Source of the DNA: Styela clava
Lineage: Eukaryota; Chordata; Ascidiacea; Stolidobranchia; Styelidae
Assembly (NCBI RefSeq): GCF_964204865.1
Contig: NC_135257.1
Coordinates: 7,338,151-7,402,150 of the forward strand
DNA: 64,000 nucleotides
Direction of reading: 5' to 3'
This document shows positions 1 to 64,000 of the stretch, one piece after another. The notes beneath the pieces are model-generated. The model searched no databases. It saw only the letters and a program-made list of their open reading frames with translations, and had not been told where the DNA came from. Both the position numbers and the translations under genes were made by a program. How positions within the stretch are numbered: the first letter of the stretch is position 1; every line of letters begins with the position of its first letter.

Positions 1-3000
1 ATTCCACAGCAATGCATGCTTCATGCATGAATGTGACTTTACCACGTTACGGACTACAAATAAATTTAGATAAATCCAATTGCGGAAATCTAAATTGAAT
101 AATCAAGATATCCTCCATATTACTGCTTCTGTTAAGTCGGATTGAAATCTTAACAGTTGACGGCCAAAACAAAATATCGCACGGCGTCTATACCATAAAC
201 CAAAACAAGTCAGACCAGTTTAACATGAAATTAAACTTATCCGTATCTACCCAGCGTATCAGAACCGCATTACGACAGCGTGACATGTGTATTTGACAAC
301 TTGTTTTACATTAATATACCAAAATACATGAAACCTACTAACCTTGATAAGATATCACACAATGGGGTTAGCTTATGAAACCGTGGGAAACTAATGATAA
401 ACTATAAACAAGTATACAAACAGAGCCAAAGTTAATTATAATCTTACTTTGGCAACAACTCCCACGGGTCGTCTTAACTAAACAGGCTATACTTTATTGA
501 TGGCCTCGAGAGGCTCATTTGATCAAAGTTGATACCTTCTGAACCTTGTTAATATTGCTAAATTTAAGTAATTGATCACATTTGGTTAACTGAACTCGAT
601 TTGCATATTTACAGTTTTGACTAAATGCAAATGAAGAATGATATAGAGAAAATGAATCCCTTCAAAATTGAAAATTTAGATTGACAGCGTTAGAAAATTT
701 ACTATAATTTTGATTAAGAGGCTTCCCTCATTTACAATTGGAAACTTTAGAACTAAAAAATAAAGTATGTATACAATAAAACAAAGCGGGCGTGAAAAAC
801 ATTGCTTTTGGACACAATAAAAAATAATGTCAATTTCGCAAGTCAACACAAATTGCAATTACAATTAAATTATGTGTGGCTAGCAGCAAGGTTCGGTGTA
901 TTTCACTGTGATATGAATAGCACGTATGACACTGAATATTATTCCAAAGGTGACTGTAATCAATGATAGATTCAATAGCGTTTGAAAACATCTGGAGAGC
1001 ATCTTCTTGTATATGTTAGGACTTGTAAACCAAACTAGACATATTGTAACGCCGCGTGGCTGTCGATATCAACAAAAAAGTTATTGTTAGTTAGTAATCC
1101 AAGACTTTTGTCGGATACAAATGAAAAGACTTTAGTAGGTCGTGCCCACTCTGTTGTAAACGATTCTTTGGACGCTTTTCCCCGTCCCATCCATTTCAAA
1201 ACATTGTTAAAATCAACAATTTTGATTATTATTGCTCTGTAGGTATTGTAACCAAACGAATCATAGAGAGTGGTAAGGCGATACTTTTGTTAGTAAAGAA
1301 CAGCTGGTCATCAGGAAAAGGACGTTAGGTTTGTTGATGGATCACATCGTTCTTTTCAATCACACCACTCGAGGTGGCCGCCGTTTCTAACGGTATGGCC
1401 ATTACACCGTATTGATATGAACAATTCATACATTAAAAATACAAAAGTGTTCAAACATTGAGTACAATCACGAAAGCTTACATATATAGACGTTAGAAAC
1501 ACCATGTGGTCCAATGTTGAAAAAACATTGGTGAAAATATTCATCACGTTATATCTACGAACGTGCCTATAACTTAGATACCGTGATTATTGGATTCTGG
1601 CATTACGGATATAATAACGGCCCATCCCCTGGCTCACCTTGGAGAACATTTGTAGGGTCAATAGATAAGCTATATAAACATAAGCATGCATCACTATGTA
1701 TACCCATAGTAAATACACCAAAGAAGAAATAGACAAAGTTTTTGATAGCTTCTTCTTGTGTTCTTTGTGTCATTAGTACATTATTTGTTTACGATATTTT
1801 TGTGTGATTATGACCAGTCATTCTTGTCAATGCAAATTTTATTTTCAACATTCCCTAAAGTAAAATTGTCTTGGCACATGTGATTTACACCAAAACAGAT
1901 GAGACGATGTATCCATATTTTCAGCATCATAAAGATTCAAAACGACTATCAAGAACCCGACCACCAGGACTGTGGCCTTATTGTTTTGTCATTAATACCA
2001 ACCAAAGCCACCAAAGCGAGCAATAGCAAAACATTTTAAAGTATCTTCTACTTTTTCTAGATACTTTGCTTTTAGTTTTTAATGTGAGCAAACTATACAT
2101 GGCCTAGAAAAAATAAGTGAATTCGAGTAGTTGCAATGTGGGTGTATCGAATTACTGGCAACAAGTCACTACTGTGGTTTGGTGCGTTTCTAGTCATGAT
2201 ATTGGAATGCAGAGTGCGTGAGGTGTACTGTTACCTTTTAGAAAAGTCAGATAGAATGTGGGTGAGAGAAGGTTGACTCAGAAAACAAATTTAAAGTATC
2301 ATTTTCAATCACAAACCAATTATTTCAATGAACCAAAATATACCTGCATTAATGGACAATATTAGATTTCTTGCAGAAAAAATGTATCCCCAGTTCCTTA
2401 TTTGTATTGCCATACGAGTTTGCAATTCTCTAACTAGCGATGGTCAAACGTATATTTAGTTGGCTACAAGTGACTGCAGGACAAAAGAGGGTTTAATAGA
2501 GGGTAAATGATGCAGGGGCTTTCAATTGTAGTAAAGCGTGATGTGCGACCCCATACACATTCACTTGAATAAAGAGATTACAAAACAAAAATCGTACCCT
2601 ATTCCCCAAAAGCTGTAGGCTGAGTTACGTGGGTGGCAAGTCATTTCAAATTATTTTTATGTAGGCTAATGTAGGTGTTGATGCATATACAGACTGCCAA
2701 GCGGCAAATGTGTTAAATTTTCGATGTGAAAGATGTTCAAGCTCGGTCTTTGTTAGAAGTTTGCTGTTTTAGTGAATGGACACAGATGAGTGGATTTGCA
2801 AAGATAGAAATCAACCTCTTCGACAAAAGCATTTGCCTTCATTCCACCTCCCTATTATTAACAAATTTATGGTGTTTATTTGTAGATAACGTAGTGTTTA
2901 TATTTTATCTCGACTTTAAGATATCGTTTTACCACCGTTCCTACTTTACAAGGTTATTTTGCATTTAAATAAGACTTTATTAAAACTTTATATTTGATAG

Positions 3001-6000
3001 GAAACCATGTTGCAATCTCAAAACACAGACGTTAAGAGACTTTTGATGTAAACTCAAACAAATAAATTCGGTAGATGACTGCGGTCATAGGCCCAAGGTA
3101 ATGCTTAGAAAATGGAGCTTATACATGACTTGACCGTTGCATATTTTCTAATGTGTAAAAAATCAATATTATCCATATGTGCAAAGTGCAATTTTCATAC
3201 GAGTCAGCCCTAATCACTATAAAGGGATTTTGTTGAAATAACATTAGTGTAACTGAACCCGAACTCATTTATAATGCATGCTTGTTAGTCTTGTAATTTA
3301 CTCACTGATTCGATACGGCTCAGACTATATCGATTTTTAAATACATTCACGTTACTATTTTCATTCAACGATGTTGAAAATGGAAATTATAATTCAAATT
3401 AACACGATTCTGGGCTTATATGGGACGTTTTAATCCCAGGAGGATATATCCATCCGCTTAAATTCAAGCCATCATGATTTAAAACCTGTTATTAATACTG
3501 CTTTTACACGAACTGAAAAATCATTTGGAACAAAAGGAAGGGAAACATATTTGCGGAAATCCTATATCCATGTTATTACTTTGCACCGTATGTTGATCAC
3601 ATCCACTTTTGGATGATTCATTTAGGTTTATCCGGACCCAAACTAAATGTACTAACCATAATAGCACGCAATGTTCGAGTTTAATTTTGCAAGTAACCAA
3701 CATATCTTTGCATTGATAAATATTATATTAGTACGTAATTATTCAGTCATAATTAATAAGCATGCGTAGATAATTTAATCGCATTGATAAGCTACAATAA
3801 TATCCATGATATTATTAAAAACCGTTAATAGTATTTCATGTCATATCGGTATGAATCAATATACGAAAGGCCGGTAATTATTGTAATAGGCAACGATCAT
3901 AAATACTATTATATTGTAATCCATACACGTTTTAAAATTTGCTCTCGTATAATTTTTGTACTACGGGTGGTATTTATATATTGTTGAAAGTGTATAATAT
4001 GTTGATTGCGCAATGTTGGGGAAGCTATAGTATATAAAGTATGGCGGAGCTATACTTTAAATCACAAACAACATGTTCCGTACACTATATTGATACACAT
4101 GTTATTGTGTTTAATCCCAGATCATTTTGATAACCCATACCGACATATCAGTAGCGCATTATTTGTATTGTTGGTATTTTTTTCCACTCCCATTTAAAAG
4201 CATCTCCATTGTTGTAAGAAATGTTTTAATAACATATTAAATTATAATTCTTACTCGCGTCCGTATCAGAATTGAATTCCTAACATACCTGTGTCAAATA
4301 ATTCCTATTGATCAGATAGGGCATTTTTGTGTTATGTTCTATTTAAATGTATCGCATGTTTTGATTTGCCCGTCGTTGATGTCTTTACTCGAGAGCCGAC
4401 TTACTCGACACCTATTAAGGTCAAAATTAACTAAATCGAAATAAGGTTTTCAAATCTTGTATTATCAAAACAAAGTTCATTCTATTACTAGGATATACGC
4501 AATCAGCGAAACTCATCCCTAGCTTTATGAACAATTTTTTTTTGGATTGTAAGTAATTATACTTGACAACACCTTCGTCAGCAATGGTGGCACGCGTTTC
4601 TTTTTAAAGCGGCTTCTAATCGAGACTATTTACATATGAACTTGAGCAAGCTCGCTAGGTATGAAAACGTTCACCAGACTTGAAAACATTTTATCTTGAA
4701 ATAAAATCGCCGGTAAATTCGTTATTGACAAGTTGAATCCCAGATGTGCCAGGCACAAAAGAACAACATACATAGCACATTTGCTGACTTTAGTAAACGA
4801 ATCGTGCATACACAAGTCACGGTAATCTAATTAATACTTAAGTTCAAATCCAGCGAAACTTTCCGGTTATAAACAGTGGCTCTACTGAATAACAAACGAT
4901 TTAAAACTACGATCTTATATTTTGTATTTCAGATTTTTTTAATAATGCCAACTCCAAGTAAAACCCCACCTTCATGACGGTAGTTTTTGATGTAAAAGGC
5001 ATTCCGATTCTGAATACTGATAATATTATTTCATTTTTTTGCAATTTGCCTGGCGCCGTACATCACGTTGTGCAAAACATCAAACGAATGTAATCCAGGG
5101 GACATGGGATTTCAGTTCAGTTGTGTGCAACAATCGAACCCAGATCCATATAAGTAACAACTAATCGGCTTAAAAGAATAGATCATGTGTCACTTCGGGT
5201 AACAAAAAATAACAAAAGGCACGTGATAGACGGGCTTGTGATTATCCACACAGACAATTTACTTTATACTCTAACTTTCTGATTAGTTAAACGCGAAAAG
5301 ATCGAAATGCAGACTGAAATTAATTGTCTGGTTCTAATACTATTAAATGACTAAAAATGGCAAAATTTAGAAGACAGTTGCCCGAATTCTTGAAACCTCT
5401 GTTTCAAATGAAATCAATTATAAAATTTTTCCAAATAAATTTCACGAGATATGGTACTCGGGTGGCCTATATGCACTCACTGTAACGTGAATATTTAAAT
5501 ACGCTGTTACAATCATGTTTTCATTGATTTCTGTTTCCAAGTAAAATAAAAGGTGAAATGTGAATGAAAACCCCGCGGCATACAAAATTCTAAAAATGCA
5601 CTTGCGATGCGTGTCGCAATTAACCCTGCACAGACAAGCCTAAACACGCCTGGATATGCGCCAGTAACTACAAGCATTCTTTGTCTGGTTTTCGTGGGGA
5701 AAAGAACTTTTTGAAAAATGATCATATGCGTTCACGGTAAAAATTGGTACAAGAAATAATGAAACTGCCAAAATTCTTCGAATTTTGCTAATTACTGTTT
5801 GTTTTATATTTTAATACATGAGCAGCATCTAGATGAAATCTAAATTTTTGGTCACGGTTATTCTTATTACTTATTTTAACAAACGGTCGGTACGAATCAA
5901 GTGGCAGAAATAACAAACTTGGTTAGGCTAATATTATCCCGTCAAAACTATTTTTTCAAATACTCTGAATTTCACGCACGAGTGTGAATATTTCTTTCTC

Positions 6001-6415
6001 CGAATATTGAAATCGACTCCAATAAATTGGTTAATGTTTTACTTTTTATTTATATATATGCGAAGTTCTATTTGATCGGCTGTTATTGGCGCCAGAATGA
6101 AACGGCGGACATAAAAATATACCTGCAATTAAATATGGTATGCCTAGTATACACAATTAAAATGCAATTTAGCCATGTACATTTGTCATATTTAATATGC
6201 CCAAACCTGTTTTCATCAATAAATTATACAATAAATCAGAGAACGCGCGCAATGTCACAATAAAAGTCGTGGTCATATATATAATTAGCACTATATTTAT
6301 TAACAGCAACATGTGTAACAATTGACTATAAAATGACAATAAATGGAACAAGTAACCGCTTCTTATCAGCTCCCTAATCCAATCATGAAGGCAATAAAAA
6401 TATAGTTCAACTCAC
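1..6415. other. Long stretch with no recognised gene; possible TRAF4-like first intron
   Basis: This AT-rich stretch has only short scattered open frames, and none shows a recognisable domain on either strand. A splice donor at its right border (intron begins at 6415, minus strand) means it probably holds at least part of the first intron of the TRAF4-like gene. I looked on the minus strand for the TRAF zinc fingers and MATH domain that should follow and did not find them. Confidence 0.4.
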
Positions 6416-6558
6416 CCAAGGAAATCTTGTAGACATGTGTCACAAAAACGGTGCTTGCAGGTTGTAATTTGGACGGGGTCCTTTATCGGCAGATGACAGA
6501 GAGGACATTGGTGCCTCTTACGTACTTTATCAACAAATTTCATATTATAACCCGGCAT
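6416..6558 (-). CDS. TRAF4: TRAF4-like RING finger, first coding exon (partial gene)
   Basis: This is the N-terminal exon of a TNF-receptor-associated factor. TRAF proteins couple receptors to ubiquitin signalling and, in the TRAF4 class, also act at cell junctions and in polarity. ATG is at 6558. The peptide starts MPGYNMKFVDK and carries the first six RING ligands: C18, C21, C34, H36, C39 and C42, the last three within CKHRFCDTC. The start (MPG..KF) and the stretch CPLC..PI.DPVQ.TTC.HRFCDTCLQ.FL match the TRAF4 first exon as I know it. The exon ends in phase 2 at FL-GG with donor GTGAGT. The last ligand pair, the TRAF zinc fingers and the MATH domain must lie in later exons, which I did not find in 1-6415. 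A related TRAF is possible, but the MPG start favours TRAF4. Confidence 0.88.
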
Positions 6559-8502
6559 TTTGGACGCCAATGTTTGAAGTACGCTGGACATAAAGAGGTT
6601 TGAATTTACCCCTAAAAATGCAGATATATCCTCGATAAAATTATACTATATATAGCAATATTAATAAGCTTATTTCTAAGAAATAAAGAGATGCATCTTG
6701 AATCGAATATTGACATATTTAATATCTCGATCGATATACTAATAGCTGCCGGAATGTTACTGAACTATTGAATTTTTTTCAGTAATTTTATCTACACGGC
6801 ACAGAACTCTCATGCTCACCAACTTCAAATCACCGAGTAGGCTACTAGAGTAGCTAACTTAGTTAGTAATTTATGAAGCTACCGTACAGGTTGTCACTGG
6901 CGATTAACACTGGGCTAGCTCTGAACTTTACATATATTACTAGCTGTAATTATTCCACAGCTGCTAACACAAGTACGCAGCAACAACAAGTATTTGAACA
7001 TTATATTGTTGTTTCGTTTCGCTTTCACACTTCCTGCATCAGCTTTCATGATAACAATGGCTCTGCAGCAAGTTCCGACTGCGTAACATTAGGAAATCGC
7101 ACCCCGTCAACAACAAAAGGAAGTGACAAATGTAAACCTGAGAAGTAACTGTCGCGAGAAATAATTTGGCATCTGAAAACACTATTCAATATTCGCTATC
7201 CATCATTTAATGTCGACACACCTTTAGATATTATTTCACAAAGCGATCGCATCTTCGCTGTCGTTACGCCGCACAAAGCGTGACTAGCAAACCCGTACGT
7301 CGACTTTCTCATACGCTGCGAATATAATGAGAAATACCGAAGTACATAGTCCAAGTACGAGTTACCCAAAATTCCCCAACGCTTAGAAAGGCCATAATTC
7401 ACTAAACATGCGACGTTTAACTAAATAAGATAATAGTCAATGACGTTCGGAATGTCCACTTCATTTTATTCAAATCACGGCTGGATATTTTTATCATGAA
7501 TAAGAAGAAGAACTTGTTTGGCACTAGAAACTCAAGTAAACATACCCTTAAACTAACCACGATTACCTATATTATTTAAAATAAGTTCATTTTATGTAAG
7601 AGGAGAAAGTACACAAACAGGCAGACAGTCTGCACCAAATGACTAAATATGCAACAACCCGCTGTGAGAGCAAAACCAAAATGCCAGTGCTAGAGTTAAC
7701 TCTATTAAATGTCTGCTTTCAGGCTATTATTGACATTTTTACGCTAATCACAGCTGGAGCTCCTTACAAGTCCACTGCGTTTCTCTGCTATCTGAGGCTA
7801 TTAAAATTCCCATGTGTAGTGTATATTAAATCCCTATTTAAGACATCCGGATGAGCGTAAAAAGCTACATAAATAACGAGCTTTGCAATTTTCAGAAACC
7901 CATGATAATCCGTTTCAAAATTAGGTCACCACCGCGCAAATAAATTGATTCCAGGTTTTGATATTCTCGCTTTGCGTCTCCAAGTGCTGAGCGATTCAAA
8001 GTAATAACGCCCCCGCCATTCTGTGTCTCAACACCCATTATTTCCACACACACGATAGGTCGAATAAATAATGAGCAAACACAAAGGATACGAGGGTGTG
8101 CATTACGATTCGCTGGCCTTTTCATACAAAGGTACCACGCAGCGTTTTACACACTACGCCTGCGCACTGTTTGTAATATTTGCCTTCGGGCGTCCCTTCT
8201 TCTTGTCAGTGCGTGACGAGCGATCGGGCGAACCCTTCGTTTGAGCTGAGATCAGCTGAGCGGGTGCGTATAGCTCGAAGTTCAATCGTGAATGCGATGA
8301 AATCCAACAGCGCCACCACAGTATCTAAAAAAAATAAATGCGATATCAAGTAGTGCGGGTTTGGAATCTTACGCAGTAGACCGGTACTGCAGTCTTCATG
8401 ACTTCGATTGGATCGAAATTCCAATTTCAACTTATTTTTTAGGTATATGTCAACCAATAAGAATGTTGCTTTCATGATTACAATTTCCTATTATAACTTA
8501 AG
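6559..8502. other. Intergenic, upstream of TRAF4-like exon
   Basis: No gene was recognised. The 5' untranslated region and promoter of the TRAF4-like gene should begin here. Open frames at 6873-7148 and 8206-8475 have no recognisable domain and no splice context, so I do not call them. Confidence 0.4.
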
Positions 8503-9146
8503 TAGGATTACCATATTTTTTTTTCGACTTCAAAGCGGGACGACTCCTGTAACTTTACAGTTTCCGATTTTACTGCATAGGCCTACGCCCTACATTTAAG
8601 CCATCCCGGCTGTCTTCATTGATCATAGAGTGTCATCGAGAGTTCATGCGCATATTCTATGGCTCTATGCTGTCTATATACCAAGTTCAGGTCAAAAAAT
8701 AGAAAGGAATAGACGCTAATGGCTAACGATACAAATGATCCGAATTTAGACTTTTTTTTATGTACAGCGGGAGGAATAAAGAATAATGAAATAGTCTGCC
8801 GTTTTGTAGCATTGAGAATTTACTTATTCGCCCGAGCATGCTTTTCTGTAGATAACACCTTTAAAAAAACGTTGTTCAATGTTACATTCACGCGTCCGAA
8901 CAGGACCAATTGGAATTGGTTTTACATGTGATACGTTCGCTAACAATGTTAGCGGGAAACAACGAAACAAACAAAATAACGCATTCACCTTCAGTAAGTA
9001 CGCTAGCGTTGCGCTACACAGCAACAACAGTAACGAGAGCATGTTCGTGTATGATGCTGGATGGCTGAATGCAAAAGCGGGACTTTTGGCTGACTTGTCG
9101 GGACGGCGGGACAAGACGCTTAAAAGCAGGACGTATGGTGGGCTTA
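8503..9146. mobile_element. hAT-like MITE, same family as 30000-30514
   Basis: It starts TAGGATTACCATA and ends near ACGTATGGTGGGCTTA, which pairs with the start as an imperfect inverted terminus. The interior (CGATTTTACTGCATAGGCCTAC, TCATGCGCATATTCT, GGCTGACTTGTCGGGAC) closely follows the copy at 30000-30514. That copy has a clean 8-bp target duplication; here I could not find an exact one, so the ends are approximate. No transposase is encoded. Confidence 0.6.
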
Positions 9147-9539
9147 ATTATAAGTTAAACCCTTGAATAAAGTTATCAACTATATATACTGAATTACCGG
9201 TAGGCAGTAAGTATGTCATACACGCGGGTGTAGTGGAAATACAAAGAATTACAGAAATTGACAAACGAGGGCATTCCAGGTCCTACATCGTCCTCAAAAG
9301 CAGACTAAAATAAAATACAAGTTGTGTAGGCCTATACATTTTAAAGAGAGATTCATACATTTGGGACAAATGTTAGAAAGGATTCGATTTACATATTTAA
9401 CCCGAGGGGGAGGAAATCCAAAAAGAGGGCTTAATCATATGACGAACCCCAGCCTCCCGCCCGGTTACCGTCCCGTCGACTATGGGATTAGTTAGTCAGT
9501 TATTTGTTTTCAGATGCATGAACTTGATGACGGAAAAAG

Positions 9540-9655
9540 CCGTGCCCACCTTACGGCGGCGAGGAGCCCAGCAATCCGCTCGCACACCCACGCGGGGTAA
9601 TCAGAGGTGCGGTGGCGAGAGTATTCCTAGCGATTAGTGCCCCATCGCCGAGCCG
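9540..9655 (-). repeat. SINE-like repeat fragment
   Basis: The minus strand reads GGAATACTCTCGCCACCGCA followed by CCTCTGATTAC and CGCGTGGGT. It matches the repeat at 26741-26830, where a tRNA-type box B is present. Box B is degraded in this copy. Confidence 0.45.
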
Positions 9656-9904
9656 AAACGTACGACAATTGTTGATACGACATTTTTAAGACAGCTTTTC
9701 TCAAATAAGGATGTGGGATGCGTCCTTGTATTTCAATGCCCTCTTGTTAGCCATTCCTTTCCGCGGATGCTCCCACTAATCCAGTTTTGAACCTCAGCGT
9801 CCACTCGAAGGACCATCGTGGCGCACTTATAGCTGTAACCCATGTCAGACCGTACCCCAACCGGTGTTCCGATATAGCGTTGAACGGACTGAAAGCATCT
9901 AAGG

Positions 9905-10320
9905 CAGGGATGGGCAACCTTTTCCGGCTCGCGTGCCAAAATCGACTAAATTTAATGACAAAATTCTTCCGCGTGCCGACCAAAATTGTCGAGAGCTCAC
10001 TCAGTTGTGACGTCATAATATATTTCTTTGAAGCCATATGTCTTGAAAGAACAAAAAGGGTTTAAATAAATAACGGATTGCTACCAAACAATAATGATTA
10101 AACGGTCGCAGAGTTTCAACAGATAATTCAGAGTGAACAAAAAGGGTTTAAATAAATAACGGATTGCTACCAAGCAATAATGATTAAACGGTCGCAGAGT
10201 TTCAACAGATAATTCAGAGTCTTGAAACTTTTTTCTTGAAAAAAAAAAACGATTTCGTTTCTGAAGCCTCGCTCGCGTGCCGAATAAATGGGCTCGCGTG
10301 CCAGGGGTTGCCCACCCCTG
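9905..10320. mobile_element. hAT-type MITE with 8-bp target duplication
   Basis: The element runs from CAGGGATGGGCAACCTTTT to GGGGTTGCCCACCCCTG, which are inverted termini. It is flanked on both sides by ATCTAAGG (9897-9904 and 10321-10328), the 8-bp duplication typical of hAT transposons. Nearly half of its length is an internal tandem duplication of an 86-bp unit (10049-10134 and 10135-10220). There is no coding capacity. Confidence 0.92.
10049..10220. repeat. Two tandem copies of an 86-bp unit inside a MITE
   Basis: The unit begins GAACAAAAAGGGTTTAAAT and ends CAGATAATTCAGAGT. The second copy follows directly and is almost identical (one AAACAATAA versus AAGCAATAA difference). Confidence 0.95.
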
Positions 10321-10328
10321 ATCTAAGG

Positions 10329-11983
10329 CTACAATTACTAACTAATATTGGGATTGATATGCACTAAAGCAGCAGAATTAACAGCAGCCCAATGCGCCCA
10401 ACAAAAATACCTGAATGAACAAATAAAATAGGTCATGGAAGGACTCTTTCCTGTTTGACATGGTATACCCGACTCAACAGGATATCATTTCCATGATTTC
10501 TACCAGCAAAAATATACTTATCAGTATTTTATAGAATGTTAAACGTTGTTGGTTTCAGGATTAAATTAATTCCCTTCTAAAATCAAGGCATTCAGTTTTA
10601 AACCATGCATTCATCAAGCAATAGAGTTATTACAAATTTATACGCTTCTAGTTCAATGTGACAAAACGGTACTCGGTAAAATTTTGCCAGGGATCGCTTT
10701 TGCATAATCGTGAAAAATTGTTCAAACTTTCCCAAACATTTGGGTCTACCGCGCTTGGGAATAATTTGACCTATTTCACTTGATGACATTACACCAATAT
10801 ATAAGCTTCAACATATGGAAAACAACTCCTGGGTAGATGATTTATTCCGGATATTATCAAATAGGAAATATTGTATTCATTCTGTTCATATTGCCAAGCT
10901 TAAAAATTAAAAAAAGTTGACTCCATAACATAGGTCATTACAATATTAAGAATATTATGCGAAAAAGTTACCAAAGATAAACGTACACAAAATAGAAATG
11001 CAACCTAATATATTGAGGATAGTTCATCACGTTGTTGGAGGTAAGATACCACAGGCAGGCACAAATACAGTCACAAATACAGTGGATGGACGCGTTTGGA
11101 GATATATTAGTAACAGCAAAAGCTTTGTTTGCTTTCGCAAAGTAGGAGGACCAGGAATTCCTCTTCAATATTGACAATGAAGTTATATCTGGAGAACAAA
11201 GCTAATTTGTGATAAAAATTACTCGGTGGCGTTATTATCATTTCCGAGTTGATGATGAATGTATTTATGCTAAATTAATTCTTACCAAACCAGTGATAAG
11301 TAAGTGCATTCCGTGCAAACTAAGCTGCTAAAATCCAAGGTGAAGATAGAATATGTTATAAAACAAAATTGACAAAAATAATTAGTGTGACAATAAAATA
11401 ATAATGTCACAGCATAGTAAATGTACAAAATCGTTCCCTAACTAATAAAAATTTGAAAAATTGATTATTAACTGTATGTGATCAGCAGTAAAAAAAGTAT
11501 TTATCAAATTAAAATTTACAGCACAGTTATAGCGACAAAAATAGACATAAAAATGTGACATGAGAAAGTACGAACCTTCAGGAGTTTGGTAGATGGACAA
11601 ACACAGAGGTGAGATAATCATAATACAGTAATCAACACATTCCTTTGTTGACAGATTACTTGGACTATAGAAAATTTGGAATTTATCATGTGTAGGCAAT
11701 GTATACCGGATTACACCAAAAAACAGAAAGACCAACTAGTTATATGCTCAGAGTTCCTAACCCCAAGTTCTGAATAAGTGCATATGGAATTCAGCATAAA
11801 GCATGATTCACACTTTACACAGTACATAACAAAAAAAATCTGGTCCATATATATATATATATATATCTACTGACATGAAATATAAAAATATTGCAACCTA
11901 AAAGGCTGGATATGTGTGTGCGTGTTTAGCAACTCAAAAGAATTCATGACTTGATGTTTTTAATTACAAGAGTTGGAGTATTT
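10329..11983. other. Intergenic, downstream of GDPD1-like gene
   Basis: No gene can be supported. A 63-codon minus-strand frame at 10598-10789 contains an AT-hook core (see findings). A short AT run lies near 11850-11867. ATTAAA on the minus strand near 11960 could be the poly(A) signal of the GDPD1-like gene. Confidence 0.35.
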
Positions 11984-14900
11984 TCAATCATCAGATCTAT
12001 ACTGTGGGTGCTCTTTCAGCCAGTCATTCAATTTGCTGGGAAAATCCGTCATCACACCCGTTACACCTAGTTTTTTATATGCTCGTTTGAAATCTTCTTC
12101 GTCATTGAGCACCCACAGGTAGACCTATGAAATAAATACAAAATAAAACTAAATATAATCGTCGAACGAAACTTTCGATGAAACAACACAAAGGTATATT
12201 TAAATTAGCATGTAAATGTAAAATTGTTATTTCCACTTCCAATGTTAATCATTGTATTGCATGTATAGTGTTAAAGATAGTTGCGTCAGTTAGTAAAGAC
12301 TTGAATAAAACTTCCTAATATAGAAATTTCTGCAACCAATAAGATATATGCAGTGGTAAAATTTAATAATTCTTATGCATACCCACATACACGTTAAAAT
12401 TGTAAAAAACCTTCTCAGAGTGGTTCAATTTTATACAACAAACTTTCCCAATGAACCAAACACTATAATCTCTATGACTATGAGTTTAATCCTACATAAC
12501 ACACATAATATACCATACTCACATTGATTCCTCTGTCTTTGAGGTGTGTGAATAACACATTACTCATCAGAAGAAAATCAATAACAGCAAACAAGGCTCG
12601 TATGCCACAAGACTCCGTCATTGATGGATTAAATCTGAAAAGGAAGAGGTTATGCTTGATTGCAGCAGCGTACGTGTGAGTAGGCACAGACCATATCGAT
12701 GTTTTTATACCAGAATAGTTTGTTGTGATTTCTGACCAAATTCCTTGGCTAAGAACTAATGGGTTGACTTTGCCTAAGCAATTGTTATAATAACCCTTTC
12801 CTATTTTTCAGCAACATCTTGAGGTATGCCAAATTCATGGCCCACCTCTGGATGTAATATTTCAAGTGCAATATCAAAGTGATTATTTGTATCAAAGCTT
12901 GTCTAGAAATGTACAAATTTCATTTAAAAAATCTCCACCCTAAAAAACTAACTCACACATACATCCCTGAAATATTCTAAAGACATATTATACTAAAATA
13001 CATAGTGTACTGGTACGGTGACCGTACATTTGAACCCATGTACATTTGAACCCATGCGTATATCCACGGGTTCAATCTATATGCGGGTGCTAAAACCCAT
13101 GGGTTATGGTTAGTATGGGTTTAACTATCCGTGAAACAAAAAAAATTCCATAGGTGCAATAGCATACAGGTGCAATTGTCATGGGTTCAAATGTACGTGG
13201 GTTCAAATGTAATGGAACCTACTGGTACTTATATTAGTACTAAACTTCGGCAGTGCATTATATTCTAACATCTATAAATATTTACTTACGCTTTTCTTGC
13301 TATATTAGGCATTATTACAGCAAAACAGGATTCTTTGATAGGTAGGAATGGTAGGAGTCCAAGATAAAATGTAAGCACTGTGAGTGCAACTCTTTTCATT
13401 GAAAACACAAGAGGTATATTTGGATTCTGAAAAATTGTAATTGTACAACTTTAATTAAAACAAATTGCTGAAAAAACGATTCACCCAATGTATTACTGTA
13501 TCAATTCTACATCTTGATGCACAAACTATTTTATTATGTAGGTTTAATAATAATCTAAAATGAACCATCTTCAACATAGAAAACTAGCACTAAAAATACT
13601 GTTCTTTTGTCCCAGGTTTGTAATGAAGACATCCCTTCATAACCGGCCTTACAATATATTTTAAAGTTGGATTTTGAATTAAGAGATTCGAGAATTTGCT
13701 TAAAGCAATGTCATACATACTCTCTCAAAAAAGGTTGTTCATACTCACTCAAAGGTAAAGGAGATATATATCTGAGCAAATTTAGGGGAACCATTACATG
13801 CAAAGAGTAACTGGTGTGTTATATGCCAGGTAATTGGCGCCAGGCAAATTGACTCAAATTACGATGGTTCTGATAATTCAGGTGGGATACATAACAACCA
13901 ACTTACTGTTTTATACAATTTTGAAGTTACTTTGTTTGAAAAATTTCCCCATGGTGTAATCTCTTCTCTGTTAAATTTCCTGATCAGATTATTTGTCTGA
14001 AATTGATACAAATATTTTTCAAGGAAACAATATTCACTTTGATATTGGATAAATCTTATGCAGCTTTGAATTGGCGGTCGACACTAAAAAATTCCTTTTT
14101 CGCAAGCTAATTGATCAGTAAGAGCAATAACTCAGTAAAAAGGGATTTTAGAAACGACAAGGCACACAACAGACTACACTGTGAATAATTTTTTGTCCAT
14201 ACTCGATAAAGTACATTTATAATAAGCACAAATATAATTTACGACTGAAACATTTACCTCTTGAATCAATTCCTCATCATATATTTTGACATCAAGATGA
14301 ATCGGAGTGTTTGGAAACTCCTGGAACACATCTTCCAGTTTTTCTATTTGCAAAGCATTCCCCTCGTGATGACAAGTTGTGTGATAATGGAATGTGACTC
14401 CCAATTCCTTACTTAACAATGGAAGATCCTGTTCAAAAGTCGATCAAAGAATTAGTATTGTTATGAAATGAAGCCTACCGTGATGAAGGTTATTTTTTCA
14501 GAAGATTTTGTAACTTAAAATTAGCAAGGGTGCAATACTCAAATAATGGGAAAAAAAAACTTTTAATTTTTCAACCAATTTTCAACATTTTCGAAAAACA
14601 ACTACCAGTCTACCACATTTTTGAGTTTGACACATATTTACAAAAGTCGGTAATATCCCATTATAGATAAAAAAAAGTTTAATTTCGTCAACCATTAATT
14701 GACCTTACCTAATTCCGTAATAATAATTACTGGAGTGACAGTAAATTTAATAAAAGATGTGCATATTTTATCTACAATTGTTGTCATTATAGAATGTTAG
14801 ATATTAAATATCTTGCAGAATCAACAGGGGATACAAATTTCTAATTTATTTTCAATGTATACATTTGGTAAGCAACTATTTTTTACCTCGTATTTAGTAT

Positions 14901-15916
14901 CTTTGATATGAACATCTTCCCCTGTGGTCCTGAGTAAATGATTATCATGAGACACAACAACAACTTTATCCGCAGTGAGGTGAACATCCAACTCCAACAT
15001 CTGTGTACCACATTCCATTGCACTGAAAAAAAAAACAGTATACAAAACTATACATTCTTAAAATTTACGTCTAATGATAAATTCATCGTTCCAATTTATT
15101 TAATTTGACGATCATTATGCAAAATAGAAATAAGCCTGATTACGAACACTGCAATATAGCTGCAAATTTTTCCTACATATAAAATAAATTTGAATTACGG
15201 TAAGTCCGGTTCATTTCATTTAATAAATGAAAATTTTACTAGCATAAAGAGTACAGTAGTCTATTTTAAATAACAACTTGAAATGCACAATTCTAAAATG
15301 CAGACCCAAAAACTCACTTTCTATATGCATTACAAGTGTTTTCTAATTTTTCCGCAGCTCCTGAATTGAAAGTTATAATATGATTAAACTTAATGATAGA
15401 TTACACATTTGCTTTCCTAACATCCTTGATATAGTAAAAAGATAGCGATGATTTATTTCCTAACACTGCAATACAATAACAAAATACACAAATACTGAAA
15501 TAGGTACAAACATTGCAGTGAGAAATAATGACAATAACTTTTGATAATGGTAAGGGATGAGTAAGCTAGCGGAACTCTGGCTTGGAGGTCATGATTTTTG
15601 GCTTCGAATCTTTGTGTTTCACTGAAAACTTTCAGTTTTTAACATTTATTAATGCACTGATGACGATTCTATACATAAAAAATTCCTAGAGCTCAAGTAG
15701 AATAGAGTTAAATATAATAATAATAAAGTTATAACAGTTAACGATACGGTACCGAATATTGTAAAATAACATACCTCCTCTGTGACTAATGTGTGAACAT
15801 TTAAAGAGTAAACGTTTCTTCTTATATATGATAGGACATTTAAGAAAAAAAATTGATGTCAATATATATCCTCCAACACCAGCAAGAACATAATATCCAG
15901 GGTTAACGCCAGGCAT
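11984..15916 (-). CDS. GDPD1: Glycerophosphodiester phosphodiesterase domain protein 1 (lysophospholipase D), 8 exons
   Basis: GDPD1 is a membrane-anchored lysophospholipase D that cleaves lysophospholipids to lysophosphatidic acid. Exons: 15775-15916 (start), 15318-15360, 14887-15022, 14258-14428, 13907-13996, 13290-13426, 12523-12634, 11984-12124; all phases agree and give 323 residues (the human protein is about 314). Exon 1 encodes an N-terminal membrane segment (GYYVLAGVGGYILTSIFFLK) and then the catalytic HRGG. LENT, MLELDVH and VVVSHD supply the usual GDPD acidic and histidine residues. The hydrophobic stretch LTFYLGLLPFLPI and the end VYLWVLNDEEDFKRA..GVTGVMTDFPSKL match vertebrate GDPD1. 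An upstream in-frame ATG at 16003 would add 29 residues. I prefer 15916 because the human protein starts at this point relative to the membrane segment. Confidence 0.95.
13017..13220. mobile_element. Foldback MITE in GDPD1-like intron 6
   Basis: The arms pair ACATTTGAACCCATGTACAT on the left with its inverted counterpart near 13183-13213. The direct flanks are both ACTGGTAC (13009-13016 and 13221-13228), an 8-bp duplication that suggests a hAT-mobilised element. It lies within the intron between exons 6 and 7. Confidence 0.8.
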
Positions 15917-16003
15917 GTTGAAGCGCTTTATCGAAATGGCTTTGTGCTGAAATAAATGGCGCACAAACCTTTTTGCACGCGCAAACAATATCTGCCGAGT
16001 CAT

Positions 16004-16101
16004 AGTGGTGACTAATGGGAACGCATAGAACTTTCTCCCTCAATCAAAACAAAGTGGTGACTAATGGAAACGCATGGAACTTTCTCCCTCAATCAAAACA
16101 A
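16004..16101. repeat. Two tandem copies of a ~49-bp unit upstream of GDPD1-like
   Basis: GTGGTGACTAATGGGAACGC is followed by ATGGAACTTTCTCCCTCAAT-type sequence, and the whole unit is repeated once (starting about 16006 and 16054) with a few changes. It directly abuts the upstream in-frame ATG at 16003, so it lies in the likely 5' UTR or promoter of the GDPD1-like gene. Confidence 0.85.
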
Positions 16102-16112
16102 TTCAATAGGTA

Positions 16113-17572
16113 CCGTAAAAGCGCCTAACTTCGGACAGTCCCTAACTTCGGACAAAATTTTTGAACGGCCATATCTTAGCTAAAACGCGCCGTATATTGC
16201 TAATTTTAATTATTATAGGTTGTGCTGTTATATCTACATCTATTCTCATCTTTTTTAATGTTGCATAATTCTTTTTTTGGTAAAAAAACGGAAATTTTGC
16301 CGAAAATTGACTGCCCGGCATTCAACGGCGCAGAGCGTCGCTCCTACTGAAGCTATCGTCGTCAAAATACCATCATTCGGTAGAGGGCGACAACAATGTA
16401 TATAATTTATTTGAGTGATCGCAAGATGTCGTACGAGATTTAAATAAAATCTAAAATTCTGAATTATAAATTCCGTAAGAATATTAAGATTTCACGCAGC
16501 GTCAAAAATTACGTCAACCTCACGTAGATTATTTTTCGCTCACTTCCGAAACGACGTCACACTACGTCGCGGAAATGAATTTTGACGCCAGACACAACGG
16601 AGCCAATATGACAATTTCCGTTAAGATAAAGACGGCGTTCCAACGTAATATTTTTGTATTTTGTTCGGTCATGTATGAATATATGCCAAAATTACATTAA
16701 TGAAAATACATGTCACACTTAATCGATGACGTTAAAAATCGAATATATAAAACTATGATAATTCCAACGTCCATATGGCACAGTGCACTGCACTTAACCA
16801 TTATTTTATGATTAGTAGTCGAAATGACAGTTATTGAATACGGCCTGGGTGAATTTTATTCACTCGAAATTAAAAATAAATTTAATCTCCAACAAATAAA
16901 CGGGACCTACATGTTTACAAGATTAAGTTGAATTTTAAATTAAACTTCACAATCGGATTTACCGTGTGTTTGATATAAATTATCATTTATAAAGATAACC
17001 GCGCAGAATAAAAAAAAGCTATCTGTCGAGAATATTAATACTTCAAAGACTTCGATAGAAGCCCGTTAAAATACTTCATTGTGGATTGAAACGGTTTGCA
17101 TCAGATATATTTACGTATGCATTTCCTGATTAAAATGACTAACGTGTTATTATACTCGTCTGAAGTATCGAAAATAACGAACGAAAGATGTAAACATAGG
17201 ACGACGGAAGTTTCAAATAATGCATTTTCGTCGTGACGTCAATGTTACGTTACGACGACGATCGAGCGTCTTATCCTCACGCAACGACGTGATTACCTCA
17301 TCCGCATCGGAAGCCTCTTTCTCTCTGTGCGTCGCGGTTACGCAGTGAAGAAAATGACTGTCCGAAGTTAGGGCAGTGAAGGATAACGGTCAAATGGCAA
17401 GAAATATCGATTATTTCAATAGTAAAAATAGTCCAATTGAACCGAAATTTGCAGGGAATGTAAATTACCGCACGAATGTTTTACCGAGCAATTTTGGCGC
17501 CGTTTGGACAATAAATGGCCGAGTTATTGACGAAAATATAGTAATTTTGTCCGAAGTTAGGCGCTTTTACGG
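16113..17572. mobile_element. TA-flanked inverted-repeat DNA transposon, non-autonomous
   Basis: The termini are CCGTAAAAGCGCCTAACTTC and its exact inverse, with TA on both sides (16111-16112 and 17573-17574), which suits a Tc1/mariner-type target. The core CCTAACTTCGGAC occurs twice in tandem at the left end (near 16124 and 16140), and inverted at the right end (17550-17562) and about 190 bp inside it (17359-17372). No transposase frame was found. The 179-codon frame at 17376-17915 crosses the right terminus and is not treated as a gene. The interior holds many CGTCA/TGACG motifs, including a perfect TGACGTCA near 17234. Confidence 0.85.
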
Positions 17573-17574
17573 TA

Positions 17575-19514
17575 AATCAACTGAAATAACCGCAATCCGC
17601 GCATTTATGCGAGTTCTCGTTACAGAATACAGACGTGGCACGGCAACTGGAGACGTGCGAAGAAATGTGAACTTTTCGCACAATCTAAGCGAGGCCTTCT
17701 CTCACTTTTCAATAAGACTACCCACAAAGCGCGGCCAAATTGAATTTCGCTATCAGCGATGCGAAAGCGCATTGCAACGTTACACCTCGGCGGTGTGGCG
17801 ATCAGGAATACGCTTGCGACAGCACCTCTCATTACATCTCGTGAGGGTTTCAATATATTTGCGCGAGGATTTCTGGACTCTCTCCGCCGTAGGTTGGGTG
17901 GGTCTCACACTCTGATCATACTAACTAATATCATACCGGTACCCAACATGGACTGTACCAGTGCCGGAGTTCGCTATATAATTAGGACGTCATAACGGCT
18001 TTCCGGGCCTCCAAAGAATGAATATCCAAATCTCATGTTACGAGGACAAGATCTCAAGCATTTATCGGAGGGTACCACCGCGCATCCTGCTAATTGCAGG
18101 AATGCGCTTGCAGTAACTCTAATACGAAATTATCGATTTTTTATGTATTTATGGTGGGGATCCACTGACAGGCTCCATAACACCAAGAGGTCAGGTCCAT
18201 ATGCAGCTGAAAGAAATAACAGGCTAACTAACCCCATAGACTACCGGCATGAACTTGTAAACGAACAATAGTCCGTGGGACACCTTATGGATTTTCTTCT
18301 CTGCGGGGTAAATATGGAAATTCTATACTAAATAAGTCCAAATCTTTATTGTCCCAACTATGGATATTACCAACTCATATCTCACATAACCACCAAAATG
18401 GGCCTACACATTGCGTATCAATCAAACAATTCAACACAAATTCACCTGTATTTTACATCAAAATAGAGAAGTGCACCCTACGAATAACGTACCCCATATA
18501 AGAAAGTACAAATATAAACAGTGTAATCGATAGAAAAAAAAACAGGATACAATCTTACCATATATTAACAATTTTGTAACAAATATAGAATTTCTACAAA
18601 AGGAGTAATGTCATGGTAATAAAAAATTGATATTCGAAACAAAAACTGATTAACTCGATAGCTGTATCATCAAACACGAATAGGAAGAAAGCCACAAAGT
18701 TTTTACAAAAATACTTGGGCTTACTTATGGAGGAACAATATACATATTAGTGAAGGATTAGTTGGCAAACAAGTGAAAAAAATTCCAACTATCAAAAATA
18801 TTGAATGCTTTTTACAGTCGAGGTAAAGAAGTTAATAACAACAAAATACTTGGTTATATATAAATATCCATTTAGAAAATGAGTATGATATCATGAGATA
18901 ACCATAATAAATAAATCATACAGATAATTCCAAATTTACCATACTACGGAACAATTTTTCCAGAAGCATTCTCCTAAATCCACAGCTTCCATTAACTTGG
19001 ACTGTGTCGTTTACACTTAATTTTGTTAGCTGATATGTGCTCGATATTTAAAATGTACAAACACCATAGAATATGAAAAATCATGTCATCTTCACTTTCA
19101 AAATTACAATTTTTATAAAAAGATTAAGCGTACACAATACAATCTGAGTCTCAAAGACAAAATATTAAAACACCAGGCTATACTTACAGAAAGTATGTTC
19201 ACAAAAGACATGTTTTTAAATAAAAAAGATGATTCCAAGGTACTAATGTGCACAGTAATGAAATTTTATCAATATAACCTTTCTTTCCAAATTACTGCAT
19301 ATACAGACTCCTATTAAAACAGCAAGTATTTTTTGGAGAATGATGTAGAGATCAATCGTATAAAGAGTATTTTCAACCCAAACATCCACAAATCCTGCGG
19401 GAGATTGGCACCAAGGAAAACCAATTATTTTTTTCAATAAACACTAAAATTTTCTGTTTTTATTCACATTTTTAATTTATATCATCACTTTGAAGTTCCA
19501 TTAACACTCTATAT
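17575..19514. other. Intergenic, nothing recognised
   Basis: Between the TA-flanked transposon and the next MITE I see no gene, RNA or repeat that can be supported. The short frames here lack domains or splice context. Confidence 0.4.
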
Positions 19515-19809
19515 CAGTGGTTCTCAAACGATGGGGCGTGGACAATTTTTTGAAGGAGCATGGAGCTAATTCAAAATAAAATTATTTGTTAGATTTGATC
19601 TTGCCCGCCTCATTATGTTTTTTAAACTTTTCATTCATTTCATAATTTGAGTTCCATCCATGTGTTTTCAACACGTTTTTGAATAAACATACTTTCGCCT
19701 TACTATCTGTTATTTGTAGATTATTGTTAGCTAGGCATTTTGGAGATAGGGTGCGAGACTTGACAAATTCTAAAAAGGGGGCACAGCTTAAAAAGTTTGA
19801 GAACTACTG
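19515..19809. mobile_element. hAT-type MITE
   Basis: The inverted termini are CAGTGGTTCTCAAAC and GTTTGAGAACTACTG. They are flanked by the 8-bp duplication CTCTATAT (19507-19514 and 19810-19817). The element is 295 bp with no coding capacity. It sits just downstream of the SPEF1 stop codon and may fall in the 3' UTR. Confidence 0.93.
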
Positions 19810-19971
19810 CTCTATATCAAAACAGTTGCAACTGAAAAGCTGAAGAAATGATTACAATTATAAAAAGAGGAAAGTTTGCTCTAATAATGCGATCACCTCC
19901 ATCATCAGATAAAATAGAAAGATATGAAATTAAAAATTGAAGACAATAGAAATAGGAACAGTCAAATGATA

Positions 19972-22900
19972 TTAATGGGTAGCTGAATCAAATCTGCTTT
20001 GCCTCTCTTGTAAATCCTGTATTCTAAGATCTTTCAGGCGAAGGAGATGCTCAAGACGACTGATCTTTACCTAAATATAAACGATCACATATTTCAACAT
20101 TAGACAAAATACAAACTATCACAAAACAATGTTATTAATGAAACATAGGACAAACAGCAAGAACACGAGTTGGAAATGTCTATGCATGAAACTAAAAAAG
20201 CAATGCAAAAATGAAAAGTAGGTACAAGTCAAGCTATGTTTTATATAAAATCCCAATGCTTGTATTTAATTAATTCAAACTATTATTATATGTATGAAAT
20301 AAATTAAAACCTTCTCTGACATAATCACATCTATTATGCATGTATCATGTTATAAATTAATGAACTGCAGATATACCAATTAACTGGAACCATAATAAAG
20401 GGTAAATAATATTATATAAATAGCTTGAAAGAGATTGGGAATATCATTTGTGCATCAATTTACTCACCTGGAGAATCTGAACAGTTTCCATAGATGCTAA
20501 AAGTGCTTGTTCCTTTTCTTCTAGTATCAACCTTGTCTCAGTATCAAGCATATCAAGGTTCAGCTGGCTCAAAGGGACTGGATTCTTAACTATATACTCA
20601 GGAACCTGTGGAAGTAAACAAGAACCAATTAATAAAAACTAAATATGTGGGTGCAGTATGCTGGGGTGTTTGAATTTAATATTCGAATATCCTTTTTAGT
20701 ATTTATGAAAATATTGAATATCGCGTAAATAAAATTTATGTGGGAGATTTTAGAATGTATTCAGAATTCCAGATTTGTATATATTTTCTTAGAATTTAAT
20801 TGAAATAGGCAAGTATTTAGTTATGTCTATCCCTGGCAGTATGTTTTACCAAATTTCTAATGATTAATAGCAATGATCAAAGCAAGCTGATAACAATAGT
20901 ATGGATTATCATTGTAGTGCACACATGACCTCTATTGCACTATGCAAGAAAAATCAATGTTTCAATTACATTTAAATAATAATTCAGCAATGACAGGGCT
21001 TACTCTACTCAAATAATCCTTGAATTGAGAAAAGGGACTTCAAAATAATTTGGGTCTGTGTGACAAAGTACTTCTGGTTGAATAATTTCGAGTATTTTCA
21101 ATGGAATGAATTAATACATCCTTACAAGCAGGTGTTGAAGTCAAATTAAAAGTGGGTTGTCTCAGTAAATATTTTAAGAGTTTTCAAGAGCTCCTATGGT
21201 TTAAATATCAGACAAAAACTAGACTTACAACGTTACAAGCATCAATCATTAAGTAAATAGACATGAAATGAAACAAACATAACCATGTCCACTGGCCCTT
21301 CAGATAGTGGAGAATAACAATAAAAAATTGTAAAAAAATATTGCTTAGCATACTTTCAACAGAATAATTATAATAACAAAGATGTTAAAATAAAGGTAGC
21401 TGTAGGTAGAGAAATCAGATCATATTAGGATTAGAGTATATTGGCCCATTTTCCACTTCTTGAGCTTCAGTTGTATCATTTGGTTCTTACATCACGTTTC
21501 AGTGATAACATAAAATTTTGATAGTCTTTTTGTTAGCAAAATATGACCATGTGGAATGGATCGTGAACGGAAAAGGAAAAACAATGGATTTCCATAGAGT
21601 CTATAAATTCAAATTCATGTGAGAACTATCCAGAATGTATAAAATGGACTGAAAACATTATGTTAATTCAGCCACAAGTAAAAATCAGGCATCATCCAGG
21701 TGAACAATACATGTAAAAATACATAAGAAACAAGGTATTATAATACCGAGTCCCGTCTTGGTCGACTGACCATGCTTTCTCCAGTCCTGCTATCAACATC
21801 TGGCCCACTCGATCTTGCATTATAATATGGTCTTTCTTGATAACCTGAAAAAATAATTGTGAAGAAATATAAAATTTAAAATAAATTTATCATTTAAGTG
21901 CTCATATGATATGCATGTTTAAAAAATTTCATTGTTGAAAATGAATAAAATACTTTCTAACTGAAATGAAAAAATGCTAAAATAAACCATATTATAAATT
22001 AGCAAGTATACCTCCTATCTTGCTTCCTGTCTTGATGATGTATTCTTCAATTTTCTGCCATAAACCAAACAAGAACACTTCCATCACTCGTGGTTTACAT
22101 TCAGATATCTCTTGCATTACTGATGCGGGTATAGTGAAGTTCAATTTCGACAAAACCTAAAGAAAATTAAAATTCTTCAACTAAAAGCTAGTAATTTCAT
22201 GAAATATTAGTTTAACGTTTTTCAGAGATGAAAAATATGAAATTCTAAATCCAGGGCAATATTCACTTGTAGGATGATGATGTAGATATAATAATTTTGA
22301 TATTTAAATTGGATATTGAAATTTAAGTTGGAAACGAGAACAATATATTAATACAAGCTTATATAAATAATTGAATCAGAACATATGCTGCAATGTATAA
22401 CGGAGATATTTTAAAACGTTTAATGATGCTTAATTTGATAAATATGTAATAATTTTAATCGAGTCATTTAACACCAATTGCAACCGGTCTACGTCCCCAT
22501 ATTAGATGTCAGCAGATTTTGGAATCAGTCTGATATAATGTTCAGATTACTTAAATAGCAAATTTGCTTTCTTTGAATATTTAAAAGCATCTATTCCATC
22601 TATCATGTACCGGTATCTGATAATGTAATGATGCAACACATATCAGTTTGAATTTTGAGGCAATTTATATATCAACGATACAGATGAAAAAGCGGAATTG
22701 AATTCGTTTTGCATATATTCCATGTATACTAACATGGTCGAAAAGCTCAAGACATGGCAAACTTAATTAAAGATCATAAGTTTGAAACTGCAATTAAAAA
22801 CACATCTGTCCTCTGCTTTATATGTAAGATGTTCAAACTGTAATTAAACTGAAAATTTGGTAGTCAAAAAATTTTACAGCCATCAATAACATCGAAGAAG

Positions 22901-23146
22901 GTTTATATATCACTGACTTACTTTTCTATTCAGTGTTTGCCAGTTGTTGAGTTTTTGATTTGTAGAATTAGCACTGGTGTAATTATGCATTTCAACAAGC
23001 CGTGGAATAAAATGCCTTACAACTTCAGCAACCAATATTCCATCACTAAAATCTCTTGCAACAGACTTTTTCTTTCTACTCAATGGAATCACGTCGATCC
23101 ATGAGTAGAGTTTTTGCAATTCTACTTCACTGAGTTCAGAATTCAT
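19972..23146 (-). CDS. SPEF1: Sperm flagellar protein 1 / CLAMP, 5 exons
   Basis: SPEF1 is a microtubule-binding, bundling protein of cilia, the central apparatus of flagella and polarised epithelia. Exons: 22922-23146, 22012-22156, 21747-21844, 20468-20605, 19972-20070; phases agree and give 234 residues (human 236). The N-terminal CH-like CLAMP domain covers about residues 1-120, with IPLSRKKKSVARDFSDG, LVAEVV and VEMHNYTSANSTNQKLNNW in exon 1. The C-terminal coiled coil (EEKEQALLASMETVQILQ, then VKISRLEHLLRLKDLRIQDL) matches the vertebrate protein nearly position for position. The ATG at 23146 has an in-frame TGA two codons upstream, which fixes the start. All splice sites are GT/AG. The middle serine/arginine-rich part is the least conserved. 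Confidence 0.96.
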
Positions 23147-24786
23147 GTTTCAGTATTCAGAACGTTTAAACTATACCTAACAGGTACTATCTAAATTGAA
23201 TGTGATATTTATGAATATCATAAAACAATTCATTTTGTGTAATGCAGAACTTCTCCCACATACTGACATAGTAAAGACCTTGGAACTGGTATATAATAGT
23301 CAAATCCATATATTAGCTATACTGGCTATGCCCATAAGTAAAGATTTACCTAGTTTGGATTTTCATATTTATCTCAAGGTAAGAAAAGTCAATGACAATA
23401 AAGTTCAAGCCATGAATTCCTGGCTACCAGTACCAGTTCAATTTAGCTGGCTGGATAAGGAAAAAAGAACTAACACACAACACAAGATAATGTTTAGGGA
23501 AAAAATAATGTTTCGGTCACACACGCACAGTCATTCATGTTTCAAAATGTTGTTGATAAAAAGACTTAATAATGACAAGGTAAGCCTATGGCAATATGTG
23601 CTAGCTTCTGAGCTTGTTGCCAGCTTATTTCAACAATACACAAGACAGACAGAGTAGGTATGTTAGAAAAAATCTAACGTTCATCTGATTTAAAATAAAA
23701 CTGCGCCAATGGATAGAGCTAAGTGAAAATAAGAAAACAATACCAAGTTCGGAACAAAAAGATATTGTGAACAGAAAAACTTAATGAAACAAAGTTTACA
23801 AATTTTTTTAAATAAATTAGCTGCTTTTTAATTAAATTATGTAAGAGGAAGTCTCTGAATTTCACCTAACCTCTGGTCGGCAGCGGCCTCCACTACGCAA
23901 GTCCACGAGTACGCAGTAATCAACTGATTTATCACTTTTCATATCCGACCTTATTTAATGAACAATTTATTTACCATTCAATATTCCTCAACTCGTAAGC
24001 AATTACAGCAAAACAAGAGAGATCGTTGCGAGGGAAAATGCCGGCGTTCAATCAATAACCTATGCGCGATGACAGACTCGGGCTAAGATCATATTAATTG
24101 AATTATTATGTACAGAATTATGCCTTGAATTATTTTGTACGGTTTCGTGAAACGTCTGTGAATTACCTTTTTTTAATAAAAATTTTATCGAATATTAGTA
24201 AAAACACATATCAATTACTAATCTCTCGATATGTGTCAAATCTATGGAATATCGGGACTATTTGAGAATTTTATTCTGACAACTATCATTGAGGTCGTCG
24301 GAAGATCGTCGCAAGTCAGTGCTGGAGTGGTGTATATTAGTTTTACAGTGGTTCGTTGCGGCCTGCGGATAATAATTAACAATGTTCTGATTAAACAAAC
24401 TGCATAAAAATCGGTAAGTATGAAGTTAAGAAAGAAATACACATGTTCATATAAATGTTATTAGTGTCCAAAGACAATATCATTAATCTGCATTACGTAT
24501 AAGTTGAGCGTAATTTTTAGAAGCATCGAATGTTATGAAATTATGCGCTAATGAAATAATTCAAATACCAGGACATAGTCGTGTATTTTATTTACATTAT
24601 GTCAAAATTTCATGAAATTGCAAGCTTATGTAGGCGATTCGTAGTCGTTTTTATCAGCGCTATTCCGACCTGACGTAACGCTACGCCTACTAGAAGTACG
24701 TTGGGTACGAAACTAAACGAGACCCAAGATTTGCTCGGGACATAAACTTGCCAATCAGCCAATGCTGCAATGACCAACGAAAACTA
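23147..24786. other. Region upstream of SPEF1; no supported gene
   Basis: The SPEF1 promoter should be here. A 153-codon plus-strand frame (23196-23657) begins 50 bp from the SPEF1 start and points away from it. It has no recognisable domain, so I do not call it. A 50-bp relative of the foldback arm at 24787-25270 lies near 24672-24725. Confidence 0.4.
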
Positions 24787-25270
24787 GGTCTCGTGTAGTT
24801 TCGTATCTAACGTACCGGTACTATTAGTGGGCGTAGCATACCGGTAACAGTTTTTTGACATGTCAATCCTAACCCCCACCTGACTACGCCATCCAAAAAT
24901 TACTCCATTACGGTACGACATCACAACCATGTCATAGAGCTTGTCAAATATATGTACGATCGCCGGAAATGGCATCGACGCCGACGATAACGAATTTGCT
25001 AACGCCAGTGATCTCTCTCATATTGGGATCGTTGCGAGGAGAAAACTAGAGAGATACTGTACCGGTACCGGTAGCTGTTCGATTTTGGGTGCTGGTCTGC
25101 GCGTCTTGGATGACAGGTCGTATAGTTTGAAGGGCTCTATTACGTCTCTGTGACGTCATTTTTGGATGGCGTAGTCAGGTGGGGTTTAGGATTTACACAT
25201 GAAAAAATTGTTATGCTACGCCCACTAGAAGTACCGGTACGGTACGTTAGGAACGAAACTACATGAGACC
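24787..25270. mobile_element. Foldback element with ~115-bp inverted arms
   Basis: The left arm (24787-24902) starts GGTCTCGTGTAGTTTCGT and includes TAGTGGGCGTAGCATA and CACCTGACTACGCCATCC. The right arm (25156-25270) is its inverted copy, ending CTACATGAGACC. About 250 bp separate the arms and carry no recognised protein. A third, partial arm copy lies at 24672-24725. A target duplication was not clear. Confidence 0.8.
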
Positions 25271-26740
25271 CGGAAACTCCACACCCCTCAGCTTATCAAC
25301 TAAGCTTATTAAAAGCTATTATATCAGAAAATGCTGCAACGACTGAGAAAGTATTTAAAAGGCATTGACAGCTATCATATCGTTATCTCCATACCTATGT
25401 AATTGTAAATCCTATCCTATCCGACATGTAGCGTACAACTGTTTCCGTGTTTTTGTTTTGGCGTGGGCTCGATAACAACGACAGTGTCTGACGCGCTGCT
25501 GCCTCTAGCGATAAGACGATACAAATTCAGCAACACAAAATCACATTCATTGATTTTCGTAAACAAGTGGGCTTTGCATCGTTTCGATTGTTGGACACGA
25601 ACTAATTGAACATTATTTTTGTTGTAGTTTTCTCTGGAATTGATGTTTCCCTGAGCACCGGTTTCCTTGTTTATTTCCGTAACAATGGCCGATCAGCTAA
25701 AAGTCAGCGATGACATAACAATTGGATTTGTGAAGTTGATCAGACACTTCGTTCGCTCAGAGCAAAGACAATGCATATCTATGCTCAGAGCCTCAGACCA
25801 TATGCATTGTCTCTGCTCAGACAGATATTCAAGCATGGTTGTAAACATTGCCTCATTTTTGCGGTTTTGCGAGTTATTTGTCAGTTTTTAGGTGTTGTTT
25901 TTTCTAAAAATGACCTGTGACGCGCTTCCACGTTTTGGCTTCTGTTTTAAATAGAAAATTTAAAGCACTTCTTTTCGGCAACTCGATTACGACACTCGAC
26001 TTCCAACACTCAACTCGGGGATCTCTCGCAACACGCACCTACTACTACTTCTCCAAGCATCTGCCTCATTTTTGAGTTAAGTTATTTTACTGTTTTGATT
26101 TTATGCTTTTATAACTTCGCTATTTTAATACAACAAAAAACTTGCACATTTTACTAGAGACTTGAAAGAGGACAAGAATAAGGAAGCACAGTCTCGGCAC
26201 GCGGAGTTTAGGGAACAACAGCAAGAACCCTACACGTGTAAGCGGTACGTAGTTGAATATATTATTAAACATAATGGTTTTGGGCATGTAAATCAGTTTG
26301 CAACTGTTAACTCTTTAAAACACAAGCCAAATAAGCATCCAAAATTTGTCAATAGTAAAGTATAGGGAGAATATTTCTCGTATCAAGGGTAGACCAATCC
26401 GATCCCAAATTTTTGGGACTGTTCATCGTAGTCTCCCATCCACAATGCCCAAATTTTTGTGGGTTGGTCTGTCTACCTTCCTCCGGACCGGATTGAGCAA
26501 TAATGAATCCATCGATTCTTGTTTCGATTGTTGGGCACGAATTAATTGAAGATAATTTTGCGAAATTTTTCTCGCTCCGCAATAGACCCATCGATCCATG
26601 ATGCGCAAATATTTTTTGTTTGTACCTTGCTTCGTGTATGACTGAACTGAACAATGGTACTGCACTTTTCCTCATAGTCTATCATTCACAATGCCGAATT
26701 TTTTTTTTGATTGATCTGTCTACATTTGGCGCGACGGGTC
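25271..26740. other. Intergenic with a short hairpin and diverged repeats
   Basis: No gene was recognised. At 25756-25778 and 25799-25820 a near-perfect inverted repeat (AGACAATGCATAT and its complement) could form a hairpin with a 20-base loop. Two stretches near 26430 and 26690 share CCACAATGCC and TTGGTCTGTCTAC-like text and look like old copies of one repeat. Confidence 0.4.
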
Positions 26741-26830
26741 GCTCATCGTGCTAAGCGTTAGGAATACACTCGCCACCGCACCTCTGATTACGCTGCGTGG
26801 GTTCGCAGGTTCGAATCCCGTGCAGGGGTG
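26741..26830 (+). repeat. tRNA-like SINE head
   Basis: The sequence GGTTCGAATCC (26809-26819) is a perfect RNA polymerase III box B. Upstream, GCTCATCGTGCTAAGCG stands where a box A would be. It shares GGAATAC, CTCGCCACCGCACC and CTGATTAC with the copy at 9540-9655. The spacing and poor stem pairing argue against a functional tRNA gene. Confidence 0.55.
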
Positions 26831-27194
26831 GTTATGTGCAAGAAGATTGGTGGACTCGTGTGATGTTTTGGGTATTACCAAATCACCAATAGACAGAAAT
26901 ATTACAGTTTATTATACTGCAAAGTAAGGCGTCAGTATATCGCAGCTTAACGCTAGACAGTTCAAAAACAAGAATGAGTAACAAACACGCAGACAGGTAA
27001 AAGCAAGGAGCAATTACGAGAACACAATTATGACATCATGATCACAAATCTGGTGCGTGTTAAAAACAACAAGCTATGACGTAAATACACAACAGACTTC
27101 TCGCCGCCGTAGGGTGGTTCACGTAAGCGTTGGTCGGTTACGGCTTCCTTCACCACTAAGTCCATCACCACTAAGTCCATGTCCAGACATACAT

Positions 27195-27790
27195 ACAGAC
27201 AGACAGATACCTATCAACATACTTACCGATTAAAATCGATAAGTAATAATGCTCTCGTTTGCAGCTGGAGCCCCCACAATATTCGAGATTACGAGTACGA
27301 GATTCCTCTAGTTGGCTCTCGAACTACTAGATTAGTTTATTACTACCACAAGATTTATTACTTATCGATCTTAAGATCGGTAAGTATGTTGATAGGTATT
27401 TGTCTGTTTGTCTGTCTGTCTGTTTGTATGTTTGTCTGTTAGATGAACGCGATATCTCACGAACGCGTGGTTGAATCTGCTCCAAATTTTGCATGTGCAT
27501 GCATCTTACCTCGGACCAGAAGCCTATAGATTTTGGGTTAATTATGTCGTATAATTAGCGAGTTATTAACTAATTACCGATCTAAGATCGATAAGTCTTC
27601 GGTCTCCGATCGATATTCTCGTTTATTACTTATCGATTTTAATCGGTAAGTATGTTGATAGATATTTGTCTGTTTGTTTGTCTGTTAGATGCACGCGATA
27701 TCTCACGAAAGCGAGATTGAATCTGCTCCAGATTTTGCATGTGCATTCATCATAAGTCCCAATGAATTATGGATGAATTATATAGTATAA
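27195..27790. repeat. Repeat cluster with palindrome ACCGATTAAAATCGAT
   Basis: At least three copies of one repeat family lie here. A palindromic unit CATACTTACCGATTAAAATC at 27209 onward is followed by head-to-head or direct copies at about 27355-27555 and 27625-27790. These share TTGATAGGTATTTGTCTG, GATATCTCACGAA and CTGCTCCAAATTTTGCATGT. No coding content was recognised. Confidence 0.6.
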
Positions 27791-28590
27791 CTAGAGCTGC
27801 TTGCAGCTTTAACAGGCTTCCCGCGTAATGCAGCCATGTAATAGAATGAGTCGCAGCTAGAGAACTTTTTCTCTGTAACTCTTCTGGGTTCGTAAATTGA
27901 CGCGTATTTGACGGGGGAACATAGCAGAGACTACGCGGATCACTCATGCATGACTTAGTCACGTGACCGGGAGTGCTACATCAAAAGGCTAACATAAGTT
28001 GTGGTGGATCAACCGACCTCAAATACCAAGTTTAAGTTCTTAATATTCAATAGTAATTGAGAAATGCGAAAAAAACTGAAAATTATGCTATGTGCACTGG
28101 AGCGTGAAGCCGTGATCAGTCATGCATTAAGTCTGCAATTTATGATGGGGAATTTATTATCTGCATGTGATGTAAATTTCAAGTCTCTAAGTAGTGTCGT
28201 TTTCGAGAAGAAGATGAAAATGTAAAATCCTATATTGCTCACTGGAGCGTATCGCCGAGGTCAGTCATGCGTATCCTTGACATATTGTATCCGGAATATG
28301 TCCATTAATCATTGTTATGAACTTCAACCCAATACCATGTATCAATTTTGAGAAATCGCAAAAAAACTGAAGACGCGTTTTGCTCACTGGAGGGTGAAAG
28401 CGTGGTCAGTCATGCATAAAATTTGCATTTTATTGCTAGCTGAGAACTTCTGCACATTTGAGGTGAATTTCAAGTTTGTAGGACCAATTTGAAAAAAAAA
28501 ATAATAATAAATAATAATAAATAAATAATAATAATAAAACACAGGAATACAATAGGTTCCCTGCTGACAAGCAGCGGGAAGCCTAATTAG
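27790..28590. repeat. Element with inverted GGCTTCCCGC ends and degenerate internal tandem units
   Basis: The left end reads GCTGCTTGCAGCTTTAACAG then GCTTCCCGC. The right end reads CTGACAAGCAGCGGGAAGCC, its approximate inverse. Between them a unit of about 145 bp recurs three times (near 28070, 28220 and 28365), each with CACTGGAGCGT or a variant, then GTCAGTCATGC. An AATAATAAT run (28500-28535) precedes the right end. Confidence 0.5.
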
Positions 28591-29244
28591 CGAGTTATTA
28601 ATTAATTAGTGATGGGACACAATGTGTCACTATGGAGTAAGAGCGCTGTTTTGGGGATCCCCTGACTTTCGATCGATAAGTCTTCGGTCTCTGACCGATA
28701 TTCTCGTTTTATTGTTTATTCTTCCTACTTTTTTCCCCCAACTGTTAGACTAATTCTCTCTACTCCAACCCTCCAACTTTCGTTGGAGCGGAATTATTTA
28801 ATAATATTTCTTCCCAACTTGCTGACAACACACACCCGTCGTTGTCGGGGATATTATTTTCGCTAGCTGGCCTCGCTACTCTTTCTTCAGACTCAGCTCC
28901 ACCGCCTGCCTGACTTTGTCGGCTCTTGGGCATACCCACCCTCTCCTCTCTACCGGCTCTTCTTTACTTGAATGCATGCGTCGACCTCCTCGGATATTCT
29001 TTTCGTTAGCTTCCGAACTAACCTGCACTCTTTCTCCCTCCTCGCTGGCTCTGGAGCCCCTTCCATTTTCTTTCGACCACCTACCCACCCCTCTTTCTCC
29101 GTCCTCGCTGGCTCTGGGGCCCCTTCTATTATTCCTTCAACCGCCTACCCACTCTCTCGTCCGACCCCCTTAGAGCAAATTTAATTCTTTCGGATCTCTT
29201 CGCTAGTTCGAAACATCATTCGGTACCATGTCTCAAAATTAGAT

Positions 29245-29320
29245 TTCCTCTGCGGGAATCGAACCTCGTCCTGCGTATTACCGCGTGTCTATGCTTCGTT
29301 TGCGCCACCGTTACCTGTTT
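29245..29320 (-). repeat. tRNA-like SINE head in duplication copy A
   Basis: The minus strand has GGTTCGATTCC (box B) preceded by TGGCGCAAACGAAG, which resembles a box A. The counterpart at 42476-42550 has GGTTCGAATCC. Both lie at matching positions of the segmental duplication, so the SINE predates it. Confidence 0.5.
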
Positions 29321-29999
29321 GGACGAGCGAAATTGAAATCTTACTTAAGTAACACATTTTTATCGACGTCACACTTTGCAATCCCTGACATGGCTTCGAA
29401 CAATATTACGCTAATATGCTGCGTTGGTTGGGAGCATATTCATCCAGGTGTGGGAATGTTGAAGGAACCCGTTTTCAATTTGACATATCATTCGCTTTAA
29501 TCAACTACTGAATACGAGCTTGCCTGTAAAATCGTTGGATCTTTTGAAAATGACGATTTCCCGTTTTCAATCGGGGATCAACCAAAGAATCGGAATTTTT
29601 AGTTCAAAAAAGCTAACAAAAATTCTGCTTCATTTTGAAGAAGACTTTTCTTGTGGTTGTTTGGTTGCTGGCTGTGGTTGTTGATCTGACAATAACACTG
29701 CATAACCCGGTTTTCGAATACATGTATTCGATTTTCGTTTGTGTATGTATTTTCAAATACCCATGAACCAGGCTGACGATCATACAAAATCCAGGTAACA
29801 CTGCACGTATGCCGAGTTGTAGCAATTCCTTCTGTTAGTTCGTTCCCTTAATTTTTTTCAAGGGTTTGGTCAAATATTGTCTTCATACATTGGAGAAAAG
29901 AGTAAAGCTTGCACCTTTTGAGAGGAGTCGAAATTGTGCAAGGTGACCCAAAACAGATCGATCGAGGAACAAAGTTTTACAATTATTGTTACCCTTACC

Positions 30000-30514
30000 T
30001 AGGGTTACCATATTTTTGTGACTTCAAATCGGGAAGCCTCGAAAGACAACGACCCCTTAGCTTCAAATTTTCCGATTTTATTACATAGGCCTACATTCCT
30101 ACATTTAAAGCTGTCTCGGCTGTCTTTATTGACCATATTGTTATCGAAATTTCATGCGCATATTCTCTGTCCAAAAATCGGGTTCAGTTCGAAAAATAGG
30201 AATAAATAAAAAAAAAAAAAAAAAAAATAGGAAGGAATTGACGTTAACGATACCGGTACAAATAATTCGAATTTAGACTAATCAGTATTGGTTTTACATG
30301 CGATACGTCTGCCCTCAATAGGAATTAGCGGGAAACGAACGCATTCACCTCCAGTAAGTAGGCTAGCGCTGCGCTACGCAGAAACAACAGTAACGAGAAC
30401 ATGTTTGTGTATTATGCTGGAAAAGCGGGACTTTTGGCTGACTTATCGGGACGGCGGGACAAAACGCTGGAAAGCGGGACTGTCCCGCTTAAAGCGGGAC
30501 GTATGGTAAGCCTA
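30000..30514. mobile_element. hAT-type MITE present only in duplication copy A
   Basis: Termini TAGGGTTACCATA and TATGGTAAGCCTA are inverted. The 8-bp duplication CCCTTACC flanks both sides (29992-29999 and 30515-30522). Several GCGGGAC motifs lie near the right end. At the matching place in copy B (about 43002) the sequence runs through without an insert. Confidence 0.92.
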
Positions 30515-31725
30515 CCCTTACCGTTGGGCTTTAAATTTTATGGAATTGAGAATGAAGCAATTATAATGTTTAATTGAGGCGCGACAAATCGTTATAGCCG
30601 AATATTTATCCGACAAATCTAAATGTTTTATTTCCAATAATTTTTCAAAGCCCAAATATGTTATAATCAATTTTTTAAAGCGCTATTTCAACCCATTAAG
30701 GTAAGCCAACAAGACCATACCGCGACAATGCAATACTTTCACGAGCAATAAAGTAATTTAGTCCGATGAAGTATATTGATTTGAAAAATTCCTTTTAGCC
30801 GTCAAAAACAAATTCAACAATCATACGTCGATTTATTTCTAAAGTATACCTTCTAACTCTCACACTCTTCCTATTTCCTTTATTGGGCGCGAAGTGGGCC
30901 TATGGATGTTTTTATATAGTTCAAAAATGTATGCAGGCTCCATGGGATTCGTTTTCTGAATTAAAACTTTTGCACCTCGTAAAAAGAAATACTTACAACA
31001 AGATGATCAACATAATTACAAAAGAATCCCTATGTACACTGTTTCTGTCGAAAAACTGTGAAGAGTTAACGATCCGGTAAATACCGAGAAGATTATCTCA
31101 CCACGGCAAAAAGAATAATTTTAGTTATCATCCATATATTAAATTATCTTTTGAAACATTCTAGATCAGATCAAAGAGCGAAATATCGGTATATTATAAC
31201 CAATTCGTATATCACAGAATTGGCCCATACCGATTGATTGATACATCTCTAATATACACATATATATATATAGATTACCACTAACAGTGCATTACAAACG
31301 AGAGCACAAATTACTTCTTCGATATTTGAACAATTAGGGATGAAAAATAAATGTAGCAAAAAGATAAATAACATGGGTCGTACACAATAAAATAAATAGT
31401 GAACATGTTTTTTCATATGCATTCCAAGTATATATTTCAAAGTAGCTGATTTTCTAACTTCTACTCTATTTTTTCGCGGACTTATATACAGGGTGATCAG
31501 ACCAAGTGTATACAAATGTTAATTAAGATATCTACAATATAAATGTAAGAGAGAAAGAAATTATTTTGCAAAAATAGCATTATAAAGATGAAAAGTAGAA
31601 TTCATTGTTATTTTGCGATATATTCTCTTCTTTCCTTCACTATTTGATTGGAACTTGACTGCACGAGGCACGTATGGTTTCTTCTGAAATTTTATCCCAA
31701 CAAGCCATCAATCTATGCCTCAGAG

Positions 31726-32256
31726 CAGTTGTTCCCAACCTGAGGTGCGCGCACCACTAGTGGTACGCAAGCAGCTTCGAATTATAGCAACAATTAACTT
31801 TTGTATTTGCTGAACAGCGTATACAGCGCTACAAATTCTTGTTTTTATAGGTCGGCTTCTTCGTTACTGTCCACCAAAAACGGAAGGGACATGTTCTCGG
31901 CCATGTTTTGCGTGTACGCCATAATGTGTCTGCATTAATAAATCGGCAAATGAGGGAGCGTTCGTGATAGCGGCTCGCACTGATCAAAGTGTTTTCGTCC
32001 GAGGTTTTGGACAATTTAGTGGTAATGATAAGATGTATTGTTACCTAACGTGCAAATTGGCAAAAACATGTCCACTTCGTTTTAGGTGGACAGTAACGGG
32101 CGAGAGTGATGTCTAAAAGACACGAACTGGTAGCGCTATAAACGCCGTAGCGAATACGAAAGTTAATTGTTGCAATAATTAAAAGCTGCTTTCGTACCAC
32201 TTGAAAAGCTCCCGCGTATCACTAGTGGTGCGGGTAACTCGGATTGAGAATAACTG
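31726..32256. mobile_element. hAT-like MITE nested in the mariner foldback
   Basis: The ends CAGTTGTTCCCAACC and GGATTGAGAATAACTG are imperfect inverted repeats. CCACTAGTGGT occurs near both ends (31750 and 32219). No exact target duplication was found, perhaps because the neighbouring MITE inserted at its right edge. Confidence 0.65.
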
Positions 32257-32263
32257 CTATAAG

Positions 32264-32531
32264 CAATGTTCCCTCTAATTTTTTGTAGTATGTGTGCGCA
32301 GAATCTTTGGTGTGTGCGCACTTTTTTGAAAATGACTAATATTTGTGCAAAAACCAATGAAGAAATTTTGGCGTTCTAACCGGGTAATGGGTGGGCCAAC
32401 AACAAACTTTCTCAACCTGCCGACCGAGCACATTGTTACATTACATCGAAATACGTCTGTGCGCAGTAAATCTATGCGTGTGCACAGCCTCTGAAAGCTG
32501 TGTGCACGCGCACACCTTAGAGGGAACACTG
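32264..32531. mobile_element. hAT-type MITE nested in the mariner foldback
   Basis: The inverted termini are CAATGTTCCCTCTAA and TTAGAGGGAACACTG. The 8-bp duplication GCTATAAG lies on both sides (32256-32263 and 32532-32539). GTGTGCGCAC-type palindromes occur inside. Confidence 0.92.
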
Positions 32532-32902
32532 GCTATAAGGCATAGATTGATGACTTGTTGGATCAAAATTTCAGAAGAAACCATACACGTGCCTCGTGCA
32601 GTCAAGTTCCAATCAGACCAAGGCGTGTAGTGAAGTCAAAGGGGGGATATATCGAAAAATAACAATGAATTCTGTTATTTATCTTTATAATGCTATTTTC
32701 CGCGAAATATTTTTTTTTTCTCTTCTACATTTATACTGTAAATATTTCAATAAACATTTCCACACTTGGTCTGATCTCCCTGTATAAGCGATGGAAATTT
32801 TAGATCATGCTGTATATACATCATGCTGAATTTGTATTACAACAACTTTGGGTCTCGATTAGTCCGAACGTATATATACTGCCATTGGGTAACGCACAAT
32901 AG

Positions 32903-32908
32903 TTTATT
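32903..32908 (-). terminator. Poly(A) signal AATAAA of VWA-BRCT gene A
   Basis: The minus strand has AATAAA about 43 bases after the stop codon of gene A. Gene B has the same signal at 44408-44413, at a similar distance from its stop. Confidence 0.6.
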
Positions 32909-32950
32909 AGCATTTAGCTCATTTGTATCATATAATTAAAATGATAAAGA

Positions 32951-35900
32951 TTATGTGCTTATCGGAACCTTTATCTTATCTTTATTTAATAAATATGGAT
33001 TTATATCCAATATTTTCTTTTCTTGAATGCAGTGATATATGTAATCCTCTCGAACAATTGGAATCTAGAAAACATGTGAATGTAACGTGAGAATCGGGCA
33101 CAGCACTGGTTGACAGCTCTGACAAGTACAATACGGTTATGCTTGAAAAAACTGACTATTTTAAGGGAAACTTGGCACAAGTCTATTATTCACAATGGGA
33201 ATGTTTTTCCAGACTTGCCAATATTGAATAAAAGGATAGATTATGGCGGTGTATAGTATACTCAAAAATACAAACTTGAGCTCTTTTAGAATCCCGCACC
33301 AATACTGTATTTTTCTTGAAGTCTTTGTCTGAACACACTAAAAATGTATTGTTGAATACCGTGTTGACGTTGGGCACTGAAAATAAAACTTTGTTGTGAT
33401 GATGCAGACATAAATAATGATTCGTACACAAAAACATGCAGTTATACACACGGAAATTATCGTTGAGTGCCACTGATAAAAGTTAAACCATGCAAAGTTT
33501 TCCTGCGGCGTGTGATGAAGTATAGCATGTTGTAATTCAATTCGATACTAGTTTTTCTTAATCAAATTTTTAAAACGAAGTTTACATGGGACATCCTGGA
33601 AATCAAAATAATTTAAGCTAAACTAGTTATTTCGTTATACAAAATTTAAACGTTACCTGGTCTTCCCCCACATCTGATGATCAAATCAGACATCGTTTCT
33701 TGTTTTGCGCCAACTTTCTTATCACGTAACGCTTCAGACACAAGAATGTTTTGAGCTTTGAAAACACTACAATAAAACAGTCTTACTTTATTCGCTGATT
33801 ACGTCTAGTTCATTTAATGGGTGCGTAATGCAAAATTTAAATATATAACTCATTTTTTGTATTATTGCATATAAACTTTGTGTGATACCCATGTATCAAA
33901 TCACAACTCTGTTTAGCTGTTTGCTAAGACTCTTGCATCACTCTCTTGGAACTTTACAGTCAACTATCATTATGCAATTTACAAGTGAACCATTTCACAT
34001 TACATATATATTCATATGGGCCCCTACAATGAAATGAACAACAACCTTGGAGGAAACCAATTAGAGATTGTTTTTAATATAATTGAGTTGAAGCGTTAAT
34101 TAATAGAGGTGAATGCATAACTGACAAATTAGTTTCAACACGATATGCTGTCAGCCAACCTATTTACCTCGTAGTTTGAAACGTTTTCTTCTCCTTCTTG
34201 GTGCGTTTCACGATCTGAAGGTGAAGAAATTTACTCCGTTTATTTAGGTATTAAATTCACTAGATGTTTACCAAACAAATTTAGGAGATTACTCACAAAA
34301 AAAACGAGACTAACATGTTGTGGAATAGTAATTCTAAAATTTTCTAACATATAGCATTCAATAATCAACCCACCTTTTCATATTGTCTAAGCTTCTTTTC
34401 AATTCCAGGAGGCAAATATGGCTGTTTAATTCTTGGATCAAAAACCCCTTTGGCTGTTGGCATTTCTGTAGCTATGGAGGATTGCATTGCAAAAAGTCTA
34501 CCAAGACTTTCTTCTCTGTAAGTAGAAATAAGCAAACTATTTTCCATTGAAAATTTTCTAATTTTTGCCGACTTGAAACTTGAATGTCAGAAACATCCAA
34601 TGAATAGAAATTGATCTTCAAGGAAAATATAGCCTAGTTTCGTATTGATACCTCGTTAATTCAAAAGATAGCAGTCGTTTGCGATTGAGTTTATAAAGTT
34701 ATTCCAAATAGCAACTCAATGATTTGAGTGATGTTTAGTATCAGATATACAGCTCTAAATTAAAATCGGTCCACTCGACTCAAGTTAATCTGGTGAATAA
34801 TTTGTATTGCTTACGCAAACATTTATCACTAAAACCCAAGATCTTACAATCTTTATAAACGTACGTTTTAATAGTTTTTCCAAAATTAAGTTTCTTTATC
34901 CAGCCATCAGCATCATCGTTGAGTTGTTTTGCATATTTACTGCGATCTCCTAGAATAATCGTATATTGTTTTTTAATTTCATTGATTTCTAAAATTGCAT
35001 CTTGGATTGCCTTCCCATGTCCTTTCATATCTTCATTGCTATATGAAAATAAAGTTGAATTTTTTGATGTACTGGTTAATTTCACTCTACATCAGTGCTC
35101 TTCAACAGGGGTTCCGCGGAACCCTAGGGTTGCTATGCAGTGGGGTTCCGTGAGTTTATAGGGTTCCTCAGGGGTTCCGCGTTTTTTTTTTTCAGGGGAA
35201 ATCATTTCTTGCTTCAGCATGTTGATGCGTCATTATAAATATACTTAGACCACCGTGTCTCATTCAAACTCCCAAGTAGGCCAATTCGTTAAACAGGAGG
35301 TTTAGTCACAGTGCAGTTAATGGACAAAACAGAAATATTTTCGGTTACGGACAGTGCAGTTAATAGACAAAACAGAAATATTTTCGGTTGTTGCGTCACT
35401 TTAGTCATTGTTATGCAACAAACAAGAACGATATTGTTGCCCATAGTTACATGATGTACAAAGTATGTAGATATTGATTGGGTTTCTACAAGACCAACTA
35501 CTTTTTCCATTTTCTATGCTTTTGCGTCGGTGGATCCGTATGCATAGAATGCAAAGATGCTGTAGCAAGAGTGGAGATAACTATCCTGAGTAATTCGATA
35601 AATAGCCTTGCTGGTTGCTGCACACTACTAACCCAAATATATTTCTGTAACGTTTCGTCTGACCAAGGTCAAACTTCCTCAGACATGCTTATTTTAACTA
35701 AAGCAAGAATAGCAATTGTATAATTTACCATTCTTGCTTTAGAAATATGTATGTCTGAGGAAGTTTGACCTTTGCTCAGACTAAACGGAACCGGAATATA
35801 TATGTGTTAGTGTGCAGCGAGACTCTTTATTGAATTACTCAGGATATGTAGATATTGCTCGAGACAAGAGAGAGTATATACTACAAAATAGAGTTGTTGT

Positions 35901-38900
35901 TCAGCTTTTCGTGTTACGAGTATTTCGTGTTTTTTTTTTATTCTGTTAATTGGGGTCCCATAAAAAACGAAAAATTATATCAGGGGTTCCACAATAACAA
36001 AAAGGTTGAAGAGCACTGCTCTACATATAATCGGAATTGTAAACTTAACAGTTATATAAAAAAATCTCATATAGGATTTTTAACATAAGTACAAAATGCT
36101 GTATATATATACACACAGCATAACCAGTCGGCAGCCAATTGGATAGGCCGATTATGGAGCAAAATATTCAATATTTTAACGCAACATTCGTTATCTAAAA
36201 TATGATTTTAGGCGAACATAGAGATATAGCCTATAGTGCCCTAGTTGATTTAGACTAGAGTACACAAGTATTGCCAAATTGCTACAAGCCCAACTTACAT
36301 AATATAATATTCAGCGTTATTTATTCCGATCATGCACATTTTTCTGTATTTTTCTTCAGCAATACAAACGAGAGAAGTCTGAGCTTCTATCCAATTGACG
36401 TTAACTGTTTTTTGAAAAATTGTGAACGACGATATTTCGTCCATGATACTTGCTTCGTGACCTGAAATTTAATACAATTTACAATATACAATACAATGTA
36501 CAATATTATAATTTTACAATATTTCTTTCCGATGTCGGCAATACTAATATTTTTCATGTAGAATTATCGAAATTTGACTATATGGTTATATTTTGGCCCT
36601 CCCTTTTAAAAGCCTACTACTACAGCAAAACCATCGTAAAACTATAAATCGATATCAGATTTTAAAATTATATTGCTTATCGTTGGTTCAGACCAGATTA
36701 GTTTTTTTATTTCCAACAGACTGTTCGTTCAGTCTATTGTCTTCTATGTTAAATCAGTAATATGTTTTTACCCTTTCTCTCTCCCGTTTTTTCGTTTTTG
36801 CATTCGCTCAAAGTTTTTGTGCATAGGATCACAAAATCATCTATATTCTGTTTATTCATCTTGTCGTCAAGATAACTGACTTTTATATCGACAATATGCT
36901 GCTCATCCAACTCCTGTGTAGAAAAACAGATAGATATTCATTCTAAAAAAGGATTACATTACCCCAAATTGTTTACTTTTCACGTTGCTTTATAACGTTG
37001 GAAACATTTAGTTTAGACCAAACAACATAGCCTACCTCCAATTCGTTCTGAGGCAACACGAGTGTAAATGGAATATGCTTCTTGGTATCTTCTGGCATTG
37101 CATGTATGAAGTACTTCAGCATCCTTCCAGAGGATTCCTGTAAATGTATATTATATATTCATAATATATTTGTTTTTATAATATATTGTATTCAATATGG
37201 CCAATCCGGTGTTCAAAACAAAAACCCAATGATGTTAATGGATCAATACTGTGTTTCAGATCTTACCACCTAATCAAATTAATACGATTCCACAAAAATT
37301 CCAAAATGTTAATCCAGTCACACACAAAAACATAATCGCTGGACAATGAATTAGCACATGTCAAACTGGAAACAAGAGTTTACTTGAATGAATAGTCTAA
37401 TGATTTATTCGCTGATGACTACACAAATTTTCATATACATTTTCTAGTTTTCGCAAAATAATATTTATATATGCACTCATCATGTGGACATGCATTCATG
37501 ATGCAGTAAAATGGCAAAGGAAAGAGCCAAATATTTGCCACATAATGCAATTTTTTGAATTTGACAGAACATCTCATTGTAGTTCTCATTGTGATTCGGT
37601 CATATGTGACTGATGTTGAATCGTTGGCGCAAAAACGTCAAAACCTTTGTAATTCAATAACACAAGGAAAATAATCCTATCACAATTACCAGTAAATGTT
37701 TTCCAGAAATGTGATTCTCATCGAAACTAACTCCTTTCAAGCAGTTCATGTCGATACTGACATCGGTAACTCGAGTTGTTTCCCTGGAAACATTGTACAA
37801 AGTTTGTGTTCTATTTTTTATTGTTATCGGTATTGAACAAGTACATTATACCCTTCCCAAAAACAAACAAAAGTCTACGCGTCTATGGTTACGAAGCGAG
37901 TTCGTAGATACCTGTTTATGCAAATCAGAAAAGATAGCAAATATTATTGACATGATTGTGTATAATTGCTTTTATATGTACCTAAGAAATACAGGTATTA
38001 GCATGTCAGCCTCAAATTCCTCTTCTTCGTTCAACCAATAAAACGCATCACTTCCGAGATGTCCTGCAATCTGAAATATAAAAAACAATTCCGTCGAAAA
38101 CGAAAGGCTAGTATTTCAAAATCAAAGAGTTGATATTGTAAAAAAAAAATCAACCCAGATTTTAAAATATCTCGTAATTTACTCGAAATTAGATCAATGT
38201 ACACCTATATGCTAAGAAAAAAATGAACGTGTATGTTGCTATCTATTGCCAGTGGCGCATCTACGTAAAAAGGCGCCCATGTCAGAGTTTGAAAATGCGC
38301 CCCATTGTTGTCGGATTGAGATATTTGTACGTTAAAATTTACGTAAAAATAGGAGTTTCAATTATTTCCATTCGGAAATTATTTTATTGAAATATTTCAT
38401 TATTAAAACATTTCGCCCTTTTTGCGTTTCAATCCAAACGGCTGCTATAACCTAGATAGAACACTGTCTATAACAGCCAAATCTGACGACTTGAAAGAAG
38501 ATGAAAATCGAGTAGGGGGCTTTTGTTAAAAGTTTCATAGCTGGCTATTGATTTAAATAATTGATGTAGCTTCGGCCATATTCTGTCAATGAATGATTTA
38601 TATTATATCAGTGGACCGTAGCAAATTGTTTTGGCTAATTGGACTATTATCAAAACCATTAGCACTCCTAGTTCCTATTAAAATCTGGATAGAACTTTTG
38701 CAACGTATCAGTTTACCTCGTTCAGCAACACTGGTGCGTATTGACCGATTGTAAATGCGGAAATCGGTACACAGCTAGTTTTATTCATTGTCTTCTGATA
38801 ATTTCTGTATTTGATGACAAGTTGCTCCGGATCTGTTTCACCCAAATTGGCCATTCCGTCCGTGAATACAATCATCAAATCTCGATCATGCTTTCCAGAA

Positions 38901-41175
38901 TCCCTAGATAATAAGGTACGTTACAAAAACGTAAGAAAACGAAACTGTAAATTTGTTTTATGGAAGCTCACTGTTTAAGCACATGTAATCCTGTCATCAA
39001 TCCAATTTCAAGATTAGTTTGACCTCTTGTATGAAGACTTCTAATAACATCTTTTGCTTTAGTCTGAAAATATATATATACAGATATACGTACAAACATA
39101 GATGGTATGGCCCAATATTATTTCATTGTGTTTACTGTTGAATAATGGTCGTAACAAATTTGTTAAAAATACTATACGAAATCGACCAGAAACCCAGACA
39201 ATACATTGTACCCAAGCCTAGATTTGGTTTAATGCCAATTTTATAAGAACACAATCTTTTCTGTAATCGCTTTTACACAAACAGAAGCTCACCCAGAAAG
39301 CAAAAGTTATTCATACTCAGATACGTACCCGGCCTGTACACAAGACCAGGTAAAGAAACTAAACTTTGTGTAAACATAATATCGCAATATATAAATTGTT
39401 TATATAGCGGACCGATTCAATTATTTTAAAATACTCTGAATAATAACCAACCTTAGCGGCATTGTTCATCACAGTCATCTTCATATCTGTATTGACATCA
39501 TGAGAAAACGTAACTATGGCGAGTGAATCTTCATTAGCGATGTTTTGAACGACCAGTTCCGCGAATATCTAAAAATAAATCATAATAAAATATTAGATTT
39601 TCTCCATGCGTTTGGCTGTTATTCAAAACGTTGCCATTTTTTAGTAGTATAGTAGGTCGGGGTAGTTCGGACACCCGGGGTATGATGGTCAGTCAAAATA
39701 AAATCCTCCTACTAGCGACACCTCGCGCTTTTTCGTCGCTCAAAACGCATCGCGTGAAAGAGCGACATCATGCGAACAACGACAGAACCAAGATTTTACA
39801 TTCCAGGCTCGACAACTTACAAGGCGGTGCTTTTTGGGGAAAGTGTGTTTTTGTTGGGTCAGAAAAACGTCAAATTATAGAGTCCCATGGTGGCGAAGAA
39901 TAATTTTAGCCGGAAAAGTCTGCGAACTCGGTTCTATTTTGTTTATTTGTTGAAAGTAGTTGCATTAGATCGAATAAATTCTTTAGCAGACTGCCAGTAC
40001 TCATATTTGGATTGGCAGGGTCACTTAAGAGGTAGGGTGGATTTTGAGTGGGGGAGGGGGGAGGATTTTTTTCAATATAGTCTGTTGGGAATGTCAATGG
40101 CCCGTCGTCATCGAAACTTATAAATAATTATTTTTTGGGAATTAGTTCCCTTTTACAACAAAGATCAAAAGCACACTCATCGCCATATTTATATTGGGTC
40201 TCTTAGAAGTTAAGCCCGGCGTAAAATTTCATCTTACCCCGTCAAATTATTTTTTTCATATGCGTATAAAATACGCCCAAGGTTATGCCAAGAAATTACA
40301 AAATAAATACTTCTAGAGGTAGTCCGTGTAAAGAAGATATAAAAATTGCGGTTGAAAAAGCGCAAACTAAATTTTAAATTTCTAGTTTTCCTAAATCTGT
40401 TCAAGCTCTTTCGAAAATTGCCCTGTTATGTCCTTTATGGGGTAAGACGGACATACTTTTTAATATGCAAGAAAAGTGATCTGTTTAAAAAAAATTTAAG
40501 AGACATAATCCTGGGCCATCTAGGCGTTGACCGAAGTCTTATGACCGAAATATTAGACACCATCAAGTTAATTTTGGTGTGTGTCCGTCTTTCCCACAAA
40601 GTGTCTAACTTACCCCGATATTTTTTTAGCTGAAAATCGGGCGTAAATTCCGATTCGTTGCTATGGCAACAATGTGCAAATGTGGCAAGATAGCTGGAGG
40701 GTGGGTGCATGAATCAATCGTAGAACGAATGCAGCTGCGACATTATTTGAAGAGTTATTCAAAATAACTTATTAGTGGGTCCGACTTCCCCCGACCTACT
40801 ATATAGTATGACCTTGACTCTGTCAAGTAAAGATTCCGATTCTTTGCCTACGAGACTGTCCATGCTGCCACTCACGTCAATTACAAGGACGTAACGTAAA
40901 GGTAGCCGGCGTTGAAGTTTTGTTTCAATAGCCGATAATTCCATCACGACTTCAACGATCTAAAATGTTTAAATTCAAAAATTAATTACGTCTAACGTTA
41001 TGTATCGTCAGCAACCAATGCACTATACTCCCAGTCTCAGGTACGAGGACAAGATACATTTTACTTCAATGCTTACCTGCTTTTGAGTAACTTGACAAAA
41101 ATATTTGGTTTGAAGTTGATCTTTGCTTTTGGTGGTCGAGACTGCCGTAGCACCAACTGCTTGTGTTTTCGACAT
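32951..41175 (-). CDS. VWA-BRCT protein, tandem copy A, 16 exons
   Basis: Exons: 41077-41175, 40813-40959, 39452-39568, 38972-39063, 38717-38903, 37982-38070, 37690-37783, 37036-37137, 36772-36913, 36299-36461, 34865-35038, 34374-34515, 34168-34214, 33657-33766, 33276-33376, 32951-33064; all phases agree, 639 residues. VWA domain about 52-235 with complete MIDAS: D61, S63 and S65 in DVSGSMD, T137 in GQTNL, D167 in VFTDG. A probable beta-sandwich follows (about 236-356), then an alpha-helical region (about 370-530) with a short basic KRTKKEKK stretch. Residues about 533-632 read as a BRCT domain: NILVSEALRDKKVGAK, IIRCGGRPG, FLVCSDKDFKK, PIVREDYIYHCIQEKKI. The usual BRCT Trp is Tyr here. There is no signal peptide or membrane segment, so it is probably intracellular. 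Function unknown. The exon 2 donor is a weak GTCATA beside a transposon. Confidence 0.85.
35093..36018. mobile_element. hAT-type element in intron 10 of gene A
   Basis: Termini CAGTGCTCTTCAAC and GGTTGAAGAGCACTG are flanked by the 8-bp duplication CTCTACAT (35085-35092 and 36019-36026). Repeated GGGGTTCC motifs lie near both ends. The same intron of gene B (46545-46802) is only 258 bp and lacks it. A second foldback element is nested inside (35582-35848), and a 43-bp unit is tandemly duplicated at about 35309-35393. Confidence 0.93.
35582..35848. mobile_element. Foldback MITE nested inside the hAT element
   Basis: Ends ATCCTGAGTAATTCGATAAA and TTTATTGAATTACTCAGGAT are inverted. The interior is also palindromic: AAGGTCAAACTTCCTCAGAC pairs with GTCTGAGGAAGTTTGACCTT, and the ATTCTTGCTTTAG stretch pairs around the centre. 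The whole stretch could form one long imperfect hairpin. Confidence 0.85.
39648..40803. mobile_element. Inverted-repeat transposon in intron 2 of gene A
   Basis: Ends TATAGTAGGTCGGGG and CCCCGACCTACTATA are inverted, with a second matching block GGAC/GTCC inside. Gene B has a 77-bp intron at this position with no insert. The right end lies 9 bases from exon 2 of gene A. Several open frames inside (39631-39903, 40346-40633) have no recognisable domain. Confidence 0.85.
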
Positions 41176-41385
41176 TTTAATGTTAGCTTTTAATTTATCA
41201 CACTCCAATAATTACGATCTACATTATGGAGAACAAAAAAAAACAGCCTTTTATCGATTCAATCATCTTAAAGTAATAAAAATGCAATGTCGATTTAGCC
41301 ATTAGTTAAGAGAAAAGCCATTTTCTCCAAAACAACAATAAAAACCTCAGCGATAACAATTTGGCAAAACTATCCATCGCCCATT

Positions 41386-42149
41386 TCGTGCCCAAAAATG
41401 CATCATCATTAATGTTAGACCTACATGGACGAAAGTACTGAAGGGAAACATTTTAACATGATGAGCAAAGCAATTCTGTTTTTGCCTTCTGAGGCCTTCT
41501 GCTTTTGCGTGGTCACTCTACAGTAATCACCAAATCTATACAACTCTTGCATAGGAAATGACCAAGTGCGCAATTTGATACTAGGGAAATCTACAATTGC
41601 TATTTCCTGAATCCCCAGTGTGAAACTATTGCTTTGCAAAACTTAAATCTGCAAATCAATTTCTTAATGTACAGTACAGCAATGGATTTTTTCATCCATT
41701 TTACCCACTTTGAGTCATATATGCAAAATAATCACTAAACTGCCCTTTACAGCTCTTTTGAGGAAGAAATTGTACGACTACTTAAAACATTGGATGTATT
41801 TCAATGGCTTCAGTATCATTCGACTAAGTAATTACCGATTATAGGCTTAAGTTACAAAGAAACGAAAGTGCTTGACAAAAGAACTAAGTATTTGTTTTCT
41901 TTGCCTGATTCGCAGACGCTGAGATATTTAGACAATAGAAAAGCTTTGTCGAGTAGGTACACAACAAATGCATCTGACATTTTACTGTACGCATTCTGTA
42001 TCTAATTAAATTAATACCTGTAATTTAAATAAGTCAATAAGTGAATGCAGCTCTACTTCGCTTTTTATCGTTATCTATAAGTATCTGTCCTTTCCGCATT
42101 TGCTCTTTCTTCGTCCTTACTGGCGCCGCCCCCCCTCATTTATTACCTT
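41386..42149. other. Spacer between the two duplication copies
   Basis: No gene was recognised. The spacer lies between the 5' side of gene A and the repeat-rich left flank of copy B. The promoter of gene A probably lies at its left end. Confidence 0.45.
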
Positions 42150-42475
42150 CACCGCCCGCCTGACTTCGTCAGCTCTTTGATCGACCCTTTCTTCTCTCGA
42201 CCTGTTTTCCTTCACTCGAATGCATCCGTCGACCTCCTCATATATTCTAATCGTTAGGTTCCAAACTAACCTGCACTCGCTGCTCTTTCTCCGTCCTCGC
42301 TGACTCATGGGGCCCTCTTCTAATATTCCTTCGACCGCCTACCCACCCTCTCCCTCCTCTCGACCCGCCTTTCTTGTCTTGAACGCTTTCCCATCGTCTG
42401 ACACATTTGAAGCGAAATTAATTCTTTTGGTCCTCCTGGCTAGCTTTCAGCATACCTCTGTACCCGTCATTAAAA

Positions 42476-42550
42476 TTTGGCCTTCCTTGCCGGATTCGAA
42501 CCTCGTTATACGTGTTACGCATGTCTGTGCTTTCTTTGCGCCCCCGCTAC
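42476..42550 (-). repeat. tRNA-like SINE head in duplication copy B
   Basis: The minus strand has GGTTCGAATCC (box B) preceded by GGGCGCAAAGAAAGC. It is the duplicate of the element at 29245-29320. Confidence 0.5.
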
Positions 42551-44457
42551 CGGTTGGACGAGTGGAATCGAAATCTTACTTAAGCAACATATTTTATCGA
42601 CGTCATACTTTGCAATCCCTACCATGGATCGAACAATATTGCACAGACATGCTGCGTTAGTTGGAAGCACATTCATCCATGAGTGGAACTGCTGAAGGGA
42701 AGCCGTTCTCACCTTGATCTACCATGCGCTTTGGCTTAACTACTGAATACGAGCTTGCATTCAAAACCGTTGGATCTTTTGCAAATGATAATTTCACGTT
42801 TTCATGCAAGGATCAATCAAAAGATCACAATTCTTGGTTTAACAGAACTAACCAAAATGCAGCTATATTTTGAAGAAGGCGTTGCTTTGTTCAGCCATGT
42901 GCTGCGGTTTTGAAATTGAGGTGTCACGATTGTGCAAGGTGATCCAAAACAAGTCGATTGATGAACGAGGTTGGGTAAAATTTACAATTATTGTTAACCT
43001 TACTATTTTACTATGTGCATTTTTATAGATTCATTGAGACTATGGAAATTTTAATGTTTAATTGAGACGCAACAAATTGCTATAGCGGAATATTTGTCCG
43101 ACAAATGTAAATGATTAATTTTATTCAAATTTCACGGGGTTCATAATTATTGAAAAATCGAATTACTTAAACATTCCCTTTCGTTTGGATAGATTTTATA
43201 GACACTAATATACTTTTGAATTCTTATATTGCTTATTATAGTATCGTTAATTTCACGCGCGTTACATAAATAAACTTGTCAATATATTCGTTAAATACAA
43301 GTATAAATAAACAAAAATATTCAAATTAAAGAGCTATTTTTTTCAACGCCCAAAGATGGCATAATCAAGATATATTTACATGAAAAGCCAACAAGGCTAT
43401 AAATCGCGACAATGCGATACCTTTACGAGAAATAAAGTAATTAGGTGCGATGTGCGATATTACCCTTTTTTGTATGTGATGACGTCATCAGATTTGAAAA
43501 TATTGCATCTTGTGAAAAAATACTAAGATAACAATAACATAAGTACAAAAGAATTCATATGTACATTCGTGCTGTTCAAAAACCATGAAGAGTTAAGTAG
43601 CCAGTGAATGCCGCGAACTTGATCGCACAGCAACAAAAAAAAATTCTGTTATTATCATCTGTCTCATTGGGTTATCGGCAAGATACCTAGAGGCGTTGCT
43701 ATGAACATACGAAGAAGACTTACGGAAACACAGTTTGTATTGGTAACTACACAGAATTAAATATAGAACATCATTTAGCAGCATACAGCATCAACTTATA
43801 AACTCAAATGACTATAGCGCATGCTTTGCGCGCATTTTACAGTCCATTACTTATAACGTCATACGCGCAAAGCATTATTATGTGAGTGTTGGGACATTAA
43901 ATCATTCTATGACATCAAGACACATCATCCATATATTAACTTATCTCTTGAAACATTCTAGATCAGATCAAAGAGCGGAATACATCGCAAAAATACCGTT
44001 CTATTTGTAGTCGATGCCGATATCACAGAAATGGCCGATACCGACAAATCGGTACATTTCTAATATCGATTGCCGCTAACAGTGCATATTAAACGAGTGC
44101 ACAAATTACTTCTTTGATATTTGAATCAATTGGGGATGAAAAATAAATGAAGCAAAAATATTAAAATAACATGAGTTGTACATGCACGAAAAAAAATAGT
44201 AAACATTTTTCTCATATGCATTCTAAGTATTTCTAGGTAGCTTCTTTTCTAACTTCTACTTCATTTTTTCGGGGACATATATATATACATGCGATTGAAA
44301 TATTAGATCATGCTGTATATGCATTATGCTGAATGTATATTTCAGCAACTTCAGGTCTCGATAAAATCGAACATAAATAAACTGTCTTCCGGTATAACGC
44401 ACAGTAATTTATTATCATTTAGTTAGATCATCTGTTTTATCAAACTTAAAGTAGAGA

Positions 44458-47400
44458 TTATGTACTCATCGGGACCTTTATCTTATCTTTATTTAATAAA
44501 TATGGATCTAGATCTAATATTTTCTTGTCTTTAATGCATTGATATATGTAATCCTCTCGAACAATTGGAATCTGAAAAAATGTAAATATTACTTGAAGTT
44601 TGGCAGCTAATTTTGTGTAACACAGACGCAATGCGGTTATACCTTGGCTATTTTCGTGAGAACTTTGGCACAAGTCTATTATTTGCAATGAGATTCATTT
44701 TTCAGAGGTGTCAATATGGATTAGGAATCGATTATGACGATGTATATATAGTACCCTCAAAAAATACAAACTTTAGCCCTTTTAGAATCCCGCACCAATA
44801 CTGTATTTTTCTTGAAATCTTTGTCAGAACACACTAAAAATGTATTGTTGAATACCGTGTTGACGTTAGGTACTGCAAATAAAAAAAATGTTTCAATGAT
44901 TCAGACACAAATGACGATTCACACACAACGGTTATACCGAAAAAATCGAAAGTACGTAAATTTACGTTCTGATTGCCACGGGTGGAAAGTTAATTTATGC
45001 AAATGTTTCCTACACCGGGTCATAAAGTAGCATGTTGAGAACTCAATTCGATGCTAGTTTTTCCTAAACATGTTTTTGAAACAACGCTCACATGGGACAT
45101 TCTAGAAATCATAACATTCCAGCTAAAACTGGGGAATATTTCGGTATACAAAATTTAAACGCTACCTGGTCTTCCCCCGCATTTGATGATTAAATCAGAC
45201 ATCGTTTCTCGTTTTGCGCCAACTTTCTTATCACGTAAAGCTTCAGACACAAGAATGTTTTGAGCTTTGAAAACACTACAATAAAGCAATCTTACTTTAT
45301 TTGATGATTACGTTGCTTAGTTCGTTTAATGGGTGAATAATGTAAATATGCGAATCGCATTTTGTTTATTATTGTATACAAAATCCGTATGATACCCATG
45401 CATCAAATCAAAATTCTTTTGAGCCGTTTGCTGAGACTTTTTCATCTTTCTTAACAAGGTTACAACCAACTATCAATACGCGATTTACAAGGGAACCATT
45501 TCACATTAAATATTATTTTATATAGGCCCCTACACTGGAATGAAAAACAACTGTGGAATAGGCTAACAAAAAATCGTTCCTTATTTAATTGAGTTAATAA
45601 TGCCTTAATGAATGAAGGCCAATGACTAACTGACAAATTAGTTTCATTGCGGTATGCTGCTAGCCAACTTATTTACCTTGTAGTTTGGAACGTTTTCATC
45701 TTGGTACGTTTCACGATCTGCATGTATGTAACAAGTGTTAATTTGTTTATTTATTCAAATACTGAATTCATTGAATGTTTCTCAAAATAATTTATATGGA
45801 ATAACTCTGAAAAATAAAACGGATCATGTCGTGAAATAGTTATCCTGAAATGTTTCAACATATAGCGTTCAATTACCGACCTACCTTTTCATATTGTCTG
45901 AGCTTCTTTTCAATTTCAGGATGCAAATATGGCTGTTTCATTTTCGGATCGAAAACTCCTTTGGCTGTTGGCATTTCTGTAGCTATGGAGGATTGCATTG
46001 CAAAAAGTCTACCAAGACCATTTTCTCTATAAGCAGAATTAACAAACTATTTTGTGTTGGAAATTTTTTAATTTTCTCGATGTCCAAGATATCCAATGTA
46101 TAGAAATCGATATAGAGATATTTAGCCAAGTTTTGTATTGATACCTCGTTACTTCAAAAGATAGCACTCGTTTACGATTGAGTTTAAAAAGTGATTTCAA
46201 ATAACGACTCAGTGACTTGAGTAATGATGCTGTTTGATATCAGATATACAGCTATCTGTTTTAAATCAAAATTGATCCACTCGACTCAAATAATTCTGGT
46301 GAACCATTTATATTGCTTTTTCAGACATTTACTACTAAAACCTAAGATCTTACAATTCTTATGAACGTACGTTTTAATAGTTTTTCCAAAATTAAGTTTC
46401 TCTATCCAACCATCAGCACCATCGTTGAGTTGTTTTGCATATTTACTGCGATCACCTAGTATAACCGTGTATTGTTTTTTAATTTCATTGATTTCTAAAA
46501 TTGCATCTTGAATTGCTTTCCCATGACCTTTCATATCTCCATTGCTACATGAAAATATAGTTAAATTTTTGAACTCTTATTCTTTATATATAAATTTGAT
46601 TCAGGTTAAAATCAGCACAAAATGCTGTAGTATATAATACTATATAAACAGCCGTCAGCCGATCGAATAGGGTAGAAGAGTAGAATATTCAACACAACTT
46701 TCGTTATCTAAGATCGAGATCGATTACATACACCCACTTCTTTTTGTGTTTACGAGATGTTGTGTACACAAGTATTGCAAAATTGCTGCAAGCTCAACTC
46801 ACATAATATAATATTCAGCATTATTCAATCCGATCATGCACAAATTTCTGTATTTTTCTTCAGCAATACAAACGAGAGAAGTCTGAGCTTCTATCCAATT
46901 GACGTTGACTGTTTTTTGAAAAATTGTGAACGACGATATTTCATTCATGACAGCATCGGCTTCGTAACCTGAAATTTTCCACAATTGATATTTTACAATA
47001 TTTCTTTCCAATATCGGCAATACTAATATTTTTCATGTGGAATTATCGAAATGAAACTATATAGTTGACTATATGGTTGGTTAAGCACTCCGTTTTGAAG
47101 CCTACTGCAATAGCACAATCATCATGAAACTATAATATTGTCACGGAATTTTGAAATTAGTCTGCTGACCGTTAGCACTAGTTCAGACTGTTCTTTCCGT
47201 GGTTTCTTGTCTTGTATGTTTCATCAGTATTATATTACTACCTTTTCTTTCTCCCGATTTTTCGTTTTTGCATTCGCTCAAAGTTTTGGTGCATAGTATC
47301 ACAAAATCATCCACATTCTGTTTATTCATCTTGTCGTCAAGATAACTGACTTTTATATCGACAATATGCTGGTCATCCAACTCCTGTGTAGAAAAACAGA

Positions 47401-50400
47401 TAGATAGTCATTAAATAAGTATTACATTATCACGAATTGTTTACTCTTAAACGATGAAAACATTTAGTCTTTTAGACCAAACAACATACTTCCAATTCAT
47501 CCTGAGGTAACACGAGTGTAAATGGAATATGCTTCTTGGTATCTTCTGGCATTGCATGTATGAAGTACTTCAGCATCTTTCCGGAGGATTCCTGTAAATA
47601 CAGGGTGTCTCAAAAGTAAGTATACACATTTAATTTTGATTTGCTTTTCAGGTACTTATCATAGAGCGTTAATTTCTTCAGAAAACATAGTATGGATAAA
47701 TGGTAAAATTTAGGATATGTTTGCATTTTCCGACAACCCACAGAATGACAAGGAGATTAACTGACCCAAGAAATAAAGTGCAGAATTGCTGTTTGGCAAA
47801 AAGCATATCAATCAGTAAAGTAAACTCAGCCTCTCTTTAATAGAGAATTTGGAATTCATTCTGTTGTGAATGTTTTGCTCAGAGCGTCCGCTCCTTGGTG
47901 TTTCTGATCGTTGTGCATCAACTACAGATCCTTTTTTCATAAATTTACGATAAATTACATAAATTGTTCGTCGTGTAGAAGCCGAATTAATTCCAAATTG
48001 TCAAACAGCAATTTTGCATCTCATTTCTTGGGTTGATGAAAAATGCAAACAATACCTAAATTTTACTACTTATCCGTACTATGTTTCCTAAAGAAAAGAA
48101 CGCTTTATGAAGAGTACATGAAAAGCAAATCAAAATTAAAAGTGTATACTTACTTTTGTAAGTACATCTTGTATATATATATATATATTTATATTATTTA
48201 ATAATAACTTTGTTTATAATGTATTGTACAAACACTAAATAATGTTAATGAATCAATTCTGTGTTTCAGATCTTACCAATTAATCAAATTAATGTGATTT
48301 CACAAAAATTTTAAGATGTTACTCCAGTCAAACTCAGAAACATAATAGCTGGACAATGAATTAGCACATGCTAAACAAAATGAAAACAAGATTTCACTTG
48401 AATGAACGATCTACTTGATTTATTTTCTGATGACTACACTAATTTTCATATCACTTTCGTAGTTTAAGCAAAACATTGTTTAAATATGCACTCATCATAT
48501 AGACATGCATTTATGATGCAGTAAAATGGGGTAAGCCCCAGATGAGTCACAAAACGCCATTTTTTCTCAATTTAACGAAATATTTTTGTCCTTGTAATTG
48601 GTCATATGTGACTGATGTTGAATCGTAGTCCTAAAAACTTCAAAACTGTTGTGATCATGAAAATAACCCTATCACAATTACCAGTAAATGTTTTCCATGA
48701 ATGTGATTTTCATCGAAAACAATTCCTTTCAAGCAGTTCATGTCGATACTGACATCGGTAACTCGAGTTGTTTCCCTGGAAACATTGTACAAAGTTTGTG
48801 TTCTATGTTTCATTGTCGTCGGTAATAAACAAATATACCGTTTCCAAAAACAAATAAAAGTCTACGCGTCTATGGTTACGAGTTCGTGATACTTGTTTAT
48901 GCAAATCAGACATGAGAGACTATAATATTTATAACCATAACTTTTGGGTTTTTCAATATAACAACGTAGTTCCTTCAAACCTCGGCTCCGCTTCCAGTGG
49001 TTGAAAATGGTAGCTGAAAGTTCATTACTCATTTCAAAAAAATCTGTGCGCTCCATAAAATTCCTTTTTCCCTACGACGTTTTGTGTGATTACGCCTTAA
49101 AATTTGCGCACTGTACCGTGATTTCGTGATCAAATCTCAGTGATATGGTGGTCAGACTACGGGTACTGTAAAAGACTGATACTTTGTGTTGGCCTCCGTG
49201 TCCATATATTTGAGCATCCCCCCTTTTTATTATGTCATTTTTTCGCACACTCATACTTTGTGTCGAGAAGCGAATGATTGATTGATAGACCAATATAGCG
49301 CCTTTTCATATATTTTCAAATTCGCATTATTTAGTAAATATTATTGACATGATTGCGTAAAAGTGCTTTCATACATTATTTATATATACCTAAGAAATAC
49401 AGGTATTAGCATGTCAGCCTCAAATTCCTCTTCTTCGTTCAACCAATAAAACGCATCACTTCCGAGATGTCCTGCAATCTAAAATATAAAAAACAATTCC
49501 GTCAGAAACAAAATACTAGTAATTCAAATTAAAATAAATATTTCAAAAACATGAACTCAGATTCTAAAATATATTGTAATGCAAAATTAAACCAATTTAC
49601 ACCAATATGCTAGGGTAAAAACAAACGTTTATGTTGCTATATAGCCAGTGGCGTATCTACGTAAAATTGCGTACATGGCAAAGTTTAAAAATGCGCACCA
49701 TTGGTCGTTGACTGATAATTTCAACGATTATAAAAAATTTTTATTGAAATATTTTACGTTGGAAACATTTCGCCCTTTTTGCGCCCCTACCCAAACCACA
49801 GTACAAAACCTCAGATACACCACTGTCCATAACTCTCGAATCCAACAACTCGAAAGAAAATGCAAATCAAGTGGAGGTATTTTGTTGAATGTTTATAGCT
49901 GACTATTGATTGAAACAATTGATGTAGCTTCGGCCATATTCTGTCAATGAATGATTTATGTTATAGCGATGGACCTTAGCAATTTGTTTGGTTAAATGCA
50001 CTATTATTAAACTTTTAGCACTCTCAGTTCACATTAATTTTTTTTGTACTGTATCAGTTTACCTCGTTCAGAAACACTGGTGCGTATTGACCGATTGTAA
50101 ATGCGGAAATCGGTACACAGCTAGTTTTATTCATTGACTCCTGATAATTTTTGTATTTGATGACAAGTTGCTCCGGATCGGTTTCACCCGAATTGGCCAT
50201 TCCATCCGTGAATACAATCATCAAATCTTGATCATGCTTTTCAGAATCTCTAGATAATGAGGAACGTTACAAAAACGTAACAAAATGAAAGAACTGTGAA
50301 TTTGTTTTATGGAAGCTTACTGTTTAAGCACATGTAATCCTGCCATCAATCCAATTTCGAGATTAGTGCCACCTCTTGTATGGAGACTTCTAATAACGTC

Positions 50401-51362
50401 TTTTGCTTTAGTCTGAAAATATATATATACAGATATATATACGTACAAACATAGATGATATGGTTCAATAATATTTCATTTTTTTTTCGAATAATGGTCG
50501 TAGCATTTGTTGAAAACACTGTGCGAAATCCACCAGAAACCCGAACAATACCTTGTACCCAAGCCTGGATTTGGTTTAATTTTGCCAAGTTTATGAGAAC
50601 ACAATCTTTTTCATATGTGCTTTTACGCAAGCCCAAGCTCGCCTGGAAAGCAAAAAGTTGTCATACTTGGGTACATACCCGGCCTTTACACAAGACCAGG
50701 CGAAGGAATCAAACTTTGTGTAAACATAATATCGCAATATATAAAATGTATATATATACATAGTGGAGCGATTCAGTTATTTTAGAATACTACGATTATT
50801 ACTAACCTTAGCGGCATTGTTCATCACAGTCATCTTCATATCTGTATTGACATCACGAGAAAACGTAACTATGGCGAGTGAATCTGCATTTGCGATGTTT
50901 TGTACGACCAGTTCCGCGAATATCTAAATAAAAATAAAATTTTCCCTAGGCAGGTGGCTGTTATTCATAACGTTGCCACTTTTTAGCAGTATAATATTAC
51001 CTTCACCCTGTCGAGTAAAGATTCTGATTCTTTGCCTATGTGACTGTCCATACTTCTACTCACGTCAATTACAAGGACGTAACGTAAAGGTAATCGGCGT
51101 TGAAGGTTTGTTTCAATGGCTGATAGTTCCATCGCGACTTCAACGATCTATAATGTTCAAATTCAGAAATAATTACTTCTAAAGTTTTGTATTGTCAGCA
51201 ATCAATGCAATGTACTACTAGCCTTGGATACAAGGACAAGGAATATTTTGCTTCAATGCCTACCTGCTTTTGAGTAACTTGACAAAAATATTTTGTTTGA
51301 AGTTGATCTTTGCCTTCGGTGGTCGAGACTGCCGTAGCACCAACTGCTTGTCTTTTGGACAT
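44458..51362 (-). CDS. VWA-BRCT protein, tandem copy B, 16 exons
   Basis: Exons: 51264-51362, 51001-51147, 50807-50923, 50321-50412, 50063-50249, 49390-49478, 48682-48775, 47490-47591, 47242-47383, 46803-46968, 46371-46544, 45885-46026, 45677-45717, 45166-45275, 44772-44872, 44458-44571; all phases agree, 638 residues. It is the closest relative of copy A: exon 2 differs at 5 of 49 residues and exon 6 is identical. MIDAS is intact (DVSRSMD, GGTNL, VFTDG). Exon 10 has one extra residue and exon 13 lacks two (basic stretch KRTKMK), so both changes keep the frame. The BRCT-like end is kept (IIKCGGRPG, PIVREDYIYQCIKDKKI). The exon 2 donor is GTAATA, better than that of copy A. No disabling change was found, so this is an intact gene, not a pseudogene. 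Confidence 0.85.
47601..48171. mobile_element. Mariner-like foldback in intron 8 region of gene B
   Basis: Ends CAGGGTGTCTCAAAAGTAAG and an inverse ending CATCTTG are flanked by TA. Long inner arms share AGTATACAC and TTAATTTTGATTTGCTTTTC. The left half encodes, on the plus strand, a transposase-like helix-turn-helix start (CRIAVWQKAYQSV, about 47792-47830). The right half encodes, on the minus strand, KFMKKGSVVDAQRSE (about 47895-47955). The frames are broken. It lies between exons 8 (47591) and 7 (48682) of gene B and is absent from gene A. Confidence 0.85.
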
Positions 51363-51575
51363 TTTATTGTTAACATTTAATTTATCACACTCCAATAATT
51401 ACAATCTACATTATTAAAAAAATATATTAAAAATAACAGCCTTCTATCGGTTCAATAATCTTTAAGTACTAAAAATGTGATATCGATTGTGTCATTAGTT
51501 GCGAGAAAGCCGATTTTCCAACAACAACAGCAATAACCTCAGCGATAAAAATTAAGCAAAACGATCCATGCGAAC

Positions 51576-52849
51576 CAAATGAATCCACAAGTTTTGGATG
51601 CGGCACTGGAAATGAGTTCTGAACTAAATATCCTACATGTCACAAGTACAACGTGATATGGTTTAATATTTTTCCGAATCGACTAAACTTAAAGGGAAAC
51701 CTTTTTAATATTGTGAGCAAAATACTCTTTCCGCCTTTGTTCTCTTAAATTGTTATTTGTTGATCTACTCGACTGGGAGTTGCTTCTTTCTTTCATAACG
51801 TATAGTTTCAAGTTTGTAAACAACAACCATTCAATGTCAACGAGTTTCCATGAATGTACTTATTTCCTATCTCCGATCTAACAAATCTACTTATTTGTTA
51901 TCTCCGACTATTTGTCCTCGTGCTGCTGACTTGTAATATTTCAAGTGTTGTGTCACGGCGACATCTTCTCCAAAACAATACACAACTATGTAGCTTGTCA
52001 TTGGTTGCTTACGACTTTTATGTCAGAAACCGTCCTAACTTCAATCCAGAACCAATAATTTTTGCATATTTATTTGCATTGAACACCAATTTTCAATTTT
52101 GATTTGTTGAGACGAATCCCAATGAAACATATCAGAGGCGGGGAACCCCCGTGCAATATTTGTATGTTTTGCTGTATGTACGAATAATTCTAAAAACTGT
52201 GAATGTATATACAAACGAAAGCCTAAAATTTGTAAAAAAAAATCTTTAAAATGTAGAATGTCTAATAATAGTGATAAACTCAATAAGTATATGATTATAT
52301 TAAAACAATGTAAATATAATAATATAGGGAACCACTGTACTGGCGGAATTTTAGGCCTATGGTGCCACGGAATCCCGCGTGAAAACAACTCCTATACACA
52401 TACAGTATATTGAAATGTATTTTATTTAGGAGTTTAACAAGGAAAGTTTCCGAGCAACGCTCTTCGTCCTAATATTTTAAAAGGCATATTAATAATGCTA
52501 CGTCATTCAAGCTGTCACAATTCGATGACAATATATTATGGTATACTGTAAATAGTATCGGTCAAAAAACGAGCAAAATCTTTACAGCTGAACATTAAAT
52601 AACACTGAAATAAATACATGATAAATTGATAAGACTGAAAAATTTAGAATGCCGAATTCGTAAGAAAAGAATATACAAGGTCGAATGCATAGGATTGAAG
52701 AAACGGCGATCGAGGAACCCATGTGCACCCATCTAATTCTACGATAATCCAGTCATGATATAGTATCCAGTATATGGTAATTTTATCAATTGTTTGAGCG
52801 GAAAATGGGTCTCGCATTATGAAGATCCTTCTTCCAGGCATTCATGATA
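51576..52849. other. Intergenic between copies B and C
   Basis: No gene was recognised. This should hold the promoter of gene B and the 3' UTR of gene C. AATAAA on the minus strand near 52415 may be the poly(A) signal of gene C. Confidence 0.4.
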
Positions 52850-55800
52850 TTAACTTTTTCGAAAAAGATAACTTTCCATATTTAAAAACTTTTTTCTTCT
52901 AATGCATTCAAACAAAAAATCCTTCCGAACGATTGGAATCTGAAAATTAAGACATAATTTCTTAGCATCTTATTATGATAAAATAAGTTATCATACGCTT
53001 ATTAAATATTTGTATATAACTTCTTAGTGAGAATGTCTTTTAGACCCCAGAAATGTGAATATGAAAATTATATATTTTTTAAATTTTTAAATAAGAAGCC
53101 TATTTCCAAAATAATTTATTGTGTGAGAATTGAGACGATGAGTTTACAAATATGAATTTAGTTCATAGTAATTAAAAGTAAATTTCATGTCTGCTGGTAG
53201 AAATCCATCATCAAATCCTTCATTGTACTTAGACTTAGTATGTTATTGAGTATACATTGTACCTTTACTTTTCTAGAATCACGAACTGACATTGAATTTT
53301 TTTTATAATCTTTTTTGCAACAAACGAGTAAGAAATCATCATAGTTCTTTTCGACATACCAGCCAGGTCTCATTTTATAAGGATTCACAATAACAAAATA
53401 TTCTGAAAACAAGTTCTGTCAAATAACACTCGCCATAAAGCTAATTTATTTAATATTTTTTCTAGTTTGATAAGTCCTCAATTTTAAACAATAAGCTGTA
53501 TATATTTAGATTTCTGTATATACATGTTTTACAGTTTTATATATATATAAATCGTTGTATCACAAATGCTATGGTTTTATTAATGCTATGATTTTATTAA
53601 TTTTCATTGATAAAATCGATAACTACCTTGCAATTCATATACTTTAAATGAGTATTATAACAAGATAAATGAATATTATAATAAAATATATTCATATTTA
53701 TTTTCTTTAACGGAAATATTTGACTATTGGCACTATTTGAAAATTGCGCTACGATTGTATGGTTGTATGGTAACATTGGACTTCACCAACAGTTTTTTGT
53801 TTCATCGATTAAAGTCTCTATGTAAAAAGATTGTAAATTAATATTTTTTGAGAAAAATATACAATACCTGGCCTTCCTCCGCACCTTATTACAATTTCTG
53901 CATACGATTCTCGTTTCGCTCCAATTTTTTGTGTTCGCAAAGTTTCTGATATGAGTATCGTTTTCCCTTCGAATACTCTACAGATAAAATTAAAAATTTG
54001 TCATATCGTCACGCTAATAACCGAATTGCGTAAGCCATTTTTAGAAGTTTTGAGAAAAACGTAAAAAACTTCCTAATGATATTGTTATGCCATTGAGAGT
54101 CAATAATTTGCCATGGTTCAATTTTTTGATCGTAGCCGGATTTAAGTTAATTTGTATTATGCAGTTAAGTGACGTCATAATGGCGCACTGTGACTCAGGA
54201 AGAAATGTGTCTATGACTTGGGGACATACGCATTTTTGCAACTTTACTATATGCACCAGTCCTGAAAACCAAACATTCCAAAAACGAATGTATTTCTCAG
54301 TATCTACAATGTCTAATCTCCAAAATAGCTAATCAGTTTCAATTACATTATTTTTTATGTTTAAAAATATATATTTTATCAATATATATAACACGTTCTG
54401 CACACCCACCGAAATAAGACTAAGATTAAATAAAAAGAATAAAACAGCAATGCACCCAATATAAAAGCCAACCAAGGTGTATTGGACTCGGACAATGAAT
54501 ATCACAAGTGCACGCCTTCCTATACTGTAGTATAAATTCAAATTAATACGCACTAAGCTAGAATCCGAGATGCAAAAACTCGAAAATACTTCGCCGAGGT
54601 TATTTTGCCTTTGTGGCGTCACAATAGTCCTGCGGTAACAATGATAAATCATTATGACGAAACAATTTCACAAATGTGCATGTCATACTAAATCTCCGTT
54701 TTTATGAGTTTCGGAATTCTTAAAATAAAATCTGAGTTAACAGACAGGTGCGCAGCATCACATAAATACCTATTTTATAAAAAACTCAAAATTATCAAAA
54801 ATGACTTACGCAATTCGGTTATTAGCGTGACGATATGTCATCTCTGTTTTTCTTTAAAATTCAAGACGATTCTCCGTAATTAAGCGGTTAAGTTACACAA
54901 ATCATAGATGTTTAGACTGCCATACTGTATTTCATTATTTTTGAAATTTGAAAAAGAGCTATGAATGGCGATTTTAAATGTAATGTAGTATATTTTGATG
55001 ATGATGACTTTCAACGAGGTTGTTCTAGTAGAATTTGAGTGATGATTGCCAATCATGTTCTTTATTTAGATGTTTATTTGGGTAGTTATTTACTTTCAGT
55101 TCACAGATGTCAAAGCAACGGCTTTTGAGCAAGTGGATATTATCTCAGAATTGCCCAGTCCACTACCCGTAGCTACGAATAAGCGAAATGTGAAAAATCT
55201 TGGCAGTTTTACATCTAAATACAAATATTCAAACAGATCTCTAAAACGTACTTGGAGGTTCCGAAATCTTCAAGCCTTTTGAACTTTTTTACAATCTGAA
55301 ACAAACGAAAGAGAGAGAGAGATTTTATAGGAAGGAAAATGCGTAAAAATAAATTATTGTTTCGACAAATACCATTGAGTTGGAGGAAATTCCAAATGAT
55401 GCAACTGTTCGCGGAAACAAATAGTCATTTAAGAAGATTGCACAAGATATACGCAAAACTACTGCCAGGTAATATGCTGCGAAGTAATTCACCTAAACTG
55501 AAAAAGTACTTATTTTAAAAAATCAAAACTTTTTATCAACAGGTTAAATACCTACTCGTTCGTATTCTCTCAATCTTTTCTGAATATTTTTGGGCATGTA
55601 CAGTTGTTTTTGCTCCATGTGATAAACACCTTTTGCAACGGGCATTTCTGTAGCGATTGATGATTGTAAAGCTGCGATTCTTCCGTAGTTATATGGACTG
55701 TATACAACAAAATAATAAACCGGAAATAAAAATCAGAATTTTTTTATATGAATTAAAAGATAATTTTAAATAGATAATATAATATCACCAATTGAAATTT

Positions 55801-58800
55801 ATTGTAATATGGCCGAGAGACCATGAATATATTTCATTTGGAAAACGCAAAAGCGTCAAACACAAGAAACCCCAATTTCTTTCATTCTTCAAGTTAATCT
55901 ACCTCTATCTCATTTCCAAACTTATGACTTGCAAATCGAGAATTAGCATCATGGTCAGTGCTCATACATTACTTTAGTAGAAGTATGTACATAATTTAAT
56001 TTTTACTTCAAAATCAGCATAGCAGGTGATAAAATAAAGCGAATTGAAACTGATTACAGAATTAGATTGCAAGACTTTTTTTATATTCCACAAACATTTC
56101 TACATTTACAACAATTAGCTGTGACTTTTAATGGTGGAATTTGATATTTGATAACTTCTGATACATAATAGTTGGCGTCGATTGTTGATTAACGGCGAAC
56201 CCAAACCCTATGGGACAGCATAGCGAGATAGATGGACGCGAACCCATGTGCACGAGTCGTAAGTCATTGTGGCATTGCTGTGTGATGTGAAATCTACCGA
56301 GTTATTAATTGGAAATTTTGGAATGTACTTACTTGGCGATAGATTTGCCAAAGTTCAACCTTTCAATCCAGTCATCTGCACATGCGTCAATTCTTGCTGT
56401 GCACTGATTCTTATGTCCGAAAATGACAGTTCTGTACGTTGTCTTGATGTCGAGGATACTGGAAATGGCTTGTTCAAAAGAATTGACTGTGAGATGATCT
56501 TCCTCTTCTCTAAAACGAATAATAATTAGTATATATTGCAATCGCAAAATATGCTAAGATTCGATGCAAATTGAAGTAAAGTAGATTAAACGGAGTGTGG
56601 AAGGATTGCAACACATCAGTGTATAGATAGAATATTCAATATTGTATAATATTGGGTACCCCTGAAGTATGCGCGCCAAGATGTCGCATAACCTGAACCC
56701 TAACCTGGTACACAACTTGAGTTCAGGTTGTGCGCCATTTTGGTGCGCATACTTCAGGAGGTCCTAAAATTGTATAGAGGAGTTTGATAGCTACCGGTAT
56801 ATGTGGGATTAGTAGCGCGAATGATGAAAAATCTTGATTTACGACGGCATAACATCGTATGTGAGTTTTCGAAAGCGCTACCGGCGCAGGCGGTAATAGC
56901 GCTACTGACCACTGATCGCAACGAACGAGATTTAATTTTAAGTTAATTCATCCGTTTATTAAAGAGTTTTAAAATCTCACAGTATATGGTATAGAACGTT
57001 GTCCAGTTCATTCATACTCAATTCTCTACAATCTTCTCTCACGATCATTTCTAAAGCTTCCTGAGCTGCAATCCAAGATGAATCCACTATATTGTTTTCA
57101 ATCGTGTACGCTGCAATGCCGTCAGTGATATCTGAGTATCTTACTCCTTTTTCTGCCATACAATTGTGAAATATTAAAACAACGTCATAATATACTAGCA
57201 AATTGAACTTTGGTATATGAGCGCACTTAGTAATTACCGATGTATTAATGTATGTAGTAATACATGTACCTACCTCTTTTACCTCTGGCTCTGCATTTCC
57301 TCAAATTCAAAGCAGAAAATAATACAAAACCGTTTAACTCTCTCTTTTTCAAGCTTCCATCCGTAAAGCTAACTTTGATTTCGACAATCCTTTCCTTTCG
57401 AAAATTCTGTAAATTGAGATAATTTTGATTATATGCATATGTTTGATTGAATTTAAAAAACGGTGATATACAATTACATGTATTGTTAGTCGATGTTGAA
57501 AAATTATTACAATTATTTATATTTTTGTCATTATTCCAAACGTGGTAAAGAAATTTACAACTGCAATGTGAGCGGAGTATAAAGTTTAGCGATTGTCGTT
57601 GTTTTCACTCTTATCTGTTATGCGCACGGGTAAAACTGTACAATTTATACATAAATGTAAGGGTATTGTTACTATTTGTTCGCTTTGTAAATGTAAGTCA
57701 ATATGCCTCGAGTCCCAAGATTACTTCTGCTTATTTGATTGACATAAGTTGCTCTATTATACATAACAATATCATATTATACTTTACCTTTAAACTCCTC
57801 TCAGGTGGGATGATTGTAAATGAAATGTGTTTCTTGACTCCTCCCGGTATAGAATGCACAAAATATTCCAGTTCTGACAGAGATGAGCTCTGTGACGGCA
57901 AAATTTTACTGTTGGCGCATTCAAATATAAATAATTAGGTACATTGTAATCACTGAAGTAGTTAAAAATTTTTTTTCTCAGTTAATGTTTCTCTTCAACT
58001 ACTGGACAAATTGCGTTAGAATTTTCAGTGGTTAAAGATTGTTGTTGTCGCTAAACGTTTATTACTTTATTCATTCCTAAATTTTCCATGAATCCCATGA
58101 TATTTGATATCCAAAATTATGCAGTTATATTTTTACTCGTGGAACGCGGTTTTTAATCCGCTAAACGTGACAACTGACTTCAGTTTTGAGATCGCAAACT
58201 CGTGTCACGCGAAAGTCGAAATCTTTTCGATACCAGTGACGCACTGTAAACTAGGTAAGGTAAGTTACTGTAAACGGTAAAGTACTGTAAACGATTTGAA
58301 AGTGCATTTGTGAGTCACATCATTTGATATTTTAATTCACTCTGGCACAATACGCATTAATTGCCATCGTTACATAGGGCCGGGTAATGCTAGGACACTC
58401 CGGGTACAGGTTCTAGTAAGTTCAGAAGTTATCATGCTCCACAGTTGCAGTTTCATCCACTTAGATATGATTTATTGGGAAATTGTGGGTAAAAAATATT
58501 TAGTTTAAGCCTCCTTGTACTTATATTTGAGCATTGTTCTCTTGTTGCTTGAAGTCCTTAAGCAATAATTTACGCTGCCCTGTCTAGATGAGTATTAGGT
58601 ATGGATAAAATGTTACTTGTAAATGTTTTCTTGACAAGGAATCGGCATCGAATGTAAAATCCAACAAGCACTTCATTTGAATAGTAATGTCTGATATTGC
58701 AGTTGTCTCCCTGTCATATAGTGATAGTGAAAAAGCGTAGATAAATAAAAATTAAAACCGCCAAAAAGATTTACATAATCTTATATCAATAGAAGTACAC

Positions 58801-60965
58801 CTGTTTACTAACGAGACGAAGACATTATGCTGAATTATTGATGATATGCTGTTAATCAAGTGGTTATAGAAATATATATAATAACTTATATACTGGCTCA
58901 GTTGTTTTTGTCACCTCAAAAATATTGGAAGAAGCATATCGGATTCAAAGTCTTCTTCCTCGTTCAACCAGTAAAAAGCTTCACTTCCCAGAAAATCAGC
59001 TAACTGAAAACATTACGGATTGATTATAGAAAGTCAGTACAATTCTTTCGGAATTTACGAAGTTAAAAGAATTCAATGATCGTATTTGTGATTGTAACAA
59101 ACTTCTGTAATCTCACTTCTGCTAATAAGACAGGGAGGTATTGGCCGATTGTGAATGCTGATACGGGAACACAAGTTTTTCTTCCCATATTATCTTGACG
59201 TTCTTTGTAATGTTTCACCAGAGCTTCTACATCTTGTTCCCCTGTGTTTGTTTCTCCGTCGGTGAAAAGTATAATGCAGTCCCGGGAATGTGGCGAAGGA
59301 TTCCTGGTTTGAAATATTCTACGTTTAATTGAATGCTCCCTTTCTGCTAGTTTTTTTTTTCAAGGTATTAATTTGTATTGATATCTATACATAAGAACAA
59401 AATTTACTTTGCTATGACATCAAGTCCAGCCATCAATCCGGATTCCAGGTTCGTGTTTTGCTTCGTATGAAGATATTGCACAACATTTCTTGCTAATTCC
59501 TGAAATTAGTAATTAAGTTGATGTATTCTTAGAACTTGCATTTGCGGGTTTTTTATTGTAGTGATGGGATTCAGTTTAATTTTCCCCATCTTGGTATATC
59601 TATTGGCTAATTAAGGTAACCATTGATCACGGCTTTCTCCACACACCACCCAAACGCATCTATTCTTTACTTTTATTTTTTTGATTGCATATGAAGTAAA
59701 CCTAATTTTACACAATAAATAGGCATTGGTATTAAACAAGTAAAGCTATTGACTTTTTCATCTTCTGACATGACAGTCATTTCTAACTCCACTTCTGCTT
59801 CATCGGAAAACGTCACAATTGCCAAAGAATCTTCTTCTGATATTTCATCAATGACTAATTCGGCAAATATCTGAACCAGAAAAATTTAAAACTTGATCAT
59901 TATTGTAGCTTGTATTTAGCTAATAGCTTCACATTAGGATTAACTCGACAAGCATTCAGGATGCTCCGCTTAGATTGGTATTTTAAAGGACAGCCTCCAG
60001 TTTTCCTGACCAAAACCCGTAGACTTTCTAAATTTAATTTTGTACCTTCACTCTGTCAAGAAGTGAATCAGGTCCATGACCGATTTCAACTCCCATACTG
60101 GAGCTTACATCGATGACAAGTACATATCGCAGTGGAATGTGCTTAGTCATTGACTTGTTTGTTGCCCAAATTTCTGTCACGATATCAACACTAGGATCCC
60201 CAAAACTTTTTACCTGCAATGAAAAATCATGAGTGTATAATTACCATGCACGTAAACAAAAATGCTTAAAGAATCCTATGATATTATTTATTTTAAATGG
60301 TCAAATATGACCATGGTTTTTAATATTGGCAAGAGAATAGAACATAAATATATATATGTATCTGTTATATAGGCATGGTTTAATTTATACTGCGTTTATT
60401 TGAGATTTATACTATTTTAGTAATATTTGACTACTTCGACCTTTGACTCCAAAAAGCTCCTTTGACGTTTTCTCAAACCTATACCAACAAGTTTACATGT
60501 TTAAAACCGCAATTTTTATTTAAAATATTCAACCACTTGCCAATATAGACCCCCCCACAATCAATTTTATTTAGAACCTTTTTTGATAATCTGAGTCTCT
60601 ACTATAGATACGATTAAACAATAATTTATACCGAAATTTATGACACATAAAAAATAACTGACAATCTTTACAACAAAGCTTCAAAATCCGTACTTTTCAA
60701 AATAGTGAGCGTCTGCTAAAATTACAATTGGTATGTCACCGTTGAATTATTGCTGATTTGTCACTGTTACGGAAATGAACGAGGAAGGCTATGCCCCGGG
60801 AAGAGAAAAAAAATACGAAGTTATTTATTTTATTCCTATATTCTAATAATTACCAACCTTTCCATTGTTGACCTGGCAGTAATGCTTTGTACAAAGTGTA
60901 TTTCTATCACCTTGACTGTTTCTTTCTTTTTCATCACAATCGCTGTCACTCGATGATGATGACAT
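52850..60965 (-). CDS. VWA-BRCT protein, tandem copy C, 16 exons
   Basis: Exons: 60858-60965, 60046-60213, 59754-59870, 59408-59499, 59117-59303, 58915-59003, 58617-58710, 57788-57889, 57274-57406, 56981-57152, 56333-56509, 55556-55697, 55252-55295, 53868-53977, 53263-53402, 52850-52939; all phases agree, 654 residues. Intron positions and phases match copies A and B throughout, but the protein is clearly more diverged. It has a Ser/Asp-rich start (MSSSSSDSDCDEKER), an intact MIDAS (DVSSSMG, NTNL, LFTDG) and the same middle and C-terminal parts. BRCT-like motifs are IVIRCGGRPG, FLLVCCKKDYKK and IPIVRKDFLFECI. Its C-terminus is shorter by about eight residues and exon 15 is longer by 13. The exon 3 donor GTCAAT is unusual. 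Confidence 0.85.
53998..54842. mobile_element. Foldback element in intron 13 of gene C
   Basis: The left end ATATCGTCACGCTAATAACC then GAATTGCGTAAG recurs inverted at the right end (CTTACGCAATTCGGTTATTA then GCGTGACGATAT). The arms are about 55-60 bp and the whole about 845 bp. Open frames inside show no recognisable protein. Confidence 0.8.
56655..56764. mobile_element. Short foldback MITE in intron 10 of gene C
   Basis: CCTGAAGTATGCGCGCCAAG on the left pairs with TTGGTGCGCATACTTCAGG on the right, separated by about 60 bp. The inner part also pairs (TAACCTGAACC with GGTT). A target duplication was not clear. Confidence 0.75.
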
Positions 60966-62261
60966 TGTATAACCTTCTCCAGATATCAATGAAATATGTC
61001 CGAATGAATAGCTTTGATACAACAGTGATAACGTATTTATTTCAAAAACCAAACACTGCTACAAAATATTGACTTAATTAAAATGCAAAATATATCGTGT
61101 TATGGTTTAGAATAACTCAAACAACCAGACTTTCCCTTATTTCATCATTGAGAGAATTCTCTTATGACTAGTTTACTATTTACTTTTCTCTAAAATCTTT
61201 TATAAGTAAGCCCCAAAGAAAGTTTTTCATACTCGCCGCCGCATTTCGCACCCACGCGAATCCTCGACTAGGGGTATAATCGATGCAGAAATACTGTAGG
61301 CTATTCCTATCGGAACAGTTTGAAAATATTGTGCTCTTAATACAAAAGATATTTAATATAGAATGAACAACATGTTTTTGTCGAATCACACTGTTTAGCA
61401 CTACACGCTTTGATGTAGTATATGTTATTCATCACCAACGCTCGTTTGTGACTTAATTACCCTCTATCTCCTCCCATATAAACCGACACATAAGATACAC
61501 AATAAAAATGATGGTAACACGATATTTGAACACTCCTGTTTAGATGAAGTGATAGTAGAGTTCATACGAATCCAACACGTATTATAAACGTCAAAATGGG
61601 CGGTGCAAGCGATCCGATAGCAAATTTTTGACGCTAATGTTGTATTGTGGTTTAAAAAAAAAACGTCATAATTCAAAACATTCTTTACGAGTGAAAAACA
61701 GCTGTGTTCAAAACAAATTCATGAAAAAGAATTGTTTCTGTTACACATGATTTTATCAAGTAAAATCCCTTATCTACGCTCCGAAGAAGAAACAGATATT
61801 GAGATGATAAGGACATACTAGATTGTGGAAAGTCGGAACTCTCGTGTTTGAATCGATCTAGAAAATTGTGACATATTAGTTTAGGCGCGGGATGAGGACA
61901 CCTATTAGCCCAACCGTTCACGATAAACATAGTCTCCTATTTCATATTTCTAAAATGAGTTGATTTGAAAAAAAAATAAAATAAATACTGACATCACATG
62001 AATTCAATAGATTCAAGTACATATAAAACAAAAATTTTATACACAAATAGAAATATTTAACAAAATCAAATATGAATTTTGTTGCTATAAACAGAACGAA
62101 TACAAATCCCTAAAAGTGCAAGTAGTAAAGAAATATATTTCATGATCGAGGGATTTATGCCTTTGACGTGCGCGCCATTAACCCGTCTCATCGTCTTGTC
62201 GAAGAGTTCTGTGTAACTTGGTTTTATTGCGAAAGTAAATAAGAGGGAAAATCGTATGCAA
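60966..62261. other. Intergenic, nothing recognised
   Basis: The region lies between the start of gene C and the 3' end of the membrane-protein gene. AATAAA on the minus strand (62223-62228), about 35 bases after that gene's stop, is a likely poly(A) signal. The short frames here have no recognisable domain. Confidence 0.45.
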
Positions 62262-63009
62262 TCAAACATCTTCAGCAAAAACTGGTTCTGTTTTCTTTCC
62301 ATTGGTTGATTGTGATTTGTCCGGTTGTGTCGTTACGTATGCCTCATTCCAATATTCGTTGATCTTGGCTGTGCTAGGCCGTGGCTCTGAAATTACAATT
62401 TAGAATGCTATGCCAAATTTGACATTGCGGCAACAAGTTTTAAGCCGTTTATCTCACATTTTAAAAGATAGATTTATGCATAAGCAATTAAAGATTAATC
62501 TTGGCCCAAATTAGGCATTTTTATAACCATAATATGCCTATCTATACACAATGATGCATACCGTGCAGTGGAAGGTCATTCTTTGGTATCTCTCCATTTA
62601 CATCCTTTGCATTGCCCGCATTTTGATCAGCCTGTATAAAAAATAAATGTCTTTGGATTTGAATTCGAAACATATTAATATGAAACAACTGTTATAAATA
62701 TTGTACATTATTTTGTGACTGAACATATATATATATATGTGACTTATGCTTGCCACTTGCCAGTTATTTTTGCAACCTTTTAGTGCTTATTACAAAACGT
62801 ATCGATTTTCCGTACAAACAGACGGCGATTCAATAAAAAGATCAATGAAAGATACCAACCGACGGGGAGACATTATTCGGAGGTCCACAAGCGCCTCCCG
62901 CAGTACATGTTAAGCATATGTTAGTGAAACATAAAAAAAAACTTGTTCCCAATACTACACATCCCAGAGTGAGTGCCGCGAACGTGTAAGGAGTCGATAC
63001 CCCTGATGC
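62262..63009 (-). CDS. Single-pass membrane protein, last three exons (partial)
   Basis: Exons 62860-63009, 62562-62631 and 62262-62386 join with consistent phases and GT/AG sites to give 114 C-terminal residues. A hydrophobic segment (AALTLGCVVLGTSFFLCFTN) is followed by a Cys-rich juxtamembrane stretch (ICLTCTAGGACGPP), then a polar tail ending in GKKTEPVFAEDV. The layout suggests a type I receptor or adhesion protein with a cytoplasmic tail of about 80 residues, but I do not recognise the family. Earlier exons were not found between 63010 and 64000 and probably lie beyond the window. Confidence 0.72.
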
Positions 63010-64000
63010 CTGGTAAAAGAAAAATAATGTATTCGAATTTATTTAGTGGTACGGAGACTTAAATCTATTTACTGCAACGCAAGGTAACGGAACATCAATT
63101 TGTAAACACCAGAAATGGTTGATGAATATAAAAAAAAGACCCAATTTCAAGTAAATCGACCCAAAATTCATTAAAACTCTTTCGAACTTTTAATTAGAGT
63201 AATCAAATAAAATTTTACTCAATAAAGTATATGAATCTCTCTTTCAACTTTTACAATTTTGTACATCAACATAGCAGATATTTCATTGACAAAATAACGG
63301 AGAATATGCATATACGTGCAAATAGATAGTGTAAGTAGGATAAGACTCTTGTTTGTAATTATGGATGTGGAATTTTATTCCTCAAAGATACATAGAACGT
63401 TGCGTTATGATAAGTTCAATCTGTTCGTTGGGAAATTGAGTTAGTTTCAAAAAATGATGAAGATAGTTATCGATTTGATTCGGAATATATAAATCATAAT
63501 ATATGAATGAATTATCTTAGGCCCATCTTACAAATAAAATGACTATACTGTGACTCTGTGAGGCATGGCAGCATAATTGAATTTACCAGCAAAGGTACCG
63601 TTGGCAAATGTGCTTCATACCATCTAAACCTCGAGTACACAATGATAAATTATAGCCATTATCATATGGGCGTGACGAAAAACAAATATCAATATAAAGT
63701 TTGTTTGGCAAACAACAAACTTTCAATCATAGTTATAAATTCTATTTTAAATCCAACTATCATTAAATTCCGACAATTTTATTAATTCATAAATTTGGCA
63801 ATGGATCTAAGACCTAAGTGATATTTAAAATATGTATACGGAATTTTCGTGAAACGAAGGGGAAAATATAATTTAGGTTGGTTAATATATTATAGACTGA
63901 TTTTCAAGATAAGTCAGATTACGTGTACGTTTATGTTGTTCAATGATACCGCTGAAGTAATATCATTACGATATTGGATATATATTACATTTCCCGCGTA
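63010..64000. other. Probable intron of the membrane-protein gene
   Basis: There is an acceptor (CAG at 63010-63012, minus strand) directly to its left, so this stretch is probably intron. No further exon or repeat was recognised. Confidence 0.4.

Follow-up and report, generated by a model that had tools for sequence, protein, structure and literature searches.

Can a VWA domain at the N-terminus and a BRCT domain at the C-terminus belong to one and the same protein and, if so, what might such a protein do? The question is raised by three neighboring genes, referred to here as A, B and C, in a 64,000 nucleotide stretch of Styela clava DNA (the window, C9:7338151-7402150 of a genome with 376.6 Mb in 379 contigs). 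Exons were rebuilt from splice sites together with the mutual similarity of the three genes, and the outer limits of the region, 32951 and 60965, correspond to the last base of the gene C stop codon and the first base of the gene A ATG, respectively. The features are as follows, with the basis of each in parentheses.

52850..60965, minus strand, gene A, VWA - middle region - BRCT, 654 aa (spliced model of 16 exons, Pfam)
58915..60213, minus strand, gene A exons 2-6, VWA, MIDAS DVSSSM / NTNLESGL / FTDG (spliced model, Pfam, motif)
55252..58710, minus strand, gene A exons 7-13, middle region (spliced model, PDB and Pfam searches)
52850..53977, minus strand, gene A exons 14-16, predicted BRCT (spliced model, Pfam, PDB profile search)
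44458..51362, minus strand, gene B, VWA - middle region - BRCT, 638 aa (spliced model of 16 exons, Pfam)
49390..51147, minus strand, gene B exons 2-6, VWA with MIDAS (spliced model, Pfam, motif)
45677..48775, minus strand, gene B exons 7-13, middle region (spliced model, PDB and Pfam searches)
44458..45275, minus strand, gene B exons 14-16, predicted BRCT (spliced model, Pfam)
32951..41175, minus strand, gene C, near-copy of B, 639 aa (spliced model of 16 exons, Pfam, dN/dS against B)
37982..40959, minus strand, gene C exons 2-6, VWA with MIDAS (spliced model, Pfam, motif)
34168..37783, minus strand, gene C exons 7-13, middle region (spliced model, PDB and Pfam searches)
32951..33766, minus strand, gene C exons 14-16, predicted BRCT (spliced model, Pfam)
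42147..44283, no strand assigned, flank downstream of B, pieces matching the flank of C (self-comparison)
28897..31488, no strand assigned, flank downstream of C, pieces recurring downstream of B (self-comparison)

The sequence-only reading had described three 16-exon genes with matching introns and this description stands. Introns are GT-AG throughout, each of the three genes has 16 exons, and A, B and C share the intron phase series 0,0,0,2,0,2,0,0,1,2,2,0,2,1,0. A splice-alignment script re-found the exons of gene B, the stop codon excepted; since the profile that was used contains B itself, this recovery is a check of the script more than of the gene. The window gave no Rfam match at the gathering score, nor was a tRNA found in it.

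Genes B and C arose by tandem duplication, and their divergence shows purifying selection. Their exons are 89-100% identical and their aligned intron bases 75-91%, with differences distributed as 30/22/69 over codon positions 1/2/3 and a dN/dS of 0.24 overall (0.29 in the VWA, 0.25 in the middle region and 0.20 in the BRCT part). The duplicated unit includes the 3' flanks, where 28897-29652 matches 42147-42887 and 30955-31488 matches pieces of 43488-44283, as well as approximately 200 bases upstream of the genes. Because B and C are near-copies, more independent support for the architecture comes from gene A, whose protein has 46% amino acid identity to each of the other two, and from paralogs elsewhere in the genome.

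The N-terminal domain is readily assigned. The best VWA-type Pfam E-values are 2.5e-14, 2.2e-13 and 6e-14 for A, B and C, respectively, above the curated cut-off in each case, and the same holds for the three copies scanned outside the window (D, E and I, described below). An intact MIDAS near the N-terminus had been claimed for the window genes, and the DxSxS, T and TDG residues of the metal site are indeed retained, as a sequence motif, in all three of them (DVS(S/R/G)SM, (N/G/Q)TNLE(S/I)GL and FTDG) and in all nine family copies. These motifs are common to MIDAS-type VWA proteins in general. The nearest PDB entry by sequence is the inter-alpha-trypsin inhibitor heavy chain H1 (E 1.5e-5), and a Ro60 VWA profile likewise matches; in both cases the likeness is limited to the VWA domain and, unlike these nearest MIDAS-type proteins, A-C have no signal-peptide-like stretch and carry a C-terminal BRCT. 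A scan against NCBIfam gave matches in the VWA region that were far under the cut-off, plus unrelated weak ones.

The C-terminal domain, which had also been read as a BRCT, is predicted as such by the Pfam BRCT_2 profile in A, B and C (E-values of 9.4e-9, 1e-10 and 5e-10, all three above the curated cut-off), covering positions 1-85, 13-85 and 14-85, respectively, of the 86 in the profile. When the BRCT part is searched alone BRCT_2 is again recovered in all three, with a best E-value of 3.3e-11. Matches of the full-length proteins A, B, C and D to PF00533, the older BRCT model, stay under its cut-off, a value that is exceeded by joined exon pieces of copies G and F. A profile of the BRCT part finds 13 distinct PDB sequences at E<=1, with only three below 0.001 and most of the E-values weak. 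These belong to Mdb1, Chs5, Rap1, Rhp9/Crb2, PARP4, Dpb11 and Brc1, all of which we take to be BRCT proteins; the first four are the nearest solved structures by sequence and share the GG turn with the window BRCTs. A Trp residue is usual in BRCT domains at a position where Phe or Tyr is found in all seven family BRCTs that were compared.

A second departure from the usual BRCT sequence concerns the phosphate pocket, which in BRCA1 is formed by a Ser/Thr-Gly pair. At the position that we take to align with the pocket glycine, BRCA1 G1656, there is a Glu in each of the seven BRCTs aligned (A-D, F, G and I), so that the pair reads Ser-Glu in A-D, while F, G and I have Ala-Glu, and in neither group is it Ser/Thr-Gly. 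This substitution speaks against canonical phosphopeptide binding, and the classical phosphopeptide recognition that had been associated with the BRCT domain is thus not supported. Were the domain to bind a target other than a phosphopeptide, the Glu would be a concrete handle on that interaction. The BRCTs also differ in charge, with net values of +14, +9, +7 and +8 in A, B, C and D (pI 9.5-9.8) and of -1, -4 and 0 in F, G and I.

Between the two domains in A, B and C lies a middle region of about 330 residues. Our first guess had been that it would resemble that of Vwaint or WAV3-like VWA proteins, and this was not borne out by Pfam or PDB profile searches. No Vwaint or WAV3-like match was obtained for A-C at E-values up to 10, in a search whose filters drop weak matches and whose library may lack a WAV3 model; the single Pfam match, to DUF6735, is sub-threshold and occurs in one of the three members. 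There are likewise no PDB matches at E up to 10, and a profile built from six sequences gives two weak ones (E 0.38 and 0.4). Neither a signal-peptide-like nor a membrane stretch was found in A-C, the largest 19-residue hydropathy being 1.41, which argues that the products are probably intracellular. Of the earlier assignment as intracellular, possibly nuclear, and engaged in adhesion-type binding, it is the intracellular part that we keep, as probable.

The family extends well beyond the window. With protein A as the query, 46 exon matches with E up to 0.01 were found in the genome, distributed over the window and six other places. All six were examined (copies D-I), giving at least nine copies on three contigs (C9, C1 and C13), a lower bound since the count derives from the protein A query; an expanded family had been anticipated and is found in this one genome. 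Two of the copies outside the window are the following.

C1:7259395-7269216, copy D, 16 exons aligned, with lengths that give the phase series of the window genes
C9:11185940-11192227, copy E, VWA and middle region clear

Copy D matches VWA_2 with an E-value of 1.4e-12 and BRCT_2 with 1.8e-6 (28.6 bits against a cut-off of 27.3). In copies F, G and I on C13 the VWA is followed by a BRCT inside approximately 10 kb; each of the three BRCT exons is matched, and the middle region is present at least in part. Joined exon pieces give BRCT_2 E-values of 1.1e-9 for G (38.8 bits) and 3.2e-10 for F (40.6 bits). The donor of the first BRCT exon is of phase 1 in G and I and that of the second of phase 0 in G, as in the window. 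At the thresholds used there are no splice sites for the second BRCT exon of I and no fitting acceptor for the first two of G. Copy H has a stop within the middle BRCT exon, and no first BRCT exon could be recovered for it. For copy E no convincing BRCT was found up to 11209900, about 17.7 kb beyond the middle region; the best candidates lie on the opposite strand (E 0.046) and on the gene strand, where a stretch of 13 residues (11195823-11195861, E 6.2) looks like the first strand of a BRCT and may belong to a diverged domain. Thus, the three BRCT exons are without a stop in their matched parts in seven of nine copies, with one damaged (H) and one lacking a convincing domain (E), so that the BRCT is not intact in every member of the family. 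VWA identities among the copies range from 42% to 94%. In a VWA tree the C13 group stands apart from the rest, with four of six inner branches unresolved and a warning from the program of long branches. No relative was detected in the viral and prokaryote contigs scanned, each scan consisting of two short peptide patterns, and a tblastn search of plasmid records with protein B returned one weak match, to the VWA only.

With these data in hand the standing of the architecture itself can be evaluated. That the VWA and BRCT exons are two adjacent genes, joined by an artefact of prediction, is conceivable insofar as the joined models derive from genomic DNA and AATAAA motifs are found within introns too. 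However, the phases of the linker exons are identical in A, B and C although A and B have only 46% amino acid identity, copy D on another contig has the same linkage and the same phases, the BRCT follows the VWA within about 10 kb in the C13 copies, and an AATAAA is located 43 nt past the BRCT stop codon in C and 45 nt past it in B (424 nt in A). We regard an artefact as extremely unlikely and reject it; repetition of the architecture on C1 and C13 argues instead that the VWA-to-BRCT genes are, at the level of sequence comparison, an established paralogous family. The genes could also be related to PARP4 (vault PARP) as rearranged or degenerate forms, a reading to be considered because both domains have been described in that protein: it has a BRCT, a VWA and a PARP catalytic domain (PMC4245714, PMC2964712, PMC10450202), in the order BRCT, PARP catalytic region, VIT and VWA (PMC4245714, PMC2964712). 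The co-occurrence of BRCT and VWA in one protein is what A-C have in common with PARP4, and PARP4 BRCT chains are found among the PDB matches of the BRCT part, weakly (E ~0.1, five of the 13 sequences). Yet BRCT is first in PARP4 whereas in A-C the VWA is first and the BRCT last, the BRCT part finds its best PDB matches in Mdb1 and Chs5, and the middle region, without a recognised match in PDB or Pfam, gives no help to a PARP4 derivation. Moreover, PARP catalytic, WGR and VIT domains are all missing from the Pfam matches of A-C at E up to 5, and with neither PARP nor VIT listed these proteins are not PARP4. Descent from PARP4 is therefore very improbable and was rejected, and the domain order and lack of a PARP domain noted in the sequence-only reading hold. 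In the literature searched, a scope outside of which most subscription papers fall, no description of a VWA-first, BRCT-last architecture was found; the words VWA and BRCT both occur in PMC8807876 and PMC4224354. VWA-to-BRCT is a real, uncharacterised domain combination, not a new kind of system. It adds to the animal repertoire an architecture with an intact MIDAS, PARP4, with the reverse order, being the described protein found to have both domains.

As to function, we favor, with a probability of roughly 55%, a set of paralogous soluble and probably intracellular adaptors with two binding heads, as would suit proteins that combine a BRCT with an intact MIDAS and have neither export nor membrane signals. 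The N-terminal VWA would most likely coordinate a divalent metal through its MIDAS and, by means of this metal, engage an acidic residue on its partner. The middle region, which to the eye looks rich in beta strands at first and helical thereafter, may serve as body or spacer. The other contact would be made by the single C-terminal BRCT, for which a protein is a likelier target than a canonical phosphoserine peptide; for the basic BRCTs of A-D the same can be said of nucleic acid. A possible, if rather unlikely, variant makes the BRCT a nucleic-acid-binding tail that tethers the VWA-bound partner to DNA or RNA, perhaps in the nucleus. It draws on the strongly basic BRCTs of A-D, on basic stretches in the linker that precedes the domain, and on the precedent of human PARP4, whose BRCT binds nucleic acid via an electropositive surface (PMC12212138). 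In F, G and I, however, the BRCT is acidic or close to neutral, so that a nucleic-acid role cannot hold family-wide. Taken together with the Glu at the pocket position, this favors a protein-protein contact for the family as a whole and leaves nucleic acid as the rival for A-D. A broader proposal, of an undescribed multi-copy animal family for intracellular recognition in which the VWA is a metal sensor, the middle region a new domain and the BRCT a module without a phosphoserine pocket, and where copies are gained and lost as in recognition or defence families, strikes us as doubtful. For the two-headed adaptors that we prefer, the gene set, which holds duplicates of recent and of older date, a copy whose BRCT is damaged and another in which none is convincing, allows the contribution of each domain to be tested.

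The genome of Styela clava holds a large VWA repertoire. An exon-by-exon search with PF00092 across the whole assembly gave 345 candidate places, and the 150 of these that were scored yielded at least 151 matches.

Among the paralogs outside the window, copy H, located on contig C13, carries a stop codon that interrupts the middle BRCT exon (G000:C13, about 2787162-2787485) and is possibly a decaying copy. Copy E, on contig C9, is itself without a convincing BRCT domain, and downstream of it lies a 13-residue stretch (G000:C9:11195823-11195861) similar to the part of the C13 copies that forms the first strand of their BRCT domain (tblastn E 6.2).

The tandem duplicates B and C differ in intron make-up, with introns 2 and 10 each longer by approximately 1 kb in gene C and an insertion found in intron 7 of gene B:

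47595-48177, insertion in intron 7 of gene B, no counterpart in gene C
39655-40801, intron 2 of gene C, longer than in gene B
35582-35846, 265-base self-complementary stretch in intron 10 of gene C, 77% match to its own reverse complement

The gene B insertion, which stops immediately upstream of exon 8 and is flanked by inverted repeats of ∼150 bases with 84% identity, looks like a DNA transposon; a Pfam search of the ORF within it returned no convincing match.

Other ORFs in the window match known domains, two of them exon-sized:

22910-23149, minus strand, CH_2 sperm-protein domain encoded by an ORF (E 8e-25)
14821-15057, minus strand, exon-sized ORF matching GDPD (1.4e-11)
6412-6645, minus strand, exon-sized ORF matching a RING finger (1.2e-7)

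The presence of the CH_2 ORF, which resembles SPEF1, is consistent with an animal genome.
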